From Gemmatimonadaceae bacterium (GTDB lineage Bacteria; Gemmatimonadota; Gemmatimonadetes; Gemmatimonadales; Gemmatimonadaceae), in contig JADYYN010000194.1 in the NCBI GenBank assembly GCA_020853635.1, forward strand, positions 1 to 64,000: a stretch of DNA of 64,000 nucleotides, given 5' to 3'. This document shows positions 1 through 64,000 of the stretch, piece after piece. Within the stretch, counting starts at the first letter, position 1. Each line of letters opens with the position of its first letter. The translations under genes were made by a program, and so were the position numbers. The notes beneath the pieces were generated by a model. The model searched no databases, was not told where the DNA came from, and was given only the letters and a program-made list of their open reading frames with translations.

Positions 1-677
1 ACGGCGACAAGAACATCGTGATCCCGCTGCTGCAGCTGAAGGAGTTCGACCAGTACACGACGACGCACTCGCTGAACGTGAGCGTGCTGACCATGGCGCT
101 CGCCGAGTGGATGGGCATGAGCGCGACCGACGTGCGCGCGTTCGGTGTGGCCGGACTGCTGCATGACCTCGGGAAGGTGCGTATCCCGAAGGAAGTGCTC
201 ACCAAGCCGGGCAAGCTCACCGACGAGGAGTGGACGATCATGCGCAAACATCCGGTGGATGGTGCGAAGATCATCTATGAGAGTGACCGCAATCTCGATC
301 TGGCGGCCGCGGTCGCGTACGAGCACCACATCATGGTGAACGGCGAGGGCTATCCACGCCGGCAGTTCCAGCGCGGAGTACACTCGGCGAGCAAGCTGGT
401 GCACGTGTGCGACGTGTACGATGCGTTGCGCACCAATCGGCCGTACCGTCCGGCGTGGGACTCCGAGAAGGTGTTGTCGCACATCGAGAAGGGGGCGGGG
501 CCGGACTTCGATCTGGAGTCGGCGACCGCGTTCATCACGATGATGCGCAACTGGGAGCCGCGGCTCGCGGTGGTGGATGATCAGACGACGTTCACGCTCG
601 GCGGTGCGTTGCGCGACGCGCCGGGCACTGCGGCGCCGCCAGCCGCCGCCCCTCCGCAGACAGGAGACAGCAAGTGA
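1..677 (+). CDS. HD-GYP domain c-di-GMP phosphodiesterase, 5'-truncated by window edge
   Basis: The reading frame is open from base 3, so the start lies outside the window; a GTG at 18 is in frame but is probably internal. The visible part is the C-terminal HD-GYP half. It has the metal-binding His-Asp pair in HDLGKVRIP (about 166-192), then HH followed by GEGYP (about 319-351), the family signature. HD-GYP proteins hydrolyse cyclic di-GMP to pGpG/GMP in the cytoplasm; any sensory domain would be upstream. The last 20 or so codons form an Ala/Pro-rich tail. The stop overlaps the GTG of the diguanylate cyclase gene by 4 bp, so the two are probably co-translated. Confidence 0.9.
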   Translation, partial: GDKNIVIPLLQLKEFDQYTTTHSLNVSVLTMALAEWMGMSATDVRAFGVAGLLHDLGKVRIPKEVLTKPGKLTDEEWTIMRKHPVDGAKIIYESDRNLDLAAAVAYEHHIMVNGEGYPRRQFQRGVHSASKLVHVCDVYDALRTNRPYRPAWDSEKVLSHIEKGAGPDFDLESATAFITMMRNWEPRLAVVDDQTTFTLGGALRDAPGTAAPPAAAPPQTGDSK

Positions 678-1564
678 GTCCGCAGCGCTTCCGGTCACTC
701 GATGATCCCGAGGCCCTCCGCACGTTCGTGAAGAACCTGCGCGAGGCCATCTATATCACCAACTCCCGCGGCGACGTGCTCGACGCCAATCCGGCGTTCT
801 TCGCGCTGCTCGGTGTGCGGTCGCTCGCCGACCTGCAGCAGTACGGGGCGAACGAGCTGGTGGTGGATCCCTCGCGTCGCCTGCAGCAGATGGAGCAACT
901 CGAACGCGATGGGTTCGTGCGCGACTTCGAACTGCAGTTGGTGCGTCCGGACGGCGGGCTGCTCACTGTGCTGGATTCGTTGTTCGCGGTGCACGACGCG
1001 GCCAATGACGAAACGTTGTACCACGGCATGCTGGTGGACATCACACAGCGCAAGCGGATGGAGGACGAGCTCAGGCAGCAGTCCATGCGCGACCCGCTCA
1101 CCGGTTGCTTCAATCGGCGCTACCTGGCGGAGATCGACGAGGAGATGAGCCGCGGTGACGGTCCGTGGGGCTGCTTGTTCATCGACATCGACCACTTCAA
1201 GCACTACAACGATACGCACGGTCACCAGATGGGCGACAACACGCTCATCCGCATGAGCCGTTTCCTGATGCGGCAGGTGCGCGCGGAGGAGCCAGTGGTG
1301 CGTGTGGGCGGCGATGAGTTCGTGATCGTGATGCGCGGCGCGAGTGAGGCGCAGACCATGATGGTCGCCCAGCGTATGCAGGCGGCCGCGCTCCGGACCG
1401 CGCCGGTGCCGTTCTCGTTGGGGTGGGCGTCGCGGCAGTCGGCGGAGAACCTCATGAACACCATGCACCGTGCCGACCAGAATCTGCTGGCGGTGCGCGT
1501 GATCGAGCGGACGCCGACGCGGATCACGGGTGCGGTGATCAAGGACGAGGATCTGCAGCCGTAG
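674..1564 (+). CDS. PAS-GGDEF diguanylate cyclase
   Basis: A 296-residue cytoplasmic protein. An N-terminal PAS domain (about residues 15-125) is joined by a short helix to a GGDEF domain starting near DPLTG (about 139). The active site is intact, GGDEF at residues 212-216, so synthesis of c-di-GMP from two GTP is expected. The inhibitory I-site normally reads RxxD five residues before GGDEF; here it is RAEE, so product inhibition may be weak. The GTG start is preceded by AGGAG at 662-666 and overlaps the HD-GYP stop, pairing a c-di-GMP-making and a c-di-GMP-degrading enzyme in one transcript. No membrane segment is visible, so the signal sensed by the PAS domain is probably cytoplasmic. Confidence 0.92.
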   Translation: MSPQRFRSLDDPEALRTFVKNLREAIYITNSRGDVLDANPAFFALLGVRSLADLQQYGANELVVDPSRRLQQMEQLERDGFVRDFELQLVRPDGGLLTVLDSLFAVHDAANDETLYHGMLVDITQRKRMEDELRQQSMRDPLTGCFNRRYLAEIDEEMSRGDGPWGCLFIDIDHFKHYNDTHGHQMGDNTLIRMSRFLMRQVRAEEPVVRVGGDEFVIVMRGASEAQTMMVAQRMQAAALRTAPVPFSLGWASRQSAENLMNTMHRADQNLLAVRVIERTPTRITGAVIKDEDLQP

Positions 1565-1606
1565 GTGCGGCGCAGCCACTCGGACTCAGGCCATCGGGGT
1601 CCGTTC

Positions 1607-1619
1607 GGGGTCTGACCCC
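1607..1619 (+). terminator. Short GGGGTC/GACCCC palindrome after the cyclase gene
   Basis: Six-base arms around one base, within the 114-bp gap between the cyclase and the VIT/VWA gene. The stem is short and no T-run follows, so terminator function is doubtful; it could equally be a REP-like palindrome or chance. Confidence 0.25.
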
Positions 1620-1678
1620 CCCATGTGCAAGTTCGCGCGCGACCGGCGTCTCCTGTGCGACCCTGACTGGGAGACCCT

Positions 1679-3982
1679 GTGTTCCGCGCCATCCGATTCG
1701 CTCCGCTGCTGCTCCTGACCGCTCTTGCGACGCGCCCCGCCCTGGCCGCGGCGCAGGAGATCGACCGCGCCGTGCCCTGCGAGACCCGCATGTGTGTGTC
1801 GGCGCCCTGCCCTCAGCCGCCCTGCCCGGTGCGCGGTGGTGTGGTGCGCACCGCACGCGACGTGCGTGTGACGCTCGAGGGTCGCATCCTGCGCTACGAG
1901 GTCACCGAACGCTGGACCAACCACGGCCGCGCGATCGGTGAAGCCGACTACGTGCTGCCGCTGCCGCGCGGTGCGGCGTTCGAGGACCTCGCACTCGAGA
2001 TCGACGGTGAGATGGTCACCGGCGAAGCGCTCGCCGCCGGTGAGGCGCGCCGCATCTATGAGGAGATCGTGCGCCGTCAGCGCGATCCCGCACTCGTGGA
2101 ATGGATGGGACTCGGCGTGTTGCGCACACGGATCTTCCCGATCCAGCCTGGCGAGACGCGTACGGTCACGGTGCGCTTCCGCGCCGTGGCGGAGCGAGAG
2201 GGCGACGCGTTGCGCATCGATGTGCCTGCGCCGCGCGGCCAGGGCACTGCGAGCGGCACCGCGCTCATGATGCGCTGGCCGGCCGGCGAAGGCTTCGGTG
2301 ATGTGTGGTCGCCCACGCACCACGTGGAGAGTCGTCGCGAAGGCGGACGCCGCGTGGCGCTGGTGGAGGATGCCGCCGGCACCGTGACCTTGCTCGTGCC
2401 GGTCCGCGATGCGTCGCGCGCGGCGATCAGCGTGCTCACGCATGCCCCGTCGGACAACGAAGGGTACGCGCTTATCACGCTGGCACCGCCGGCCGTGTCG
2501 CGACGCGAGACCGCACGGGACATCACCTTCGTGATGGACGTCTCGGGCTCGATGAGCGGCGCCAAGCTCGTGCAGGCGAAGGCCGCCGGTCGCCAGCTGC
2601 TCAACTCGCTCTCGTCGAGCGACCGCTTCCGCGTGATCGCGTTCGCGAACGACGTGGAAGAGTTCGCCGAAGGCTGGACCACGGCGACCTCGCAAGGGCG
2701 TGCGCGCGCGGCGCGTTGGATCGAGGACCTGCGTGCGAACGGCGGCACCAACATCGGTGACGCGCTGGAGCGTGCGCTTGAAGTGGAGAGCGGGCGTGAG
2801 CGCTTGTCGCTGGTGCTGTTCCTCACCGACGGGGCGCCCACGGTGGGTGAGCGTCGGCCAGAGCGGCTCGCCGCACGCGCGGCCGAGTTGCGCGGGGGGC
2901 GTCGGGTGTTCACCTTCGGCCTTGGGGCGGATGTGAATGCCGCGTTGCTCGAACAGGTGGCGCTCGATGGCGCCGGCACGGCGCACTTCGTACGTCCGGA
3001 GGAGGATGTGGAGCGAGTGGTGGGTGTGGTCGCGCAGCGCCTGACGCGTCCGGTGGCGACGAACCTCCGGGTGCGTGCCAGTGGCGTGCAGCTGCATGGG
3101 CTGCAGCCGGCCGGGCAGCTCGACCTGTTCGCCGGCCAGGAGCTCACCATTCTTGCGCGCTACCGTCGCAGTGCGATCGGCTTCGGTGGGTCGAGCAGTG
3201 GCCGCCTCACCATCACCGGTGAGACGGTCGATGGTCCGGTGACGTGGACCGCGCAGGCGACGTTCCCGGCGCGCCGCACACAGGATGCGTTCGTCGGTCG
3301 CCTCTGGGCCACACAGCGTGTGGGCTGGCTGAGCGCCGAACGCCGCAAGCACGGCGCCTCGAGTGAAGTGGACGACGAGATCCGCATGCTAGGCGAACGC
3401 TGGGGCATTCCGACTGAACTGACATCGTATCTCGTGCTCGAGCCTGGTATGTCGCGTCAGGGACCGGTGGGTGGTGTCGCACCGATGCCTGTGCGCCGCG
3501 GCGATCGTGTGCGTGATCTGTCGGCAGATGCACTGAACGGCGTGACCGGCACCGGCGTCGCACCGGCGACCGCGTCGCTGGGCTCGACGGCGACCGCAAC
3601 AGCGAACGCTCCGGCAGCGAAGGCCACGGAGTTCGAACGCGCGAAGGCCGCCGCCGAGATGCGTTCGGCGCGCTCGATGGCGGACGTCGCGACGTTGCGT
3701 GAGGAGGACGGCGTGCGGCGCGCGGGCACCCGCAGCTTCACCCTGCGTGACTCGGTGTGGGTGGATGCACGTCCGGCAGCGAGTGGGGCACGCACGGTGT
3801 CGGTGATCGCGTTCTCGCCGGCGTACTTCTCGCTGATCGAGCGCATCCCCGAACTGCGCGAGGCGTTCGCGCTGGGTGAGAAGGTGCAGGTGCACGGGCG
3901 TGCCGTGACTCTGCGGCTCGCGGCGGATGGTGTGAAGTCGCTCGACGCGTCCGCGCTGGCCGCCATCACCCGCGACTGGTAA
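1679..3982 (+). CDS. Secreted VIT and von Willebrand factor A domain protein
   Basis: A 767-residue exported protein. The GTG start gives a signal peptide (hydrophobic stretch at residues 9-25 ending in Ala-rich sequence). A VIT (vault/inter-alpha-trypsin) domain follows (about 45-200), then a VWA domain with a complete MIDAS metal site: DxSxS at D287, S289, S291, a Thr in GGTN and an Asp in LTDG. VWA domains bind ligands or partner proteins through a divalent metal. The C-terminal 250 residues have no recognised domain and include an Ala/Thr-rich linker. The gene lies just upstream of an ECF sigma/anti-sigma pair, a common arrangement for VIT-VWA genes; a role in envelope sensing or assembly is inferred only. 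Confidence 0.88.
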   Translation: MFRAIRFAPLLLLTALATRPALAAAQEIDRAVPCETRMCVSAPCPQPPCPVRGGVVRTARDVRVTLEGRILRYEVTERWTNHGRAIGEADYVLPLPRGAAFEDLALEIDGEMVTGEALAAGEARRIYEEIVRRQRDPALVEWMGLGVLRTRIFPIQPGETRTVTVRFRAVAEREGDALRIDVPAPRGQGTASGTALMMRWPAGEGFGDVWSPTHHVESRREGGRRVALVEDAAGTVTLLVPVRDASRAAISVLTHAPSDNEGYALITLAPPAVSRRETARDITFVMDVSGSMSGAKLVQAKAAGRQLLNSLSSSDRFRVIAFANDVEEFAEGWTTATSQGRARAARWIEDLRANGGTNIGDALERALEVESGRERLSLVLFLTDGAPTVGERRPERLAARAAELRGGRRVFTFGLGADVNAALLEQVALDGAGTAHFVRPEEDVERVVGVVAQRLTRPVATNLRVRASGVQLHGLQPAGQLDLFAGQELTILARYRRSAIGFGGSSSGRLTITGETVDGPVTWTAQATFPARRTQDAFVGRLWATQRVGWLSAERRKHGASSEVDDEIRMLGERWGIPTELTSYLVLEPGMSRQGPVGGVAPMPVRRGDRVRDLSADALNGVTGTGVAPATASLGSTATATANAPAAKATEFERAKAAAEMRSARSMADVATLREEDGVRRAGTRSFTLRDSVWVDARPAASGARTVSVIAFSPAYFSLIERIPELREAFALGEKVQVHGRAVTLRLAADGVKSLDASALAAITRDW

Positions 3983-3992
3983 CAGAGGCACA

Positions 3993-4520
3993 GTGGACCA
4001 GGCCGAACGTCTCTTCCGTGAGTATCACCCCACGCTCGTGCGGTATCTCACCCGTCGGTTGGGTGACCGCGATTGGGCGGAGGAGATCGCGCAGGAGACG
4101 TTCGTCCGGGCCCTGCGGCAGGAGACCATCGTGAACGAACGCTCATGGGTCTTCGCGGTGGCTCACAACCTGGTGCGTGACGGCGCGCGGCGCGATGCGC
4201 GCAACCGACGTCACCTGGAGTTGCTCGCGGCAGAGGAACGCGACGCGCATGTGCCCGATGTGGAATCGACGCTGGAGGCCGCACAGGAGCGTGCGCGTGA
4301 ACGTGGCGCGGCTCGCAAGGCACTCGACGCGTTGAGTGAAAAGGACCGGCAGGCGTTGTTGCTCAAAGAAGAAGGACTGGACTACGGCGAGATCGCCGCG
4401 ATCCTGGAGATCGAGAAGAGTTCGGTGGGCACGACACTATCGCGAGCGCGCAAGCGACTCGCCGAGGCATATGAGGCGCAGCAGGACCAGCGCCGTGGAG
4501 GATCGCATGTCGCATCCTGA
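3993..4520 (+). CDS. ECF-type RNA polymerase sigma-70 factor
   Basis: 175 residues, the usual size for an ECF sigma factor with only regions 2 and 4. Region 2 (about 6-45) has the DWAEEIAQETFVRAL core that contacts RNA polymerase and the -10 element. Region 4 (about 108-162) has a helix-turn-helix with EGLDYGEIAAIL for -35 recognition. It starts with GTG 10 bp after the VIT/VWA gene and its end overlaps the anti-sigma gene by 14 bp, so the pair is translationally coupled. It is probably held inactive by the following membrane protein until an envelope signal arrives. Confidence 0.92.
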   Translation: MDQAERLFREYHPTLVRYLTRRLGDRDWAEEIAQETFVRALRQETIVNERSWVFAVAHNLVRDGARRDARNRRHLELLAAEERDAHVPDVESTLEAAQERARERGAARKALDALSEKDRQALLLKEEGLDYGEIAAILEIEKSSVGTTLSRARKRLAEAYEAQQDQRRGGSHVAS

Positions 4521-5553
4521 TGAAGGCCTGATTCACGCGTGGCTCGACGGTGAGCTCGACGCGGAGGAGGCAGCGCGCGTCGAACGTCTCGTGGCCGAGG
4601 ACGCGGCGTGGGCTGCCGCTGCCGCCGAGGCGCGTGGGCTGATTGCGGCGAGCGCGCGCATCCTGTCGCATCTCGACTCGGTGCCGGGTGACGTGTTGCC
4701 GAAGGACTCGCGCAGTGGTGGCGGTGTCGCGGGCGTTGCCGCGACGCCGGTGACCCGTGGTGCGAGCAAGGGATTCACCGTCCAACCGTGGATGCGGCTT
4801 GCGGCGGGGTTCGTTTTGGTGGCCGGGGTAGGGTACGTGGCGAAGGGTGCGCTCGCTGGGCCACAAGACGCACCAATCGTCGCGGCAGAGGAATCCGCAG
4901 TGGCGATGAGTGCGCCGGAGACGACGGGACCGTCAGCGGATCGCGCGGTCGCGGACGTTGCGGCGCCCACACCGGTGGCAACCGGAAAGGTCGGTGCGCG
5001 GGTTGATGCGCCGGCCGCCAGCCAAGCCGTGGCTGCGAAAGCAACAGCGCCTTCGGTCGCGCAAGCCGAAGTCGCCACCGGGACCGTCGCAAAGTCGCTC
5101 GACTCGATCGCAGCACGCGAGCGTTCGCTCGCAGAAGCAAGCGCCGTGCAAGCCAACGCCACGCAAAGCGCCGAGCGACTCGCCTTGTCGAGCGCCGTGA
5201 TCACCGCGGCACCTGCCGCGCCTGAAGCACGTCGCGAAGCAATGCGCGCCGTTGGTGGCGCTGCCACAAGCGGACTCAGCATGCGCAGCAGCATGGCAGC
5301 ACTCGCCGACGCATCCACACGTCTCGCGGGATGCTGGCAGACCACCGGTGCCACCGCGTCGGATTCGCTCCTGGTGAACCCGCTCGTCCTGCGCTCCGCG
5401 GGCGACACGCTCGTGATCGCGATCAGCGCCAAGCCGGACTCTGCGCTCGTCCGCGTGCAGAGCAGCACGACCTACAGCGGAACGGTGATCGATGCGAACG
5501 GTCGGCGTGTCGCGTTCAGCATGACGCGCGTGGTGTGCCCCGCGCGCCCCTAG
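4507..5553 (+). CDS. Membrane anti-sigma factor with long Ala-rich periplasmic region
   Basis: 348 residues. The N-terminus has the acidic helix typical of anti-sigma domains (HAWLDGELD, residues 9-17), but the CxxC of zinc-binding (ZAS) members is absent. One membrane segment lies at about 96-114. The outside part has about 150 residues of low-complexity Ala/Thr/Val/Ser sequence and then a compact C-terminal domain (about 265-348) carrying only two Cys, one in AGCWQ and one in VVCPARP, which could form a disulfide. The ATG at 4507 is chosen because it overlaps the sigma stop and begins the conserved helix. The C-terminal domain is the likely sensor (inference). Confidence 0.85.
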   Translation: MSHPDEGLIHAWLDGELDAEEAARVERLVAEDAAWAAAAAEARGLIAASARILSHLDSVPGDVLPKDSRSGGGVAGVAATPVTRGASKGFTVQPWMRLAAGFVLVAGVGYVAKGALAGPQDAPIVAAEESAVAMSAPETTGPSADRAVADVAAPTPVATGKVGARVDAPAASQAVAAKATAPSVAQAEVATGTVAKSLDSIAARERSLAEASAVQANATQSAERLALSSAVITAAPAAPEARREAMRAVGGAATSGLSMRSSMAALADASTRLAGCWQTTGATASDSLLVNPLVLRSAGDTLVIAISAKPDSALVRVQSSTTYSGTVIDANGRRVAFSMTRVVCPARP

Positions 5554-5556
5554 CGC

Positions 5557-5976
5557 TCAGCCCTCGTCCGGGAACGCCGTCGCCACGTCACGCGCGCAGG
5601 CGCAGAGTGCGGTCGCGGAACGCGCGTGCAGCATGAGCGTCGTGATCGCCCCGCGCACCTTCAGCAGTCCGCGGGTCACCGCGACGATGGGGTCGAGCTC
5701 ACCCGTCGCGATCCGCTTCCACGTGGCATAGGGCGCGCTGAGCACGAACGGCGCGGTCACAGCGTCCGGTGCCATGATCACCGCGCCGTGGCAGCGACCG
5801 CGATCGAGCGCCAACTCCACCGCGACTGACGCCGCGTATCCGAACTCCGGCGCAGCGTCGAGCACGAACGCCATCGGCCAGATCCACTTCGCACCGGCCT
5901 CGCGGTACGCGCCGTTCGCTTCGATCGCCGCGCGGAAGGCCTCAGCCCACTCCGGCGTGAATGGCCGCACACTCAT
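5557..5976 (-). CDS. SCP2-like (sterol carrier protein 2) domain protein
   Basis: A 139-residue soluble protein without a signal peptide. Its layout resembles SCP2-type lipid-binding domains: an early amphipathic helix, a hydrophobic sheet (SVAVELALDRGRC), then APYATWKRIATGELDP and an LKVRGAIT segment similar to the SCP2 'gk.D....l..g.lk..Gd' block. Such domains bind hydrophobic ligands. Its start overlaps the stop of the upstream flippase-like gene by 4 bp, so the two are one unit and a lipid-related role is plausible. It has three Cys near the C-terminus. The family assignment is from pattern only. Confidence 0.7.
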   Translation of the reverse strand: MSVRPFTPEWAEAFRAAIEANGAYREAGAKWIWPMAFVLDAAPEFGYAASVAVELALDRGRCHGAVIMAPDAVTAPFVLSAPYATWKRIATGELDPIVAVTRGLLKVRGAITTLMLHARSATALCACARDVATAFPDEG

Positions 5977-6989
5977 GGAGTGGGCGCCTCGGCGATCACT
6001 TCGTCGGGCTTCTCGCGCAGTGCACGCAGCACGGTGCTGCCAGCGGCGAGTGCACCGAGCAGCAAGTACAGATAGAACGTGTAGAAGCGCCACCAGAGCA
6101 GTGCGCCGCCGAGCACGCTCGCGGTGAGCACCGAAGCGAACGCCAGCTTGAACGAGAACTCCACGGCGCCGCCGCCGGCCGGTGCCGGCGCGATGGAACT
6201 GCCGAACATCAGCACCAGCGACCACACCACGAGGGGAGCTATCGGCGTGCCGGGCTGCAGTCCCGCCACCAAGGCGACCAGCACGAAGGTGCGCGCGAAA
6301 ATGTGAACCAGCGACGCGAGCGTCGCTGCCGCGAGAGTGCTCAGCTTCGCCTGACGCAACTGGCCCATGCTGCGGCGCAGTGCCTTGAGTGCGCGCTGCA
6401 CACGGCGCCACGCGCCTGCGTTGAAGCCGAGCTTGCGGGCGAGCGCCGGAGGCTTGCCGCGCGAGTGATGCTGCGCGAGGAACCAGCCGCCCACACCAGC
6501 ACCACCCACCAACACCGCCCACGCGCCGATCACGCCCATGAGCAGGCCGATCATCCCGCCTGCTTCGCGGAACAACAGCGTGAGCAACACGCAGGCGATG
6601 ATCAATGACACGAGCTCGAGGAACAGCTCGATGAACAACACCAGGATGATCGCCGCCGCAGGCCAGCCCGCTTCGGCCATGATGAGGTATCGTGCAGGCT
6701 CCGCCCCCGAGCGGCTTGGCGTGATGCCACCGGCGAAGTCCCCGCCGAGGATCACCCGCGCAGCGGTGCCGAGCGGGAGCCGCATCCCGACGGCTCTCGC
6801 GCTCAACGTCAGCTTGAGACTGCGCGCGAGGATCTCCACGCCCACCACGCCGAGCGCCGCGAGATGCGCCCACCACGGAAGAAGCGGGGGAGCGCCTTCA
6901 CGCGCCCACCCGCTCCAGACGATCCATCCCGAGATCCCGAGCGTCGCGGCGAAGGAGAGGATGACGATCCACCATCGCCGCGCGCTCAT
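5973..6989 (-). CDS. Flippase-like integral membrane protein (YbhN / LPG synthase TM family)
   Basis: 338 residues with about eight hydrophobic segments. The pattern fits the lysylphosphatidylglycerol synthase/UPF0104 membrane family: an Arg-rich segment, LGGDFAGGITPSRSGAEPAR (about 92-111), which is the hallmark of this family, a Phe/Leu-rich middle, and FGSSIAPAPAGGGAVE near residues 265-280. Members without the C-terminal synthetase domain are annotated as putative lipid flippases. It sits in the inner membrane and is coupled to the SCP2-like gene downstream. The substrate is not predictable from the sequence. Confidence 0.85.
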   Translation of the reverse strand: MSARRWWIVILSFAATLGISGWIVWSGWAREGAPPLLPWWAHLAALGVVGVEILARSLKLTLSARAVGMRLPLGTAARVILGGDFAGGITPSRSGAEPARYLIMAEAGWPAAAIILVLFIELFLELVSLIIACVLLTLLFREAGGMIGLLMGVIGAWAVLVGGAGVGGWFLAQHHSRGKPPALARKLGFNAGAWRRVQRALKALRRSMGQLRQAKLSTLAAATLASLVHIFARTFVLVALVAGLQPGTPIAPLVVWSLVLMFGSSIAPAPAGGGAVEFSFKLAFASVLTASVLGGALLWWRFYTFYLYLLLGALAAGSTVLRALREKPDEVIAEAPTP

Positions 6990-7035
6990 CGACGTGCGTC
7001 CGCTCGTGAAGTGTGCGGGGCGCGCCGTTCGATCA

Positions 7036-8010
7036 TTACTTCGGCTCGACCGACCAGATCTCGACGCGATTGCCCATGAAGAGCGGCACCGCGATCAGGT
7101 TGCGCGCCGCGTCGTAGCCGAGATCGGCGGGCGCCGGCAGTCCCTTGCGCAGCGTGCTCGACTGGCCGTTGCTGAACACGGTGAGCGAGGAGTCCGCCCA
7201 GCTCGAGTAGATCGCGCGTCCGTCCGTGAGGATCACCAGTCCGTCCGCACCGCCGGGGCCGGTGCCGATCACCGTCGCGTCCTTCGCGCCCGGCACCCAC
7301 GAGAAGATGCTCGGCGAGTTGTAGCCGACGATCATCCATGCGTTGCGCGCGGCGTCCCACGTGATGCCGTTGGCCGCCGACTCCTTGGGCAACACCACCG
7401 CTTCACTCGCGGCGCGATTGCGTACGGCGAACACGCGGCTCTTGCCGGGATGTGAAACCGATCCATCCGCCCCGAACGCGATGCCGGAGTCGGTGATGTA
7501 GACGGCGCCGTCATTGCCGACCGCGACATCGTTGAGGAACGTCGCCTTCATGGGTGCAAGATCGATCGAGATGATCTCGGTGCCCGACGTCACGTTGAAG
7601 CCGCGCACGGCGTCGATGTCCGCGACCCACAGCGTGTCGCCCTGGAGCGCCATGCCCTTGGGGGCGTGCAGGGTGACATCGGCATCACCGCCGTTGATGA
7701 ACGGCAGCGAGTCGATCTTCTGTCCGTCCGGACCCACGCGGAGGATGTAGCCGTTGTCGTCCTTCTCGGGCGGATTGCCATTGATGTTGGAGATATACCA
7801 GACCTGACGCGTGGCGTCCCACAGCACGGACTCCGGTGTCTGCAGGCCTTCGGCGATGACGGCGACCGGCGTGTTCGGATCGCGCACGGCAGGCGTGGCG
7901 GCGGCGTCGGCCGCGGCTTCCTTGCTGGCGTCGGCGCCGCCACAGGCGGCGAGGGTCAGGATGAACAGCGCCGAGGCGCGGCGCGTAAGGGTCAGCGTAT
8001 GGATGGACAT
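7036..8010 (-). CDS. Lipoprotein with SMP-30/gluconolactonase-like beta-propeller
   Basis: 324 residues. The ATG at 8010 begins a lipoprotein signal peptide with lipobox LAAC (residues 18-21). The mature protein is a repeated beta-sheet protein of the SMP-30/NHL type, seen in blocks such as LQTPESVLWDATRQVWYISN, GMALQGDTLWVADI, FLNDVAVGNDGAVYITDSG and GADGLVILTDGRAIYSS. These propellers include lactonases and non-catalytic binding proteins; I cannot assign a substrate. It stands alone on the minus strand, divergent from the VPS10-like gene with a 240-bp shared upstream region. Confidence 0.82.
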   Translation of the reverse strand: MSIHTLTLTRRASALFILTLAACGGADASKEAAADAAATPAVRDPNTPVAVIAEGLQTPESVLWDATRQVWYISNINGNPPEKDDNGYILRVGPDGQKIDSLPFINGGDADVTLHAPKGMALQGDTLWVADIDAVRGFNVTSGTEIISIDLAPMKATFLNDVAVGNDGAVYITDSGIAFGADGSVSHPGKSRVFAVRNRAASEAVVLPKESAANGITWDAARNAWMIVGYNSPSIFSWVPGAKDATVIGTGPGGADGLVILTDGRAIYSSWADSSLTVFSNGQSSTLRKGLPAPADLGYDAARNLIAVPLFMGNRVEIWSVEPK

Positions 8011-8149
8011 GGATCGGATCTCCGGAAGAGCGGGGGAGTGGAATCTAGCCACGAGTGAACCCGGTTCGAGGTGGCGAAGTGCCCGCGGAGGGCTTTCTAT
8101 AGAAGGCGGGTCTTGCGGCGCACGGCCGGGAGGGCGAACGTCGCAGGAT

Positions 8150-8169
8150 GGGGTCGGACGGTCGACCCC
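8150..8169. repeat. Inverted repeat in the divergent promoter region
   Basis: GGGGTCG (8150-8156) and CGACCCC (8163-8169) form 7-bp perfect arms around 6 bases. It lies between the divergent propeller lipoprotein and VPS10-like genes, about 80 bp before the GTG of the latter. It could be an operator or a small hairpin in the leader. It shares the GGGGTC/GACCCC core with the palindrome at 1607-1619. Confidence 0.35.
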
Positions 8170-8250
8170 CGTGTGAACATTGTGATAGTGCTGCGGTGTG
8201 TCGCATACGTGTCTGTCGGTGTTGTCCCCACCCCTGAGGAGGTCGCGTTC

Positions 8251-11200
8251 GTGTCCGTCCGCTCCCTGATGACCCGCTCGGCACTCGCCGCGCTCGTGCT
8301 GCTGCCCGCCGCACTGACTGCGCAGCCGGTGCAGCCCACCGCGCTCAACGGACTCCGTTGGCGTGAACTCGGCCCCGCGCGTGGTGGCCGTTCCGTTGCG
8401 GTCGCCGGCTCCACGAGCCGCACGCTCGAATACTGGATGGGCACCACCGGTGGTGGTGTGTGGAAGACCACCGACGGCGGCACCAATTGGCAGCCGATGA
8501 CCGATCGCTACTTCGGCGGCACCATCGGTGCGATCGGCGTGGCGGAGTCGAACCCCGACATCGTGTACGTGGGCGGCGGCGAGACACACATCCGCGGCAA
8601 CACGTCGCACGGCGATGGGCTCTGGAAGACCACCGACGCCGGTCGCACCTGGACGTTGATGGGGCTCAAGGAGACGCGACACATCGCGCGTATCCGCGTG
8701 CATCCCACCAATCCCGACATCGTGTACGTCGGGGCGTTGGGCCACGCGTTCGGACCGAACCCGGAGCGCGGCGTCTTCAAGACGATCGATGGCGGAAAGA
8801 CCTGGAGCCGAATCCTGTTCCGCAACGACTCCACCGGCATCTCGGATCTGGTGATGGATCCGAGTGACCCGAACACGCTGTACGCCGCGTTCTGGCACGC
8901 CTACCGCACACCGTGGTCGCTCAACTCGGGTGGCGCGGGTGGCGGTCTGATGAAGACCACCGACGGAGGTGCGACCTGGCGTGAACTCACCGGCAACGCC
9001 GGACTCCCGCGCGGCGTGTGGGGCAAGGTTGGCATCGCGGTGTCGCCGGCCAAGACGAGCCGCGTGTGGGCGATCATCGAGAACGACTCGGGCGGTGTGT
9101 ACCGCTCCGACGACGCAGGCTCGACCTGGCAGTGGATCAACAAGGACCGCAATCTCCGCCCGCGCGCGTGGTACTACTCGAAGATCTTCGCGGATCCGAA
9201 GGACACGAATGTCGTGTACGGGCTGAACGTGAACTTCTTCCGCTCCACCGACGGCGGCCGCACGTTCCGCCAGACCATCCAGGTGCCGCACGGCGACAAC
9301 CACGACATGTGGATCGCGCCGAACGATCCGATGCGCATGATCGAAAGCAACGACGGCGGCGCGAACGTGAGCTTCAACGGTGGCCAGACGTGGAGCGAGC
9401 AGGATTTCGCCACGGCGCAGATGTACCACGTCTCCACGTCGAACCACTTCCCGTACTGGGTGTGCGGTGCGCAACAGGACAACTCCACGCTCTGCGGCCC
9501 GAGCCGGAAGCAGGGCAACATCGGCATCGGTGACTGGGTGCAGGCCGGCGGCGGTGAGTCGGGCTACGTGACGCCGCATCCGACCGACCCGGACATCATC
9601 TTCGCCGGCAGCTACTCGGGCTATCTCTCGCGCAAGGACATGCGCACCGGCCTGCAGCGGAACATCAACGCGTGGCCGATGAATCCGATGGGCCACTCGT
9701 CGGAGGACATCAAGTACAAGTTCCAGTGGACGTTCCCCATCGTGATCTCGATGCACGATCCGAAGGTCCTGTATGCCGGCGGCAGTCATCTCTTCCGCTC
9801 ACTCAACGAAGGCCACTCGTTCGATATCATCTCGCCGGCATTGGCGCGCAACGATCCGCGCACGCTCGGTCCGTCCGGCGGTCCGATCACGAAGGACCAG
9901 ACGGGTGTCGAGACGTACGGCACGATCTTCACGCTCGCTGAGTCGTTCCAGTCGAAGGATGTGTTGTGGGTGGGCACCGACGACGGTTGGGTGCAGCTCA
10001 CGCGCGATGGTGGCAAGTCGTGGAAGAACGTGACGCCCAAGGGGCTCGGTGACTTCACGCGCATCTCGATGATCGAAGCGTCGCACTATCAGGAAGGGAC
10101 CGCGTACCTCGCGGGCAATCGCTTCCAGATGGACGACTTCACGCCGCATCTCTGGAAGACCACCGACTACGGCGCGACCTGGACGAAGATCACCAACGGC
10201 ATCCCGGCGGATGAGTTCACACGCGTGATCCGTGAGGATCCCGAGCGTCGCGGCATGTTGTACGCGGGTACCGAGCGCGGCGTGTTCGTCTCGTTCGACG
10301 ATGGTGCCAACTGGCAGCGGTTGCAGCGCAACCTGCCGCCGGTGCCGGTGCATGACCTCGTGATCAAGGATGGCGATCTCATCGCCGGTACGCATGGACG
10401 GTCGTTCTGGGTGATGGACGACATCTCGGCGCTGCGGCAGATGACGCCGGCGTTGCTGGCCAAGTCGTCGCATCTCTTCACGCCGCGCGATACGTATCGG
10501 ATCGAGTGGGGCGGTGGTGGATTCGGCGGTGGTGGCGGCGGAGCGGGTGCTGCGGCGCAGTCGCGCCCGGGCCAGAATCCCACGGCCGGTGTGGTCGTCT
10601 ATTATCACCTCGCGCAGGCGAATCAGCCGGTGAAGTTCGAGTTCATTGCGCCGGACGGGACGGTGATCAAGAGCTACGAGTCCGCCGACTCGGCCGCGAT
10701 GGCGGCGCAGCGCGCTGCGGCGGCTGCGGGTCCCGCGGCAGGTGGTGGCGGTGGTCGATTCGGCGGTGGCGGTGTGCAGCGGCCGTCGAACGCGGCGGGG
10801 CTCAACCAGTTCGCGTGGGACATGCGTTACCCCGATGCGAGCACGTTCACCGGCATGATCATGTGGGCAGGCAGCACGCGTGGCCCGATGGCGCCGGCCG
10901 GCACGTACACCGTGCGCCTGACCGTCGGCGGGACGACCGTGCACAGCACCGAGTTCAAACTCGTGAACGATCCGCGCACCACGGCCACCGCGGCTGATCT
11001 TGTGGCGCAGTTCGACTTCCTCATCCAGATCCGCGACAAGACCACCGAAGCGAACGACGCGGTGAAGATGATCCGCAACGTGAAGGCGCAGCTCGAGGAT
11101 CGTGTGGCGAAGGCGCCGCGTCTCAAGCGCAGTGCCGACGCGCTCGCGGCGGCGCTGAGTGCGGTGGAGCAGGAGATCTATCAGGTGAAGAACCAGAGCG

Positions 11201-11547
11201 GCCAGGATCCGCTCAACTACCCGATCAAGCTCAACAACAAGATCGCGGCGTTGGCGGGTGTGGTGGGCTCGGGTCCGTACGCGCCGACGGTGCAGGCGCA
11301 GACGGTGTTCACGGAGCTCGTGCAGCTGCTCGATGTGCAGACCAAGCAGATGCAGAAGCTGTTCAAGGAGGACCTCGAGCGCTTCAACAACCAGGCGAAG
11401 CAGGCTGGTGTGGAAGTGATCATGCCCAAGGCCGAGGAGCCGGCGCCGGCGCGTCCGGTGGTGACGGCGGATGACGACATGTCCGCCGACGCCGACGATC
11501 ACGGCGCGGGCGACACGCCGGAGAGCATCGAGGATCGCGCCGCGTGA
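8251..11547 (+). CDS. Secreted VPS10/sortilin-like Asp-box (BNR) beta-propeller protein
   Basis: 1098 residues. The GTG at 8251 is chosen because GAGGAGGT at 8236-8243 lies seven bases upstream and the frame then begins a signal peptide (about 22 residues, ending in TAQP); an ATG at 8269 is an alternative. The protein holds many Asp-boxes, for example KTTDGGTNW, KTTDAGRTW, KTIDGGKTW, RSDDAGSTW and KTTDYGATW, which mark the blades of a large ten-bladed sortilin-type propeller (about residues 30-740). Two glycine-rich inserts follow (about 753-770 and 825-845), then a FlgD-like Ig fold (GTYTVRLTVGG) and a helical tail. This family is abundant in Gemmatimonadota and Bacteroidota as exported proteins of unproven function; glycosidase activity should not be assumed. 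Confidence 0.88.
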   Translation: MSVRSLMTRSALAALVLLPAALTAQPVQPTALNGLRWRELGPARGGRSVAVAGSTSRTLEYWMGTTGGGVWKTTDGGTNWQPMTDRYFGGTIGAIGVAESNPDIVYVGGGETHIRGNTSHGDGLWKTTDAGRTWTLMGLKETRHIARIRVHPTNPDIVYVGALGHAFGPNPERGVFKTIDGGKTWSRILFRNDSTGISDLVMDPSDPNTLYAAFWHAYRTPWSLNSGGAGGGLMKTTDGGATWRELTGNAGLPRGVWGKVGIAVSPAKTSRVWAIIENDSGGVYRSDDAGSTWQWINKDRNLRPRAWYYSKIFADPKDTNVVYGLNVNFFRSTDGGRTFRQTIQVPHGDNHDMWIAPNDPMRMIESNDGGANVSFNGGQTWSEQDFATAQMYHVSTSNHFPYWVCGAQQDNSTLCGPSRKQGNIGIGDWVQAGGGESGYVTPHPTDPDIIFAGSYSGYLSRKDMRTGLQRNINAWPMNPMGHSSEDIKYKFQWTFPIVISMHDPKVLYAGGSHLFRSLNEGHSFDIISPALARNDPRTLGPSGGPITKDQTGVETYGTIFTLAESFQSKDVLWVGTDDGWVQLTRDGGKSWKNVTPKGLGDFTRISMIEASHYQEGTAYLAGNRFQMDDFTPHLWKTTDYGATWTKITNGIPADEFTRVIREDPERRGMLYAGTERGVFVSFDDGANWQRLQRNLPPVPVHDLVIKDGDLIAGTHGRSFWVMDDISALRQMTPALLAKSSHLFTPRDTYRIEWGGGGFGGGGGGAGAAAQSRPGQNPTAGVVVYYHLAQANQPVKFEFIAPDGTVIKSYESADSAAMAAQRAAAAAGPAAGGGGGRFGGGGVQRPSNAAGLNQFAWDMRYPDASTFTGMIMWAGSTRGPMAPAGTYTVRLTVGGTTVHSTEFKLVNDPRTTATAADLVAQFDFLIQIRDKTTEANDAVKMIRNVKAQLEDRVAKAPRLKRSADALAAALSAVEQEIYQVKNQSGQDPLNYPIKLNNKIAALAGVVGSGPYAPTVQAQTVFTELVQLLDVQTKQMQKLFKEDLERFNNQAKQAGVEVIMPKAEEPAPARPVVTADDDMSADADDHGAGDTPESIEDRAA

Positions 11548-12026
11548 TCGTTCGTGCGGCGCGACCGAAGGATCACGCTGGGGTGCTCGCGATGAACAAC
11601 GCCGCGACCCCCAACGTGAACGCGCTGGCGCAGCATGAATTCGATTGGATCGTCGAGCGTGCCGCCTACTTCAAGGTGGCCGAGGATGCCGAGGGGCTCG
11701 CGGGGTTCGTGCTCTGCGTGCCTTCGGGGCTCGACTACTGGAGCAACAACTACAAGTGGTTCACGGCGCGGTTCAACGAGTTCTTGTATCTGGACCGCGT
11801 CGTGGTCGCCGCGCGGACCCGCGGGAAGGGTGTCGGCACGCGGTTGTACGATGATCTGCACGCGACGGCGAAGGGCCAGTGGCCGCGCGTGACACTGGAA
11901 GTGAACCTACAACCGCCCAACCCAGGCTCGGTGCGATTCCACGAGCGACTCGGCTATGTGCCGGTGGGGGTGCGGGAGTATGACGAGGGGCGAGCGGTGG
12001 TGCAGATGTATGAACGGCAGATGTGA
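11544..12026 (+). CDS. GNAT family N-acetyltransferase
   Basis: 160 residues with a complete GNAT fold. Motif A reads VVVAARTRGKGVGTRLYDDL (about 91-110) with the acetyl-CoA pyrophosphate loop RTRGKGVG, and motif B is the VNLQPPNPGSVRFHERLGYVPVG region near residues 121-143. GNAT enzymes move an acetyl group from acetyl-CoA to an amine; the acceptor is unknown. Its GTG start overlaps the stop of the VPS10-like gene by 4 bp. The last codons, QM-stop, lie inside a purine-rich intergenic repeat (see 12018-12125). Confidence 0.88.
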   Translation: MIVRAARPKDHAGVLAMNNAATPNVNALAQHEFDWIVERAAYFKVAEDAEGLAGFVLCVPSGLDYWSNNYKWFTARFNEFLYLDRVVVAARTRGKGVGTRLYDDLHATAKGQWPRVTLEVNLQPPNPGSVRFHERLGYVPVGVREYDEGRAVVQMYERQM

Positions 12027-12125
12027 GATGGGAGATGTGAGGAGGCCGCCCGTACGGGCGGCCTTTCTCACATTTCGGTTCTGCATCGCCGTGCTTCACC
12101 TCTCACATCTCCCCTCTCACATCTG
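12018..12125. repeat. Inverted pair of purine-rich repeats enclosing a terminator
   Basis: The plus strand at 12018-12042 begins CAGATGTGAGATGGGAGATG and ends TGAGG. The minus strand at 12125-12099 begins CAGATGTGAGAGGGGAGATG. The arms match over about 25 bases with two differences. A further partial copy lies at 12065-12076. Both convergent genes (GNAT on plus, fabI on minus) take their last codons, Gln-Met-stop, from these arms. A GC-rich palindrome sits between the arms. The core GGGAGATGTGAGA recurs at other sites in this window. Confidence 0.85.
12043..12064. terminator. Bidirectional terminator hairpin between GNAT and fabI
   Basis: A perfect palindrome with 11-bp arms, AGGCCGCCCGT and ACGGGCGGCCT, followed on the plus strand by TT and a pyrimidine stretch. 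It lies between convergent genes, so it can serve both. Confidence 0.75.
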
Positions 12126-13031
12126 CAGTTTCGGCACCGTCGCCCCATCCACCGCCATGCCCATCGCGTGGTAGCCCTTGTCGACGTAGACCGTCGCGCC
12201 GGTGATGCCGCTGGCGAGTGGGGAGCAGAGGAATGCCGTGGCCGCGCCGACTTCTGCGGCGTCGAGCGCCTGCGGGAGTGCGCTGTTGGCCTCGCAGTAG
12301 GTCACCATCGCGCCGATGATGCCGATGGCGCTCGCGGCGCGTGAGGCATAGGGGCCGGCGCTCACGGTGTTCACACGCGCGCCCCATTTGCGACCGGCTT
12401 CGAAGGCCAATACGCGTGTGTCACTCTCGAGTGCGGCCTTTGCGGAGCTCATGCCGCCGCCGTAGCCGGGGATCGCGCGTTCGCTCGCCATGTAGGTGAG
12501 CGACGCGACGGCAGCATTGGGGCGGACCATGGGACCGAGGTGCTGCATCATGCCGATCAGCGAGTACGCACTGGTGCCGATCGCCGCGAGGTAGCCCGCG
12601 CGCGACACCTCGAGCAACGACTTCTTCACTTCAGGGCCATTGGCCAGCGAATGCACGAGGATGTCGAGCGGCTGCTCGCCGAAATCCGCGCGCATGCGCG
12701 CGGCGAGGCCGGCGATGGAGAAGTCCCCGGTGTCCTTGTAGCGCTTGTTCTCGCGGATGTCCGCCGGGGCCTGCTCGAGTGTGTCGAACGCGGCGTCGAG
12801 CGGATAGATCTTCTCGAACGAGAGCAGGGAGCCGTCGGCGAGCTTGCGGGACTCGTCGATCTTCCCGCGTTCGAGGAGGTTGAGGAAGATGTTGAGCGCG
12901 GGGGGCCAGGTCGCGACGCAGACCGTGGCGCCGGCTTCAATCAGGTGCTTGGCGATGGCCCAGCCGAAGCCGTTGTCGTCGGCGACGCCGGCGACGAGGG
13001 CGCGTTTGCCTCGGAGATCGATAGGGAGCAT
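12117..13031 (-). CDS. fabI: Enoyl-[acyl-carrier-protein] reductase, plant-type FabI
   Basis: A 304-residue short-chain dehydrogenase that reduces enoyl-ACP with NAD(P)H in the last step of fatty-acid elongation. The nucleotide-binding region is [13 protein letters not shown] (about 15-27). The catalytic residues are Tyr190 and Lys198, with the second family Tyr at 180. The spacing Y-x7-K (YGGGMSSAK) and a long insert after the second beta strand (about 42-100, with [12 protein letters not shown] and ENKRY) match the plastid ENR of plants and their bacterial relatives rather than Escherichia coli FabI, which is shorter and has Y-x6-K. The gene is single, divergent from the SusC gene and convergent with the GNAT gene. 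Triclosan response cannot be judged from this. Confidence 0.93.
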
Positions 13032-13123
13032 GGCGTGATATGCCCTGTGTGGAAGGTGGAATCAAGGGTGCGGGACAGATTGCGCGAAAAGGGGGAGTAA
13101 ATCACTCCCTCTGTCATCCTGTG

Positions 13124-13153
13124 TTGACGCGCGTAACAGTTCGGTCGTATGAT
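13124..13153 (+). promoter_or_regulatory. Sigma-70-like promoter upstream of the SusC gene
   Basis: TTGACG at 13124-13129 and TATGAT at 13148-13153 are separated by 18 bases. A start near 13160 would give an untranslated leader of roughly 80 bases before the ATG at 13244. The same spacing and -10 hexamer occur before the FKBP gene (55306-55335). Confidence 0.6.
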
Positions 13154-13243
13154 TGGCCCCCCGGCATAAACCGTCGGGGACGTGCGCGGCTCATGGGGCG
13201 CTGCGTACTGCCCACCGATCCCCATACCTCGGTACACCATATC

Positions 13244-16200
13244 ATGAATCATCGAGTTCTCCGGCTGCTCTTGGGCCTGCTCCTCATCGCGGCACCCGCG
13301 ATGGCTCAGGGGCAGAACGTCACCGGCAAGGTGACGTCCGAGCAGGGCACGGCAGTCTCCGGTGTCCAAGTCGTCGTGAAGGGTACGACGACGGGCACCG
13401 TCACCACTGACCAGGGCACCTACAGCATCCGCGCGACCGCGGGCCAGGTGCTGCAGTTCCGCTTGATCGGCTACGCGCCGCTCGAGCGCACTGTCGGCAG
13501 CGAGACGGTGATCAACGTTTCGCTCCGTCGTGTGGCGACGCAGCTCGACGCGAATGTCGTCACCGCCCTCGGCCGTACGGTGAACCAGCGGTCGCTGGGC
13601 ACGGTGCAGCAGACGGTGGTCGGTCCGGAGATCGCGCAGACCCAGCGTGAGAACTTCGTGAATGCGCTGCAGGGGCGCGTCGCCGGCGTCGAAGTGACGA
13701 GCAGCTCCGGTGTCCCGGGTGCGTCGTCGTCGATCACCATCCGCGGCGTGAGTTCGATCTCGAGCTCCAACCAGCCGCTGATGATCGTCGACGGTCTGCC
13801 GCTCGACAACAAGACGTTCAATACCCAGTCACTCGCGTCGGACGCGCCGGGTTCGACCACGGCGTTCTCCAACCGCGGCATCGACTTCACCAACCGCTCG
13901 TCCGACCTCGACCCCGAGGACATCGAGACGCTCGTCGTCCTCAAGGGCCCCGAAGCCTCTGCGCTCTACGGCATCGACGCGGCGAACGGCGCGATCGTGA
14001 TCACGACCAAGCGTGGCAAGCCGGGTCAGGGTGGCTTCGAGTACAGCAACAGCTTCCGCGTCGAAGGCACACGGACCAGCCCCTCGCTGCAGAAGACCTA
14101 CGGTCCGACGACGGCATCGGGTGGATCGCTCGGCGAGTTCCAGTACTTCGGCACGCCGTACGCGGCCAACACCACCTTCTATGACAACGTCGACGGCTTC
14201 TTCCAGACGGCGGTCACGGCGAAGCACAACCTCTCGTTCAGCGGTGCGGCGCCGGACAACCGGATCAACTACCGCGTCGCGTTCTCGTCGGACAATCAGG
14301 AAGGTGTGGTGCCGGGTTCGCTGTATCGCCGGTTGAACATCACCGGGGCGAGCCAGTCGCAGGTGACCAGCTGGCTGCGCACCGACCTGTCGATGGCGTA
14401 TTCGTTCACCGACAACGACCAGGCGTGGAAGGGTGCGAACGGCCCGCTGATCGGCTTGCTGCTCTGGCCGCAGACGGACGACGCCAAGGACTATCTCACG
14501 CCGGCCGGAACGCGCCGTCGCATCACGCTGCTTGCGGGCTCGGCGGAGACGGACAACCCGTACTTCAACGTCGAGAAGAACCGCAACGGCACCACGAACG
14601 GCCGCCTGATCACCAACCTCGGCTTCATCTTGACGCCGTTCAAGTGGGGCGGGCTCCGCACGAACATCGGCCTCGACTCCTACACGTTCGAGAACCAGCT
14701 GGTCCGGCACCCGGAAAGCACGTTCGGGTTCAACACCAACGGCATCCTCGACGAAGCGACCGATGTGGTGCGCAACCTGAACTCGCAGACGGTGCTCAAC
14801 ATCAACCGGCATGCGATCACCGACGACATCGGCATCACCGGCCTGGTGGGCAACGCGATCTCCGACTCCAAGTCGACGACGACCGGTGTGAAGGGACAGG
14901 ACTTCCTCGATCCCAACTTCGTCTCGGTCAACAACACGCTGCTCCGCACCAACCGCACGGTCATCGCGCAGCGCCGCTTGGTGAGCCTCTTCGGCTCGGC
15001 GACGGTGGACTACAAGGACTACCTCTTCGTGACCGTCTCCGGTCGTAACGACTGGACCTCCACCATCCCGGTGGAACGCAACTCGTTCTTCTACCCCGCC
15101 ATCAACAGCAGCTTCGTCTTCTCCGACGCCTTCCCGGCGGTCGCGAAGTACGTGACCGGCAAGCTGCGCGCGGGCTACGCCGAAGTGGGCAAGGATGCGC
15201 GGCCGTATGCGTATCGTCCGTCGCTCGAGTTCAAGACCACGTCGTACGGCGGCTACGGATACGGATTCACCGGTCCCAATCTCAACCTGCGTCCCGAGTT
15301 CGCGCGCTCCTATGAGTTCGGCGCCGACCTCGGCTTCCTCGACGATCGGCTCGGCGTCGATGTGACCGTGTACCGCAAGCAGACCAAGGACCAGATCGTC
15401 AACGACATCCGCGGGTCGTACGCGACCGGCTTCATCCTCTTCAACCTGAACGGCGCGGTCACGCGCAACACGGGTTTCGAGATGACGCTGCGCGGCACGC
15501 CGGTCGAGCGTCCGGACTTCTCGTGGGACGTGTTGGTGAACTTCGACCGCGCCCGCGGCAAGGTGCTCGAGCTGCCGAACGACCTGCCGGAGTCGTACGT
15601 CTCCGACACCTGGCTCTACGGAAACATCCGCAACGGCACCACGCCGGGTCTCTCGACGCGCTCGCTCACCGGCTTGTTCTACCTCCGCAACAACGAAGGC
15701 GAGCTGTTGATCGATCCCACCACCGGCCTGCCGCTTCGTTCTGCGTCGTTCATCGATGCCGGCTACGACCGCCAGCCCGACTTCACGGTGGGTGTGACGA
15801 ACACGTTCTCGTACAAGAAGTTCTCGCTCAGCTTCCTCGTGGACTTCCGGAAGGGCGGCGACATCCTCAACGCCACCGAGCACTTCCTCACCACGCGTGG
15901 CCTGAGCAAGCGCACGCTCGACCGCGAAGAGCCGCGGGTGATCCCCGGCGTGTTGCGTGATGGCCGCGAGAACACCGCGACGCCGACGCGCAACAATATC
16001 GTCGTGATCCCGGCGGTGCAGACGTCGTTCTACACGAACATGAGCGAAGAGCTCTTCATCGAGAAGGACATCAACTGGGTCCGCCTGCGCGACATCACGC
16101 TGCGCTACGAGATCCCGGGGGCCTGGCTCAAGGCGCGCACGGCGAGCGTGTTCGTGACGGGCACCGACCTGTTCCTGCTCACCAACTACTCCGGCCTCGA

Positions 16201-16315
16201 CCCGATCGTGAACGGCAACACCGCGGCGGTGGGTGGTTCGGGTGGTCAGGGCATCGACTACGGCAACTTCCCCATCCCCCGCGGCGTCAGCTTCGGCCTC
16301 AAGGTGGGGTTCTGA
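13244..16315 (+). CDS. SusC/RagA-family TonB-dependent outer-membrane receptor
   Basis: 1023 residues. The ATG at 13244 starts a signal peptide ending in PAMAQ. A CarboxypepD_reg-like domain (about 25-100, with VTGKVTSEQGTAVSGVQVVV and GTTTGTVTTDQGTYSI) precedes the TonB plug (about 120-240, with IMIVDGLPLDN-like and LDPEDIETLVVLKGPEASALYG motifs ending in ITTKRG). A large beta-barrel follows and ends in Phe (GVSFGLKVGF), as expected for Bam-dependent insertion. SusC proteins import oligosaccharides, peptides or other nutrients using TonB energy with a SusD lipoprotein as lid. The SusD gene follows after 2 bp. The substrate cannot be read from this cluster because no glycosidase is present; peptides are possible. 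Confidence 0.95.
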   Translation: MNHRVLRLLLGLLLIAAPAMAQGQNVTGKVTSEQGTAVSGVQVVVKGTTTGTVTTDQGTYSIRATAGQVLQFRLIGYAPLERTVGSETVINVSLRRVATQLDANVVTALGRTVNQRSLGTVQQTVVGPEIAQTQRENFVNALQGRVAGVEVTSSSGVPGASSSITIRGVSSISSSNQPLMIVDGLPLDNKTFNTQSLASDAPGSTTAFSNRGIDFTNRSSDLDPEDIETLVVLKGPEASALYGIDAANGAIVITTKRGKPGQGGFEYSNSFRVEGTRTSPSLQKTYGPTTASGGSLGEFQYFGTPYAANTTFYDNVDGFFQTAVTAKHNLSFSGAAPDNRINYRVAFSSDNQEGVVPGSLYRRLNITGASQSQVTSWLRTDLSMAYSFTDNDQAWKGANGPLIGLLLWPQTDDAKDYLTPAGTRRRITLLAGSAETDNPYFNVEKNRNGTTNGRLITNLGFILTPFKWGGLRTNIGLDSYTFENQLVRHPESTFGFNTNGILDEATDVVRNLNSQTVLNINRHAITDDIGITGLVGNAISDSKSTTTGVKGQDFLDPNFVSVNNTLLRTNRTVIAQRRLVSLFGSATVDYKDYLFVTVSGRNDWTSTIPVERNSFFYPAINSSFVFSDAFPAVAKYVTGKLRAGYAEVGKDARPYAYRPSLEFKTTSYGGYGYGFTGPNLNLRPEFARSYEFGADLGFLDDRLGVDVTVYRKQTKDQIVNDIRGSYATGFILFNLNGAVTRNTGFEMTLRGTPVERPDFSWDVLVNFDRARGKVLELPNDLPESYVSDTWLYGNIRNGTTPGLSTRSLTGLFYLRNNEGELLIDPTTGLPLRSASFIDAGYDRQPDFTVGVTNTFSYKKFSLSFLVDFRKGGDILNATEHFLTTRGLSKRTLDREEPRVIPGVLRDGRENTATPTRNNIVVIPAVQTSFYTNMSEELFIEKDINWVRLRDITLRYEIPGAWLKARTASVFVTGTDLFLLTNYSGLDPIVNGNTAAVGGSGGQGIDYGNFPIPRGVSFGLKVGF

Positions 16316-16317
16316 TC

Positions 16318-17922
16318 ATGCGCACACACACTTCGATCACCCAACGTCCGATGCGACTGCTTCGCAACGTCATCCTCGCCACGGGACTGCTGGTCTCGAC
16401 CGCGGCCTGCGAGGACTTCCTCGATGTGAACGAGAACCCCAACGGCCCGCAGGTGGTGTCGGCGAATCTGTATCTCGCGCCGATGCTGCATTGGATGGCC
16501 ACGTCCCCCGCGTTCGACGGCCGCTTCGTGGGCCGGTACACGCAGCAGTGGTTCCTCACGGCGACCACCCTGAGCACCTGGGACCGGATGGGCTACGACC
16601 CGTCCAGCGACAACGGCGCGCAGCAGTGGCGCGACGTGTACTGGTCATTCGGCCAGAACCTCGTCGACATGATGAACAAGTCGCGCGAGGAGGAGCGCTG
16701 GGACCTGCTGGGCGTCGGCCACGTGCTCAAGGCCTGGGGCTGGCAGGTGCTGACCGACCTCCACGGCGAGATCATCGTCCGTGAGGCGATCAACCAGAGC
16801 ACCTTCACCTTCAACTACGACACGCAGGAGTACGCGTACCAGGCGGTGCGCGCCCATCACGATACCGCCATCACGCTCCTGCAGCGGACGGACGGCGCGG
16901 TCGACGCGGCCTACATGGGGCGCACCGACAAGATCTACAACGGTGACCGCACCAAGTGGCTCAAATTCGCGAACGGCCTGCTCGCCATTCATCTGAATCA
17001 CTACTCCAACAAGGCGTCGTACGATCCGGCGGCGGTCATTGCGGCGGTCGATGCGTCCTTCGTGGGCAATGTCGACGATGCGCTGCTTGCGTACCCGGGC
17101 GCGGTGAACGACGAGATCAACTTCCTCGGTCGCACCCGCGGCAACTTCAACGCGTACCGCCAGACGAACTTCGTGCTCGGTCTCATGAACGGCACGGCGT
17201 TCGGTGGGGTGGTCGATCCGCGCATGAGCCGCATGCTCGCGCCCTCGCCCGACGGACAGTATCGCGGCTTGGACATCAATACGGCGAACTTCGGTGCGCT
17301 CACCACCGCGCAGCAGCCGAACAACTTCTGGGGCTATGCGGGTGCCGGCGGCGTCAACCTCCCGGGGCGCTATCTGTTCGCGAACCGGGCGCGGATGCCC
17401 ATCATGACGTACTCGCAGTTGCAGTTCGTGAAGGCGGAAGCCGCGTACCGGAACGGCGATCTGCCGCTCGCGCTCGCGGCCTACACCAACGGTGTGTCCT
17501 CGCACATCGACTTCGTCAACGCGCGCAACCAGGACGACGGGCAGTCGCCGACGCAGATCTCCGGGGCCGAGAAGACGGCGTTCCTCGCGGCGCCTGAGAT
17601 CATCCCGGCCACCGCGGCGGGCATGACGCTCACGCGGATCATGTCGCAGAAGTACATCGCGCAGTGGGCCTGGGGGCACAACGAAGTGTGGATGGACCTG
17701 CGCCGGTACAACTACACGGATGTCGACCCGGCGAGTGGCCAGCAGGTCGTCCCGGGCTTCACGCCGCCGGTCAACCTCTATCCCGACAACGGCGGCGCGA
17801 TCGCCCAGCGTATCCGCCCGCGTTTCAACTCCGAGTATGTGTGGAATCGCCCGGGTCTCGACGCCATCGGCGGACTCGCGCTGAACTACCACACCGTGCC
17901 GCTCTGGATCACCCAACCGTAA
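16318..17922 (+). CDS. SusD/RagB-like nutrient-binding outer-membrane lipoprotein
   Basis: 534 residues with a lipoprotein signal ending in STAAC followed by EDFLDVNENPNGP, the typical start of the SusD-like superfamily. The helical TPR-like fold is suggested by repeated aromatic helices and by the conserved C-terminal pattern with IMSQKYIAQWAWGHNEVWMDLRRYNY (about 440-465). SusD proteins cover the SusC barrel at the cell surface and capture the nutrient. It lies directly behind the SusC gene and 7 bp before the DUF4397 gene, so the three form one transcript. Confidence 0.93.
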   Translation: MRTHTSITQRPMRLLRNVILATGLLVSTAACEDFLDVNENPNGPQVVSANLYLAPMLHWMATSPAFDGRFVGRYTQQWFLTATTLSTWDRMGYDPSSDNGAQQWRDVYWSFGQNLVDMMNKSREEERWDLLGVGHVLKAWGWQVLTDLHGEIIVREAINQSTFTFNYDTQEYAYQAVRAHHDTAITLLQRTDGAVDAAYMGRTDKIYNGDRTKWLKFANGLLAIHLNHYSNKASYDPAAVIAAVDASFVGNVDDALLAYPGAVNDEINFLGRTRGNFNAYRQTNFVLGLMNGTAFGGVVDPRMSRMLAPSPDGQYRGLDINTANFGALTTAQQPNNFWGYAGAGGVNLPGRYLFANRARMPIMTYSQLQFVKAEAAYRNGDLPLALAAYTNGVSSHIDFVNARNQDDGQSPTQISGAEKTAFLAAPEIIPATAAGMTLTRIMSQKYIAQWAWGHNEVWMDLRRYNYTDVDPASGQQVVPGFTPPVNLYPDNGGAIAQRIRPRFNSEYVWNRPGLDAIGGLALNYHTVPLWITQP

Positions 17923-17929
17923 CCCGACC

Positions 17930-18700
17930 ATGACCCGATATCGCGCCCTTGCGGCATTGCTCCTGACGGTCGTCTTCTCGGCGTGCGAGAAGAACGCGGT
18001 TCAGGAGATCACGGCACCGGAACCCGGTGCCCGCGTCAAGTTCTTCAACTTCAGCGTCGGCGCGCCGGCGGTGAACTTCTATGCCGGCACCAACAAGATG
18101 ACGGCGATCAGCTCGACCACCGGCGTCGAGTCCACCAACGGCGTCGCCTACGGCGCCGTCGGCTCCGGCGGATTCTACGGCGGCATCGAACCAGGCGCCT
18201 ACGACCTCAGCGGCCGGATCGCGGCCACGGTCGACAAGGACCTCGCCATCGCCACGCTGCCCAGCACGCTCGAGGACGGCAAGGCGTACTCGTACTACTT
18301 GAGCGGCTTCTATGATGGCGTCGCCAAGAGTTCGAGCAGCTTCATCGTCGAGGACAACTTCCCTGCGGTATTCGACTTCACGGTCGCACAGGTCCGCTTC
18401 GTGCATGCCATCTCCAATGCCGCACCGATGGCCCTCATCGTGACCAATACCACGACGAGCGAAGTCGACACGCTGGGCACCGAAGTCGCGTACCAGGCGG
18501 CTGGTGCCTTCGTCTCGCTGCCGCCGGGTCGCTACAACCTTGCGACACGCTACGCGGGCGGTGTCACCAACGTCATCGCCCGTACCAACGTCGACTTCGT
18601 CGGCGGTCGGACGTACACCATCGGAGCGCGCGGCGACATCACGGTGGTCTCGACCACCGCGACCAACCGTCCGTTCCTCGACTTCACCGCGAATCGCTGA
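17930..18700 (+). CDS. DUF4397 domain lipoprotein
   Basis: 256 residues with lipobox FSAC (residues 16-19). The mature part has two tandem DUF4397-like beta repeats: ARVKFFNFSVGAPAVNFYAG (about 33-52) and AQVRFVHAISNAAPMALIVT (about 153-172), each followed by a segment like PGRYNLATRY. DUF4397 domains are common in exported and surface proteins and are thought to be ligand-binding. As the third gene of the SusC/SusD transcript it may be an accessory surface lipoprotein. A strong terminator follows at 18721-18757. Confidence 0.85.
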   Translation: MTRYRALAALLLTVVFSACEKNAVQEITAPEPGARVKFFNFSVGAPAVNFYAGTNKMTAISSTTGVESTNGVAYGAVGSGGFYGGIEPGAYDLSGRIAATVDKDLAIATLPSTLEDGKAYSYYLSGFYDGVAKSSSSFIVEDNFPAVFDFTVAQVRFVHAISNAAPMALIVTNTTTSEVDTLGTEVAYQAAGAFVSLPPGRYNLATRYAGGVTNVIARTNVDFVGGRTYTIGARGDITVVSTTATNRPFLDFTANR

Positions 18701-18720
18701 TTTCGGCGTACCGCAGTGTA

Positions 18721-18757
18721 CGAACGAGCCCTCGGCGATCCGCCGAGGGCTCGTTCG
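18721..18757. terminator. Strong bidirectional terminator after the SusCD operon
   Basis: 17-bp perfect arms, CGAACGAGCCCTCGGCG (18721-18737) and CGCCGAGGGCTCGTTCG (18741-18757), with a 3-base loop. It lies between the plus-strand SusC/SusD/DUF4397 operon and the minus-strand M20 hydrolase gene, so it probably ends both. Confidence 0.85.
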
Positions 18758-18802
18758 CATTTCGGGATTCGCCGCGCGAGCGCGGTGTTCGCGAGGGGTT
18801 TG

Positions 18803-20011
18803 CTAGGCGCTCGCCGCGCGCGCACTCGCCGCGAGGATCGCGCCCGCCACGAACAACGCGTCTTCGTCGGGATCGAACCGCGGCGTGTGCACACCGGACC
18901 GGCTCCGTCCCTCGCGCCACGTCCCCACGCGCATGAAGCAGCCGTCCATGCGCTCCAAATAGAACGCGAAGTCCTCACCGCCCATGTTGGCGGTGGCCAG
19001 CGAAGTCAGCGCCTGCTCGCTGAGCACCTCGCGCACTGCGGACTGGGCCCACGCGGCACCCAGCGGCGTGTTCACCAGCGGCGGTGTGCCCTCGCTCAGC
19101 GTCACCGTCGCCGTGAGGCGATGCGCGGCAGCCACCGCATGCGCCAGGCGCGTGAGTTCGTCGCACAACAGTGCGCGCGCGGCAGGCACCGTGGCACGGA
19201 TGGTCCCCGCACAGCGCGCGGATTCCGGGATCACGTTCGCGGCCGTGCCGGCCTGCACGACCCCCACGCTCACCACACCAGGCAGCGCAGGGTCGAGCCG
19301 ACGCGACACCAACGTCTGCGCCGCCATGACGAAGTCACTGAGCCCCACCACCGGGTCGCAGGTATCCTGTGGTCGTGCTCCGTGTCCGCCACGACCATGA
19401 AAGACGATCTCGAACGTGTCGGTGCTGGCTGCCAACGGTCCGGCGGTGGCGACCACCTCACCCACACTGAAACGCCAATCGACGTGCGCACCGAAGATCG
19501 CGCGGACACCGTCGAGCGCCCCGCTGTCGAGCACCTTCGGCGCACCCTGTCCCACCTCTTCAGCGGGCTGGAGGATGAGTCGAACGTCACCCGCACTCGG
19601 CGTACGACGCAGCAGCATGCCCGCTGCGACCGCCCACGTCGCGTGCATGTCGTGCCCGCAGGCATGCATGAGCCCCGAATACTGCGATGCGAAGGGCAGG
19701 CCCGTCTCCTCCGTGATGGGAAGGGCGTCGATGTCGCCGCGCAGTGCGACGATCGGTGCCCCGGGCGTGGAGCCGGGGATCGTCGCCACGAGTCCGGTGT
19801 CCGCGATCGCGCGCACATCGGTGATGCCCGCCCGCTCGAGTGCCGCGCGCAACGTGGCCTGCGTCGTGCGCTCCTGCCACGAGAGCTCGGGGTTGGCATG
19901 CAGGGTGCGACGGAGTGTGAGCAGGGCTTCGCGCTCCTCGGCCGTGAACAGCGCGACGGCGGCCTTCACGCGCGACTCCCGCATGGCCGTGCGCGCGTCG
20001 TGTTGACTCAC
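18803..20011 (-). CDS. M20-family amidohydrolase (N-acyl-amino-acid hydrolase)
   Basis: 402 residues from a GTG at 20011 that overlaps the enolase-family gene stop by 4 bp. Metal-binding motifs of the M20D aminoacylase/IAA-amino-acid-hydrolase group are present: RGDIDALPI (91-99), ACGHDMHATW (117-126, Cys118, His120) and QPAEEVGQGA (148-157, Glu151-Glu152), plus a dimerisation domain with HGRGGHGARPQD and a late GGEDFAFY motif. These enzymes release amino acids from N-acyl derivatives. With the racemase and acyltransferase genes upstream it could complete an N-acyl-amino-acid racemisation route. Confidence 0.9.
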   Translation of the reverse strand: MSQHDARTAMRESRVKAAVALFTAEEREALLTLRRTLHANPELSWQERTTQATLRAALERAGITDVRAIADTGLVATIPGSTPGAPIVALRGDIDALPITEETGLPFASQYSGLMHACGHDMHATWAVAAGMLLRRTPSAGDVRLILQPAEEVGQGAPKVLDSGALDGVRAIFGAHVDWRFSVGEVVATAGPLAASTDTFEIVFHGRGGHGARPQDTCDPVVGLSDFVMAAQTLVSRRLDPALPGVVSVGVVQAGTAANVIPESARCAGTIRATVPAARALLCDELTRLAHAVAAAHRLTATVTLSEGTPPLVNTPLGAAWAQSAVREVLSEQALTSLATANMGGEDFAFYLERMDGCFMRVGTWREGRSRSGVHTPRFDPDEDALFVAGAILAASARAASA

Positions 20012-21132
20012 GCGCGCAGCTCCTCCGTGCGCACGGTGAGCGATTCGATCCGCGCCCGGTCGACGTCGACGCCGATGCCCGGCCGATCGAGCGGCACCTT
20101 CACCATGCCCCGCGCATCCATGGTCCACTCGGGAGACACGATGTCCTGCGCCCAATAACGCGCGCTGGGCGAGAGATCGCCCGGCAGCGTGAAGTTGGGC
20201 AGCGACGCCAGCGCCACGTTGTATGCGCGACCGATGCCGCTCTCCAGCATGCCGCCACACCACACCGGGATGCCGACCGACTCGCAGTAGTCGTGAATGG
20301 CGATCGACGGCGCGTAGCCACCCACGCGACCCGGTTTGATGTTGATGATCCGGCCGGCGCCGAGCGTGACCATGTCCTGCGCGCGCTCGAGCGAGGTGAT
20401 GGATTCGTCGAGGCAGAGCGGCGTGCGCAGCTTCCGCTGCAGCTCGGCGTGGCGCACGATGTCGTCGTGCGCGAGCGGCTGCTCGATCATCATGAGGTTC
20501 AAGTCGTCGAGCGCGATGAGGCGGTCCGTGTCGGCGAGGGTGTACGCGTTGTTCGCGTCGGCCATGAGATGGGCGTCGTGGCCTACCGATTCACGCACCG
20601 CGCCGACCCAATCGACGTCCCGGCCCGGCGCGATCTTGATCTTCACCTTCTGATACCCCTCGGCCAGCGCTTCGTTCGCCTTGGCGATGAGCGTGTGCAC
20701 GTTGCGCTGAATACCCAGTGAGATGCCGGTGGCGATGTGCTCCCGCGTGCCACCGATGAGTCGCGCGATAGGCAGCTTTGCCTGCTCCGCCGCGATGCCC
20801 CAGCAGCCCATCTCGAGCGCGGCCTTGGCCATGTTGTGCCCGCGCACATCCTGCTCGAGGATCGCGTGGACCTCACCCGGCCCGTCGAGGCGGCGTCCGA
20901 GGAGCCGCGGCGCGAGCACGCGCACGATGGTCGGCCAGGCGGTGTCGAGCGTCTCGGACGAGTAGTTGGGGAGATCGTCGACGACGCTCTCCGCCCACGT
21001 GTGCGCGCCGTCCTTGTCGAAGAGTTCGAGCAGGAGGATGCGGCGTTCCCGCATCTCACCTGAGGAGATGCGGAACGGTTCGCGGAGCGGGAGTTGGATC
21101 TCGCGCAGGATGATGCGATCGAGCGTGATCAT
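20008..21132 (-). CDS. menC: Enolase-superfamily o-succinylbenzoate synthase / N-acylamino-acid racemase
   Basis: 374 residues. The full catalytic set of the MenC/NSAR branch is visible: KxK at Lys164 and Lys166, metal ligands Asp192, Glu217 and Asp242, and Lys266 in INIKPGRVGG. OSBS makes succinylbenzoate in menaquinone synthesis, and many members also or instead racemise N-succinyl- or N-acyl-amino acids. No other men genes are nearby; the neighbours are a GNAT acyltransferase and an M20 deacylase, both overlapping by 4 bp. Context therefore favours N-acylamino-acid racemase as the main or a second role. The symbol reflects the family, not proven menaquinone function. Confidence 0.88.
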   Translation of the reverse strand: MITLDRIILREIQLPLREPFRISSGEMRERRILLLELFDKDGAHTWAESVVDDLPNYSSETLDTAWPTIVRVLAPRLLGRRLDGPGEVHAILEQDVRGHNMAKAALEMGCWGIAAEQAKLPIARLIGGTREHIATGISLGIQRNVHTLIAKANEALAEGYQKVKIKIAPGRDVDWVGAVRESVGHDAHLMADANNAYTLADTDRLIALDDLNLMMIEQPLAHDDIVRHAELQRKLRTPLCLDESITSLERAQDMVTLGAGRIINIKPGRVGGYAPSIAIHDYCESVGIPVWCGGMLESGIGRAYNVALASLPNFTLPGDLSPSARYWAQDIVSPEWTMDARGMVKVPLDRPGIGVDVDRARIESLTVRTEELRA

Positions 21133-21890
21133 TTGATGAGCAGGTAAGTGCCACCGGTCGCGTCGGCGACGAAACCGCGCACGTGATAGCCGTTGGGCAG
21201 ATAGTGGGTGAACGCACGCCGTGTGGCGAAACGCCAGCGACGCGCGGCGGCGAGATCCTGGGCAGCGAGCGCCGTGATGTCACGCGGGACCCGAACGCCG
21301 ACCGCCGGAGCATCAACGAGCGGGCCTTCGTGGGCGTCGGGACCCACGGCGAGCGGCAGCGCGTCGGGGAGTACATCGAGCGGCTTGGCTGCGGCCGCTG
21401 GATCGACTGCCCAGGTGATCACGAAGCGGTCGGTGGGCATGTCGCCCTGCAGCGGCGAGTTGGTCGCATCGCCGTACATCGCGACCACGTATTCGTCCAC
21501 GCGTGCACCCATGCGGTTCAGGTTCAGGTGCGCGTTGCGGGCGACCAGCGGGTCGTAGGTCCAGTAGATGGTGTCGATCCCACGCTGGCGGCACTGGTCG
21601 CGCTGGTACTCCTTGAGCCGCTCCCCCAGATGCATGCCCTGCGCGTCCGGACGCACCGCCAGCATGTCGGACCAGTGGATCAGCTTGCCGTTCCTGAGGC
21701 CCGTGACGCCGAAGACGAAGCCGAGCAGTGTGCCGTCGTCCGCGAACGCGCCCGCGGTCACCCCGCCGGTCTTCTGGGCGACCAACAGCATCGCGGCGGG
21801 GATCTTCTCGGTGAACCCCCGGCCCCAGGTCAGTTCCTGGAGTTCGACGCAGGCGGCGCGGTCGGCGTGGGAGGCGAAATCGCGGATCAC
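21129..21890 (-). CDS. GNAT-superfamily acyltransferase (COG3375 type) upstream of the racemase
   Basis: 253 residues from a GTG at 21890. An N-terminal GNAT fold contains the acyl-CoA loop region (DMLAVRPDAQGMHLGERLKE, about 92-111) followed by WTYDPLVARNAHLNLNRMGA (about 126-145), a signature I associate with COG3375 acetyltransferases that are often next to menC-like genes. The gene overlaps the racemase gene by 4 bp. In the Geobacillus kaustophilus D- to L-amino-acid pathway, a GNAT protein succinylates the D-amino acid before NSAR and a deacylase act; the same three activities are encoded here. Confidence 0.85.
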   Translation of the reverse strand: MIRDFASHADRAACVELQELTWGRGFTEKIPAAMLLVAQKTGGVTAGAFADDGTLLGFVFGVTGLRNGKLIHWSDMLAVRPDAQGMHLGERLKEYQRDQCRQRGIDTIYWTYDPLVARNAHLNLNRMGARVDEYVVAMYGDATNSPLQGDMPTDRFVITWAVDPAAAAKPLDVLPDALPLAVGPDAHEGPLVDAPAVGVRVPRDITALAAQDLAAARRWRFATRRAFTHYLPNGYHVRGFVADATGGTYLLIK

Positions 21891-21898
21891 GGACGGGC

Positions 21899-21930
21899 AG
21901 ATGGGAGAGGGGAGCAGGGAGATGCGAGAA
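21899..21930. repeat. Purine-rich intergenic repeat copy
   Basis: The plus strand reads CAGATGGGAGAGGGGAGCAG and continues GGAGATGCGAGAA, a diverged copy of the GATGGGAGATGTGAGA family. It lies between the divergent GNAT (minus) and PAP2 (plus) genes, where it would lie in the upstream region of both. Confidence 0.65.
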
Positions 21931-21978
21931 AAGGCGTCGCCGCTCCCGGTCGACGATGCTAAACTACTGTCCGTGACC

Positions 21979-22800
21979 ATGCTTCGCAGGTTCTGCTTAC
22001 GTGCCGCCCGCACTGTGGGGCTCTGCTCCGCGATGGTTGCGCCGCTCGTGCTCCGCGCCCAAGCGCCCGCGACCCAGGCGCCCGCGGCGATCGTCACGCG
22101 CCAAGATGTACTGTTCCTTGTGGTCGGATCCGGGCTGGTCGCGTTGGCACAGCGCTCGGATCTCGCGGTTCGCGGCGACGTGCGTGCGGATGGTGTCCAA
22201 CAGAACCGCAGCCTCGATCTCCTCGCCGACGCGGGCAACCTCTGGGGTCAGCCGATCGCGCTCGGTGGAGCGCTCGGGCTCTGGATCGGCGGGCGCGTCA
22301 GTGATCGTCCGACGGTCGCCGCAACGGGATTGCGTGCCGTCGAAGCGATCGCTGTCAGCGGGGTGCTCGGCAAGGTGGCCAAGGGTGCGTTCGGTCGGGC
22401 ACGGCCGCGGGTGAACGGCGCTGATGCGTGGGACGCGGAGTTCGGCCGCGGCTTCTCGCTGAGTGACGGCGACCACGAGTCGATGCCCTCGGGTCACGCG
22501 ACGGCGGCGTTCGCGTTTGCGGCGGCGGTGACCAGTGAAGTGCACCACCGTGCCCCCAGACACGCGCGCTGGGTCGGCGTCGCGAGCTTCGGTCTTGCCG
22601 CGGCGACCGCGTACGCACGGATGCATGCTGACGCGCACTGGCTGAGCGATGTGACTGCCGGTGCGGTCCTTGGCAGCGCGACCGGCTGGGCCGTCACGCG
22701 ATGGCACCGGACACGTCCAGGGAACTCGCCGGATCGTTGGCTCCTTGGCCCCACGGGCAGCGGCGGTGCGTTCGTCGGAGCGCAGTTCTCATGGCCGTAG
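21979..22800 (+). CDS. PAP2-family phosphatase
   Basis: 273 residues. The three PAP2 active-site blocks are complete: KVAKGAFGRARP (Lys135 to Arg142-Pro143), MPSGH (Ser171, His173) and RMHADAHWLSD (Arg214, His220 nucleophile, Asp224). The family dephosphorylates lipid phosphates such as phosphatidate or undecaprenyl diphosphate at the periplasmic membrane face. Hydrophobic segments and an N-terminal signal-like stretch suggest export or membrane insertion. The ATG at 21979 is chosen; a GTG at 21973 is also in frame. The stop overlaps the next gene by 10 bp. Confidence 0.88.
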   Translation: MLRRFCLRAARTVGLCSAMVAPLVLRAQAPATQAPAAIVTRQDVLFLVVGSGLVALAQRSDLAVRGDVRADGVQQNRSLDLLADAGNLWGQPIALGGALGLWIGGRVSDRPTVAATGLRAVEAIAVSGVLGKVAKGAFGRARPRVNGADAWDAEFGRGFSLSDGDHESMPSGHATAAFAFAAAVTSEVHHRAPRHARWVGVASFGLAAATAYARMHADAHWLSDVTAGAVLGSATGWAVTRWHRTRPGNSPDRWLLGPTGSGGAFVGAQFSWP

Positions 22801-23327
22801 ACGGCATCTTCATCACCACCGAACTCGAGGGTGCGCTCGCCCAGCGCATCCACGCGCATCAGCTCGCGTTCGACCCGAAGATGGCGAACCACCTGCCGCC
22901 GCACATCACGCTCATCGGCTCGTCGGGCGCTGGCCCCGCGCCACCGACCACGCCGCTCGCGGAACTCAAGGCGCGCATCCTGCCGGTGGCCTCGTCCACC
23001 GCGCCGATGGTCCTGCGGTTCGGTCATCCCGAGCGCTTCGTGCAGCGTGAGATCGTCTCGCTGCGGCTCGACCCCAATGGCCCGCTACGCACGCTGCACG
23101 AACGCTTGAAGGGCTGCGGGCTGCCGTTCCTCGCGAGCCGCTACCCGTTCACGCCGCACGTGACGCTGAACCTCTATCCCACGCTGACACCCGAGAAGCT
23201 GCGCAAGATGCTCGCAGTGCGTGAGGATGAGCCGTTCTCGGTGCACACGCTCTGCGTGTATCACACCAAGGAACCGCAGAAACCGAAACTGCTCTTCAAG
23301 GCGCCACTCGAAGGCGCAGCATCGTGA
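22791..23327 (+). CDS. 2'-5' RNA ligase family protein (2H phosphoesterase)
   Basis: 178 residues, cytoplasmic. Two HxT motifs of the 2H superfamily are present: HIT (38-40) and HVT (123-125), spaced as in LigT/YjcG-like proteins. These enzymes act on 2',3'-cyclic phosphate ends or cyclic nucleotides; some ligate 2'-5' RNA bonds in vitro. The ATG at 22791 overlaps the PAP2 gene end, and the stop overlaps the following hydrolase start by 4 bp. Confidence 0.87.
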   Translation: MAVDGIFITTELEGALAQRIHAHQLAFDPKMANHLPPHITLIGSSGAGPAPPTTPLAELKARILPVASSTAPMVLRFGHPERFVQREIVSLRLDPNGPLRTLHERLKGCGLPFLASRYPFTPHVTLNLYPTLTPEKLRKMLAVREDEPFSVHTLCVYHTKEPQKPKLLFKAPLEGAAS

Positions 23328-24253
23328 CTCTCCCGCGCCGTCTCCCCACGTTGCGTCGTCTCATGGTCGGCGCACTCCTCGCACTCGCCATGACCGACTC
23401 CGCCGAGCTCGACGCCCAGTCCACGCTGCTGCGCGCGGGCGATGTCGACCGTCTGCCGGCGAAGCCCGCGACCGCGCGCATCGCGTACGGCAGTGAGCCC
23501 GAACAGTTCGGCGAGCTGCGACTGCCCGAGGGCCCGGGGCCGTTCCCCGTCGCTGTCGTCGTGCACGGCGGCTGCTGGGTGATGCGCTACGCGTCGATCA
23601 CCAACAGCACCGCCCTTGCCGATGCGCTGCGCGACGCCGGCATCGCGACCTGGAACATCGAGTACCGTCGCGCCGACAGTCCGGGCGGTGGGTGGCCCAA
23701 CACCTTCCTCGACGCCGCCGCCGCGACCGACCATCTGCGCGACGTCGCCAAGACGTATCCGCTCGACCTTTCGCGGGTGATCACCATCGGACATTCGGCA
23801 GGCGGGCATCTCGCGATGTGGCTCGCCGGTGCGAAGCGGATTCCGGCGTCGAGTCCGCTGGCGCGTCGTGATCCGCTACCGCTCCGCGGTGTGGTCGCAC
23901 TCGCCGGCATCGCTGATCTCGCGGACTTCCGCACCTACCAGCAGAACAGCTGCGGTGACGTCGTCGATGGACTCATGGGTGGCGATGCGACTCAGTTCCC
24001 CGATCGCTACGCCGCAGGTTCACCCGTCTCCCTCTTTCCGCTGGGCGTGCCACAGGTGCAGATCGTCGGCACACTCGACCGCGTGATGCCGCAGCGCGCG
24101 CGCGACGCGCATGCGACGGCGGCACGCGCGAGCGGCGACCCGTTCGAACTCATCGTAGTGGACGGCGCTGGACATCACGAAGTCATGTCGCCGCGCTCGT
24201 CGGTGTGGCCGCACATCGAAGCGACGGTGAAGCGCCTCCTCGCGCCGCGCTGA
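23324..24253 (+). CDS. Exported alpha/beta hydrolase (BD-FAE/esterase-lipase type)
   Basis: 309 residues from a GTG overlapping the 2'-5' ligase gene. A signal-like N-terminus is followed by an alpha/beta hydrolase domain with oxyanion motif HGGCW (81-85), nucleophile GHSAGG (Ser158), and a C-terminal AGHHEVMSP carrying the likely catalytic His. The fold and the HGG..GHSAGG combination match the esterase/lipase (HSL- or BD-FAE-like) group. Substrate is unknown. Confidence 0.87.
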   Translation: MTLPRRLPTLRRLMVGALLALAMTDSAELDAQSTLLRAGDVDRLPAKPATARIAYGSEPEQFGELRLPEGPGPFPVAVVVHGGCWVMRYASITNSTALADALRDAGIATWNIEYRRADSPGGGWPNTFLDAAAATDHLRDVAKTYPLDLSRVITIGHSAGGHLAMWLAGAKRIPASSPLARRDPLPLRGVVALAGIADLADFRTYQQNSCGDVVDGLMGGDATQFPDRYAAGSPVSLFPLGVPQVQIVGTLDRVMPQRARDAHATAARASGDPFELIVVDGAGHHEVMSPRSSVWPHIEATVKRLLAPR

Positions 24254-24286
24254 CCGGCCACGAGGCGCGCCGCGGTCACACGCGGC

Positions 24287-25201
24287 TCAGGGAATCGGCG
24301 ACTCTACATCGCGCGTCGCGATGGCGCGCATCCACGTCCCCCTCGCGCCGTAGTACGTCGCCGAGTCCGACTTGAACGCGCGGTCGTGCCCGCCGGTGAG
24401 TCGCACGAACTCCTTCGGCGCCGGTGCGGCCGCGAACAATCGTTCACCGAACTCGAACCCGATCACCTGATCGTCGGTCGCGTGCATCAGCAGCTTGGGC
24501 ATCGCGATGGAGTCGATGCGTTCGATGCTCGCGAATCGCTCGGTGGCCAATGCACGGATGGGCATCCACGGATACCGCGACGCACCGACGTCGGGCACCG
24601 AGGTGAACGCACCCTCGAGGATGAGTCCGGCCGCTTCGACACGCGCCGCGAGATGTGAGGCCACTCCGGAGCCGAGCGAGTGTCCGTAGATCACGATGCG
24701 CGACGCCGGGATGCCACGCGTGCTGACCATCCACTCGTACACCGCGCGGGCATCATCGTACACACGCGCTTCGCGCAAATCGCCGTCGTCGCTGGCGCCG
24801 AATCCGCGGTAGTCGAACGAGACGATGCCGACGCCTTCAGCAAGGAGCGCGCGTGACCACTCCTGACGGAGCGGCAGCGAGATGTTGCCGGCGTTGCCAT
24901 GACAGACGAGCACCCAGAGCCCGAGCGTGTCGTCACGCGCCGGAGGCGGAACTACCCACGTGACCAACGAAAGCGAATCGGGCGACTGCACCTTCACGGA
25001 CTCGACGCGCAGATCCGGTGCAGGTGCGACCATCGCGCGGCCACCGTAGCTATTCGGGTGGTACACGAAGCCGCGTTCGTTCACTTTCATGTACACGATC
25101 GCGCCCAGATAGCCGAGCACGGCGATGAGCACAGGAACAACAAGGAGCCAGCGTCGGTTGGACGGTGGCTCCGGGATGATGCGCGTGTGGGATCCGCTCA
25201 T
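24287..25201 (-). CDS. Membrane-anchored alpha/beta hydrolase (Bem46/FrsA-like)
   Basis: 304 residues. An N-terminal hydrophobic segment (about 18-38) anchors the protein. The hydrolase domain has CHGNAGN (100-106) as oxyanion loop, SFDYRGFGASDD (128-139), and nucleophile YGHSLGSG (Ser175), with Asp in ATDDQVIGF and His in GGHDRAF completing the triad. CHGNAGN plus GHSLGSG is characteristic of the ABHD12/13-Bem46 group, which includes lipid and acyl-ester hydrolases. It is the last of three closely spaced minus-strand genes after ccdA-like and tlpA-like. Confidence 0.88.
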   Translation of the reverse strand: MSGSHTRIIPEPPSNRRWLLVVPVLIAVLGYLGAIVYMKVNERGFVYHPNSYGGRAMVAPAPDLRVESVKVQSPDSLSLVTWVVPPPARDDTLGLWVLVCHGNAGNISLPLRQEWSRALLAEGVGIVSFDYRGFGASDDGDLREARVYDDARAVYEWMVSTRGIPASRIVIYGHSLGSGVASHLAARVEAAGLILEGAFTSVPDVGASRYPWMPIRALATERFASIERIDSIAMPKLLMHATDDQVIGFEFGERLFAAAPAPKEFVRLTGGHDRAFKSDSATYYGARGTWMRAIATRDVESPIP

Positions 25202-25232
25202 CGCTGCAGGTCAGGGTGAGAGAGAACGACGA

Positions 25233-25727
25233 CTACTTGAGCGCCTTCTGGATGGCGGCCTCGATGTCCTGCGTCCCGCCGACTCCGGCGTAGACCACCG
25301 TGCCCGCCTTGTTCACGACCACCACGTAGCTCGTGGCCGGCACATCGTACTCGCCCACGGCGTCACCTTTGCGATCGTACAGGTGCACGAAACCACCGAG
25401 ATGCTGCGCGGTGTAGCGGCGCACGCGCTCCACGGACTGGTTCGCACTCACCGCGACGCCGACGAACACGACATCCTTGGCGTGCTTCTTCTGCGCGGCT
25501 TCCATGCGCGGTTCGAGTTCCTTGCACACGCTGCACCACGTCGCCCAGAACTCCAGCACGGCGACCTTGCCCTTGATGGTCTCGGCGAGCGTGACCGGGC
25601 GACCGTCGAGCGTCTCGAGGGCCGCATCAGGCGCCTTGACGCCCACATCGACACCGAGTTGTGCGGCGGCGTCGCGCGGCACCAGCACGGTGGCCGCCAA
25701 CAGGAGACCCACAAGACCACGCTTCAT
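25233..25727 (-). CDS. Periplasmic TlpA-like thioredoxin-fold protein
   Basis: 164 residues with a signal peptide ending in DAAAQ. The thioredoxin fold has the redox centre WCSVC (Cys65, Cys68), a cis-Pro region in DVPATSYVVVV, and the KAPDAALETLDGRPVTL start typical of TlpA/ResA. It probably takes electrons from the CcdA-like protein encoded just upstream, whose stop overlaps this ATG by 4 bp, and reduces periplasmic disulfides. A second membrane-anchored TlpA-like gene lies at 42405. Confidence 0.92.
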   Translation of the reverse strand: MKRGLVGLLLAATVLVPRDAAAQLGVDVGVKAPDAALETLDGRPVTLAETIKGKVAVLEFWATWCSVCKELEPRMEAAQKKHAKDVVFVGVAVSANQSVERVRRYTAQHLGGFVHLYDRKGDAVGEYDVPATSYVVVVNKAGTVVYAGVGGTQDIEAAIQKALK

Positions 25728-26431
25728 ATCAGCAGTTTCCCCATTTCAACGAGATACCACTCGGCGACGCCGAGCATGAGCAGTGCGAACAGGCGCTTCA
25801 CCCACACCATCCATACCCCGGCGCGCGGCAAACGCGCCAAGGTCCCGCTCGACAGTCCGACCGCCACCAGCAGGGCACACATGCCCACCGAGAACGTGAA
25901 CAGATAGATGAAGCCTAGCACCGCGCTACCCGTCGTGGTGACCCAGGTCAGGATCGCAGCCATCACCGGGGCGCCACAGGGCGCGGCGACCAGCCCGGAC
26001 ATGGAGCCCATGATGAACGCTCCCAGCGCGCGTCCACCCGTGCCGGCCGTGGCGGCGCGCTGCATGAGCGCGCTCGGCAGGCGCACCGGGATCACGTCGA
26101 GCATGGCGAGTGCGGCGAGCACGAGCACGTTGGCCATGGCGAAGTAGAGCCACGGGTTGGTGCTGATGGTGCCGAACATGGTCCCCGTGAGCCCGGCGAT
26201 GAGGCCGAGCACGGAGTAGAAGGTCGCCAGGCCGAGCACGTACGCGCCGGTGAGCGCCAGCGTGCGCCACTTGGGGGGTGCCTCATCACCGACCGCTTGT
26301 CCACCCACGATCGCTGCCGTGATGGGGATCATGGGATAGATGCAGGGCGTCAGACTCGTGAGCACACCGGCGAAGAAGATCACCGGGAGTGCGGCGAGTG
26401 GACTGGTCGACAGGGTCTCGGCGAGTTGCAA
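25724..26431 (-). CDS. CcdA/DsbD-like transmembrane thiol-disulfide transporter
   Basis: 235 residues with six or more hydrophobic helices. The two membrane redox Cys of the DsbD/CcdA core are present in TPCIYP (Cys30) and APCGAP. The protein passes electrons from cytoplasmic thioredoxin to the periplasm; here the likely partner is the TlpA-like protein encoded next. The only start codon after the upstream in-frame TAG at 26474-26476 is TTG at 26431, an unusual start without a clear ribosome-binding site. A purine-rich repeat copy occupies the 42-bp gap upstream. Confidence 0.9.
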   Translation of the reverse strand: MQLAETLSTSPLAALPVIFFAGVLTSLTPCIYPMIPITAAIVGGQAVGDEAPPKWRTLALTGAYVLGLATFYSVLGLIAGLTGTMFGTISTNPWLYFAMANVLVLAALAMLDVIPVRLPSALMQRAATAGTGGRALGAFIMGSMSGLVAAPCGAPVMAAILTWVTTTGSAVLGFIYLFTFSVGMCALLVAVGLSSGTLARLPRAGVWMVWVKRLFALLMLGVAEWYLVEMGKLLI

Positions 26432-26440
26432 TTGATTGAA

Positions 26441-26469
26441 GATGGGAGATGGTGGAAGCGAGATGGTGG
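26441..26469. repeat. Purine-rich intergenic repeat copy
   Basis: The plus strand reads GATGGGAGATGGTGGAAGCG and continues AGATGGTGG. It shares GATGGGAGAT with the repeat family and fills the gap between the AstE-like gene and the ccdA-like gene. On the mRNA of those minus-strand genes it is pyrimidine-rich and precedes the TTG start. Confidence 0.6.
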
Positions 26470-26473
26470 TGAA

Positions 26474-27511
26474 CTACGGACTCACATCGACGGCGAGGAT
26501 GGTTAGAGGCGTCTGTACCCGGATATCGCCTCGGTTCCGTACGTGGAGTACGGTTCCGCCGGATGGGGCGTTCACTGCGCGACGTACCCCAGAAGAACCG
26601 ACGAGGTGGCCGAGAAGTTCATTCGCGCTGACATGTTGCCCTGGGCGCACGGCGGGGGACCACGTGCTGACACTGTCGGCGAGCACGACCGCACGTCGAT
26701 CATGTCGCGCCGGCTCGCGCGGTGCGAGTCGCGCTGCGAGTCGCGGTGCGTCGAGCACGCCGAGCCCGACGAGGACATTGCGTGCGCCGCGCTCGAACGC
26801 CGCGATGGCGGCGGAATCCTCGCGGACGGCACTGGCCTCGAACACTGTGATGGACGGCACGCCCGAGAGATGCGCGGCGGTCTGCAGGAACCGCGACTCG
26901 GCGAGGGTGCGCGGGCCGTCGGCATCCCAGACGACGCGAGGCGTGCCCCAAAGTGTGGCGAGGTGGAGCGCCGCCGAGTCGATGCGCGGATCGAGCCCAG
27001 GCCGCGCGGCGTAGGCGAACGCGCCTACGGCCTCCTCGCCGTCGGCGCCGTGCAGGTCCACGAGATAGTCGCTCTGCGATACTAAATCGCGCATCATCCG
27101 CGCGGCCAGACGCTCGGTCGGGCGACCGTCCGCGCGTCCGGGGAACACGCGATTGAGATTCAGGCTGTCGAGCGGACTGAGCTGGGCGAGCCCGCTCGCG
27201 TACCCGGCTTGATTGGCCGTCACCACGATCCGCACGATGCCGTGCAGTTCGGTCGCGGCCAGCGAGTCGGCCAACCGGTCGAGTGCACGCATCGCCGAGA
27301 CCTTGCCGCCGTGAACCCCGGCCACGAGGGTGACCCGTGGCCCCGGCCGCTCCCCACCCAGCGTGCGCACGCGGAGTGGAGGGGATCCCTGATCCGAAAC
27401 AGGCGAAGCAGACGGCTGGTCGCTCTTGCTGCCGATACTGCCGGAGGTGTCCGACGGACAGCCGAGCGACGTCAGGGCGAGCCCGAGGAGGGCCGCCACC
27501 CGTCCGACCAC
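26474..27511 (-). CDS. AstE/AspA-like (succinylglutamate desuccinylase) lipoprotein with altered zinc site
   Basis: 345 residues from the GTG at 27511, chosen because it places a lipoprotein Cys (TSLGC) 18 residues from the start; an ATG at 27595 would add 28 poorly structured residues. The zinc-carboxypeptidase-like fold is shown by GVHGG, NLNRVFPGR, DLHGAD (second zinc His) and TVFEAS (general base Glu). The usual zinc ligand Glu in HGxE is Lys here (HGGK), so normal catalysis is doubtful. A C-terminal beta segment (PSGGTVLHVRNRGD) follows as in this family. Relatives deacylate N-acyl amino acids. Confidence 0.78.
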   Translation of the reverse strand: MVGRVAALLGLALTSLGCPSDTSGSIGSKSDQPSASPVSDQGSPPLRVRTLGGERPGPRVTLVAGVHGGKVSAMRALDRLADSLAATELHGIVRIVVTANQAGYASGLAQLSPLDSLNLNRVFPGRADGRPTERLAARMMRDLVSQSDYLVDLHGADGEEAVGAFAYAARPGLDPRIDSAALHLATLWGTPRVVWDADGPRTLAESRFLQTAAHLSGVPSITVFEASAVREDSAAIAAFERGARNVLVGLGVLDAPRLAARLAPREPARHDRRAVVLADSVSTWSPAVRPGQHVSANELLGHLVGSSGVRRAVNAPSGGTVLHVRNRGDIRVQTPLTILAVDVSP

Positions 27512-27581
27512 TGTCCGCCAGCGGCGAAACAGAAGTCCGTAGCCGTTCGTCCTGCCAACATACCCGATCCGGAGCCGTCCC

Positions 27582-27686
27582 GTGCATACACCCATTCGTA
27601 AAATCTATCCGGCGCTCGCCAGCGCAGTCGCCCACGCCTGGCAGCCGCTCGCCGTGGCACTCATCGGGATCGCGATCCTGAAGTAG
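27582..27686 (+). CDS. Possible 34-residue small membrane protein
   Basis: A GTG-started frame of 34 codons with GGAG at 27571-27574, seven bases upstream. The product has a basic N-terminus (HTPIRKIYP) and a hydrophobic C-terminus (LAVALIGIAILK), so it could be a single-pass membrane peptide. It overlaps only the optional extended N-terminus of the divergent AstE-like gene. No homologue is known to me, and a chance frame is quite possible. Confidence 0.35.
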   Translation: MHTPIRKIYPALASAVAHAWQPLAVALIGIAILK

Positions 27687-27740
27687 GACCGCAGCAGCCC
27701 GGCGACGCTCCAAGTCGCCGCGCGGGGCGCTAAGTTTGGG

Positions 27741-27795
27741 GGATGTGAGAGGTGGCGATCCGTCGTGCCTCTCACTTCTCACATCTCCCATCTCC
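27741..27795. repeat. Inverted purine/pyrimidine repeat in the ettA leader
   Basis: GGATGTGAGAGG at 27741-27752 faces CCTCTCAC and CTCACATC on the same strand at 27768-27785, so the leader RNA could fold. The minus strand at 27795-27768 reads GGAGATGGGAGATGTGAGAA and continues GTGAGAGG, a full copy of the repeat family. The pyrimidine-rich side ends 12 bases before the GTG of ettA. Confidence 0.75.
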
Positions 27796-27806
27796 GATCT
27801 CGATCC

Positions 27807-29480
27807 GTGGCCCCACAGTTCATCTATGTGATGAAGGCGCTCAAGAAGGTGATCCCACCTTCGCGCATCATCCTCGACGATATCTGGCTGTCGTTCTACC
27901 CCGGCGCCAAGATCGGCGTCCTCGGCCCCAACGGCGCCGGCAAGTCGTCGCTGCTGAAGATCATGGCCGGCGTCGACACCGATTTCCAAGGCGAAGCCTG
28001 GGCCCACAAAGGCACCCGCGTCGGCTATCTGCCGCAGGAGCCGCAGCTCGACGAGTCGCTCGATGTGCGCGGCAATGTCGAACTCGCCGTGAAGGCGCAG
28101 CGCGACCTGCTCAAGCGCTTCGAAGCCATCTCGGCCAAGTTCGCCGAGCCGATGAGCGATGACGAGATGAACGCGCTCATCGAGGAGCAGGGCAAGGTGC
28201 AGGAGCGCATCGACGCCCAGGACCTCTGGAACCTCGACAACAAGATCGAGGTGGCCATGGACGCGCTGCGCCTGCCGCCCGGCGACGCCGGCGTGAAGAA
28301 CCTCTCCGGTGGCGAGAAGCGTCGCGTGGCACTGTGCCGCGTGTTGCTCGAAGAGCCGGACATGCTGCTGCTCGACGAACCCACCAACCACCTCGACGCC
28401 GAGTCGGTAGCATGGTTGGAGCACTATCTCGAGAGCTTCCCCGGCACCGTGGTCGCGATCACGCACGATCGCTACTTCCTCGACAACGTCGCTAAGTGGA
28501 TCCTCGAGCTCGACCGCGGGCGCGGCGTGCCGTACGAGGGCAACTACTCCGGCTGGCTCGACCAGAAGCGCACGCGTCTCGCGCAGGAAGAGAAGATCGC
28601 GTCGGCCCGACAGCGGTCACTCGAGCGCGAGTTGGAGTGGGTGCGCATGGCGCCGCGCGCACGGCAGGCCAAGAGCAAGGCACGACTGCAGAAGTACGAG
28701 GAGCTGGCAAGCGAGGCGCAGCAGGAGAAGATCGCCGCGAACGAGATCATCATCCCGCCGGCGCCGCGTCTGGGCAACGACGTGGTGATCGCGAAGGGGC
28801 TCACCAAGGGCTTCGGTGACCGCCTGTTGATCGACAAGCTCGACTTCTCGCTGCCGCGCGGTGGCATCGTGGGCGTGATTGGTCCCAACGGCGCGGGCAA
28901 GACGACGCTGTTCCGCATGATCACCGGCCATGAGCAGCCCGATGGCGGCAAGCTCACGGTGGGTGAGACGGTGAAGCTCGCGTATGTGGATCAGTCGCGC
29001 ACGCTCGACCCGAACAAGACCGCGTGGGAGGAGATCTCGGGTGGTAACGAGTCTATCCTCGTGGGCAAGAAGGAGATGAACACGCGCGCGTACCTCTCGA
29101 GCTTCAACTTCAAGGGCACCGACCAGCAGAAGAAGGTCGGTATCCTCTCGGGCGGTGAGCGCAACCGCCTGCATCTGGCGAAGACCGTCATGAGCGGCGG
29201 CAACCTGCTGCTGCTCGACGAACCGACGAACGACCTCGACGTCGACACGCTGCGCGCGCTCGAAGAAGCGTTGGTGGACTACTCCGGCTGCGCCGTTGTG
29301 ATCTCACACGATCGTTGGTTCCTCGATCGTCTGGCCACGCACATCCTCGCGTTCGAGGGTGACTCCGAGGTCGTGTGGTTCGAGGGCAACTATCAGGCGT
29401 ACATCGAGGATCTGCGCCGACGGAAGGGCGCGGACGCGGATCAGCCGCATCGGATCAAGTTCAAGCCGTTGGTGCGGTAA
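27807..29480 (+). CDS. ettA: ABC-F translation factor EttA (energy-dependent translational throttle)
   Basis: 557 residues, close to the 555 of Escherichia coli EttA. Two ABC ATPase domains are present. The first has [17 protein letters not shown] and [10 protein letters not shown]; the second has [17 protein letters not shown] and [10 protein letters not shown]. The first domain carries the arm insertion (about 95-140), and the linker is the basic, helical P-site tRNA-interacting motif (about 250-320). No membrane domain exists, so it is a cytosolic factor that binds the ribosomal E site and couples translation to the ATP/ADP ratio. The GTG at 27807 aligns with the family's N-terminus ([12 protein letters not shown]). 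Confidence 0.95.
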
Positions 29481-29530
29481 GGGCAGGTGGGAGGTGTGAG
29501 GTGTGAGGGGGGCGCCCGTGCGGGCGCCCC
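29481..29530 (+). repeat. 50-bp direct repeat, copy 1 (starts right after the ettA stop)
   Basis: Begins at the base after TAA with GGGCAGGTGGGAGGTGTGAG and ends in the GC hairpin. It is identical over 50 bases to 31039-31088. The first part, GGGAGGTGTGAGG, is a variant of the purine-rich repeat core. Confidence 0.9.
29509..29530 (+). terminator. Rho-independent-like terminator after ettA
   Basis: 10-bp perfect arms GGGGCGCCCG and CGGGCGCCCC around TG, followed by TCTT. It is part of the 50-bp repeat. Confidence 0.7.
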
Positions 29531-29601
29531 TCTTGCGTGAGGAACTGATTCCGCGGCAGGCTGGTAGCATCAGATGCGGTCCGCTTTCATCGCGAGGTGG
29601 T

Positions 29602-31038
29602 ATGCAGCGAGATGTGCAGGCCGATGATCGGCGATGGGGGCGAGTGCGCCGTGCGATGATCGCGCGGCTTCTCGTGGTGATCCTGGCTTTGCTGCTAGTC
29701 GTGACCTCCTCGGGATCGCTCCGCGCGCAGGGCACGATCCGCGGCGTCGTGCTCGACTCGCTCTTCGCGCGTGGGCCGCTCGCGGGCGCGACGGTGATGC
29801 TGCAGGGCGCTCCGCAGACCGCGGTGAGCGACAAGTTCGGGCGCTTCGTGCTGCGTGATGTCCCCGCCGGCCGCTATCAAGTCGCCTTTTTCCATCCGAT
29901 CCTTGATTCGCTCGAAATCTCCGCAGCGCCCATCGCCGTCGACGTGCGCGATGGCGCAGCGGTGCCCGTGACGCTCGGCATGCCATCGGTCGCACGAGTG
30001 GCCGCGGCGCTCTGCGGTACCGGGCTCGAGACGTCGACCGGTGTGGTGTTCGGAGTGGTGCGCGACGCCGAACGTGCGATGCCGCTCGACAGCGTGGAGA
30101 TCGGCGTGCACTGGTATGTCGCGACGTTCGAGCAAGGCGCACTGCGCGAGTCGCGTGCCGCGGTACGGACGCGCTCAGCCAGTGACGGACGTTATGTGCT
30201 CTGCGGAGTCCCCAACGATGTGGCGACCACCCTCGTCGCAGAGCGCGGTGCGCAGCGGACCGGTGACCTCCAGATCTCGCTCGCGGATGGTGACCTGGCA
30301 CGTCGCGACCTGTTGGTCAGCCTCAGCGACACCGCTGCGCGTCGCACACCGCTGATCATCGTCGACACACTCGCGCCCACCGCACCACCCGGCAGCGCGC
30401 GTTTGCGTGTGCGGGTGGTCGACGCGCGTGGGCGCGTCGTGAGCGGTGCGCTCGTCGGCGTCCGTGGGTCCCGTGCGAGCGCCACGACCGACGCGGACGG
30501 TCGCGTGTTCCTCACGCGGTTGCCTAGCGGATCGCAGTCGTTGCTGGTGCGGAAGGTCGGTCAAGAGCCGGTCCAGCAGGTGGTCGGTCTGCGTCCGGGC
30601 ACGGACGTGGAGGCGACGGTGCTCCTCGACCGTCGCATCTCGGTACTTCCGACCGTTGCGGTGACCGGACGCGCCGTCAACAAGACCCGACTCGATCAGG
30701 ACATCGATCGTCGCGTGAAGGCCGGCTTCGGCTACCTGTACGACGAGAAGGCGGTGCGGCGCGCGACAAGCTCACTCTCCTTCTGGGCGACGGTACCCGG
30801 TGTGCGCGTCGTCAACGACGGCTTCGATGCGCTGCCGATCATGCGCGACGGACGTGGGGACATGTGCGTGCCCAACATCCTGTTCGACGGCACGTTGATC
30901 TCCAACATCGGTGCGTGGGAGCTTCGGACGTATCTGGTCGGGAGCAGACGGATGGAGGTGTATCCGTACGCAGGCACCCGACCGGCGGAGTTCCCGCAGG
31001 GGATCGACTGTGGGGTGATCGCGATCTGGTCGCGGTAG
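29602..31038 (+). CDS. Exported protein with carboxypeptidase-regulatory-like domains and a TonB-plug-like end, no barrel
   Basis: 478 residues from the ATG at 29602; an ATG at 29656, directly before the signal peptide, is an alternative. After the signal (ending SLRAQ) come beta-sandwich domains of the CarboxypepD_reg type (GTIRGVVLDS, FGRFVLRDVPAGRYQV; STGVVFGVVRDAER; RLRVRVVDARGRVVSGALVGV with TDADGRVFLTRLPSG). The last 130 residues resemble a TonB-receptor plug: an LFDGTLI segment, then RRMEVYPYAGTRPAEF and a CGVIAIWSR end. A normal receptor would continue into a 500-residue barrel, which is missing. The gene is flanked by perfect 50-bp repeats. It may be a periplasmic or surface protein that uses the plug as a binding module. 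Confidence 0.8.
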   Translation: MQRDVQADDRRWGRVRRAMIARLLVVILALLLVVTSSGSLRAQGTIRGVVLDSLFARGPLAGATVMLQGAPQTAVSDKFGRFVLRDVPAGRYQVAFFHPILDSLEISAAPIAVDVRDGAAVPVTLGMPSVARVAAALCGTGLETSTGVVFGVVRDAERAMPLDSVEIGVHWYVATFEQGALRESRAAVRTRSASDGRYVLCGVPNDVATTLVAERGAQRTGDLQISLADGDLARRDLLVSLSDTAARRTPLIIVDTLAPTAPPGSARLRVRVVDARGRVVSGALVGVRGSRASATTDADGRVFLTRLPSGSQSLLVRKVGQEPVQQVVGLRPGTDVEATVLLDRRISVLPTVAVTGRAVNKTRLDQDIDRRVKAGFGYLYDEKAVRRATSSLSFWATVPGVRVVNDGFDALPIMRDGRGDMCVPNILFDGTLISNIGAWELRTYLVGSRRMEVYPYAGTRPAEFPQGIDCGVIAIWSR

Positions 31039-31088
31039 GGGCAGGTGGGAGGTGTGAGGTGTGAGGGGGGCGCCCGTGCGGGCGCCCC
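31039..31088 (+). repeat. 50-bp direct repeat, copy 2 (starts right after the plug-protein stop)
   Basis: Identical to 29481-29530 and again starting at the first base after a stop codon (TAG at 31036-31038). Both copies end in the same terminator-like hairpin. Confidence 0.9.
31067..31088 (+). terminator. Rho-independent-like terminator after the plug-protein gene
   Basis: Same 10-bp stem as at 29509-29530, followed by CTTCT. Confidence 0.7.
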
Positions 31089-31170
31089 CTTCTGCGTTCC
31101 GGTGCCTGCGGAGTTCGCCTAGGGGTTCAGCGTAGTCGCAACCTGCGCGCGAGTCACGGAGGAACCCCTA

Positions 31171-31223
31171 TGGCGTAACACTCTACCAAATGCACATATA
31201 GTAATACCACAATGATCAGGAGG
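31171..31223 (+). promoter_or_regulatory. AT-rich leader with -10-like TATAGT and strong ribosome-binding site
   Basis: TATAGT at 31197-31202 lies in an AT-rich island unlike the surrounding DNA. AGGAGG at 31218-31223 is five bases before the ATG at 31229, one of the best Shine-Dalgarno sequences in the window. No clear -35 box is seen. If used, the leader is short, about 20 bases. Confidence 0.4.
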
Positions 31224-31228
31224 ATCGC

Positions 31229-31744
31229 ATGCGCACCACTCGGTTCACTCGCAGCGTGCTGGCTGCCGTCACACTCTCGTTCGTCGCCGTTCCCCTCATC
31301 GCGCAGGGCGGGCGGGCATCGCCCCCGCGCACCGGGGCTCCGCAGAACCCGCAGGCAGGTCAGGCGCAGACGGCGGCGCAGCAGCAAGCGCATCAGCAGA
31401 TGATGACGCAGATGCAGAACACGGTACAGCGGGCCCAGCAGATCCAACAGCGAGCGCAGACGCTCGCGCAGCAACTCCAGCAGCGCACCCAGGACCGCAC
31501 GCAGCTCACCGAACGGGACCGCCTGATGCTCGGGACCTGCGAAGCGCTGGAACAGCAGGCGCGTCAGATGCATCAGTTCGCCCAGCGCGCGGAGGAGATG
31601 ATCCGCAGTCGGGAGTTCCAGCGCGACCGAGACATGCAGCAGGACATGGATCGGTTGCGTCTGCGGCTCGAAGCGATGACGAAGGAAATGGATGAAAGCC
31701 TGAAGCTCATGGAGCGCGTACGCGATCGTACGCGGACACCGTGA
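31229..31744 (+). CDS. Secreted Gln-rich coiled-coil protein
   Basis: 171 residues with a signal peptide (ending LIAQ). The mature protein is almost wholly helical: a Gln/Ala-rich stretch (about 45-90) followed by heptad-like charged helices (about 90-165), with a single Cys. No catalytic motif is seen. The stop overlaps the GTG of the following barrel-like gene by 4 bp, so the two are probably made together; a periplasmic chaperone or adaptor role for its partner is a guess. The family is not recognised. Confidence 0.72.
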   Translation: MRTTRFTRSVLAAVTLSFVAVPLIAQGGRASPPRTGAPQNPQAGQAQTAAQQQAHQQMMTQMQNTVQRAQQIQQRAQTLAQQLQQRTQDRTQLTERDRLMLGTCEALEQQARQMHQFAQRAEEMIRSREFQRDRDMQQDMDRLRLRLEAMTKEMDESLKLMERVRDRTRTP

Positions 31745-32661
31745 ACGGCAGTACATCGGGCACACGGGTCGGCCGCCGCACGTGGCGGTCGGCCCGTGTC
31801 ATCGGCGCTATCGTAGCGATCGCGGTGGTGCCGGCAACTTCCGATGCGCAACAGATCGACTACAACTCCTCCGTGACGGCATCGCGAGGGACGTTCGTGT
31901 TCAGCGAGGCCACCACGAGCTGGGCGTTCGATCAGGGTCTGACGGTTCACGCCTCGCGCTGGCGATTCGGAGCGAGTGTTCCGCTCATCTTCCAGAACAG
32001 CAGCGCACTCACGTACATCGGCGGCATCCCGCTGCCGACCGGTGGCCCGGGGGCTGCGGCGGTACGCGGACGCACCACCGGCACCACGGTCCCGATGCGT
32101 GGACGGCGTGACACGCTGGCGGCCCCAGGCAGCGCGCTGGTCGAATCGCCGGGTGCGATGTCGCTGGAGGTGGGAGACCCCGTCGTGCACGCGGCATGGA
32201 ACGTCGCGCTCGCCGATCGATCGAGAGTCCGCATGGGCGTCAAGGCGCTGGCCAAGATCCCTGTCGCGGATCCATCGAGCGGCGTCGGCACGGGCGAGTT
32301 CGACAGCGGCGTCGGTGTCGACGTCTCGGTGATCACGGCACGCGCATTCTTCTATGCCGATGCGACCCATTGGTGGCTGGGTGACATGCCGGATCTCCCA
32401 CTCGGCGATCTGACCACCGTAGCCATGGGTCTCGGGCGGTCGCTCGATGGGCGAGGGAGGGTCTCAGCCTTGGCCACGATCACGGCAGCGACTGCACTTG
32501 TCGACAACCTCGATCCGCCGGTCGCGCTCGGACTGAGCCTGGGCATCGCTGTCGCGGAGCGCCGGTACGTGACGTTGAGTGGCGCGGCGGGACTGACCGA
32601 GAGCGCACCGGATTGGGCGGTCAGTGTCGGCTGGAGGGTGTCATTGACGCGGTCGCCGTAG
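31741..32661 (+). CDS. Putative outer-membrane beta-barrel protein
   Basis: 306 residues with an N-terminal signal-like segment (about 18-36, ending SDAQ). The remainder alternates short amphipathic strands and loops: SSVTASRGTFVFSEATTSW, WRFGASVPLIFQNSSALTYIGG, RVRMGVKALAKIPVA, and a final aromatic strand WAVSVGWRVSLTRSP. This resembles transporter-type or phenol-meta-pathway outer-membrane proteins, but the family is not certain. It is coupled to the coiled-coil gene upstream. Confidence 0.68.
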   Translation: MNGSTSGTRVGRRTWRSARVIGAIVAIAVVPATSDAQQIDYNSSVTASRGTFVFSEATTSWAFDQGLTVHASRWRFGASVPLIFQNSSALTYIGGIPLPTGGPGAAAVRGRTTGTTVPMRGRRDTLAAPGSALVESPGAMSLEVGDPVVHAAWNVALADRSRVRMGVKALAKIPVADPSSGVGTGEFDSGVGVDVSVITARAFFYADATHWWLGDMPDLPLGDLTTVAMGLGRSLDGRGRVSALATITAATALVDNLDPPVALGLSLGIAVAERRYVTLSGAAGLTESAPDWAVSVGWRVSLTRSP

Positions 32662-32678
32662 CCGCGACCTCCGATCCA

Positions 32679-33302
32679 CTACTCGTGCTTCATCGTACCT
32701 TCGGCCAGACCGATGTGATGCTGCACGTGATGGTCGCCGAGCGTGAGCAGGCCGTGGAAGCCCAGCGCGCGGAGCCGGGCAAGCGCGCGCGCGTCGGCTT
32801 GCGCGCTTCCGCTCGCGCGCACCCGCACCGTCACCTCGGCGCCGTCGGGGATCTCTCGGGCGCTCCAAGTGAAGCCATCCGGCGCCGAGACGGTCATGCC
32901 GTGCGCCATCGCCATGCGACGGATCGCGTCGCGCGTGCGCCCCGTGCCGGTCACGGCGAACACCACGCCGCCATCGATCGTCTGCGGTGTCACCGCGGCG
33001 CGCATGGTGACGTCGTCCATATCGATGAGATGTTGCCGAAGCACTTCGAGGTTCACCCGCGCCCAGTCGGTCTTGGGGTCAGCGCTCAAGATCCGCACCA
33101 CCTCGGCGAGGGTGGCGAATGCCTCCTGGCCGGCGCGTGTCGGTGTGGGTCGCGTGGCCGCCTGCGCTGAATCGTGCGACATCCCTGGCGTGTGGACGTG
33201 TGCCGGCGCGGACTGTCCAGTGGTTTGTGCCTGCGCCACGAAGGGCGCGAGCAGCGTGACCAAGGCGAGTGACGCGGCGGCAGCGAACGGGCGGAGGATC
33301 AC
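32679..33302 (-). CDS. Exported protein of unknown function
   Basis: 207 residues from a GTG at 33302, chosen for the GGAG six bases upstream and because it starts a signal peptide (ending VAQAQ). The mature part has a His/Ala/Thr linker and then a compact alpha/beta domain (about 55-205) with LAEVVRILSADPKTDWARVN, LRQHLIDMDDVT and a repeated sheet (VVFAVTGTGRTRDAIRRM; LGFHGLLTLGDHHVQHH). The His-rich end could bind metal. I do not recognise the family. It is convergent with the barrel-like gene, 17 bp apart. Confidence 0.7.
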   Translation of the reverse strand: MILRPFAAAASLALVTLLAPFVAQAQTTGQSAPAHVHTPGMSHDSAQAATRPTPTRAGQEAFATLAEVVRILSADPKTDWARVNLEVLRQHLIDMDDVTMRAAVTPQTIDGGVVFAVTGTGRTRDAIRRMAMAHGMTVSAPDGFTWSAREIPDGAEVTVRVRASGSAQADARALARLRALGFHGLLTLGDHHVQHHIGLAEGTMKHE

Positions 33303-33469
33303 AGGCGACTCCAGCAAGGGACGTGTGGTCGCGGTGAGAGCGGGCGACCACTGCCTGCACGTTAGCACCGCCGACACTCGTCTGGCAGCAGGGGGCGGCC
33401 GGCGCTAACGTTGCGCAGCGCCGCCCACTCGAAGACCGCGTGCGGCGCCCCCACCGGGAAGAGGTCCCC

Positions 33470-35728
33470 ATGCCCCGCATCTCACAGTTGCTCTTCCGGC
33501 GCACGTGTGCCGTGTCCGCCGCGCTCCTCGCACTCGCCCCGGCCGTGTCGCCCGTGGGTGTCGGTGCACAACGACCGTCAGCCACGCGAGCGGCCGCTTC
33601 GGCCGCGATGCCAGCACGCGCACCGTTCACGCTCGAGCAGGTGATGAGCGCGCCGTATCCCACGAATCTCACCGCAGCGCGCAGCGGCGAGCGTGTCGCG
33701 TGGACGCTCAACGCACGCGGCCAGCGCAACATCTGGGTGGCGGAGGGGCCGACGTTCACCGCGCGGCGCCTCACCGACTACCTGCAGGATGACGGGCAAG
33801 AACTCAATGCCGTGCAGATCTCCGACGACGGCAAGTGGGTGGTGTTCATGCGCGGCGGCGATTTCGGATCCAACTGGGACGACGCACTCCCGGTGAACCC
33901 GACCGGTGCGCCGACCCCGGTGAAGGTCGAGATCTGGACCGTGCCGTTCGCCGGTGGCACCCCGGTGTCGATCGGCGAAGGCATCAATCCCGTGCTGTCG
34001 CCGCGCAGCGACGTCATCGTGTTCGAACGCGCGCGCCAACTCTGGTCGGCGCCGATCGACGGCTCCGCGCCGGCGAAGAAACTGTTCGAGCAGCGCGGCA
34101 ATGCGACCGGCGCACAGTTCTCGCCCGACGGCTCACGCCTCGCGTTCGTCAGTGGACGCGGTGACCACGCGTTCATCGCGGTATATACCGACAGCGCGAC
34201 GCCGATCCAGTATCTCGCACCGAATACGAACCGCGACTGGAGTCCACGCTGGTCACCCGATGGCTCGCAGATCGTATTCGCGCGACGCCCCGGGGCGGGC
34301 GGACCGAGCGCCAACTCACTCGAACCACAGCCGGCGCCGTGGAGCATCTGGATCGCCGACGTCACCACTGGCCGGGCGCGCCCCCGTTGGGTGAGCGACA
34401 CCACACTGCGCGCGAGTGTGCCCTCCACGCACGGCGGTGTGAACCTGCACTGGGCCGCGAACGACCGTCTTGTGTTCCTGAGCTATCAGGATGGGTGGCC
34501 ACATCTCTACTCCATGCGGGCCTCTGCATCCGACGCGCCGATGCTACTCACGCCCGGCGATCATATGGCGGAGTACATCACGCTCTCCGCCGACGCGAAG
34601 TACCTCCTCTACGCCGGCAACTTCGGCAGCACGGCGGGCGACATCGATCGTCGCCACGTGGTGCGCGTGCCGGTGGACCGCGCCGCACCGGAGGTGCTCA
34701 CACCGGGCAGCGGCGTCGAGTGGACGCCGGTGTCGATGGCGAGTGGTCGCATTGTCGCGATCGGCGGTGGTGCACAGCGACCGCCGGTGCCATTCGTGCT
34801 CGAAGCCGCCGGTGATGCGCGTCCGAGTGCGACCACGCCGCGCCGTTGGGTCGGCGAGCAGCTCGTCCCGGCGGACTTCCCCACCACGCAGTTGGTGACG
34901 CCCAAGCAGGTCGTGTATCGCGCGGCGGACGGAACGACCGTACACGCGCAGCTGTTCGAGCCGCTCGGCACGGGTGAGGCGCTCGCCGCGGGCCAGTCGC
35001 CGGGCAAGCGGCCGGCGATCGTGTATGTACATGGTGGCCCGCCGCGGCAGATGCTCCTGGGTTGGCACTACGGCGACTACTACTGGAATGCGTACGCGAT
35101 GAACCAGTATCTCGCCAACCGTGGATTCATCGTGCTGTCGATCAACTACCGACTCGGCATCGGGTACGGACATGACTTCCATCGTCCGGCGAAGGCGGGC
35201 ATCGCGGGGGCCAGCGAGTATCTCGATGTGAAGGCCGCCGGCGAGTGGCTCAAGCAACAGCCCAACGTGGACGCGAGCCGGATCGGGATCTATGGTGGAT
35301 CGTACGGTGGGTATCTCACCGCGCTCGCCTTGGGCCGCGACTCCGACCTGTTCAGCGCCGGCGTGGACATCCATGGCGTGCACGACATGACGAGCGAAGG
35401 CGGCTCGCGCTTCGGCGCGAGTGCGTGGCGCTTCGAACGGTCGGCGCAGGAACTCGATGCGCTGGCGCGCACCGCATGGGAGAGCTCGCCGGTGTCGGCG
35501 GTGAAGACCTGGCGCTCGCCCGTGCTCATGATCCACGCCGACGACGACCGCAACGTGCGATTCAGCCAGACCGTCGACCTACTGCAGCGTCTGCGCGCGC
35601 AGCGCGTGGAGGTCGAGGAGATCACCATCGTCGACGACACGCATCACTTCATGCGGCATGAGAACCAGAAGCGTGTGAACGCCGCGATCGCGGAGTATCT
35701 CGAGCGCAAGCTCAAGCCGGTGATGTGA
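33470..35728 (+). CDS. Exported S9-family prolyl oligopeptidase-type serine peptidase
   Basis: 752 residues. The ATG at 33470 has GAAGAGG just upstream and starts a signal peptide (ending VGVGAQ). The N-terminal beta-propeller is of TolB/WD40-like repeats (for example GAQFSPDGSRLAFVSG, SPRWSPDGSQIVFA). The C-terminal catalytic domain has YVHGGPPRQ as oxyanion segment, nucleophile GGSYGG (Ser611), Asp in HADDDRNV (about 692) and His725 in DDTHHF. This is the dipeptidyl/acylaminoacyl-peptidase group, which cleaves short peptides, here in the periplasm. It runs into the MBL gene by a 1-bp overlap. Confidence 0.92.
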   Translation: MPRISQLLFRRTCAVSAALLALAPAVSPVGVGAQRPSATRAAASAAMPARAPFTLEQVMSAPYPTNLTAARSGERVAWTLNARGQRNIWVAEGPTFTARRLTDYLQDDGQELNAVQISDDGKWVVFMRGGDFGSNWDDALPVNPTGAPTPVKVEIWTVPFAGGTPVSIGEGINPVLSPRSDVIVFERARQLWSAPIDGSAPAKKLFEQRGNATGAQFSPDGSRLAFVSGRGDHAFIAVYTDSATPIQYLAPNTNRDWSPRWSPDGSQIVFARRPGAGGPSANSLEPQPAPWSIWIADVTTGRARPRWVSDTTLRASVPSTHGGVNLHWAANDRLVFLSYQDGWPHLYSMRASASDAPMLLTPGDHMAEYITLSADAKYLLYAGNFGSTAGDIDRRHVVRVPVDRAAPEVLTPGSGVEWTPVSMASGRIVAIGGGAQRPPVPFVLEAAGDARPSATTPRRWVGEQLVPADFPTTQLVTPKQVVYRAADGTTVHAQLFEPLGTGEALAAGQSPGKRPAIVYVHGGPPRQMLLGWHYGDYYWNAYAMNQYLANRGFIVLSINYRLGIGYGHDFHRPAKAGIAGASEYLDVKAAGEWLKQQPNVDASRIGIYGGSYGGYLTALALGRDSDLFSAGVDIHGVHDMTSEGGSRFGASAWRFERSAQELDALARTAWESSPVSAVKTWRSPVLMIHADDDRNVRFSQTVDLLQRLRAQRVEVEEITIVDDTHHFMRHENQKRVNAAIAEYLERKLKPVM

Positions 35729-36651
35729 TGCGGCGCGCCGTGTGGTGTCTCGGGTTGGTGTGCGTGCTCTGCGCTGACGCGATGTCGGCGCAGACAGCCT
35801 TGGCGCCTCCGGTGCCCACCACCCAACTCGTCGTGCTCGGCACCGGCACGCCCAACGCGGACCCGGATCGCAGTGGACCCGCGCTCGCGGTGGTGCGCGC
35901 AGGGAAGTCGTATCTCGTGGACGCCGGGCCGGGCATCGTACGTCGTGCAGCGGCGGCAGCGCGCAACGGCGTGGAGGCGCTCGCCCCGCAGAACCTTCGC
36001 GTGTTGTTCCTCACACATCTGCACAGTGACCACACGGTCGGGCTGCCGGACGTGATCTTCACCGCGTGGACCCTCGAGCGCGATGTGCCGCTCGAGGTCT
36101 ATGGGCCGCCGGGCACCAAGGCGATGATCGAACATTTGCTCGCCGCGTACGCCGCCGACATCCGCAATCGCATCGATGGCGCAGAGCCGGCGAACGCGCA
36201 GGGTTACAAGGTGAACGTGCATGAGATCACACCCGGTGTCGTGCTCAATGACGGGAACGTCACGGTGCGTGCGTTCGCCGTGCCGCATGGGGACTGGGAC
36301 GTGGCGTTCGGGTATCGCTTCGACTCCGCGGACCGCTCGATCGTGATCTCCGGCGACACCCGGGCCAGTGACGCCGTGGTGACCGCCTGCAACGGGTGTG
36401 ACCTACTCATGCATGAGGTCTACTCCGCCGACCGATTCCAGACGCGACCGCCCGAGTGGCAGCGGTACCATGCGCGCGCACACACGAGCACGGTCGAACT
36501 CGCCGCACTCGCGCTGCGGGCGCAGCCGCGTCAACTGGTACTGTACCATCAACTCTTTTGGGGCACCGATGACGCCGGCCTGCTCAGCGAGCTCCGTCGG
36601 GCGGGGTACACGCGCGCGGCCAGTGCCGCGCGTGATCTGGCGATCTACTGA
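35728..36651 (+). CDS. Exported MBL-fold metallo-hydrolase
   Basis: 307 residues with a signal peptide (ending MSAQ). The metallo-beta-lactamase fold has THLHSDH (His97, His99, Asp101, His102), a further HG in VPHGDWDVAFGYRF, ISGDTRASD for the bridging Asp, and a late YHQLFW His. The layout resembles ribonuclease Z/arylsulfatase-like MBL hydrolases, which cut phosphodiester or sulfate esters; the exact substrate is unknown. The ATG overlaps the peptidase stop (TGATG). Confidence 0.88.
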   Translation: MRRAVWCLGLVCVLCADAMSAQTALAPPVPTTQLVVLGTGTPNADPDRSGPALAVVRAGKSYLVDAGPGIVRRAAAAARNGVEALAPQNLRVLFLTHLHSDHTVGLPDVIFTAWTLERDVPLEVYGPPGTKAMIEHLLAAYAADIRNRIDGAEPANAQGYKVNVHEITPGVVLNDGNVTVRAFAVPHGDWDVAFGYRFDSADRSIVISGDTRASDAVVTACNGCDLLMHEVYSADRFQTRPPEWQRYHARAHTSTVELAALALRAQPRQLVLYHQLFWGTDDAGLLSELRRAGYTRAASAARDLAIY

Positions 36652-36690
36652 TCCATCGGGTCGCGCGCGCGGGGTTCGCGCTTTGGGTTC

Positions 36691-36726
36691 GCGCGCTCAG
36701 GCCGCGCGCTCAGGCCGCGCGCTCAG
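36691..36726. repeat. 13-bp tandem repeat at the DUF2490 gene end
   Basis: GCGCGCTCAGGCC occurs at 36691-36703 and 36704-36716, with a third partial copy (first ten bases) at 36717-36726. The third copy contains the stop codon of the minus-strand DUF2490 gene, so the other two carry extra TGA triplets just beyond it. Confidence 0.8.
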
Positions 36727-37502
36727 CGCGCGACGGTCCGGACGAGCCCGATCGTCAGCGTGTGATTGAACTCGTTGGTCTGCGCCGTACTCAGCGCGTT
36801 CCAGAGATTGAGATACCCGACCTCTATGCGATGCCGTGTGTCGAGCGGGATGCCGACGCCGACCGACGCGCGGTTCTGCGCGAGACGACCGGTCGCGGTG
36901 CCGTGTCCGACCGGCAGCAACATCTCATCGTACACGAAGGCGATGACGGGCTGCCCGGCACGCGTCAGTCCGCCGAGTGGTGTCTGGGCGCGGATCAGAT
37001 AGCGCGCGCGCTGCTGGTATTGGAAGACCTGCGTCTCGCCGCCGACCACAGGGGCCAACCACCGCTGCTCCCAGCGGTAGCGATGCGCGAAGCTGACGCG
37101 TCCGGCTCGATGCGAGAGTGCGAGCTGTTGCCACAGTCGATGTTCGCGCAGCGGCGTCGCTGACGGGACTTCCCCGTACGGCGCGGTCGCGATGTAGGCG
37201 TACCCGCCGGCCACGCGCGCACCCGGCGTGAGTGTCCACTGCACGCCCGGGCGCAGCAGCAGTTGCTGAGGCTCCGCACCGAGTCCCATGCGGCGCCACT
37301 GGCTGTCGAACCAGAGCGCCGTTCGTTTGGTGACCGCTTCGTCGACGGTGACCGTGAGCCACGTGGAGGACTGATGCACGGACTCCCACCCACCGGCCTG
37401 CGCAGCGAGCGGGAGTGTGAACATCGCAATCAGGCCGCACGCGCGCACGATGGCGCGGCGGAGCAAGGCGGTCGGGGACGTCGTGCGCGCGTGGACGGTC
37501 AT
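36723..37502 (-). CDS. DUF2490 family outer-membrane protein
   Basis: 259 residues with a signal peptide (ending AAQAG). The start WESVHQSSTWLTVTVDEAVTKRT and the series of amphipathic strands with RHRYRWEQRW and RYLIRAQTPLGG are typical of DUF2490, a family of predicted outer-membrane beta-barrels of unknown function. The last strand ends in TNEFNHTLTIGLVRTVAR. It stands alone on the minus strand. Confidence 0.85.
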   Translation of the reverse strand: MTVHARTTSPTALLRRAIVRACGLIAMFTLPLAAQAGGWESVHQSSTWLTVTVDEAVTKRTALWFDSQWRRMGLGAEPQQLLLRPGVQWTLTPGARVAGGYAYIATAPYGEVPSATPLREHRLWQQLALSHRAGRVSFAHRYRWEQRWLAPVVGGETQVFQYQQRARYLIRAQTPLGGLTRAGQPVIAFVYDEMLLPVGHGTATGRLAQNRASVGVGIPLDTRHRIEVGYLNLWNALSTAQTNEFNHTLTIGLVRTVAR

Positions 37503-37555
37503 GTGCGTAGTATCGTCCCGCGTACGGCCGGAGTCGACCTCCGCGGTCGACGCGG

Positions 37556-38017
37556 TTACGGCACACGTTTCCCGGTGACGGGTTGTGCACCCATACCCGG
37601 GATCTCCATGCCGACGAGTTGCCGGGTGACGTTGCCCTGCACGGCGTCGCCGGCCGCACGCAGCACCCAGGTGGAGACGGCCTTTACCTTGGTCTCTTCG
37701 CCATTGGTGCTGAGGGTCGCTTCAGAAGTGGAGACGAGGGACACCTCGCCGTCGATGCGCTTGCCGGCGATGCGGACGGGCGGGCGCTGCGCCATGCCGG
37801 GCTGAGGGTGCGAGGTGAGCGTCCCGATGAGCGAATCGCCGGTGACGTCGAGCACGAGGGTCGCGGATCCCTTGATCTCCGTGACCTCGCCATTCTCGAT
37901 GCGCTGGCCGGCGACGAACTCGAGGGTCCACTTCCCGGCGAGGGGGTGCGACTGGGCGGCCGCGTCGGCCAGAGGGAGACCGAGTGCGAGGGCGGCGAGG
38001 GCGAAGATTCGGCGCAT
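37556..38017 (-). CDS. Small exported protein, lipocalin-like beta sheet
   Basis: 153 residues from the ATG at 38017, starting a signal peptide (ending DAAAQ). The mature part is short beta strands (GKWTLEFVAG, GSATLVLDVTGDSLIGTLTS, GEVSLVSTSEATLS, WVLRAAGDAVQGNVTRQL), a pattern seen in lipocalin-like or META-like small domains. No Cys or catalytic residues stand out. Function unknown. The 54-bp gap to DUF2490 suggests possible co-transcription. Confidence 0.7.
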   Translation of the reverse strand: MRRIFALAALALGLPLADAAAQSHPLAGKWTLEFVAGQRIENGEVTEIKGSATLVLDVTGDSLIGTLTSHPQPGMAQRPPVRIAGKRIDGEVSLVSTSEATLSTNGEETKVKAVSTWVLRAAGDAVQGNVTRQLVGMEIPGMGAQPVTGKRVP

Positions 38018-38100
38018 GGGAGGGTCGTTGGGTGTGAGGTGACCGAGTTCAGTCACGGCCAGACGAACGGAAGGTTGCAGTCGAGAGAAGCGAGAAAGGC

Positions 38101-38157
38101 GACGGTAACACGGTTTACGATTCGAGCATAAAATACACTAAAGACTACATTTAGAGC
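38101..38157 (+). promoter_or_regulatory. AT-rich promoter region of the AAA ATPase gene
   Basis: About 50 bases of AT-rich DNA directly before the ATG, in sharp contrast to the flanking genes. TAAAAT at 38129-38134 is a -10 candidate with a poor -35 (around 38106-38111). No Shine-Dalgarno sequence is evident, so a very short or leaderless mRNA is possible. Confidence 0.4.
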
Positions 38158-39348
38158 ATGGACCCCATCAAAAACCCGTTCGCCCCTGGTGCTGGAGCGC
38201 CACCCCCGGAGCTCGCCGGCCGCGATGCCCTGCTCGAGACCGTGCGCATCGCGCTGGCGCGCATCCGGATCGGACGCGCCGCCAAGAGCGTCCTGCTCAT
38301 CGGCCTGCGCGGAGTGGGAAAGACCGTCCTCCTGGACCGCATGTGCGAGGCCGCCGAGTCCGAGGGCATCCACACCATCCGGATCGAAGCACCGGAGAGT
38401 CGGTCGCTGCCGGGCATCCTGGCGCCGCAGCTCCGCCTCGCTCTGCTCCGCCTCTCGCGCAATGACCGTGCGAAGGATCTCGCCACTCGCGGCCTGCGCG
38501 CGCTCGCGGGGTTCGCGAAGTCCCTCAAGGTGAAGTACGGCGACATCGAGGTGGGTCTCGACTACGAACCCGAGGCCGGTCTCGCCGACAACGGCGATCT
38601 GGAGCACGATCTGCAGGCGCTGCTGGAGACGGTCGGCCGCGCGGCGCAGCGGGCCGAAACGGCGCTCGCGATCTTCATCGATGAGTTGCAGTACGTGAAG
38701 GAGGACGAACTCGCGGCACTCATCACCGCACTGCATCGTGCCGCACAGCAGCAGTTGCCGGTGACGATGGTCGGCGCGGGCTTGCCGCAGTTGCCCGGAC
38801 TCATGGGCAGTGCGAAAAGCTACGCCGAGCGGCTGTTCGACTTCTCACGCATCGGTCCGCTGCCCCCCGACGCGGCGCGCCTCGCGATCATCAAGCCGAT
38901 CAACGCCGAAGGTGCCGACATCACCGCCGATGCGGTGGGGATGATCCTCGCGAAGACACAGGGCTACGCCTACTTCCTGCAGGAGTGGGGCAAACACGCG
39001 TGGGATGCCGCGCTCGCCTCGCCGATCACCTCGCGCGATGTCGACCGGGCGTCGGCGAGTGCGATCGCCACGCTCGACGAGAGCTTCTTCCGGGTGCGTT
39101 TCGACCGACTCACGCCGTCGGAGAAGCGCTACCTCCGCGCGATGGCCGAACTCGGCCCCGGGCCGCACCGCACCGGCGACATCTCCGATGTGCTGTCCAA
39201 GGCGAGCACGTCACTCGGTCCCACGCGCAGTTCGCTCATCGCGAAAGGCATGATCTGGAGTCCGCTGCACGGCGACACCGACTTCACGGTGCCGCTGTTC
39301 GACGAGTTCATGCGTCGGATCATGCCAGGGGACGCGTGGAAGCACTGA
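38158..39348 (+). CDS. AAA-family P-loop ATPase, orphan
   Basis: 396 residues, cytoplasmic. Walker A is GLRGVGKT (Lys55) and Walker B is AIFIDELQ (Asp175, Glu176). A lid with MILAKTQGYAYFLQEWGKHAW follows (about 260-285), and a winged-helix-like C-terminus (LTPSEKRYLRAMAELG, then RSSLIAKGMIWSP) suggests DNA or protein binding. The N-terminal LAGRDALLETVRIAL matches AAA_16/STAND-like ATPases. Family members are widespread but poorly characterised and are sometimes near mobile or defence genes; no partner gene is adjacent here. Confidence 0.82.
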   Translation: MDPIKNPFAPGAGAPPPELAGRDALLETVRIALARIRIGRAAKSVLLIGLRGVGKTVLLDRMCEAAESEGIHTIRIEAPESRSLPGILAPQLRLALLRLSRNDRAKDLATRGLRALAGFAKSLKVKYGDIEVGLDYEPEAGLADNGDLEHDLQALLETVGRAAQRAETALAIFIDELQYVKEDELAALITALHRAAQQQLPVTMVGAGLPQLPGLMGSAKSYAERLFDFSRIGPLPPDAARLAIIKPINAEGADITADAVGMILAKTQGYAYFLQEWGKHAWDAALASPITSRDVDRASASAIATLDESFFRVRFDRLTPSEKRYLRAMAELGPGPHRTGDISDVLSKASTSLGPTRSSLIAKGMIWSPLHGDTDFTVPLFDEFMRRIMPGDAWKH

Positions 39349-40195
39349 TGCGACCGCGCGCTTTGTGCGCGGCGATCAACACATACTCGAGTCGTTCGCC
39401 GCGTCGCGCCGCCAGAATACCCACCGCCGTGGTCATCGCGCGCCACCCACCGCGCTGCGGTTGCGACAGGAAACGCCACGGCGCCAGCATCACATAACGG
39501 GCGAACCCGCCGAGCACTTCGCTGCCGCAGCGCAGCAGGCGGTCGACGGTGAAGCCCGCTTCGGACATCTGCGGTTCGATCTCATCGAGCGCCCAGAGAT
39601 TCACCTCGGGGATGCCGGTCCGACGCGCAATCGCGGCGACGAGCCGCGAGTAGCGGAGCCGCGCAATGGAGAGATCGGCGAGCGCGATGCGCGTGTCGAC
39701 CGGGAGTTGCCGACTCAGCGTCGCCAACCAACTCGAGCGCGTATCAAAGTGGTAGGCGGCATCGACGCACACCACGGCGGTAATGCCGGGTGCGTGTTGG
39801 GCGAGCACCACGGCCTCGGCCCGCATGGTGAGCACGGTGACGCGATCCGTGAGGCCCCAGAGCTTCACGCGCTCCGCGATGTGCGCCGTGATGGTCGGGT
39901 CGGGCTCGACCGCGAACACATGTTGCACCCCGAACTGTTCGATCCAGAGACGGATGGAGTCGCCGTAACCGCAGGCGCAGTCGAGGACGACGTCACCCTC
40001 GGTGAGCTTGGCGGCCTCCCCGACGCGCCGCGCGAGTTCACGCGCGGCTTCACCGTACCGCCGCACGCCGCGCCAGAATCCGAGGTTGGTCCACTCGGTC
40101 CGTGCGCGTGCGTCCGCAGTCCGGCGGTTGACCAGCGTGGGAACGACAACAGGGCGTGGGTAGTCGGGCACGGCGTGGCAGAGGGAAGACGTCAC
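39320..40195 (-). CDS. Class I SAM-dependent methyltransferase
   Basis: 291 residues from a GTG at 40195. The SAM-binding motif I reads VVLDCACGYGDS (about 69-80), followed by an acidic VFAVEPDP (about 93-100), and the later motif VVCVDAAYHFD (about 140-150). The N-terminal half carries TNLGFWRG, common in ubiquinone/sterol-type methyltransferases acting on small molecules. The 3' end overlaps the convergent AAA gene by 29 bp. Confidence 0.85.
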   Translation of the reverse strand: MTSSLCHAVPDYPRPVVVPTLVNRRTADARARTEWTNLGFWRGVRRYGEAARELARRVGEAAKLTEGDVVLDCACGYGDSIRLWIEQFGVQHVFAVEPDPTITAHIAERVKLWGLTDRVTVLTMRAEAVVLAQHAPGITAVVCVDAAYHFDTRSSWLATLSRQLPVDTRIALADLSIARLRYSRLVAAIARRTGIPEVNLWALDEIEPQMSEAGFTVDRLLRCGSEVLGGFARYVMLAPWRFLSQPQRGGWRAMTTAVGILAARRGERLEYVLIAAHKARGRISASTRPLA

Positions 40196-40271
40196 ACGGT
40201 TGTCCCGTGTACCGGGAGCAGCGACGCGTTGCTCCTGCTAACTTCGCACAGGACCCCACACGGAGCCAGCC

Positions 40272-40514
40272 ATGCGTCGTCTCATCGGTCGTGCCGTCAT
40301 CCCCGCCGTCCTCCTCGCCACATTCATCGGTGCGTGCTCGCAGGAGAAGACGCAGCCGGCGCCGCCGCGCAGCGCGGAACAGCAGCGGACGGTGGACTCC
40401 ACCATCGGCGCCTCCGCGTTGCCGGGCGCCCGTGGGGTGCGGGGTGCGCTCAAGGCGAGTGACACGGCGAAGGCGCGTCAAGCGCAACTCGATTCGCTCT
40501 CCAAGGAGCCGTAG
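40272..40514 (+). CDS. Small lipoprotein
   Basis: 80 residues with lipobox FIGAC (Cys22) after a clear signal peptide. The mature 59 residues are hydrophilic, rich in Ala, Gln, Ser and Arg, and look unstructured with a short helix (LKASDTAKARQAQLDSLSK). No family is recognised. It is 5 bp upstream of the SGNH hydrolase gene, so it may share its transcript. Confidence 0.75.
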   Translation: MRRLIGRAVIPAVLLATFIGACSQEKTQPAPPRSAEQQRTVDSTIGASALPGARGVRGALKASDTAKARQAQLDSLSKEP

Positions 40515-40519
40515 CCCCA

Positions 40520-41290
40520 GTGTACACCCGCTACGTCGCGCTCGGCGACAGCTCCACGGAAGGATTGGACGATCCGATTGCGCCTGGGCGGTATCGCGGT
40601 TGGGCGGACCGCTTCGCGCAGCACGTCGCCGAGGCACAGCGGCCGACGCCGCTCTTGTACGCGAACCTCGCGGTGCGCGGACGCAAGACCCGGCAGATCC
40701 TCGAGGAGCAGTTGCCGGCCGCGCTTTCCATGCAGCCCGACCTAGCGACCGTGTTCGCCGGCACCAACGATTTGATCCGCTCGAAGTACGACGAAGCCGC
40801 GGTGCTCGCCGATCTGGGGATGATGCAACGGGCACTGCGCGATGCGGGGGCGACCGTGCTGACGATCACCATGCCGGATCGCTCCGAAGTGATGCCCGCG
40901 GCGCGCCGGGTCGCGCCGCGACTCGTGTCGTTCAACGCGGCGGTGAAGGCACTCGCGCGCGAGACGGGCACCATCGTCGCGGATATCGCGCAGTACCCGA
41001 TCGTCGGCGATCCGCGGTTGTGGAGTGAGGACCGCCTGCATGCGAACAGCGAAGGGCATCGACGCACGGCGGCCGCTCTCGCGCACGCCCTCGGCTTGCC
41101 GGGGACGACGACGGACTGGGCGATGCCGCTCCCGCCGCGCCCCGCACCGAGCGCCGTCGAGCGCGCCGCGACGGAACTCCGCTGGACGGGGAAGTATTTG
41201 CTTCCGTGGCTGCTGCGCCGTGCACTCCGTCGGTCCTCCGGCGACGGAATCACCGCGAAGCGTCCAACCCTCACCCCGGTGACTGAATGA
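40520..41290 (+). CDS. SGNH/GDSL hydrolase
   Basis: 256 residues without a signal peptide. Block I is ALGDSSTEG (Ser11), block III is FAGTNDLI with the oxyanion Asn, and block V is EDRLHANSEGH (catalytic Asp-x-x-His). These are esterases or acyltransferases acting on lipids, sugars or acyl groups. The GTG at 40520 follows the small lipoprotein gene, and the stop overlaps the glutathione peroxidase start by 4 bp. The C-terminal 50 residues are basic and contain LPWLLRRALRR, perhaps membrane-associating. Confidence 0.9.
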   Translation: MYTRYVALGDSSTEGLDDPIAPGRYRGWADRFAQHVAEAQRPTPLLYANLAVRGRKTRQILEEQLPAALSMQPDLATVFAGTNDLIRSKYDEAAVLADLGMMQRALRDAGATVLTITMPDRSEVMPAARRVAPRLVSFNAAVKALARETGTIVADIAQYPIVGDPRLWSEDRLHANSEGHRRTAAALAHALGLPGTTTDWAMPLPPRPAPSAVERAATELRWTGKYLLPWLLRRALRRSSGDGITAKRPTLTPVTE

Positions 41291-41781
41291 CCGCGATCCA
41301 CGATATCCCGCTCACCCGGCTCGACGGCAGCGCGACCACCCTCGAGGCATGGCGCGGGCAGGTGCTGTTGATCGTGAACGTTGCCAGTCAGTGCGGACTC
41401 ACGCCGCAGTACGCGGGACTCGAGGCGCTGCACCGACGATTCAGCGCACACGGATTCTCCGTGCTCGGCTTCCCGTGCAACCAGTTCGGCGGTCAGGAGC
41501 CGGGCGAGGCGCAGGACATCGCGCAGTTCTGCTCGCTCACCTATGACGTCACGTTCCCGATGTTCGCCAAGGTGGACGTGAACGGGGAGCAGGCTCACCC
41601 GTTGTGGAAGCATCTGAAAGGCGAACGCCCCGGGCTGTTGGGCACCGAGGCGATCAAGTGGAACTTCACCAAGTTCCTCGTCGATCGCGACGGGAACGTC
41701 GTCAAGCGGTATGCGCCGACTGACGAACCCGACGGGATCGCGAAGGACGTCGCGCGCTACTTGGACATCAAGGCCTTCTGA
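41287..41781 (+). CDS. Glutathione peroxidase family (Cys-type thiol peroxidase)
   Basis: 164 residues. The catalytic tetrad is complete: Cys36 in VASQCG, Gln70 in NQFGGQEPG, and Trp125-Asn126 in KWNFTKFL. Cys replaces selenocysteine, and a further Cys (Cys64 in FPCNQ) may serve as resolving residue, which points to thioredoxin-dependent reduction of peroxides rather than glutathione. The protein is cytoplasmic. Its 3' end overlaps the convergent lipoprotein gene by 25 bp. Confidence 0.93.
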   Translation: MTAIHDIPLTRLDGSATTLEAWRGQVLLIVNVASQCGLTPQYAGLEALHRRFSAHGFSVLGFPCNQFGGQEPGEAQDIAQFCSLTYDVTFPMFAKVDVNGEQAHPLWKHLKGERPGLLGTEAIKWNFTKFLVDRDGNVVKRYAPTDEPDGIAKDVARYLDIKAF

Positions 41782-42332
41782 ACCATGTCGCGGATGCGGA
41801 TCTCGAGCTGGCTGGTCGAGACGCAGCGCACTTCGTTGGAGTTGGACGTGATGGGATTGCGGCCGGTGCCCGTGATGGTCGTGAGCAGGGAGGACCCACC
41901 GCTCGGGTTCGGCTGCACCTGCGAGACGATGGACAGCGTCAGCTCGTAGGTTTCGGCATTCTGGATCGTGCCGGACGATCCGCAGTCCATGTAGCGGTAG
42001 ACGGGGACTTTACCGATGGAACGGCGCATCTTCCATCCGGTGTTGCCGATGGTCTTGGTCTTCGGCTCGCTCATGGTGAGCGGGATCGCGAGTTCCTTGT
42101 ACACGACCGGCAGCACCGCCCACGTCTCGTCGACCGAGCCCGACACGGTCAGTGCGACTTCCTTGTCGAGATTCATCGTGTTGAACTGCACCGTGTTGCC
42201 ACCGGTGGTCACCACGCGCCCGGTGTTCACGGTCGGAGTGGGCGTTGCGTCGATGACCGGCGTCTGCCCGGGCTGCGTGGCGCAGCCGAGCGAGAGGAGA
42301 GCGAGCGTGGCAGAGGCGAGGACGAGGCGCAT
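41757..42332 (-). CDS. Lipoprotein of unknown function
   Basis: 191 residues with lipobox LSLGC (Cys17). The mature protein begins with a Thr/Pro-rich linker and then a mixed alpha/beta domain (about 55-190) with ALTVSGSVDETWAVLPVVYKELAIPL, a pattern reminiscent of lipid-binding START-like folds, and two later Cys (MDCGSSG and VRCVSTSQ). I do not recognise the family. It is convergent with the peroxidase gene and divergent from the TlpA-like gene. Confidence 0.75.
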   Translation of the reverse strand: MRLVLASATLALLSLGCATQPGQTPVIDATPTPTVNTGRVVTTGGNTVQFNTMNLDKEVALTVSGSVDETWAVLPVVYKELAIPLTMSEPKTKTIGNTGWKMRRSIGKVPVYRYMDCGSSGTIQNAETYELTLSIVSQVQPNPSGGSSLLTTITGTGRNPITSNSNEVRCVSTSQLEIRIRDMVQKALMSK

Positions 42333-42404
42333 GTTGACACTCGGAATGGTGGGAGCGGATCGGGGACGCGAGACAGACTCACGTCGTGGGCAGGACGTTA
42401 ACGC

Positions 42405-43040
42405 ATGACTCCGCGCGAGGACAGAGCGACCCCGTTGCCACCCGAGAGCATCGCGGAAGTTCCGGCGACAGCGTCCCGTGGCCTACGCACGCGCGTGTGG
42501 CAGTGGCTCCGACCGCGTCTCACCCTCCTGAACCTCCTCACGCTGGCGGTGCTCGCGTATGCGACGCCGATCCTGCTGCCGCATCTCGGTGCCCTTTTCG
42601 GAGTCCGTTCGGGGCCGGACATGGTGCCGCGGTATTCATATGTAGCGCTCGACGGCGCACTGGTCGACGCGGACACGCTGCGGGGGCGTGTCGTCCTCGT
42701 GAACTTCTGGGCGACGTGGTGCCTGCCCTGTCGGGTGGAGATGCCGGCACTGGAGTCGATGTACCAGCGCCATCGCGAGGCCGGCTTCGTGATCGTGGGG
42801 CTCGCGGTGGACCAGGCGGCGACCGAGAAGGTCGCGGCCTTCGTCCGCGAGCGCGGGATCACGTATCCCATCGTGCACGTGGGGCGCGAAGCGGAGCGCG
42901 CGTTCGGAGGGGTGCGCGGGTATCCGACGTCGTTCCTGCTCGACCGCAGCGGGCGTGTGCGGCATGTGGTGCAGGGGCCGATCGGCGCGGTGTCGCTGGA
43001 AGCGGCGGTGCGGCGCGAGCTGGGCCGCACGACCCCGTAG
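42405..43040 (+). CDS. Membrane-anchored TlpA/ResA-like thioredoxin
   Basis: 211 residues. A basic cytoplasmic N-terminus (about 1-38) leads to one membrane segment (about 40-60), placing the thioredoxin domain outside. The redox centre is WCLPC (Cys106, Cys109), the FWATWCLPCRVEMPAL block is typical of TlpA/ResA, and GYPTSFLLD holds the cis-Pro. It probably reduces periplasmic disulfides, for example in cytochrome c maturation, using the DsbD/CcdA relay. It precedes the efflux operon by 111 bp but seems to have its own transcript. Confidence 0.9.
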   Translation: MTPREDRATPLPPESIAEVPATASRGLRTRVWQWLRPRLTLLNLLTLAVLAYATPILLPHLGALFGVRSGPDMVPRYSYVALDGALVDADTLRGRVVLVNFWATWCLPCRVEMPALESMYQRHREAGFVIVGLAVDQAATEKVAAFVRERGITYPIVHVGREAERAFGGVRGYPTSFLLDRSGRVRHVVQGPIGAVSLEAAVRRELGRTTP

Positions 43041-43091
43041 CGCCGGCCGGCTAGGCGGACGAGCCCAGAGCGCCCCTTGTGGGGAACGAAA

Positions 43092-43143
43092 CCTCTTGTA
43101 CATTACTATATCGTTATATACCCACATATAACTCCCTCAAGGA
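43092..43143 (+). promoter_or_regulatory. AT-rich regulatory region of the efflux operon
   Basis: A 40-bp AT-rich island before the TolC gene contains TTGTAC at 43096-43101 and several TATAT/ATATA stretches. TATAT at 43107-43111-region and ATATA at 43116-43120 flank CGTT as a small palindrome that could be an operator. AAGGA at 43139-43143 is the likely ribosome-binding site for the GTG at 43152. The exact -35/-10 pair is not clear. Confidence 0.4.
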
Positions 43144-43151
43144 ACCCGTCC

Positions 43152-44573
43152 GTGGTCCCCCAGTCCCTGTTCCGCCGTCTCCTCGCAGTGCTCACACTCG
43201 CCGGCGCATACTCGCTCGGCGGCGCCACGCTCGCGGCGCAGTCCGCGGCGTCGTCCGCCACGCCGCTCTCCCTCCGCGACGCAGTCGCACGGGCCGATGC
43301 GCGGGCCTATGCCAACCGCATCGCCACCGCCTCCGCCGACGCGCAATCGGCGCAAGCGCTCGCACCCTACCGCGGGATTCTGCCCACGCTTCGCGCTGAA
43401 GCAGGGTTCGTCCGCACGACCGATCCCATCGCCGCGTTCGGCACCAAGCTGCGGCAACGCGCGATCACGCCGGCGGACTTCAATCCCGCCACACTCAACT
43501 TTCCCGCGGCCATCGGCAACCGCTCGGCCGGTCTGGTGATCGAGCAGCCACTCCTCAACGCCGATGCCTGGGTTGGACGCGCTGCCGCCGGCGACGCGGC
43601 CAAGGCGCAACGTGCCGCCGCAGCGTGGACGCGTGGGAGTACGCGCACCGATGTCGTGCGCGCCTACTATGGTGCCACGCTCGCGGCCGAGAAATCCGCC
43701 ACCCTCTCCGTCGGTGAACGGGCCGCGTTCGCTCACGTCGCTCGCGCGAAGGCGCTGGCCGATACTGGACTCGTCACGCGCTCGGACGCACTGTTGGCTG
43801 AGGTCAAAGCCGGCGAGATCTCGGCGCAGCGCATCGCCGCCGCTGGTGACGCGGCACACGCGCGCCGCGCCCTCGCCGTCCTGCTCGGTGAACCGAACAG
43901 CACCTATCAGCTTCCGACGGCGCTGCCGGAGAGCGACGCCATCCGCGCGTTGGTCGCGGCCGACACATCGGACCTCGAGATGACCGACCGCGCCGATGTG
44001 CGCGCGGCGACGCTGGCACTCTCCGCGGCCCGTGCCGATGCCTGGCGTGCGAAGTCGCTCTACCTGCCGCGACTCAACGGCTTCGCACGCTACGACTGGA
44101 ACGATCCCACCGGCTTCTTCGCCAACGCCCGCAGCTGGACGGCGGGTGTGATGGCGAGCTGGAGTCCCTTCTCTGGTGGCAGCGAGCTGAGTGAAATCCG
44201 CGGCACTGCGGCCCGCGAACGCTCGGCCCGCGCACAACGCGAGGCGGCCACGGCGCAAGCCGAGCTCGCGCGAGCGGAGACGCGTGAGAAACTCGCGGTC
44301 GCGCTCGCGCAGCTCAGCATCGCCGAACGCGCCGTGGCCCAAGCCACCGAAGCCCACCGTATCGTCGCGCGCAAGTACGACGGCGGCCTCGCCACCATCT
44401 CCGAACTGCTCGAGGCGTCGGCGATCGAGACCCAGACCCGACTCGGCTTCTCGTTCGCGCGCTACACCGTCCTCGTCACCGCCGCCGAGCGTCGTCACGC
44501 GCTCGGCAATGATCCCGCCTTCCTCGTCGCGCTCGATGCGCCGACGTCGTCCCCCGACCGCGCCTCGCGCTGA
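43152..44573 (+). CDS. TolC-family outer-membrane efflux protein
   Basis: 473 residues from the GTG at 43152 (AAGGA eight bases before) with a signal peptide ending TLAAQ. Two repeats of the OEP family are visible as long Ala/Arg/Glu-rich helices (about 30-230 and 260-455) with the ADARAYAN and REKLAVALAQLSIAERAV segments. It forms a trimeric channel through the outer membrane and periplasm. It is the first gene of a pump operon with adaptor and RND transporter genes following at 6 and 1 bp. Confidence 0.92.
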   Translation: MVPQSLFRRLLAVLTLAGAYSLGGATLAAQSAASSATPLSLRDAVARADARAYANRIATASADAQSAQALAPYRGILPTLRAEAGFVRTTDPIAAFGTKLRQRAITPADFNPATLNFPAAIGNRSAGLVIEQPLLNADAWVGRAAAGDAAKAQRAAAAWTRGSTRTDVVRAYYGATLAAEKSATLSVGERAAFAHVARAKALADTGLVTRSDALLAEVKAGEISAQRIAAAGDAAHARRALAVLLGEPNSTYQLPTALPESDAIRALVAADTSDLEMTDRADVRAATLALSAARADAWRAKSLYLPRLNGFARYDWNDPTGFFANARSWTAGVMASWSPFSGGSELSEIRGTAARERSARAQREAATAQAELARAETREKLAVALAQLSIAERAVAQATEAHRIVARKYDGGLATISELLEASAIETQTRLGFSFARYTVLVTAAERRHALGNDPAFLVALDAPTSSPDRASR

Positions 44574-44579
44574 CCTGCC

Positions 44580-45614
44580 ATGACCAATTCCTCATTGAAG
44601 TCGCTCCTCACGCTCACGATGGTGCTCGCCGTTGCCGCTTGCGGTGCTGGCGATGCACATGAACAGCCCGCACCGACCACCACGCCGGCCTCCGGCGCAC
44701 CGACGTTCGCCGTGCTCGACACGCTGCTGCCGGCGGTCACCTCCGCGGACGGCGTCGCGACGCCGATGCGAGAAGCGACGCTCTCCACCAAGCTCATGGC
44801 CGCCGTCACCGAGGTCCTCGTGCAGGAAGGGGACGTGGTGCGTGCGGGACAACTGCTCGTGCGGCTCGACTCGCGCGACCTGAGCGCCAAGAGCGAACAA
44901 GTGGCCGCGTCGGTCGCGGCAGCCGAGGCCATGTATGCCCAGGCCAACGCGCACGCCGCACGCATGCGGGCGCTCTTCGCGGACAGCGCCGCGCCCAAGG
45001 CGATGCTCGAAGCTGCGGAAGCCTCGCTCGCGCAAGCCGCGTCGGGACTGCGTGGCGCGAAGGCCGCCGGCGCTGAACTCACTGCCGTGGAGAGTTATGC
45101 CGAGGTCCGGGCGCCGTTCGCGGGCCGCGTGACGCAGCGTTTCGTGGATGTCGGTGCCTTCGCCGCGCCTGGCGCGCCGCTGGTGTCGGTGCAGGACGCG
45201 TCGTCGTTGCGTGTGACGGCACACGTGGCACCGGAGCAGGCGCGCGGATTGCGCGCCGGGCAACGCGTCGCGGTGAGCATCGAAGGGGTCGATGCGAGCG
45301 CGACGATCGAAGGTGTCGTGCCCACGATGGGCAGTTTGTATGCGGTGAACGCGATCGTCGCCAACCGCGACGGCAGTCACTTGGCGGGGAGTGCTGCGGC
45401 GCTGCAGTTGCCCACCGGGACTCACCGCGTGCTGGCAATCCCGACCGACGCGCTGATCACCGAAGGGGACATGGTCGGCGTGGTGGTGCGCGTCGGCGAC
45501 ACGGAAGCGCGTCGCTGGATCCGCACGGGTGTGCGTGTCGGGGGGTTTGTCGAAGTCACCGCTGGCCTGAAGGCCGGCGACCTCGTGGTGCGTCGCACCA
45601 CAGGAGCGCGCTGA
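44580..45614 (+). CDS. RND efflux periplasmic adaptor (membrane fusion protein), lipoprotein
   Basis: 344 residues with lipobox VAAC (Cys21), so it is lipid-anchored. The biotinyl-lipoyl half-motif VTEVLVQEGDVVRAGQLLVRLDS (about 78-100), a short helical hairpin (about 104-160), and the return half YAEVRAPFAGRVTQRFVDVGA (about 174-194) are all present, followed by the beta-barrel and membrane-proximal domains (RVGGFVEVTAGLKAGDLVV). It links the RND pump to TolC. Confidence 0.93.
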   Translation: MTNSSLKSLLTLTMVLAVAACGAGDAHEQPAPTTTPASGAPTFAVLDTLLPAVTSADGVATPMREATLSTKLMAAVTEVLVQEGDVVRAGQLLVRLDSRDLSAKSEQVAASVAAAEAMYAQANAHAARMRALFADSAAPKAMLEAAEASLAQAASGLRGAKAAGAELTAVESYAEVRAPFAGRVTQRFVDVGAFAAPGAPLVSVQDASSLRVTAHVAPEQARGLRAGQRVAVSIEGVDASATIEGVVPTMGSLYAVNAIVANRDGSHLAGSAAALQLPTGTHRVLAIPTDALITEGDMVGVVVRVGDTEARRWIRTGVRVGGFVEVTAGLKAGDLVVRRTTGAR

Positions 45615-45615
45615 G

Positions 45616-48600
45616 ATGGGCATCTCCGGACGGATCGCGCAGGCCTTCCTGCGCTCGAAGCTCACGCCGCTGGTGACCATCGCGTCACTCGCGGTGGGGC
45701 TGATCGGGATCATCGCGACCCCTCGAGAGGAGGAGCCGCAGATCTCGGTGCCCATGATCGACGTGATCGCCGCACTGCCGGGCGCCGGACCGAGTGAGGT
45801 CGAGCAGCGCATCGCGCGACCGATCGAGCGGCGCATGCAGGAGATTCCTGGCGTGGACCACGTGTACACGATGAGCGGCGATGGGTTCGCGCTCGTGACC
45901 GTGCGGTTCGCCGTGGGCGAGGACCAGGAACGCAGCATCACCAAAGTGCACGCCAAGCTCGCGGCGGCGATGGATGAAGCGCCACCCGGCGCGATGCCAC
46001 CGATGGTGAAGCCGCACTCGATCGACGATGTGCCGATCCTCGCACTCACGTTGCACAGCGCGACCAGCGACGCGAACACGCTGCGTCAGATCGCGACGCA
46101 TCTCGATGAAGAGATCCGCACCGTGCCGGAGGTCGCCGAGACCTTCATCACGGGCGGGCAGCCGCGTCAGGTGGAGGTGTTGCTCGATCCGGCGCGACTG
46201 ACCGCGCGGGGCGTGACTCCCGGCGAGGTCGCGATGGCGCTGGCCGGCGCGAATGCCCGACTGCAGGCCGGCGAGGTCGCGGTCGGTGGTGATGTGGTGC
46301 GTGTGGATGTTGGGGCCGCGCTCACCAGTGCCGCGGATGTCGGTGCGGTGATCGTGAGCGCGCGTGGTGGCGTGCCGGTCTCGGTGCGGGACATCGCGAC
46401 GGTGCGTGAGGGGTTCGGCGAGGCCGTCACCTATGTGTCGCATCAGGACGCGACCACGACTGGCTCCGCCGCAGTGACGCTCTCGGTAGCCAAGCGCCAA
46501 GGTGCGAACGCGACGGCCGTGAGTCATGCAGTGCTGGAGCGGGTCGAGCAGGCCCGTGCACGCCTTCTGCCTGGCGACGTGAAGCTGGACGTCACACGCG
46601 ACTACGGCGAGACGGCCGGCGAGAAGGCCGACGAACTCATCCTGCACCTGATCATCGCCACGCTCTCGGTCACCGCGCTGATCTGGTTGTTCCTCGGCTG
46701 GCGCGAAGCGTTGGTGGTGCTGGTCGCCGTGCCGGTGACCTTGGCGCTCACGCTGTTCGTGTACTACGCGCTCGGCTACACGCTCAACCGCATCACGCTG
46801 TTCGCGCTGATCTTCTCCATCGGTATCCTGGTGGACGACGCGATCGTGGTGGTGGAGAACATCTACCGCCACTTGAAGATGGGTGACCGCTCGCCCGAGG
46901 TGGCGAGCGTCGAAGCCGTCGACGAAGTCGGCAACCCGACCATCCTCGCGACGTTCACCGTGATCGCCGCGATCCTGCCGATGGCATTCGTGAGCGGCAT
47001 GATGGGCCCGTACATGCGGCCGATCCCGATCGGTGCGTCGGTGGCGATGCTGGCCTCGCTGGCCGTGGCGTTCATCGTGACGCCGTACCTCGCGTATCGC
47101 CTACTCAAGAGTCACGTCGCACCGACCACACATCCGCATGACCGCGCGCACGAGGAAGAAGAGGAGACGAAGTTCGGTCGCTTCTACTCGCAGCTCATGA
47201 GCGGGCTCATGGAGGGCAACCGTCGCCGCAAGATCTTCTACGGCGGCGTGGTCATGCTGCTGCTCGGCTCGGTCGCGCTCGTGGGCATCCGCGCGGTGCA
47301 GGTGAAGATGCTGCCGTTCGACAACAAGAGTGAGTTCCAAGTGGTGCTCGATCTGCCGGAAGGCACGACGCTCGAGACCACCACGGCCGCAGCGGAGGAG
47401 ATCGCGCGTTACCTGCTCACCGTGCCCGAAGTGCGGAGCACGGAGGTGTACGCAGGCACGTCCGCGCCGTTCAACTTCAACGGGCTCGTGCGCCACTACT
47501 TCCTGCGTCGCGGCGCGAACGTCGCCGACGTGCAAGTGAACCTCGCGGCGAAGCACGAGCGCGATCGACAGAGTCATGCGATCGCAGTCGCAGTGCGCCC
47601 CGGTGTGGTGGCGATCGCCGAGAAGTACGGCGCGTCGGCGAAGGTGGCCGAGATCCCGCCGGGACCGCCGGTGCTCTCGACGCTGGTGGCGGAGGTGTAC
47701 GCCGGCGATGACTCCACGCGTCTCGCGGCCGCGATGCGCGTGCGTGAGGTGTTCCTTGCGACGCCGGGTGTGGTGGATGTGGATTGGACGGTGGAGGACG
47801 CGCAGACCCAGCGGAGCTTCCGCGTCGATCGTGCACGGGTGGCTGCAGCCGGTGCGAACGTGGAGCAGGTGACGCGCACGCTTTATCTCGCGCTCTCGGG
47901 CGCACCCGCCGGCATGATCGCATCGCCGACCGCGCGCGAGACCATGCCGATCGTGCCGCGCCTGCCGCAGAGTGCGCGTACGTCGGTGGAGGCGCTGCTG
48001 CGCATCCCGGTGGCGACCATGCAGGGCCCGCAGCCGCTCGCGCGGTTCGTGCGTGTGGTGGACGGCGTGCGCGAGAGCGCACGGGTACGGAAGGATCAGC
48101 GTCCGTCGATCTACGTGACCGGTGATGTCGCGGACGAGGTGGAGGCTCCGGTGTACGCGATCATGGCGATGAACGCCGCGCTCGACACCATCCGCGTGAA
48201 CGGTGCTGAGATCAAGCGCTACAACGCCGTGCCGCCGGAGCGGCTCGATGAGGTCGCGGTGAAGTGGGACGGCGAATGGCGGGTGACCATCGAGGTGTTC
48301 CGCGACCTCGGCATCGCCTTCGCCATCGTGCTGTTGCTCATCTATGTGCTGGTGGTCGGCTGGTTCCAGTCGTTCACCATCCCGCTGGTGATCATGGCCC
48401 CGATCCCGCTCACCTTGGTGGGCATCCTGCCCGGCCATGCGCTCACCGGCGCGTTCTTCACGGCCACGTCGATGATCGGCATGATCGCACTCGCGGGCAT
48501 CATCGTGCGCAACTCGATCCTGCTGGTGGACTTCATTCAGCTCGCCGAGGCCCGCGGACGCCCGTTGAAGGAAGCCGTGCTTGAAGCCGGCGCCGTGCGC

Positions 48601-48798
48601 TTCCGTCCGATCGCACTCACCGCGGCCGCGGTAGTGGTCGGCGGGTTGGTGATGGTGCTCGATCCGATCTTCCAGGGCCTCGCGGTCGCGCTGATGAGCG
48701 GCGCGGTGGTGGCGACCCTGCTCACCATGGTGGTCGTGCCGCTGCTCTACTGGGAGCTGCGCCGCCGCCAGATCGCTGCCGAGGAGGCCGCACGATGA
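45616..48798 (+). CDS. AcrB-like RND efflux transporter
   Basis: 1060 residues with the classical RND plan: one N-terminal helix, a large periplasmic domain, a helix bundle, a second periplasmic domain and a second bundle. The proton-relay Asp pair is present in GILVDDAIVVVEN (about 405-417), and the second bundle has GIIVRNSILLVDFIQ. The start LTPLVTIASLAVGLIGIIATPREEEPQI matches the hydrophobe/amphiphile branch. Substrates cannot be told. The stop overlaps the start of a P-II-like gene by 4 bp. Confidence 0.95.
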   Translation: MGISGRIAQAFLRSKLTPLVTIASLAVGLIGIIATPREEEPQISVPMIDVIAALPGAGPSEVEQRIARPIERRMQEIPGVDHVYTMSGDGFALVTVRFAVGEDQERSITKVHAKLAAAMDEAPPGAMPPMVKPHSIDDVPILALTLHSATSDANTLRQIATHLDEEIRTVPEVAETFITGGQPRQVEVLLDPARLTARGVTPGEVAMALAGANARLQAGEVAVGGDVVRVDVGAALTSAADVGAVIVSARGGVPVSVRDIATVREGFGEAVTYVSHQDATTTGSAAVTLSVAKRQGANATAVSHAVLERVEQARARLLPGDVKLDVTRDYGETAGEKADELILHLIIATLSVTALIWLFLGWREALVVLVAVPVTLALTLFVYYALGYTLNRITLFALIFSIGILVDDAIVVVENIYRHLKMGDRSPEVASVEAVDEVGNPTILATFTVIAAILPMAFVSGMMGPYMRPIPIGASVAMLASLAVAFIVTPYLAYRLLKSHVAPTTHPHDRAHEEEEETKFGRFYSQLMSGLMEGNRRRKIFYGGVVMLLLGSVALVGIRAVQVKMLPFDNKSEFQVVLDLPEGTTLETTTAAAEEIARYLLTVPEVRSTEVYAGTSAPFNFNGLVRHYFLRRGANVADVQVNLAAKHERDRQSHAIAVAVRPGVVAIAEKYGASAKVAEIPPGPPVLSTLVAEVYAGDDSTRLAAAMRVREVFLATPGVVDVDWTVEDAQTQRSFRVDRARVAAAGANVEQVTRTLYLALSGAPAGMIASPTARETMPIVPRLPQSARTSVEALLRIPVATMQGPQPLARFVRVVDGVRESARVRKDQRPSIYVTGDVADEVEAPVYAIMAMNAALDTIRVNGAEIKRYNAVPPERLDEVAVKWDGEWRVTIEVFRDLGIAFAIVLLLIYVLVVGWFQSFTIPLVIMAPIPLTLVGILPGHALTGAFFTATSMIGMIALAGIIVRNSILLVDFIQLAEARGRPLKEAVLEAGAVRFRPIALTAAAVVVGGLVMVLDPIFQGLAVALMSGAVVATLLTMVVVPLLYWELRRRQIAAEEAAR

Positions 48799-49085
48799 AA
48801 CTCTTCCTATTGATGTATGGCGGGCCGTCGCCGGAGCGCGTGGGCGCGATCCTCGAGCGTCACGACATCCATGAATACACGACGTTCGAAGGTGGCAAGG
48901 GCGTGGGGCGCACGGGCAAACGCGAAGGCAGTCGTGCGTGGCCCGGCGAGACGACGATGGTCATCTCCATCGTCCCGCGCGAGCGCGTGGACGCCACGGT
49001 GGCCGCGCTGGAACAGGAAGCCGAGGCGTTGCCGCCCGGTGAGCGCCTGCACGTCGCGGTGCTCGAAACCGAACGATTCTTCTAG
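48795..49085 (+). CDS. P-II-like transporter-associated protein (PG0541 type)
   Basis: 96 residues, cytoplasmic. The small ferredoxin-like fold (MKLFLLMYGG, then ERVGAILERHDIHEYTTFEGGKGVGRTG, then TTMVISIVPRERVDATVAAL) resembles P-II signalling proteins and the PG0541 family that is encoded next to RND pump genes. Such proteins may sense a nucleotide or metal and regulate the transporter. It overlaps the RND gene by 4 bp, fixing its association with the pump. Confidence 0.82.
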   Translation: MKLFLLMYGGPSPERVGAILERHDIHEYTTFEGGKGVGRTGKREGSRAWPGETTMVISIVPRERVDATVAALEQEAEALPPGERLHVAVLETERFF

Positions 49086-49098
49086 GAGACCACACCCC

Positions 49099-49317
49099 AT
49101 GTGTGATGATCGTATTATTCGACGTATCGCCGGACTGTTCGTGATGGCCTCCGTGGCGCTCGGCTACTTCGTGCACCCGGGTTGGTTCGCCTTCACGGCG
49201 TTTGTCGGGTTCAATCTGGTGCAATCGAGCTTCACGGCGTTCTGTCCACTGGAGAAGATCCTCGGTGCGGTCGGCCTGTTCGGTTGCCGCGCACCGGTCA
49301 CCCGGGGGAAGGGGTGA
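49099..49317 (+). CDS. DUF2892 small inner-membrane protein
   Basis: 72 residues. Two membrane helices (about 8-25 and 30-46) with the family features RIIRRIAGLFVMASVALGY, HPGWFAFTAFVGFNLVQSSFTAFCPLEKIL and a conserved Cys in FCP. DUF2892 matches the membrane part of YgaP-like rhodanese proteins, and such short forms often accompany sulfur- or redox-related genes. Two Cys (Cys49 and Cys63) lie at the membrane face. It follows the P-II-like gene by 13 bp. Confidence 0.85.
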   Translation: MCDDRIIRRIAGLFVMASVALGYFVHPGWFAFTAFVGFNLVQSSFTAFCPLEKILGAVGLFGCRAPVTRGKG

Positions 49318-49340
49318 GGCTGCTCCCGCATCGCCGTGTC

Positions 49341-49375
49341 CCCCTCTCCCATCTCACATCTCCCCTCTGCCCCTA
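49341..49375. repeat. Purine-rich repeat copy in the OsmC leader
   Basis: On the minus strand, 49371-49341 carries GGGGAGATGTGAGATGGGAG, a close copy of the repeat family; the plus strand is pyrimidine-rich and ends 3 bases before the OsmC ATG. It therefore occupies the place of the ribosome-binding site. Confidence 0.75.
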
Positions 49376-49377
49376 CC

Positions 49378-49854
49378 ATGTCCACCTACCGTGCCCGAAT
49401 CGATTGGTCCCGCGGCGATGATGCGTTCGCGGGGCAGAAGTACTCCCGTGGTCATCGGTGGCATTTCGATGAAGGCGTGAGCGTCCCGGCGTCGGCAGCA
49501 CCGACGTCGGTGAAGGCCCCGTGGCATGTCGCCGCTGCGGTCGATCCAGAAGAGGCGGTCGTCGCAGCTGTCGCGAGCTGCCACATGCTCTTCTTCCTCG
49601 CCTACTGCTCCAAGGCGGGCTACATCGTCGAGTCGTATGCCGACGCACCCGAGGGTGAGATGACGAAGAATGCCATGGGCAAGGAGCACCTCTCGCGGTA
49701 CGTGCTGCGGCCGGTGGTGACCTATCGCGGAAACGCACCGAGCGCCGAGGAGTTCGACGCGCTGCACCACAAGGCACACGAGGACTGCTACATCGCCAAC
49801 TCGATCGTGGGTACCGTGACCGTCACGCCGACGCTGCAGACGATCCCGGCGTGA
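49378..49854 (+). CDS. OsmC/Ohr-family peroxiredoxin-like protein
   Basis: 158 residues. The redox pair is Cys68 in VASCHMLFFLAYC and Cys137 in HEDCYIANS, the OsmC/Ohr arrangement; an extra Cys lies at 77. Family members reduce organic hydroperoxides in the cytoplasm with lipoyl or thioredoxin partners. There is no Shine-Dalgarno sequence, because the leader is the pyrimidine side of a repeat. It may be read with the pump operon. The 3' end overlaps the convergent bestrophin gene by 32 bp. Confidence 0.9.
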   Translation: MSTYRARIDWSRGDDAFAGQKYSRGHRWHFDEGVSVPASAAPTSVKAPWHVAAAVDPEEAVVAAVASCHMLFFLAYCSKAGYIVESYADAPEGEMTKNAMGKEHLSRYVLRPVVTYRGNAPSAEEFDALHHKAHEDCYIANSIVGTVTVTPTLQTIPA

Positions 49855-50674
49855 GGATGCTGCGTACGTCGCGCGCGATGGTCGTCGCGATCTGATCGAG
49901 CGGCAGGTCGTTGATGTCGGTGCCGAACGGTTCCTCGATCTCCGTGGCGAGCAGCTCCAGGCCCATGGTCGCAAAGAATGTGAACATCGACGCGATCACG
50001 GTGCCGTAACCGAACTCGCGCACGAGTCCGAACGGCATGATGAAGGCATAGAGCACCACGAACTGCTTGATGTAGACGGAGTAGCTGAACGGGATCGGCG
50101 TCTTGCGGATGCGTTCGCAGGCGCCGGTCACGTCGTCGAACGCCTGCAGGAGCGGCGCGAGGGCGATCCGAGACTCGGACGCCAAGCGTCCCGCCGCGAG
50201 GTCCGCCTGCACCTCGGCGTGCAGCGCGCGCATGGTCGCGTTGGGGACGTGGCTGCCGTCGGCCGTGAGCGGTTGACGCAGGTGCACGGCGAGTTGCGTC
50301 GGATACGCCGCCAACAGCTCGGCGTATCGAGCCCGGCGCGCCTGGTGATCCGGTCCCGCGAGCTGTGCACCCAGTTGCTGCGAGAGCCCGCGCGACACAT
50401 TCACCAGTTGGCCCCAGAGCCGCCGCCCTTCCCACCAGCGATCGGAGGCCGTGTTGGTCCGGAAGACCAGCAGCAGGCCGAGGATGATGCCGAGGATGGA
50501 GAGGAACGAGGGCCCGAGGGGTACAGCGACCCGCATGAGGTCGGTCTCGACCCACACCACCAGCGCCGCCCACGCGCCGGCGCCGAGCACGTCGAGGAAG
50601 AGGGTGCGGAAGACCGGGCTCCTCGGGAAATCGAAGAGCACGCGAATCCAGTTCTTCGGATCGTAGGTGATCAT
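49823..50674 (-). CDS. Bestrophin-family (UPF0187) membrane channel-like protein
   Basis: 283 residues from the ATG at 50674. The family start YDPKNWIRVLFDFPRSPVFRTLF, the SILGIILGLLLVFRTNTASDRWWEGRRLW block (about 62-90), and KTPIPFSYSVYIKQFVVLYAF (about 190-210) followed by EPFGTDINDLPLD are diagnostic. Bacterial bestrophins form pentameric channels, cation-selective in the studied Klebsiella protein. It stands alone on the minus strand. Confidence 0.92.
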   Translation of the reverse strand: MITYDPKNWIRVLFDFPRSPVFRTLFLDVLGAGAWAALVVWVETDLMRVAVPLGPSFLSILGIILGLLLVFRTNTASDRWWEGRRLWGQLVNVSRGLSQQLGAQLAGPDHQARRARYAELLAAYPTQLAVHLRQPLTADGSHVPNATMRALHAEVQADLAAGRLASESRIALAPLLQAFDDVTGACERIRKTPIPFSYSVYIKQFVVLYAFIMPFGLVREFGYGTVIASMFTFFATMGLELLATEIEEPFGTDINDLPLDQIATTIARDVRSILTPGSSAASA

Positions 50675-50731
50675 GCCATAATTGTGGGTGCCGCCCCGCC
50701 TCGACGGAACCTCGACCTGAGACTTTCTGCC

Positions 50732-51865
50732 ATGACTCCGACGCCTCTTGCCTTCCCGGCCCTGACCGGTCCGCTTCGCCGTGCGTTTACCTGTGCGATG
50801 GTCGCGCTGCTGCTCGCCCCGGCGACGACGGTCGGCGCCCAGCAAGCCGCGGCCCCCGCGCGTCCGCGGCAGGTCGTTCCCATGGACTCCGCCCGTGCCG
50901 CGTTGCTCTACGTGAGCAATCGGCACGAGGACCACCCGGTGGCGAACTACGCGGCGGCCGTGTCGGCCAAGGCCCGCACGGACAGCATCTTCGCCGAACG
51001 ATCGCGCGGTGTGATGCGCTACGAGAAGACCTCGTATCGCAGCCGACACGACGATCTCGACATTCCCGTGTATGTGTTCTCGCCGTTGCAGTCGCGCGGT
51101 GCGCGTGCGCACGCGGCCATGGTCTGGGTGCACGGTGGCGTGCATGGCAACTGGGACCAGACCTATCTCCCGTTCATCATCGAGGCCACGCAGCGCGGGT
51201 ATGTGATCGTCGCACCGGAGTACCGCGGGTCGACCGGCTACGGTGAAGCGCACCACCGGGCGATCGACTACGGCGGGAAGGAGCTCGATGATGTCGAAGA
51301 CGCCGTGCGATTCCTGCAACAGCGGACGGAGGTCGATCCCTCGCGCATCGGACTCATGGGCTGGAGTCACGGTGGGTTCATCACGGGCCATCTCATGCAG
51401 CGTGCGTCGCGGACGCGATTCGTCGCCGGTGCGGCGATCGTTCCGGTGACGAACCTCATCTTCCGACTCTCCTTCAAGGGGCCCGGCTATCAGCGGAGCT
51501 TCAGCACCCAGAAGGCGCTCTCGGGTCTGCCGTTCGAGCAGCGCGAGGAGTATCTGAAGCGTTCGCCGTACTACAGTGTCGACTCGCTGATGCATCCGCT
51601 GCTCGTCCACGTGGCGACCAACGACGAGGATGCCGACTTCGAGGAGTCGCAGCCGTATATCGATGCACTGATGGCGCGGAAGCCGGGGTTGGCGGAACCC
51701 AAGGTGTACGTCGATCCGACGCCAGGGCCGTCGAGTGTGGGTCACACGTTCAGTCGTCGGGTGAACCGCCAGACGTTGTTGCGTGAGGACTCGCCGGAAC
51801 AGATCGATTCGTGGAACCTCGTGTGGGCGTTCTTCGAGAAGCATCTGCGCGCGGCGCGTCCGTGA
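50732..51865 (+). CDS. Exported S9-type alpha/beta hydrolase peptidase
   Basis: 377 residues from the ATG at 50732 with a signal peptide ending TVGAQ. It has the catalytic domain only, without a propeller: oxyanion WVHGGVHG, APEYRGSTGYGEAHH, nucleophile GWSHGG (Ser212), an Asp in ATNDEDADFE and a late His in SVGHTF. It is shorter than full prolyl oligopeptidases and may be a dipeptidyl or acyl peptidase. The stop overlaps the ThrE-like gene start by 4 bp. Confidence 0.88.
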   Translation: MTPTPLAFPALTGPLRRAFTCAMVALLLAPATTVGAQQAAAPARPRQVVPMDSARAALLYVSNRHEDHPVANYAAAVSAKARTDSIFAERSRGVMRYEKTSYRSRHDDLDIPVYVFSPLQSRGARAHAAMVWVHGGVHGNWDQTYLPFIIEATQRGYVIVAPEYRGSTGYGEAHHRAIDYGGKELDDVEDAVRFLQQRTEVDPSRIGLMGWSHGGFITGHLMQRASRTRFVAGAAIVPVTNLIFRLSFKGPGYQRSFSTQKALSGLPFEQREEYLKRSPYYSVDSLMHPLLVHVATNDEDADFEESQPYIDALMARKPGLAEPKVYVDPTPGPSSVGHTFSRRVNRQTLLREDSPEQIDSWNLVWAFFEKHLRAARP

Positions 51866-53103
51866 CCGATCAGGACTTCGACGCACGCGTTCGGTTCCTC
51901 ACCGAACTCGCGCGCCGACTGCACATCGCTGGCGTGTCCGCTTCTCGCCTCGAGGGCGCCGTGCGTGCCACCGCGCGAGCCCTGAAGATCTCGGCGGAGA
52001 TCTGGTCGACGCCGACTGGGCTCCTGCTGTCGTTGGGCGACGCGGATGTCTTGCATGGGTCGCAGCAGACCCGGGTGCTGCGGCTCGATCTGGGGAGCAT
52101 TGATCTGCGCGCCCTCGCGGCACTCGACCGGATCGCGGAGGACGTGATCGCCGGGAAGATGCCGCTGGCGGAGGCGTGGGCGGCGATGCGCGCGCTCGAC
52201 CGTCCGTTCACGGCGCAGCAGCGCCTGTTGACGATCGGCGCGTTCGGGCTCGCATCATCAGCCGTCGCCGGCCTGTTGCGCACGGGGTATCTCGACATCC
52301 TGGTCGCCAGCATCATCGGCTTGTTGATCGGTTGGCTCGCCATCGCGAGCGCGACGCGCCCGAACCTGAGCGCAGCGATGGAGGTGTTGGCCGCGATCAT
52401 CGCCACGACGTTGGCCACGGCGTTCGGCTACTTCGTCGCGCCGATCGCAGTGCAGACGGTCATCGTCGCGTCGCTGATCGTGCTCATGCCGGGGTTGACG
52501 CTCACGACGGCGGTCGCGGAACTGGCGTCCCACCAGCTCGTCACCGGTACGACGCGCTTCGCGGGCGCCTTGATGGTGTTGCTCAAGATGACGTTCGGCA
52601 CCGTCGCCGCGACACACGTGCTCACGGCGATGGCATGGACGGTGCCGTTGGTCGTCGCAGACAAGCTCCCGCCGTTCGTGGAGATCGTCTCGGCCGTGAT
52701 GGCAGCGGGATCGTTCGCGATCCTGTTCCGGCCGAAAACCCGCGACATCCCGCTCGTGATGGGCAGCGCCATCCTTGGGTACGTACTGACGCGCTCCGCC
52801 GAACACTGGATCGGGCCGACGGATGGCGCCTTCGCGAGCGGCGTATTCGTCGCGAGCTTGATCATCGCGGCGCTCAGCAACCTCTACGGCCGGCTGAAGG
52901 GACGCCCGGGCGCGCTGGTCCGTTTGCCGGGCATCATGCTCCTGGTACCGGGGAGCGTGGGGTTCCGCGCGATCGGATTCGTGATGGAACGGGATTACAC
53001 CACGGGCGTCGATACGTTGGTCGCGGTGATGAGTGCGTTGCTCGCGCTCACCGCCGGATTGCTGATTGGCAGCCTGCTGGTCCCACCGCGGAGGTACCTC
53101 TGA
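51862..53103 (+). CDS. Threonine/serine exporter ThrE family protein
   Basis: 413 residues from the GTG at 51862. The N-terminal soluble DUF1212 domain (about 5-120, with LTELARRLHIAGVSASRLEGAVRATA) is followed by ten or so hydrophobic helices, including the second (DUF3815-like) half with LPGIMLLVPGSVGFRA (about 354-369). The single-chain form resembles Corynebacterium ThrE, which exports threonine and serine. Coupled with an exported peptidase upstream, so peptide-derived amino-acid handling is a plausible theme. Confidence 0.9.
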   Translation: MTDQDFDARVRFLTELARRLHIAGVSASRLEGAVRATARALKISAEIWSTPTGLLLSLGDADVLHGSQQTRVLRLDLGSIDLRALAALDRIAEDVIAGKMPLAEAWAAMRALDRPFTAQQRLLTIGAFGLASSAVAGLLRTGYLDILVASIIGLLIGWLAIASATRPNLSAAMEVLAAIIATTLATAFGYFVAPIAVQTVIVASLIVLMPGLTLTTAVAELASHQLVTGTTRFAGALMVLLKMTFGTVAATHVLTAMAWTVPLVVADKLPPFVEIVSAVMAAGSFAILFRPKTRDIPLVMGSAILGYVLTRSAEHWIGPTDGAFASGVFVASLIIAALSNLYGRLKGRPGALVRLPGIMLLVPGSVGFRAIGFVMERDYTTGVDTLVAVMSALLALTAGLLIGSLLVPPRRYL

Positions 53104-55301
53104 TGCGGCGATTTCTTGCGCTCGGCGTGCTCCTGGCGGTGGCAAGTCTGCCTCGCGTGGTCGCGGGACAGCGACCCGCACCGCGTAGCGTGCCGCTCAC
53201 GCGCGGCATGGTGATCACCGAGTCGGTGCGCATCCGGCCGGGCACGTACACGTTCGACGCAGACCCCTCGATGGACTCCGCGCTCGTTGTGGTGCGTGGA
53301 GAGGGGATCACGGTCGATCTGCGCGGAGTCACCCTGCGCGGCGCTGCAGCCGAGGCGGCCCCGGACGCCGCACGCGGCGTCGCCATCCGCGTGGACGGCG
53401 GCCGCGACATCACCATCCACGGCGCGAGCATCCGCGGTGTGCGTATCGCCGTGCTCGCTCGTGGCACCCGTGGACTCACGCTGCGCGACAACGACCTCAG
53501 CTACAACTGGAAGCCACGCCTGTTCAGTCTGGTGGGGCACGAGAGCTTGATCGACTGGCTCTCATTCCATCAGAACGAGAAACGCGAGTGGATGCGGTTC
53601 GGTGCAGCGATCTATCTGGATTCGGTGCAGGGCGGTCGCATCGAGGGCAACCGCGCGGAGCAGGGGATGAACGCGCTGCTCATGCACCGGACGGACAGCG
53701 TGCGCATCGTCGAGAACACGGTCGCGTTCAACTCCGGACTCGGCATCGGGATGTACCGCTCGAGCGGCAACGTGATCGTGCGCAACCGGATTGACTACAA
53801 TGTCCGCGGCTACTCGCACCGTTGGTATCGCCGTGGGCAGGACTCGGCGGGGTTGCTCATGTATGAGCAGAGCCACGGCAACGTGGTGGCGTGGAACTCC
53901 GTCACGCATTCGGGCGACGGGCTGTTCCTCTGGGCGGGTCAGGAGACCATGGACTCCGGGAAGGGCGGCGCCAACGACAACCTGTTCTTCGCCAACGACT
54001 TCTCGTTCGCGCCGACGAACGGCATTGAAGCGACATTCAGTCGCAACCACTTCATCGGCAACATCGTCGAGGGCAACGACCACGGCGTGTGGGGCGGGTA
54101 CAGCTACTCGAGCACGATCCGCGGCAACTGCTTCGCGCGCAATCGCATCGCCATCGCGATCGAGCATGGTCAGGACAATACGATCACGCACAACACGTTC
54201 CGGGGTGATACCACAGCGATCTATCTGTGGGCGAATCCGATCGAACCATCCGACTGGGGCTATCCGAAGCACCGGGATACCCGCAGTCGGGACTATCGCA
54301 TCACGGACAATCGTTTCACCGGGCACGCGACAACGTGGCGTGTGACACAGACCAGCGCACTTGATACCGCGCGGAACGTGGTCGCGGCGGACGCTGCCGC
54401 CTGCACGCCGCGCCGACTGCTCGGTGCGGAGTACGATTCGCTCACGAGCGTCATCCAGCAGGCAGCGGGCACCGCGTCGTCAACCGCTCGATCGTTCGAT
54501 GCCAGCATCCCGGCGGCGCTGTGGCCGCGTCGCGACCGGTCAGCCATCGTCGTCGATGAGTGGGGCCCGTTCGATTGGCGCAGTCCCAAGCTCTGGCCGG
54601 TCGACACCATGCACGACGCGGTGCAGCTGCGCACGCTGGGACCGACGGGCCGCTGGCGGATCACTTCCTTGGATGGCGTGCGAGGTGTATCAAGCCGCAG
54701 CGGCCGCATGGGAGACACGCTCGTGGTGCGTCCGCTGCGCGAACGGGAACATGATTGGCGCGTGACGCTCGAATACCTCGGCGGCGCGACGGTCTCGCCC
54801 CGCGGCGTCCGGACGGCCGCCGGCGTGCCCGTGCCGTTCACGTTCGCGCGCTGGGAACCACACATGCGCTGGGACGTGCGGTTCTTCGCGTGGACCGACA
54901 CGCTGCAGGATCCTCCGCGCTCCTCGGGGAATCTCGATGCCATCACCCGCGGCACCCCGATCCTCACGCGGCAGGAGCGGCGACTCGACTATCAATGGTA
55001 TGGGCCGCGGTTCGGACTGCCGCAGAACCGCTGGGCACTCGATGCCACCAGCACCGTGACCGTGCCTGACGGGGAGCACACGGTGCGCATCATCTCGGAC
55101 GATGCGGCCCGCGTGTGGGTCGACGACCGGCTCGTCATCGAACGTCGCGAGCCAGGAGGCTCCGAGGTGATGCACGCACCGCTGGACGGCGGCACGCACA
55201 CCGTCCGCGTGCAGTTCTACCAGCTCACGGGCTGGACCGAACTGCGGGTGGACATCGTGCCGGGTCGGGAGCGGTCGGTCGGCTCGGCAGGGCCGCACTG
55301 A
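53103..55301 (+). CDS. Secreted right-handed beta-helix protein with C-terminal PA14-like domain
   Basis: 732 residues with a signal peptide ending RVVAGQ. A long parallel beta-helix (about 55-420) shows NosD/pectate-lyase-like coils: GGRDITIHGASIRGVRIAVL, TRGLTLRDNDLSYN, VRIVENTVAFNSGLGIGMYR, GNVIVRNRIDYN and STIRGNCFARNRIAIAIEHG. A middle beta domain follows, then a PA14-like end (about 628-725, with VRIISDDAARVWVDDRLVIE). Both folds commonly bind or cleave carbohydrate; no catalytic residues can be named. It overlaps the ThrE gene by 1 bp. Confidence 0.85.
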   Translation: MRRFLALGVLLAVASLPRVVAGQRPAPRSVPLTRGMVITESVRIRPGTYTFDADPSMDSALVVVRGEGITVDLRGVTLRGAAAEAAPDAARGVAIRVDGGRDITIHGASIRGVRIAVLARGTRGLTLRDNDLSYNWKPRLFSLVGHESLIDWLSFHQNEKREWMRFGAAIYLDSVQGGRIEGNRAEQGMNALLMHRTDSVRIVENTVAFNSGLGIGMYRSSGNVIVRNRIDYNVRGYSHRWYRRGQDSAGLLMYEQSHGNVVAWNSVTHSGDGLFLWAGQETMDSGKGGANDNLFFANDFSFAPTNGIEATFSRNHFIGNIVEGNDHGVWGGYSYSSTIRGNCFARNRIAIAIEHGQDNTITHNTFRGDTTAIYLWANPIEPSDWGYPKHRDTRSRDYRITDNRFTGHATTWRVTQTSALDTARNVVAADAAACTPRRLLGAEYDSLTSVIQQAAGTASSTARSFDASIPAALWPRRDRSAIVVDEWGPFDWRSPKLWPVDTMHDAVQLRTLGPTGRWRITSLDGVRGVSSRSGRMGDTLVVRPLREREHDWRVTLEYLGGATVSPRGVRTAAGVPVPFTFARWEPHMRWDVRFFAWTDTLQDPPRSSGNLDAITRGTPILTRQERRLDYQWYGPRFGLPQNRWALDATSTVTVPDGEHTVRIISDDAARVWVDDRLVIERREPGGSEVMHAPLDGGTHTVRVQFYQLTGWTELRVDIVPGRERSVGSAGPH

Positions 55302-55305
55302 GCCC

Positions 55306-55335
55306 TCGACCATCCCGCCCCACGCTGGGTATGAT
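55306..55335 (+). promoter_or_regulatory. Promoter-like pair upstream of the FKBP gene
   Basis: TCGACC at 55306-55311 and TATGAT at 55330-55335, 18 bases apart, match the TTGACG-18-TATGAT pair before the SusC gene. The -10 lies about 28 bases before the ATG. Confidence 0.45.
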
Positions 55336-55363
55336 TCTCTGATTCCTTCCTCCAGACCTTCCG

Positions 55364-55831
55364 ATGCGACTCGCCTTCCCGTTCCGCGCCCTGCTGCCCC
55401 TCGTCCTCGCGTGCTTCGTCGCGTCCTGCAACTCCGAGAGTGCCTTCGTGCCTGACATCGAATCGACGACCTTCGACGCCTCGCTCGGTGTCGACCTTGC
55501 GAACTCCACGAAGACCGCGAGCGGACTCTACTATCGCGACATCACCGTCGGTGGCGGGACGCTGATCAACACCACCGGCAATCAGTCGGTCACCAACACG
55601 TACTCGGGCGCGCTGCGCAACGGGAACGTCTTCGACTCGGGGAGCTTCACGTTCACCACGGGCCAGTCGCAGGTGATTCCCGGGTACGACGAGGGCGTCC
55701 GCGGTATGCGCGTGGGCGGCCGGCGGCAGCTCATCATCCCGCCCAACCTCGGCTACGGTGGCCGGACGAGCGGGCCGATCCCCGCGAACTCGATCCTGGT
55801 CTTCGACATCACGGTCACGGCAGTCAACTAG
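55364..55831 (+). CDS. FKBP-type peptidyl-prolyl isomerase, lipoprotein
   Basis: 155 residues with lipobox VASC (Cys22). The FKBP domain (about 50-155) has SGLYYRDITVGGG, NTYSGALRNGNVFDSG, VIPGYDEGVRGMRVGGRRQLIIPPNLGYGG and a C-terminal ILVFDITVTAV strand, all family features. It catalyses proline isomerisation at the membrane and probably helps fold exported proteins. The usual YTG is YSG here. Confidence 0.93.
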   Translation: MRLAFPFRALLPLVLACFVASCNSESAFVPDIESTTFDASLGVDLANSTKTASGLYYRDITVGGGTLINTTGNQSVTNTYSGALRNGNVFDSGSFTFTTGQSQVIPGYDEGVRGMRVGGRRQLIIPPNLGYGGRTSGPIPANSILVFDITVTAVN

Positions 55832-55949
55832 GCGTACCAGGGGCCCGACTCCCGTTGGGCCGGGTGACGAGGGACAGGGCCGGGCCGTCTCCTGAGCGGA
55901 AGCCCGTGGGTAGGCGTACATTGCGATATATCCCCCTGACCCTCGCACG

Positions 55950-56993
55950 ATGACTGCTACGCCCTCGTCTCCCCGTCGGTTCGAAGCCTCCGAATGGCGC
56001 GCGATCATCGCGCGCTACACCGGTCCCGATGTGGTGCGCTCGCTCCGTCAGGTCGTGGTCACGCTGACGCTGCTCATCGGCGCGCTCATGCTCGGCTACT
56101 GGCTGATGGAGCGCGCCTGGTGGGCCACCGCGCTGCTGATCATCCCGACGGCCGGGCTGTTGATCCGCACGTTCGTCATCATGCACGATTGTTCGCACGG
56201 CAGCTTCCTCCCGTGGCAACGGGCGAACGATGTCATCGGCTTCATCACGGGCGTGCTCACCTTCACGCCGTTCAGCCAGTGGCGCCGTGAGCACGCGATC
56301 CATCACGCGTCGTCGGGCGACCTCGATCGCCGCGGTGTCGGGGATGTCACCACACTCACCGTGGCGGAGTATCAGGCGCTCTCGCGGGTCGAGCGTTTCA
56401 AGTACCGGCTGTACCGCCATCCGTTCGTGCTCTTCGGCATCGGCCCGCTGCATATGATGATCCTGCAGCGTTTCCGCCTGCCAGGCCTCACGAGTGGCGC
56501 GCAGCAGCAGTGGAACATCTGGCTCACGAACGTGGCACTGGTTGGGCTCGCGGCGATCTTCGGCATGACCTTCGGATGGAAGGCGGTGTTGCTGCTCTAC
56601 GTGCCGTCGTATTATCTCGCGGCGGCCGGTGGCATCTGGCTGTTCTACGTGCAGCATCAGTTCGAAGAGGCCTACTGGGAACGCGGCCGCGAATGGGACT
56701 ACGCCACCGCCGCGATCACCGGGAGTTCGCATCTCCGCATGCCGGCCGTGCTCAACTGGTTCACCGGGCACATCGGGCTCCACCACGTGCATCACCTCGG
56801 CCCCAAGATCCCGAACTACCGGCTGAAGCGTGCCCACGAGGAAAACCCGATCTTCGCCGAGGCGCCGGTGCTCACGCTCAAGACCGCATGGCGCACGCTG
56901 CGGCTCACGCTGTGGGACGAAGCGAACGGGCGCATGATCGGCTTCCGCGAACTCCGTCAGCTCACCCGCACGCCGTCGCTGCAGCAGGGGTGA
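55950..56993 (+). CDS. Membrane fatty acid desaturase
   Basis: 347 residues with four or more membrane helices. The three iron-binding His boxes are HDCSHGSF (about 76-83), HAIHHASSG (about 115-123) and GLHHVHHLGP (about 274-283). This is the acyl-lipid/acyl-CoA desaturase fold, which places double bonds in membrane fatty acids using O2. The gene has its own AT-rich upstream DNA (about 55916-55932, with ATATAT) and is followed by a sigma factor gene after 10 bp. Confidence 0.92.
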   Translation: MTATPSSPRRFEASEWRAIIARYTGPDVVRSLRQVVVTLTLLIGALMLGYWLMERAWWATALLIIPTAGLLIRTFVIMHDCSHGSFLPWQRANDVIGFITGVLTFTPFSQWRREHAIHHASSGDLDRRGVGDVTTLTVAEYQALSRVERFKYRLYRHPFVLFGIGPLHMMILQRFRLPGLTSGAQQQWNIWLTNVALVGLAAIFGMTFGWKAVLLLYVPSYYLAAAGGIWLFYVQHQFEEAYWERGREWDYATAAITGSSHLRMPAVLNWFTGHIGLHHVHHLGPKIPNYRLKRAHEENPIFAEAPVLTLKTAWRTLRLTLWDEANGRMIGFRELRQLTRTPSLQQG

Positions 56994-57003
56994 TGCGCGG
57001 GCG

Positions 57004-57711
57004 ATGACCGCGCGGCTCCCGGACACCCGCGACACACTCATCGCGGCACTCGGCTCCGGCCGACCCGCGGACCGCGATCGTGCAATCGACCTCATCGCGC
57101 GCGCCTACCGCGATGCGGTGGTCGCGATCCTTACCCTGCGGTGGCAGCTCGCCCGCGACGACGCCGAGGATCTCGCACAGGAGTTCTTCGCGGCGGCCAT
57201 CGCCAAGGACTGGTTCGCGCGGTTCGAGCCTTCGCGTGGACGCTTCCGGACCTTCTTGCGCAGTTGTCTCGACGATTTTGCTCGTGCGAGCTTTCGCGAT
57301 GCGGCGCGCCTCAAACGGGGCGGTGCGGCATCCCATCTCTCACTCGACGATGCGAGCCTCACGCTCGGCGCCGACGCCGAGGTCGACGCGCTGTTCGACC
57401 GCGAATGGGCGCGCAGTGTCCTCGGCATCGCGCTCGAACGACTCCGTCACGACTGCGATGCGCAGAGCCGCGCCGTCGCGTGGCGACTCTACGAGCGATA
57501 CGATCTGAGTGATCACCCCGACGCGCAGCGCCCGACCTACGCGGCGCTCGCTGCCGAGACGGGCGAACCCATCACGCAGGTGACGAACCATCTGCACTGG
57601 GCGCGCAAACGCATGCGCGAGCACGTACTCGCCACTGTGCGCGCGCTGACCGCCGATGACGCGGAATACCGCGCCGAGGTCCGCGCACTCACGGGGGTGG
57701 ATCCCACATGA
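57004..57711 (+). CDS. ECF-like sigma factor paired with a Ser/Thr kinase
   Basis: 235 residues. Region 2 is seen as VVAILTLRWQLARDDAEDLAQEFFAAAIAK (about 39-68), and region 4 near RPTYAALAAETGEPITQVTNHLHWARKRMRE (about 178-208). It resembles the ECF groups encoded beside Hanks-type kinases in Planctomycetota and related phyla, in which the kinase rather than an anti-sigma factor is thought to control activity. The stop overlaps the kinase ATG by 4 bp, and no anti-sigma gene is present here. Confidence 0.85.
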   Translation: MTARLPDTRDTLIAALGSGRPADRDRAIDLIARAYRDAVVAILTLRWQLARDDAEDLAQEFFAAAIAKDWFARFEPSRGRFRTFLRSCLDDFARASFRDAARLKRGGAASHLSLDDASLTLGADAEVDALFDREWARSVLGIALERLRHDCDAQSRAVAWRLYERYDLSDHPDAQRPTYAALAAETGEPITQVTNHLHWARKRMREHVLATVRALTADDAEYRAEVRALTGVDPT

Positions 57712-58628
57712 GTGAGCGGCCTCTCGGCGATCAGGCGCTGGCGCGTCTGCGCTCCCAGCTCGCCGCACCGCCGCTGATCGCCGAGCGCTACGAACTGCGT
57801 GAGCGGCTTGGCCGTGGCGGCATGGGCGAGGTGCATCGCGCGTACGACCGGCATCTCGAGCGCGAGGTTGCGATCAAGTTGCTCGCGACCGAAGTCGCTG
57901 CGCCCGAGGTCGCCGAGCGTTTGCATCGCGAATCGCGCGTGCTCGCGCGATTGGAGCATCCGGGCATCGTGCCCGTGTATGACGCCGGCGTGCTCGACGA
58001 TGGGCGCGTCTACTACGTGATGCGGCTGGTGGATGGTGTGCGACTCGACGTGCATGCACGCGAAGCACACGCGCGCGGCATCACGCGGGGTGACCTGCTG
58101 CGCGCGGTGCTGCGGATCGCCGAGGCGGTGGGATTCGCCCACGAACGCGGCGTGGTGCACCGGGACCTCAAGCCGAGCAACGTGATGATCGGGCCGTTCG
58201 GTGAGGTCTTGGTGCTCGACTGGGGCGTCGCCACGACGCTCGGCGCCACCGGCAGCGCTGCGGGGACACCGGGGTTCATCGCGCCGGAAGCCGCGCGCGG
58301 AGAAGCGCCCGCGGATGTCCGCGCGGATGTGTATTCACTTGGTATGCTGCTGAGCGAACTGCTCGATGCACACAACGAACCGGTCGGGAAGCCGCTGGCG
58401 TCGCTCGTTGCGGTGGCGACCGCCGCTGACCCCGCGGCGCGGTATGCCTCGATGGCGGACCTTGCGGCGGATCTCCGATGCTGGCTCGATGGTGAGCCCG
58501 TTTCGGTGCACCGAGAGAGCTTGCTGGAGCGCGTGGGTCGCTTCGTGGACCGCCACCAGGTCGCCATCCTCCTCTTGCTGGGCTACGTGGTTGTGCGGAG
58601 CTTCATCTTCGTCCGTCGAGGTCTCTAA
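57708..58628 (+). CDS. Hanks-type Ser/Thr protein kinase with C-terminal membrane anchor
   Basis: 306 residues. Kinase motifs: P-loop GRGGMG (35-40), catalytic Lys57 in VAIK, HRDLKPSN with Asp153, DWG (Asp171) in place of DFG, and APE (192-194). One hydrophobic segment at about 284-300 ends the chain, with only six residues beyond it, so there is no extracellular sensor domain such as PASTA. It is coupled to the sigma factor gene upstream and likely phosphorylates it or a close partner (inference from gene order). Confidence 0.92.
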   Translation: MSERPLGDQALARLRSQLAAPPLIAERYELRERLGRGGMGEVHRAYDRHLEREVAIKLLATEVAAPEVAERLHRESRVLARLEHPGIVPVYDAGVLDDGRVYYVMRLVDGVRLDVHAREAHARGITRGDLLRAVLRIAEAVGFAHERGVVHRDLKPSNVMIGPFGEVLVLDWGVATTLGATGSAAGTPGFIAPEAARGEAPADVRADVYSLGMLLSELLDAHNEPVGKPLASLVAVATAADPAARYASMADLAADLRCWLDGEPVSVHRESLLERVGRFVDRHQVAILLLLGYVVVRSFIFVRRGL

Positions 58629-58738
58629 AAGGACCGGAGAGCGGACGGCTAAGAGGAGTCGGGCGCGATCGACTCCCCCGTTCAGACGCTCGGCTCCCCC
58701 TGTCGGTCGCAAGCACGGCCACCTTCGCTGAGGATTCG

Positions 58739-59104
58739 ATGAACAAGCCACTGTTGGGATTGCTGCTGGGCGGTGTGCTCGGCGCGTTCGATGGGCTCTC
58801 GGCGCTGGTCTCGGCGCCCGAGACCGCGCCGGGCATCATGGGCATCGTGCTCGGCTCGATGGGCAAAGGACTCGTTGCCGGCGTGATCATCGGGTTCTTC
58901 TCGCGCAAGGTGAACAACCTCACGGCGGGCATCATCTTCGGTCTCATGATGGGGGCGTTGTTCGCGTATCCCATCGCCATCCAGCAGATGCCACCCAACA
59001 ACGAGGTGTACTTCTGGGAGATCCTCATCCCGGGTTCACTCGTGGGGCTGATCGTCGGGTTCGCAACGCAGCGCTACGGCACGCGCCCCGTGGCCAAGGC
59101 ATAG
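58739..59104 (+). CDS. Small integral membrane protein of unknown function
   Basis: 121 residues with about four hydrophobic segments (1-22, 31-54, 61-82, 92-112), rich in Gly. The segments FDGLSALVSAPE and YPIAIQQMPPNNEVYFWEI connect them. No family is recognised with confidence. It is separated from the kinase gene by 110 bp without an obvious promoter and from the next gene by 9 bp. Confidence 0.8.
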   Translation: MNKPLLGLLLGGVLGAFDGLSALVSAPETAPGIMGIVLGSMGKGLVAGVIIGFFSRKVNNLTAGIIFGLMMGALFAYPIAIQQMPPNNEVYFWEILIPGSLVGLIVGFATQRYGTRPVAKA

Positions 59105-59113
59105 GAGCATCCC

Positions 59114-59674
59114 ATGGCCGATCCCAAAGCCGAGGCGGAGTCGATGGTCCGCAACCTCAAGGAGAAGACGGGCAAGGACCTTGAGTCGTGGAAGGCGCTC
59201 GCGAAAGCGAGCGGTGAGACCAAGCACGGGAAGATCGTTGCACATCTCAAGGCGGAGCATGGCCTCGGACACGGCTACGCGAACCTCGTGGCCCACATGT
59301 TCCTCGACTCGGGTGCCATCAACGCCGAGTCGGGCGATCTCATCGCCGAGCAGTATGCGGGGGCGAAAGCGGCGCTCAAGCCGTGGTACGACGCGCTGGC
59401 CAAGCAGATCGCCGCCTTCGGCACGGATGTGGAGTTCGCCCCAAAGAAGGCCTACGTGAGTCTGCGGCGAAGCAAGCAGTTCGGGCTGATCCAACCCAGC
59501 ACGGCGGCGCGGATGGACATCGGCCTCGTGCTCAAGGGCGTGGCGCCGAAGGGGCGCTTGGAGGCGGCAGGCAGCTGGAATGCGATGTGTACGCATCGGG
59601 TGCGGGTGGAGGATGCGAAGCAGATTGACAAAGAGTTGCTTGGGTGGGTGAAGCAAGCGTACGACGCGGGCTGA
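59114..59674 (+). CDS. DUF4287/DUF5655 domain protein
   Basis: 186 residues, cytoplasmic. The N-terminal DUF4287 helix bundle (about 8-60: LKEKTGKDLESWKALAKASG, then HLKAEHGLGHGYANLVAHMF) is followed by DUF5655 (about 80-185: LKPWYDALAKQIAAFGTDVEFAPKKAYVSLRRSKQFGLIQP). Both families are of unknown function; the C-terminal one is related to domains in restriction/nucleic-acid proteins. AGGAG seven bases before the ATG supports the start. Confidence 0.87.
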   Translation: MADPKAEAESMVRNLKEKTGKDLESWKALAKASGETKHGKIVAHLKAEHGLGHGYANLVAHMFLDSGAINAESGDLIAEQYAGAKAALKPWYDALAKQIAAFGTDVEFAPKKAYVSLRRSKQFGLIQPSTAARMDIGLVLKGVAPKGRLEAAGSWNAMCTHRVRVEDAKQIDKELLGWVKQAYDAG

Positions 59675-59736
59675 GTCCCCAGGCGCTGCTGTACATCCAT
59701 CCGACTCTGAGGCCGGTGCGAGTGTAGCTTTCAGGG

Positions 59737-61482
59737 ATGCCCACTCGCTCCGCCTCAGAAACACCGCCCGCCGGGTTCGCCTCGCTGGCCATGGACGAGC
59801 GTGTGCTCGCCCAACTCGCCGCACTCGGCTACGAAGAACCCACACCGATCCAGAGCGCCGCCATCCCGCCGCTGCTCGCGGGCCGCGACGTGCTCGCGCA
59901 GGCCGCCACCGGCACCGGCAAGACCGCGGCCTTCGCGCTGCCACTGCTGCATCGCATCGACCCCTCGCTGCCGCCGCGTGATCGCACCGCCGCGCTCGTG
60001 CTCGTGCCCACGCGCGAACTCGCCATGCAGGTCGCCGAGGCCATCCATCGCTACGGCAAGGGACTCGGCGCCGTGGCGATGCCGATCTACGGCGGCGCGT
60101 CGATGGAAGGACAGATCCGCTCGCTCAAGCGCGGCGCCGATGTGATCATCGCCACGCCGGGACGCGCCCTTGACCACATCCGTCGCAAGACGGTGCATCT
60201 GGGCTCGGTGAAGACGGTCATCCTCGACGAAGCTGACGAGATGCTCGACATGGGCTTCGCCGAGGACCTCGAAGCTATCCTCGCCGCGACGCCGAAGGAC
60301 AAGCAGGTCGCACTCTTCTCCGCCACGCTCGCACCGCGCATCCGCGCGATCGCTGAGTCGCACCTGCGCGATCCAGAAGTGATCCGCATCGACGCGGTGA
60401 AGGTCGCACCGGGCGCGACTGCCAAGGTGCGTCAGGTCGCGTACCTCGTGCCGCGTGCGCACAAGATGGTCGCGCTCGGGCGCATCCTCGATGTGGAGCA
60501 GCCCAAGAGTGCGATCGTGTTCTGCCGTACGCGCACCGAAGTGGACGAACTCACCGAGACGCTCAACGGCCGCGGCTTTCACGCCGATGCGCTGCATGGT
60601 GGGCTCTCGCAGGAGCAGCGCGATCGCGTGATGAAGCGCTTCCGTGCGCACACCTCGGAGCTGCTCATCGCGACAGACGTCGCGGCGCGCGGACTCGATG
60701 TGCAGCACGTGTCGCACGTGGTCAACTACGACGTGCCCAACGCCGCCGAGGCGTACGTGCATCGCATCGGCCGCACGGGACGCGCAGGGCGCACCGGTGT
60801 GGCGATCACGCTCGCTGAGCCCCGTGAACATCGCATGCTCAAGAACTTCGAGCGCGCGACGGGTGCAGCCATCGAGACGCTCGCGGTGCCGACCGTCGCC
60901 GACCTCAAGTCGCGCCGCCTCGAGCTCGCCCAGGCCGCGCTGCGCGAAGTGATCCTCGGCGGTGAGCTCGACCCTTGGCGTAGCATCGTGGCATCGCTGG
61001 CCGAGGAGTTCGAACTCATGGACATCGCCGCCGCGGCGCTCAAGCAGGCGGGTGGCGAGGAGAAGGAAGAGGACGAGATCGCCATTCCGGCTGCGCGCGA
61101 GAAACATCCCGCGCGCGAGCGCGAGGCCTTGCGCGCGGAGCGGAAGTCTGGTGCGACGTCGACGAGTGCCAAGCCCGCGTTCGCGGCCACGGGCCCCAAG
61201 GCCGCCGGCGCGAAGGGACCGCGTGTCGCGGCGGGTCACGCGTTCGCCAAGCTGTACGTCGGCGCTGGGCGCAAGCTCAAGATCCGGCCCGGTGATCTCG
61301 TGGGTGCGATCGCCAACGAGATGGGACTCGACGCCAGCGCCATCGGCGCGATCCAGATCTGGGATCGCCACTCGATCGTCGAGGTCCCGGAGACGCTCGC
61401 GGACGACATCGTGGCGACGCTGTCCGCCACGACGATCAAGGGCAAGAAGATCCAGGTGCGTCGCGACCGTTCGAACATGTGA
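59737..61482 (+). CDS. DEAD-box ATP-dependent RNA helicase with DbpA-like RNA-binding end
   Basis: 581 residues. The helicase core is complete: Q-motif PTPIQ (35-39), motif I AATGTGKT (56-63), PTRELA (91-96), TPGR (140-143), DEAD (164-167), SAT (about 197-199) and HRIGRTGRAGR (about 343-353). After a charged, Lys/Ala-rich linker (about 445-500) comes a small C-terminal domain (about 505-578) with KLYVGAGRKLKIRPGDLVGA and IQIWDRHSIVEVPE, the RNA-binding fold of DbpA/CsdA. It likely acts in ribosome assembly or RNA unwinding at low temperature. Confidence 0.95.
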   Translation: MPTRSASETPPAGFASLAMDERVLAQLAALGYEEPTPIQSAAIPPLLAGRDVLAQAATGTGKTAAFALPLLHRIDPSLPPRDRTAALVLVPTRELAMQVAEAIHRYGKGLGAVAMPIYGGASMEGQIRSLKRGADVIIATPGRALDHIRRKTVHLGSVKTVILDEADEMLDMGFAEDLEAILAATPKDKQVALFSATLAPRIRAIAESHLRDPEVIRIDAVKVAPGATAKVRQVAYLVPRAHKMVALGRILDVEQPKSAIVFCRTRTEVDELTETLNGRGFHADALHGGLSQEQRDRVMKRFRAHTSELLIATDVAARGLDVQHVSHVVNYDVPNAAEAYVHRIGRTGRAGRTGVAITLAEPREHRMLKNFERATGAAIETLAVPTVADLKSRRLELAQAALREVILGGELDPWRSIVASLAEEFELMDIAAAALKQAGGEEKEEDEIAIPAAREKHPAREREALRAERKSGATSTSAKPAFAATGPKAAGAKGPRVAAGHAFAKLYVGAGRKLKIRPGDLVGAIANEMGLDASAIGAIQIWDRHSIVEVPETLADDIVATLSATTIKGKKIQVRRDRSNM

Positions 61483-61494
61483 GTGCAACAACAA

Positions 61495-61531
61495 GAACGC
61501 GGCGCGCCGAGTGATTCGGCGCGCCGCGTTC
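61495..61531. terminator. Bidirectional terminator between helicase and lipoprotein genes
   Basis: 16-bp perfect arms, GAACGCGGCGCGCCGA (61495-61510) and TCGGCGCGCCGCGTTC (61516-61531), with a 5-base loop. It sits between the plus-strand helicase gene and the minus-strand lipoprotein gene and would end both. Confidence 0.85.
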
Positions 61532-61548
61532 GTCGTATCTGCCCGCGA

Positions 61549-62067
61549 TTACTTCGGCGCGCGCAGCGAGGCCGTGAGCGGACGCTGGAGCACGATGATC
61601 ATGAGCGAGTCGAAGCCCACCGCGTCGGCGGTGCCGGGCGTGAGCGGGTTCATCGACGCAGGGCGCACAGCCACGGTATGTGAGGGATCGCTGGCGATCA
61701 CGGTGCCGTACATCGCCGACGCCGAGTCGCGGCCCATCGCCATCCATTCGGTGCTCCCGAACACGCGGATCTCCAACAGGGCGGGTTCGGTGACGGCCGT
61801 CGAGTCCGACTTGAGATACCGCAGCGCGAGTTGGCGCTGCAGCCCGTTCACCGGCGTCGTGATCGAGTCGCTGACCCGATACCGCCCGGCCCACATCGGC
61901 GGGAGGTCGATGCCCACACCGCTGACGGTGTCGGTGAAGACATGGCCGAGCGGACGCTCGGCGGTCGCAGCGGCCTTGGGCTTCTCGCCGCAGGCGGCGG
62001 CGAAGAGGAACGCCAGCGCCGCGAGCAGTCGGGCGGGGCGGGCGGGAAGAGCGGGGGAACGCACCAT
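61549..62067 (-). CDS. Lipoprotein of unknown function
   Basis: 172 residues from the ATG at 62067 with lipobox FAAAC (Cys26). The mature domain has alternating strands (PLGHVFTDTVSGVGIDLPPMWAGRY, LQRQLALRYLKSDSTAV, EPALLEIRVFGSTEWM, ADAVGFDSLMIIVLQRPL), giving a compact beta-rich periplasmic protein. No family is recognised. It is divergent from the sigma factor gene, so the 105-bp gap carries both promoters. Confidence 0.75.
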   Translation of the reverse strand: MVRSPALPARPARLLAALAFLFAAACGEKPKAAATAERPLGHVFTDTVSGVGIDLPPMWAGRYRVSDSITTPVNGLQRQLALRYLKSDSTAVTEPALLEIRVFGSTEWMAMGRDSASAMYGTVIASDPSHTVAVRPASMNPLTPGTADAVGFDSLMIIVLQRPLTASLRAPK

Positions 62068-62172
62068 CGGGTCGGGCTCCGGAGAAAGGTCGTACACTAT
62101 GGACGAGCGCCCCCCTGCCGGGGGCACCCCCCAACGCTTTCCGGGAGGGTGGTGTCCAACCCCCCGAGACTG

Positions 62173-62745
62173 ATGACCACACCAGCCATCGCCCTTCACG
62201 CCCCGGACGCGGGGCCGCCCGAGTGGACACTGATCACCCAGATCGTTGCTGGGGATCGGTCGGCCGCGCGGACGCTGTACGACCGGCATGCGCGGCGCGT
62301 GCATCGGTTGGTCTTCCGCATCTGCGGGGACGAGGAGTTGGCGTGCGATCTCGTGCAGGACGTGTTCATCCGGGCGTTCGGACAGCTGGCCAGCTTCCGC
62401 GGCGACTCGGCGTTCACCACCTGGCTGCATCGGATCGCGGTGACGACCGCGCTCAATCAGATGCGGAAGGTCAAGCGAATCCGCTCGCACGAGGAAGCGC
62501 TGGGAGACGAGGACATCCACGCGGCGCCGAGTCGCGAGGCGGACCCCGATCTCAAGGCCCGACTGCATGCGGCGATCGACGCACTGCCGGAAGGGCTGCG
62601 CATGACGGTGGTGCTGCACGACGTAGAGGGCTACACGCACAGTGAGATCGGCGAGATGCTCGGCATCGCCGAAGGCACGAGCAAGGCTCGATTGTTCGAA
62701 GCGCGCGGACGACTCCGCGTCGCCTTGGCAGACTTCGCTTCATAA
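62173..62745 (+). CDS. ECF-type RNA polymerase sigma factor
   Basis: 190 residues from the ATG at 62173. Region 2 includes LYDRHARRVHRLVFRICGDEELACDLVQDVFIRAFGQLASFRGDSAFTTWLHRIA (about 35-89), with the DLVQDVFIRAF core. Region 4 includes LPEGLRMTVVLHDVEGYTHSEIGEMLGIAEGTSKARLFEARGRLR (about 139-183). This is a standard ECF sigma. The anti-sigma candidate follows after 10 bp. Confidence 0.92.
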   Translation: MTTPAIALHAPDAGPPEWTLITQIVAGDRSAARTLYDRHARRVHRLVFRICGDEELACDLVQDVFIRAFGQLASFRGDSAFTTWLHRIAVTTALNQMRKVKRIRSHEEALGDEDIHAAPSREADPDLKARLHAAIDALPEGLRMTVVLHDVEGYTHSEIGEMLGIAEGTSKARLFEARGRLRVALADFAS

Positions 62746-62755
62746 GGATGGACCG

Positions 62756-63439
62756 ATGACCGACGAACAGATGCAGGAACTTCTCCGCGACGCGAAGGAC
62801 AGCTATCGGGTCCCGGCCGAGCCGCCGATCGATGCGATGTGGGCGCGGATCGAGCGCGAGGCGTTCGATGCCTCCGCGTCGATGCCCGTGGTGTACGGAA
62901 CCGGACGGGCAGTGGAGCTGCCGAGTGGCCGCTCGCGCGGCGTGCGCCGTTGGATGGCACCGGCGGCCGGCATCGCCGCCACGCTTCTGGTGGGGATCGG
63001 TATCGGTCGTGTGAGCAAGGTGACGCCCGACGCCACGTCGTTGCCGCCCGTGGTGGACGCCACGCCGAGTGTGTCGGTCGCGCCGCCGAGTGATCCGCTG
63101 TTGCGTGCGACGTCGGAGTACCTCGCGCAGACGGTGGCGCTGCTCGCCTCGTTGCCCCGCGATTCCGTCGGACAGAAACTCACCGCCGACACGAAGTTCG
63201 TCGCCGATGCCCGCGCCTTGCTGGGCACCACGCGACTGCTGATGGACTCCCCCGCCGCCACCGATCCGCGCATGCGGGACCTGTTCCAGGACCTCGAGCT
63301 CGTGTTGGCTCAGGTCGCCCAACTGCGCACGGCGCCCCGCGCCCAGGAACTGACTTTCATCGCTGAGGCGATGAACGAACGTGATGTGGTGCCGCGTCTG
63401 CGCACCGTCGCCGCGTCGTACACTGCCTCCGGCTACTGA
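62756..63439 (+). CDS. Probable membrane anti-sigma factor
   Basis: 227 residues. A short cytoplasmic N-terminal region (about 1-65) begins with TDEQMQELLRDAKDSYRVPAEPP, a pattern seen in anti-sigma partners of this kind, and has no zinc motif. One membrane helix (about 66-84) is followed by a periplasmic helical domain (about 110-225) with DPLLRATSEYLAQTVALLASLPRD and LFQDLELVLAQVAQLRTAPR. Position directly behind the sigma gene is the main argument. The ATG at 62756 is used; an ATG at 62748 is out of frame and stops at once. Confidence 0.75.
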   Translation: MTDEQMQELLRDAKDSYRVPAEPPIDAMWARIEREAFDASASMPVVYGTGRAVELPSGRSRGVRRWMAPAAGIAATLLVGIGIGRVSKVTPDATSLPPVVDATPSVSVAPPSDPLLRATSEYLAQTVALLASLPRDSVGQKLTADTKFVADARALLGTTRLLMDSPAATDPRMRDLFQDLELVLAQVAQLRTAPRAQELTFIAEAMNERDVVPRLRTVAASYTASGY

Positions 63440-63449
63440 GGACCATCCC

Positions 63450-64000
63450 ATGACGATCCGATTCTCACTGCTTCCCTTGCTCTTCGTGGTCCCCACGCTG
63501 GTGGAGGCGCAGCAGGCGCCGTCGACACCGCGCGCACCGCTCGCACCGAGCGCACCACTCGCGACCTTCGCGCAAACGCTGGCGTCCGCACCGCGCGCGT
63601 GGGGCAGCGACGCGCGTTACCCGCAGGACCCGGCCGACTCGCTGTATCGCGAAGCGCGCACACTGCTCAATCGTGGTGAATGGCGGAAGTCCGCCACGCT
63701 GTTCGCGCAGGTCGCCAGTCGTACACCGGCCTCCGCTTATGCAGCCGACGCGCTCTACTGGCAAGCCTTCGCGCTGTATCGCATCGGCGGCATGCAGGAG
63801 CTGCGCGACGGACTCGCCGCGCTCGACGCGCGGAAGGCGCGCTTCCCCCGGGCCGGCAATGCCGACGAGGCCGAGTCGCTGGGCACGCGCATCGTCGGCG
63901 CACTGGCCCAGCGCGGGGACGCGAGCGCGCAGACGCGCCTGCGGAGTCAGGCCACGGCCGCAGCGAGTGCCTGCGACAGCGAGGAACTCAGCGTGCGGTC
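63450..64000 (+). CDS. Exported TPR/HEAT-like protein, 3'-truncated by window edge
   Basis: The frame from the ATG at 63450 stays open to the window end, so at least 183 residues are present. A signal peptide ends in VEAQQ. A Pro/Ala linker is followed by a helical region (about 70-160) with LYREARTLLNRGEWRKSATLFAQVASRTP and YAADALYWQAFALYRIGGMQELRDGLAAL, a tetratricopeptide-like pair of helices. It follows the anti-sigma gene by 10 bp, so it may be part of the stress operon as an envelope protein. The C-terminal part is outside the window. Confidence 0.8.
   Translation, partial: MTIRFSLLPLLFVVPTLVEAQQAPSTPRAPLAPSAPLATFAQTLASAPRAWGSDARYPQDPADSLYREARTLLNRGEWRKSATLFAQVASRTPASAYAADALYWQAFALYRIGGMQELRDGLAALDARKARFPRAGNADEAESLGTRIVGALAQRGDASAQTRLRSQATAAASACDSEELSVR

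Follow-up and report, generated by a model that had tools for sequence, protein, structure and literature searches.

Repeat copies in the window

The window, that is, the whole stretch of DNA analysed here (64,000 nt), carries a dispersed repeat at all eight places where the initial annotation had seen copies of a purine-rich intergenic element. The family is real: a search with GATGGGAGATGTGAGA at up to 3 mismatches finds 17 matches in the window where 0.45 are expected, and 0 of 100 shuffles reach 17. The places had been read correctly, but not the unit. The repeat unit is a tandem 7-nt word, and the 13-nt core first proposed is two registers of a heptamer array; in addition, 27741-27795 proved to be an inverted pair of arrays, as did 12018-12125. 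The features are listed below.

12020..12040, plus strand: heptamer array of 3 perfect units, forming the left arm of an inverted pair; the gene that ends at 12026 takes its TGA from it
12043..12064, plus strand: terminator-like GC hairpin immediately inward of the left array
12096..12123, minus strand: 4-unit heptamer array forming the right arm; provides the TGA of the minus-strand gene 12117-13031
21900..21929, plus strand: short array, 2 units and degenerate units
26441..26469, plus strand: degenerate array, the weakest copy
27742..27755, plus strand: array in an intergenic leader, left arm of an inverted pair that folds (z -3.9)
27770..27799, minus strand: right arm, about 4 units, its end 7 nt ahead of the start codon at 27807
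29485..29508, plus strand: heptamer array (GGTGKGA), starting 4 nt past the TAA that ends at 29480
29509..29530, plus strand: GC hairpin adjoining the array
31043..31066, plus strand: heptamer array, near-identical to that at 29485, 4 nt past the TAG that ends at 31038
31067..31088, plus strand: GC hairpin adjoining the array
49340..49367, minus strand: repeat copy

In the first pair, the TGA stops are part of the arrays at 12020 and 12096, and when the region 12010-12134 is folded as RNA the two arrays form a stem with each other (z -10.6). The copies at 29474-29530 and 31032-31088 are 98% identical across 57 nt, hairpin included. None of the five window arrays scored for gene position lies within a called gene, and no ORF is found between the arms of the window's own copies. 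There is no Rfam match in the window, and a known structured RNA is not supported.

A heptamer family at gene borders

In the genome of the window (G000, 84% complete), the family takes the form (GATGKGA)n, mostly with 4 units and often as convergent inverted pairs adjoining stop or start codons. Matches to GAKGKGAGAKGKGA amount to 204 14-mers (99+105), against 13 (4+9) for the pattern read backwards; in genome G007, 34 GATGKGA matches stand against 7 for the control. Array statistics were drawn from 92 arrays of G000 and G010. Exactly four units are present in 60 of the 92, and the 63 clusters include 29 close pairs, every one of them convergent. The outer edge of the array lies no more than 15 nt from a gene border in 45 of 72 cases (30 stops and 15 starts), as against 9 of 72 for the inner edge. 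The repeats form a genome-wide intergenic family enriched at gene ends, as the initial annotation had supposed. Twenty of the 92 arrays fall inside called genes, and wrong-strand gene calls are suspected. The attachment of some copies to GC hairpins, seen in the window at 12043, 29509 and 31067, was also borne out on the larger scale: of the 92 arrays, 17% have a hairpin of at least 9 bp in the 55 nt on their inner side, compared with 4% of 246 random intergenic windows. A selected function could underlie the tight placement by stops and starts.

The mean purine content of the 92 arrays is 0.85 (range 0.71-0.96), and most heptamer units contain one or two T (GAGGGGA contains none), so that the description of one strand as nearly all purine was overstated. 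Neither does a polypurine tract or a triplex appear to be the essence of the repeat, since sister species have different heptamers (GTYRTGA, GCTGAAG or GACKTGA) at these borders.

In the literature searched, GATGKGA belongs to no named family, as had been said, but a published one has nearly the same anatomy. Rehm et al. 2015 (PMC4692102), in the passages covered here, describe GGGAATC / GGGGA(C/T)T heptamers of Xanthomonas and Nostoc that prefer four units, are mostly intergenic, stand in sense after stops or in antisense before starts, and form 70 convergent inverted pairs in Xcc. The present repeats resemble them in being tandem heptamers with a preference for four units, in their placement at gene borders and in their convergent pairing. 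They differ in the word itself, which is GATGKGA and not GGGNATC, and in that the G-quadruplex (G4) proposed for GGGNATC repeats has its motif in just 16 of the 92 arrays. In the same passages, the published repeats are generally not associated with mobile elements and a partner gene is not named.

The anatomy is, as had been anticipated, also REP-like: intergenic, arranged in inverted pairs and present in high copy number. REP/RAYT and MITE-type elements consist of ORF-less inverted-repeat copies together with a gene bracketed by the same repeats. Nevertheless, that REP/BIME elements mobilised by RAYT should account for the family is scarcely credible, since the Y1 transposase gene (PF01797) has 0 matches in G000, at 84% completeness, and the units and ends are tandem heptamer arrays. 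In place of the RAYT that had been considered, the gene associated with the arrays is PF05635.

PF05635 genes between arrays

The gene recurrently bracketed by arrays is PF05635 (23S_rRNA_IVP, the S23 four-helix bundle), for which we know of no catalytic activity. S23/IVP is described as having no known function in the parts of PMC4990558 considered here. Arrays were sought within 350 bp of the gene at 129 PF05635 loci. A period-7 array was detected at 77 of them, on both sides at 35; some array of period 6-10 is present at 92, and none of these periods at the other 37. Period-7 arrays number 129 at these loci, against 49 for all other periods 4-12 together. A period-7 array lies on either side of 32 of 50 PF05635 genes versus 26 of 268 other genes (270-900 bp) of the same loci, and the inverted-repeat score separates the two groups as well (Mann-Whitney p 1.6e-20). 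Each locus has arms that pair with one another rather than with arms from other loci (median score 14.5 versus 9). A strict period of seven was abandoned as a rule, several family or order relatives flanking PF05635 with 6, 8, 9 or 10. Seven PF05635 pairs gave pN/pS values of 0.08-0.40. In the genus, 21 matches are distributed over 11 of 17 genomes. Three are in G000, on contigs other than that of the window, and one of these (C105) is bracketed by GATGGGA arrays.

Dispersed arrays share their heptamer with the PF05635 flanks of their own genome (mean 0.305 versus 0.023 for other genomes; 13 genomes, permutation p 5e-5), G018 and G021 being the two of the 13 in which the dispersed arrays are not best matched to their own flanks. 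In sampled stretches, 62 period-7 runs were found in 1010 kb from 20 genomes with PF05635 and 2 in 395 kb from 6 genomes without it (Mann-Whitney p 0.0035); counted by genome, the presence of a run is only borderline (16 of 20 versus 2 of 6, Fisher p 0.051). G007 (77% complete) has no PF05635 match despite its GATGKGA arrays. A period-7 run is absent from 46 kb of G006, where PF05635 is present, from 40 kb each of G020 and G025, which have 8 and 12 PF05635 matches, and from 80 kb of G014.

These data bear on the view that polymerase slippage generated the heptamers as simple repeats, which were then retained because they form G-quadruplexes or triplexes. The four-unit preference and gene-border position already published for heptamers (PMC4692102, passages covered) would suit it, as would the G3 four-tract motif of 16 of the 92 arrays. 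Yet 76 arrays lack the motif, GTYRTGA, GCTGAAG, TAACTGA and AAAAGCT have a similar layout without any G3 tract, and families that are not G-rich show the same PF05635 linkage; moreover, slippage predicts neither inverted pairing, nor PF05635 between the arms, nor words shared genome-wide. We regard this origin as very unlikely.

Filled and empty sites and the mobile-element reading

Some cyanobacterial plasmids carry the array-ORF-array unit at an orthologous site where others lack it. At site A, a 428-bp insert in L209 (Trichormus) is lacking in L288 (Nostoc linckia), the flanks being 97-98% identical, and the insert is accompanied by a 5-bp duplication, GTAAT, that includes the upstream TAA stop; this is the only site with a duplication measured. 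No array is present in the empty homologue, so that arrays and ORF came and went together. The "empty" state could be a precise excision, because L290 has a relic at the same site. Sites B, D, E and F on plasmids are likewise present or absent (85-95% identity), as are three elements between G013 and G014 (90-91% identity), where both gain and loss can be read, G014 being the smaller genome. Site C (cas6-IVP-cas4) was discarded as an empty-site pair, its partner L293 having a different insert. The association of PF05635 with arrays extends across phyla, the flanks of the gene and the dispersed arrays of a genome share their heptamer, and orthologous sites differ in having or lacking the unit. 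Were the arrays older and merely preferred landing sites of PF05635 elements, their large excess over the gene (204 14-mers versus 3 matches in G000) would be understandable; the array-free homologue at site A and the pairing of arms within their own locus make this unlikely.

We consider it probable that each repeat array marks an end of a small mobile element similar in kind to the 23S rRNA intervening sequences (IVS), and that most of these elements are present as ORF-less or decayed copies. A full element would comprise about four tandem heptamers, a short PF05635/S23 (IVP) ORF, and then the same array inverted; the window copies would be inverted pairs without the ORF, or else solitary ends that may have decayed. 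Such elements would move as units, in the window's genome too, and the IVP, pentameric in its solved relative XCC0516, may recognise the cognate array as DNA or RNA. Pairing between arrays in transcripts could produce a long stem to be cut by RNase III, as in 23S rRNA IVS, so that an insertion beside a stop codon would be tolerated. The crowding of arrays at gene borders would be explained if elements insert at stop codons, as observed at one site, and are purged from genes. Presence or absence of units, observed at five sites on plasmids and at three places between G013 and G014, with the duplication at one, would suit a MITE-like element. At the HppA-YchF site, PF05635 looks vertically inherited in the genus while the heptamer changes, a pattern that simple transposition does not explain.

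A reading compatible with mobile elements is that the arrays, whatever their origin, are gene-border regulatory elements kept by selection to punctuate transcription or translation, serving as RNase III stems, terminators or sites to which an RNA-binding protein of ring shape, IVP perhaps, would attach. The bias of outer edges towards borders, the excess of hairpins, the fold of 12010-12134 and the retention of arrays at orthologous sites though the heptamer changes all speak for it. However, arrays are missing at orthologous sites in relatives, the 80 kb of G014 have no period-7 run, and array-flanked PF05635 genes sit among cas, nrd or tra genes on plasmids. It is a possibility to be taken seriously, if somewhat short of probable.

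The mobile elements that we favour can be compared with several known systems. Warrier et al. 2016 (PMC4990558), in the parts considered, describe a Coxiella 23S rRNA IVS with complementary ends forming a 28 bp stem, an S23 ORF inside, and tandem GACAGAT heptamers at its 5' end whose number varies among strains. Complementary ends able to form a stem are found in the window pair (12010-12134) and in the flanks of PF05635 loci, and the C105 copy of G000 has the ORF inside, whereas the window copies are ORF-less. Unlike the IVS, the present elements are intergenic, numerous and mostly without an ORF, and those of the window have no Rfam match. TAACTGA direct repeats of Beggiatoaceae, cyanobacteria and Bacteroidetes, for which a role as translational-regulator site was proposed (MacGregor 2015, PMC4679880, passages covered), resemble the present ones in being tandem heptamers that lie between genes, close to gene starts, and in having a patchy distribution among phyla, but use a different word; the terms "S23", "helix bundle" and "intervening" are absent from the main text of that paper. 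A Sedimenticola genome has 37 TAACTGA 14-mers versus 0 for the control, and its PF05635 gene has TCAGTTA words in the left flank. G018, a family-level relative, has 208 GGGAATC 14-mers versus 0 for the control, and there a GGGAATC word precedes a PF05635 match by about 110 bp, with an array detected on one side only; the Xanthomonas link is based on this GGGAATC family in G018 and on the solved XCC0516 structure. Avd of diversity-generating retroelements (DGR; 4dwl, 8ub7) has the same four-helix-bundle fold as S23, but the reverse transcriptase PF00078 is not matched in 16 of the 17 genus genomes, G000 among them. Telomerase-like or DGR-like reverse transcription was rejected as the heptamer source, G007 being the one genome with a match.

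The evidence is evenly poised on a broader proposal, in which PF05635/S23 would be the hallmark of a class of mobile elements that spans phyla. The ends of these elements would be inverted tandem words of 6-10 nt (usually 7), each lineage having its own word, and their pentameric-ring protein, without known nuclease or reverse transcriptase, would recognise the array and co-evolve with it. The heptamers of Xanthomonas, Nostoc, Beggiatoaceae and others, and the 23S rRNA IVS, would then be products of one system, and the published GGGAATC and TAACTGA repeats would be tied to the S23 family. Heptamer repeats have long been noted without a mechanism, and S23/IVP has structures and no known function; pairing the two gives each a testable partner. 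Binding of an IVP to its own heptamer, the moving or processing of array-ended elements, and heptamer switching at kept sites are the tests that follow from the link. S23 genes inside cas operons and rRNA genes look like insertions. On an Azospirillum plasmid, the relative L211 lies in a 23S rRNA gene, where inspection by eye shows inverted RGACRGA words on the two sides of an IVP ORF.

The heptamer and its arrays

The initial annotation had described a dispersed family of purine-rich intergenic repeats. The family itself stood, the motif matching 17 times in the window where 0.45 matches would be expected; the unit first given for it did not, the sites reading instead as the head-to-tail heptamer GATGKGA (in the variant GGTGKGA at window positions 29485 and 31043). 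Throughout G000, the genome of the window (4.17 Mb, 84% complete), GAKGKGAGAKGKGA 14-mers number 204, against 13 for the reversed control pattern, and counts of GATGKGA-type words in 40 relatives range from 0 to 160, the highest being that of G010, of the same genus.

Array anatomy was established on the window and on 20 stretches each of G000 and G010, chosen around motif hits. Exactly four units make up 60 of the 92 arrays kept. These form 63 clusters, and the two-array clusters are convergent in 29 cases out of 29, with the G-rich strands facing each other across 5-93 nt. Our own gene caller placed 20 arrays inside genes; among the other 72, a gene border lies within 15 nt of the outer edge in 45 (30 stops, 15 starts), and within 15 nt of the inner edge in just nine. 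A hairpin of at least 9 pairs is found on the inner side of 17% of the 92 arrays, compared to 4% of 246 random intergenic windows. Folded as RNA, the pair at 12010-12134 is predicted to form a stem between its two arrays, with a GC hairpin at the tip (z -10.6).

Two array-plus-hairpin copies of 57 nt (29474-29530 and 31032-31088), 98% identical and 1.56 kb apart, are a recent duplication, each copy beside a different gene. A word like GGCGATGCGGGAG recurs directly inside G000 arrays (window 49318-49339; loci L039 near 4229 and L049 near 4281), and is perhaps a second repeat or a portion of the element core.

Heptamer arrays are associated with PF05635 genes

At a site whose neighbours we take, from their sequence, to be an HppA-like and a YchF-like gene, the ORF between two arrays belongs to PF05635 (23S_rRNA_IVP). 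This family has 21 matches in 11 of 17 genomes of the genus, and is found in 20 of 24 family or order relatives, with up to 12 matches each. Scanning a collection of 84,980 species with 12 PF05635 proteins as queries yielded 54 loci, from records labelled Gemmatimonadota, Acidobacteriota, Chloroflexota, Planctomycetota, Bacteroidota, Fibrobacter, Actinomycetota, SAR324, Sedimenticola, an ANME-1 archaeon and others. Up to 350 bp away from the match, these loci hold 54 period-7 runs, against 6 for all other periods from 4 to 12, and period-7 density is 1.50 per kb near PF05635 versus 0.113 per kb elsewhere in the same loci. After four loci with too little flank were left out, a period-7 run on either side accompanied 32 of 50 PF05635 genes, compared with 26 of the 268 other genes in these loci (odds ratio 16.5, p 8e-16). 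The two flanks of PF05635 are also better inverted repeats of each other than are those of other genes (p 1.6e-20); pairing between flanks of different loci does not exceed that of controls.

In a combined set of 129 loci (eight of the 54 were judged to duplicate genus genomes and left out, and a few further overlaps are possible), 77 carry a period-7 array, 35 of them on both sides, and 92 some array of period 6-10; the remaining 37 have no array of period 6-10 within 350 bp.

PF05635 loci with a period-7 array, by set (129 loci)
Genus: 14 of 21
Other records: 29 of 46
Plasmids: 10 of 12
Family and order relatives: 24 of 50

The period around PF05635 is 6, 8, 9 or 10 instead of 7 in several relatives; arrays of other periods flank the gene at L225, L229, L231, L232, L234, L242, L245, L310, L318 and L320. 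Four loci (L176, L179, L200, L204), three of them sharing a heptamer end, come from a MAG labelled Klebsiella pneumoniae, a label that may be wrong.

The AlphaFold2 model of the PF05635 protein (pLDDT 88) has as its nearest solved folds 2gsc (XCC0516 of Xanthomonas campestris) and 2rld, followed by Avd of DGRs; the available text of PMC4990558 describes XCC0516 as a homopentameric ring. With pN/pS values of 0.08-0.40 in seven pairs, in which pS is high, the gene looks to be under purifying selection. We know of no catalytic activity for this protein, and a search of G000 gave no reverse transcriptase match alongside PF05635.

Dispersed arrays and PF05635 flanks share cognate words

The heptamers flanking PF05635 share on average 0.305 6-mers with the dispersed arrays of their own genome and 0.023 with those of other genomes (permutation p 5e-5, 13 genomes; for several, only part of the PF05635 loci was used). 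The window represented G000; G013, where no dispersed array beyond 1.5 kb passed the filters, and G010, whose stretches were motif-chosen, were not included. The exceptions are G018 and G021, whose dispersed arrays best matched flanks other than their own. G005 has a second family of dispersed heptamers, GACGGAT (L100, L101, L104), for which there is no match in either of the two PF05635 flanks found in that genome.

Arrays and gene also co-occur. Among 26 genomes (G000 and G010 apart, and with runs near PF05635 and GC-only runs dropped), 62 period-7 runs were counted in 1010 kb of 20 genomes with PF05635 versus 2 in 395 kb of 6 genomes without it (Mann-Whitney p 0.0035); at least one run occurs in 16/20 versus 2/6 genomes (Fisher p 0.051). 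Some genomes with many PF05635 copies have few arrays.

The word itself differs among sister species at the HppA-like/YchF-like site.

Array word at the HppA-like/YchF-like site
G000, G010: GATGKGA
G012: GATGTRA
G005: GACKTGA
G016: GTYRTGA
G013, G015: GCTGAAG-type
G001: GGGTCAG-type
G006, G014: no array visible on inspection

Thus, it is the tandem, inverted layout at the gene border that is kept, not the sequence. Intergenic period 7 (with 14) ranks first or tied in 8 of 12 sampled genus genomes (G000, G010, G012, G005, G003, G013, G001 and G016, the last with period 8 a close second), in a survey where the G000 and G010 rows include motif-chosen stretches and runs of N spoil the G006 row; in the same sampling the signal is weak in G015 and absent from G011 and G014.

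Array and gene are present or absent as a unit

PLSDB holds 20 plasmid records matching PF05635, of which 12 were fetched; a strict detector finds period-7 arrays flanking the gene on 10 of these. On plasmid L215 the arrays have period 8, and on L211 the ORF lies inside a 23S rRNA gene (Rfam), between inverted RGACRGA words seen by eye. Some plasmid copies sit between cas6 and cas4, cas10 and cmr3, or nrdB and nrdA. On the cyanobacterial plasmids L206, L212 and L215, tandem arrays flank PF05635 genes lying between cas genes, and these genes look like insertions; the available text of PMC3936711 already names PF05635 as a family occurring in cas loci. In Dolichospermum L293, the place of the PF05635 element between cas6 and cas4 is taken by another kind of insert, a long one with inverted repeats (GTAGGTTGGGTT...AACCCAACCTAC).

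The cleanest case is site A, where Trichormus plasmid L209 carries a 428-bp insert relative to L288 of Nostoc linckia, between flanks that are 98% identical. GTAAT is duplicated, and the array starts at the stop codon because the upstream gene's TAA lies within the duplication. The site is also empty in L289 (Aulosira, 97.6%). L290 retains the left array and, by eye, an apparent N-terminal PF05635 fragment, which is either a decayed copy or a pointer to the empty sites as precise excisions. At sites B, D, E and F the unit is absent in relatives, less cleanly than at site A; site C was rejected as an empty-site pair, since its partner L293 holds a different insert there. Likewise, in 40 kb of synteny between G013 and G014 (90-91% identical), the internal indels of at least 30 nt are three array elements, all in G013 only, one of which contains a PF05635 gene; a genome search of G014 gave no PF05635 match.

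In the mechanism that we propose, the IVP would recognise the array, RNase III would cleave the paired arms, insertion at stop codons would be tolerated, and the elements would be mobile in the window's own genome too. This mechanism leaves unexplained the concerted change of word at retained sites and the movement of DNA by a protein without known catalysis.

No paper stating a general link between heptamer arrays and PF05635 was found in the open-access literature (PMC). The available text of the Coxiella IVS paper (PMC4990558) does describe tandem heptamers at the 5' end of the IVS. As far as the available text of PMC4692102 goes, GGGAATC repeats resemble GATGKGA arrays in the length of the unit, the preference for four units, the position at gene borders and the convergent pairing. 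GGGAATC is abundant in G018 (208 versus 0 for the control), where one such array precedes a PF05635 match by about 110 bp, with only a trace, by eye, on the opposite side. The Sedimenticola genome is rich in TAACTGA, another published heptamer repeat (available text of PMC4679880), and has the reverse complement of this word in the left flank of its PF05635 gene.

Follow-up and report, generated by a model that had tools for sequence, protein, structure and literature searches.

Within the window, that is, the whole 64,000-nucleotide stretch of DNA analysed, an ettA-like gene and the gene that follows it on the same strand are each succeeded by the same 50 bp. The two copies, designated M1 and M2, are identical over this length, as had been claimed in an earlier sequence-only reading, and lie 1558 nt apart, start to start. 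Extended leftward, the match reaches 57 nt (29474-29530 and 31032-31088, 98% identity), and its sole mismatch falls in the stop codon, which is TAA in ettA (29478-29480) and TAG in the CarboxypepD_reg/plug-like gene (31036-31038). The features are as follows, including three further members of the array family described below.

12025-12041, plus strand: further member, A-type array with hairpin CCGCCCGTACGGGCGG; the intergenic region is convergent and has two arms, and this array recurs with its hairpin at G000:C21:9664
27778-27794, minus strand: further member, an A-type heptad array that lies antisense immediately 5' of ettA; a G-type array stands at the same place in the relative G003
27807-29480, plus strand: ettA-like ABC-F ATPase gene (predicted start), with two ABC_tran domains and ABC_tran_Xtn; its 3' end bears M1
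29481-29530, plus strand: module copy M1, the left 50-bp repeat; identical behind ettA in G003
29484-29511, plus strand: heptad array of M1, CAGGTGG GAGGTGT GAGGTGT GAGGGGG
29509-29530, plus strand: GC hairpin of M1, terminator-like, GGGGCGCCC GTGC GGGCGCCCC, then TCTT
29656-31038, plus strand: gene between the repeats, for a secreted protein with CarboxypepD_reg domains (PF13620), one of many paralogues
31039-31088, plus strand: module copy M2, the right 50-bp repeat; not present behind the plug gene of G003
31042-31069, plus strand: heptad array of M2, the same four units as in M1
31067-31088, plus strand: GC hairpin of M2, then CTTCT
31229-32661, plus strand: two genes, for products of 171 aa and 306 aa, on the right-hand side of M2; gone from G003 along with M2, and directly behind ettA in G010
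49346-49362, minus strand: further member, A-type array, with no obvious hairpin directly behind

M1 and M2 are built alike, each with four heptads (a period-7 array of AGGTGTG) followed by a GC hairpin with a 9-bp stem and a GTGC loop, and both are one-armed, lacking an opposed second array. The folding z values of the two copies are -2.75 and -3.19, none of 200 shuffles being equally stable, while the T-runs on the 3' side of the hairpins are short and weak. Of the earlier claim that both copies end in the same terminator hairpin, the stem is well supported and the T-run less so; the hairpin is probably the intrinsic terminator of both ettA and the plug-like gene. No match to known RNA families was found in 27600-32800. 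The protein encoded between the repeats had been described as a barrel-less plug; it does carry CarboxypepD_reg domains, while Pfam gives no TonB plug domain at thresholds up to E = 10. Its own genome contains about 15 more matches to it, and 40 of the 41 relatives searched have homologues.

The heptads of this pair are part of a much larger family. With up to three mismatches allowed, the heptad 17-mer has 10 matches in the 64-kb window against 0.22 expected, and the pair is therefore not a product of chance. In the window's own genome (G000, a draft of 295 contigs, 84% complete), the 17-mer core of the array, GAGRTGKGAGRTGKGAG, has 105 exact matches dispersed over the genome and the reversed control pattern has none; the consensus is the G-rich heptamer GAGRTGK. 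The full 50-bp unit, by comparison, was found in the assembly at these two places alone, and the matches that come next reach 85-87% over about 55 bp. The 50 bp as a whole are accordingly not the common terminator module that the sequence-only reading had considered, whereas their heptad part is common, and modules sharing a hairpin are found by other neighbouring genes.

A census of 65 arrays, in about 0.52 Mb of G000 stretches picked for having arrays, was made with genes called by a home-made, simple coding model (gene starts being model-based). Four units make up 29 of the arrays and five units 22. The position relative to genes is strikingly regular: the median gap to the ORF boundary is 5 nt at the 5' end of the G-rich strand, as against 83 nt from the 3' end to the next gene, and the 5' side is the one nearer to an ORF in 56 of 63 arrays. 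At stop edges 35 of 38 arrays lie within 20 nt, and at start edges, where the array is antisense, 15 of 25; some arrays even reach into the ORF and provide its stop codon (gap -9). A looser array detection gives the same tendency (86/100, p = 8e-14), as do the relatives G003 (11/12) and G010 (15/18), whose stretches were mostly chosen regardless of arrays. Starting at a stop codon, pointed out before for M1 and M2, is correct for this pair and nothing special to it, being a property of the whole family, whose members begin at ORF edges, stops and starts alike.

Where an intergenic region has two arms, these face inward without exception (21/21 regions in G000, 29/29 in all genomes), and both arms are of the same subtype, GAGATG or GAGGTG, in 15 of 16 typed G000 regions (p = 0.003). 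The outer flank of the arrays is often GAACGGCAG. The hairpin is missing at many array sites, and terminator-like hairpins are found at 15 of 51 array-bearing 3' ends and 16 of 99 others (p = 0.09); with so weak an association, we rejected the array as a general terminator part. The likeness of GGAGGTG to a Shine-Dalgarno sequence was also dropped, since the heptamers of sister species do not have it.

Other repeats share the intergenic DNA of G000. A second dispersed tandem family has nine-base units, CACAGAGGG or CACAGAGGA and also CACAGGGG, often joined by GAACTGC or GAACGGC (L306:1015-1483, L311:3700-4043, L319:1019-1401, L323:7418-7884), with a counterpart, CACCGAGG, in G015. In addition, a dispersed repeat of 80-110 bp, with the sequence GATGCGGGGTGACCGACGGTACGGGGCGCGGGGT..., occurs in at least six intergenic regions of this genome at 86-94% identity (L320:4955-5158, L323:4431-4652, L324:4813-5162, L340:3634-4340 and L349:3610-3784 among its sites). 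The motif AACKGC, which recurs where repeats begin or end and could pass for a connector of repeat modules, is about twice as frequent in G000 intergenic DNA as an order-3 model predicts (96 observed, 46 by the model).

Including ettA and the plug gene, three pairs of adjacent genes are known to carry the same hairpin. At L305 (G000:C27), two arrays 1379 bp apart are accompanied by nearly the same hairpin, but the arrays themselves are of different types (A-type and G-type). At L301 (G000:C13), similar hairpins (GGGGCGCGCC...GGCGCGCC) stand in two intergenic regions that follow one another. Here the order of events can be polarised: the first module is common to G000, G003 and G010, and the second, on the next gene, is present only in G000, the corresponding site being 22 bp without an array in G003 and also arrayless in G010. 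Because two relatives are without it, the second module is most simply explained as acquired in the G000 lineage by copying of the adjacent one, and this case supports local copying of modules. Among same-strand module pairs within 6 kb, two of six share a hairpin, a score reached by 18 of 2057 different-locus pairs, many of which owe it to the opposite heptad arm and not to the hairpin.

The relatives that we compared, whose genomes were read in part only, belong to the same genus as the window's organism by kinship assignment, and within it the arrays are distributed patchily: counts are 105 in G000, 66 in G003, 65 in G007 and 141 in G010, and 0-7 in the others. Sister species with few or no GAGRTGK units have period-7 arrays of their own, built on GACGGAK (G005) or GAGTTGK (G012), G003 has GGATGGT as a second heptamer unit, and period 7 stands out against periods 5, 8, 10 and 11 in the relatives. 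At the level of the phylum, one or more matches are present in 27 of the 395 genomes sampled. A contig scan across genomes finds isolated arrays in many phyla among the matches listed, which speaks for presence there and is silent on relative abundance. The reversed control pattern has many matches in a few other genera, those of G255 (43+34), G236 and G058, and these suggest further genus-specific heptamers of similar make-up.

Site by site, G000 and G003 differ considerably. Of 72 regions compared, 60 have no array in either genome, and the 12 array sites of G000 in regions common to both have a strict array in both at six. The other six have no strict array in G003 and show no obvious target duplication, the flanks being heavily diverged; at some arrayless sites the intergenic region is also much shorter in G003 (26 bp for 158 bp in G000, and 22 bp for 94 bp). 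Moreover, at orthologous sites the whole array may differ in type, A-type in one genome and G-type in the other, with the hairpin unchanged, a pattern that points to replacement of arrays as units.

At the ettA locus itself, the nearest relative compared is again G003, with an ettA that is 97% identical in amino acids and 90.7% in DNA. The 50 bp behind ettA are identical in both genomes, even though 133 of 549 third codon positions of the gene differ; at that divergence, the chance of an unchanged 50 bp is about 1e-6. Judging from this identity, M1 predates the split of G000 and G003 and has been constrained or homogenised since. Old copies can thus stay identical, so that of the recent duplication of a terminator module proposed earlier we retain the duplication, which fits best, and give up the word recent; gene conversion, proposed alongside it, is a possible origin of the pair. 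G003 keeps the plug gene and has neither M2 nor the 171-aa and 306-aa genes, a convergent gene standing directly behind the plug gene. There the plug stop joins TAGCCG-ACC, as found behind the stop of the 306-aa gene in G000. The simplest reading is probably that G003 has lost, by deletion, the segment between the plug stop and the stop of the 306-aa gene; the junction agrees with this, although the match is short. Since M2 and the next two genes are missing jointly, the lost piece lies beyond the right end of the plug gene and does not correspond to the unit between the repeats. Nor does the absence of M2 from G003, on the deletion reading, fix its age, and we dropped M2 as a recent gain on account of the two missing genes and the junction. 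A joint transfer of M1 and the final Arg codon from ettA to the plug gene was likewise considered and dropped, because the plug homologues of G010 and G007 end in Arg as well.

The set of genes directly behind ettA varies to an unusual degree within the genus (window 27807-36651; L107, L111, L115-L117, L342), the plug gene, the 171-aa and 306-aa genes, the convergent gene, a TolB-like gene and a metallo-hydrolase gene occurring there in differing subsets. In G009 and G001 the 306-aa gene adjoins a plug homologue. This variability, with G010 having no plug gene and its ettA followed at once by the 171-aa and 306-aa genes, and the fact that the direct repeats enclose exactly one gene, would suit the proposal of the sequence-only reading that the 1.5-kb plug-gene unit may have entered, or may leave, by homologous recombination between the 50-bp repeats. 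Such recombination would leave one module behind, whereas G010 has no heptads behind ettA; G003 shows the opposite state, with the plug gene and without the second repeat; and in G015 a purine-rich repeat of another kind and a hairpin stand between ettA and the plug gene that follows it, with nothing of the sort behind the plug gene. In the comparison of relatives, which had been suggested as a check, no genome has lost the gene and retained one repeat. We therefore rejected excision of the plug gene, and consider the recombining unit as a whole highly improbable.

The modules could be the ends or remnants of a non-autonomous, MITE-like element with inward arms and AACGGCAG outermost, served by a transposase in trans; the constant inward orientation and shared subtype of paired arms, the recurrent outer flank and the shorter arrayless sites of G003 are all compatible with this. 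Yet the RAYT/Y1 transposase (PF01797, Y1_Tnp), which is present in other families, has no match in the own genome, where absence is weak evidence in a draft, or in 16 same-genus genomes, which agree with it; the search covered the Y1 family and so leaves room for a DDE or tyrosine enzyme. No target-site duplication was seen at inspected sites, arm length and unit sequence vary, the heptamer differs among species, and the unit type changes at orthologous sites while the hairpin inside stays, all of which makes an element of this kind unlikely. A similarly unlikely account, in our view, is that selection and not copying keeps arrays and hairpins alike, through a function in termination, as a G-quadruplex, as an RNA-binding site or in Rho loading on the C-rich strand. 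The unchanged 50 bp in G000 and G003 and the strict ORF-edge polarity would agree with it, as would the regular YC dinucleotides that the C-rich strand is expected to present. Other orthologous arrays, however, do not share a single unit between G000 and G003 (A-type as against G-type), so that a fixed array sequence is not required, and many orthologous genes do without any array, as in the 60 regions mentioned above.

On balance, we favour with some confidence the interpretation that M1 and M2 are copies of one dispersed gene-edge module, copied locally, that the hairpin is probably a terminator and that the flanked gene was not inserted. The module would consist of a (GAGRTGK)n array that starts within a few bases of an ORF edge and is directed towards the intergenic DNA, in this case with a GC hairpin added, and would be copied locally from the 3' end of one gene to that of its neighbour. 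The arrays could provide short homologies at which gene conversion takes place, or at which the template is switched in the course of replication or repair, a neighbouring gene end thereby receiving the module; coding constraint would then hold the arrays at ORF edges, and the hairpin would end transcription. By analogy, the M1/M2 pair may have arisen like the L301 pair. The evidence is compatible with copying in either direction and at an early or late date, M2 having probably been lost from G003 with the two genes. As to the array as such, it may be either neutral or a selfish sequence. It is also tempting to speculate, though we regard this as doubtful, that a species-specific process rewrites the arrays genome-wide, which would amount to active homogenisation of these short arrays with no known transposase involved; the idea comes from the units GAGRTGK, GACGGAK, GAGTTGK and GGATGGT within one genus and from the switches from A-type to G-type with the hairpin kept.

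What looked like a single odd repeat, and was considered a possible mark of a mobile gene behind ettA, thus becomes a described family, and the mobile-gene reading is removed. Our literature search found no report of such repeats in Gemmatimonadota, most subscription papers lying outside it, and searches with the array sequences and on Gemmatimonas intergenic repeats returned nothing relevant. As both the heptamer and the sites occupied vary among close relatives, the genus could be used for testing how arrays spread and become uniform, a question common to all heptamer repeats.

Several known systems resemble the family in part. REP/BIME elements, which are associated with RAYT transposases, are palindromes with a GTAG-type foot that are dispersed, extragenic, often in inverted pairs and often by 3' ends. 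The GAGRTGK arrays share this dispersal, extragenic position, frequent inverted pairing and frequent location by 3' ends; they differ in being tandem heptads and not palindromes with a foot, in that the hairpin of M1 and M2 is a separate part, and in the lack of RAYT in the genus. The STRR heptanucleotide repeats of cyanobacteria (Calothrix) are tandem heptamers dispersed in noncoding DNA; they have this in common with the present arrays, with other unit sequences and in another phylum. In marine Beggiatoaceae, cyanobacteria and Bacteroidetes, TAACTGA direct repeats lie mainly just upstream of start codons in sense orientation (MacGregor 2015, PMC4679880). Those are likewise short, dispersed heptamer arrays that adjoin ORF edges and are patchy over taxa, but TAACTGA is not G-rich, and GAGRTGK arrays adjoin stop as well as start codons, their G-rich strand invariably running outward from the ORF.

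The closest likeness is to the G-rich GGGNATC heptamers of Xanthomonas and Nostoc, which are dispersed and intergenic, with about four units, single or in inverted pairs, nearer to the 5' ORF whatever its orientation, often overlapping a stop codon and without a link to insertion sequences (Rehm et al. 2015, PMC4692102). Unit length seven, tandem order, the G-rich strand, the proximity to the 5' ORF (56/63, medians 5 and 83 nt) and the preference for about four units (29/65 with four, 22/65 with five) are all found again here, and the ORF-edge rule of those repeats is thereby valid for a different heptamer as well. The consensus differs, GAGRTGK as opposed to GGGNATC or GGGGAYT, and a GGG tract arises in a GAGRTGK unit only if K is G; the units of M1 and M2 mostly have GTG, with a lower predicted quadruplex potential than GGGNATC. 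Retention also differs, 83% of sites being kept between two Xanthomonas species (PMC4692102) as against strict arrays in both G000 and G003 at 6 of 12. Unlike the Rehm repeats, moreover, the present ones differ in heptamer between related species, and modules with their hairpin appear to be copied between neighbouring genes. Judged by sequence, the GAGRTGK arrays are a sister kind to the Rehm class and not the same sequence family.
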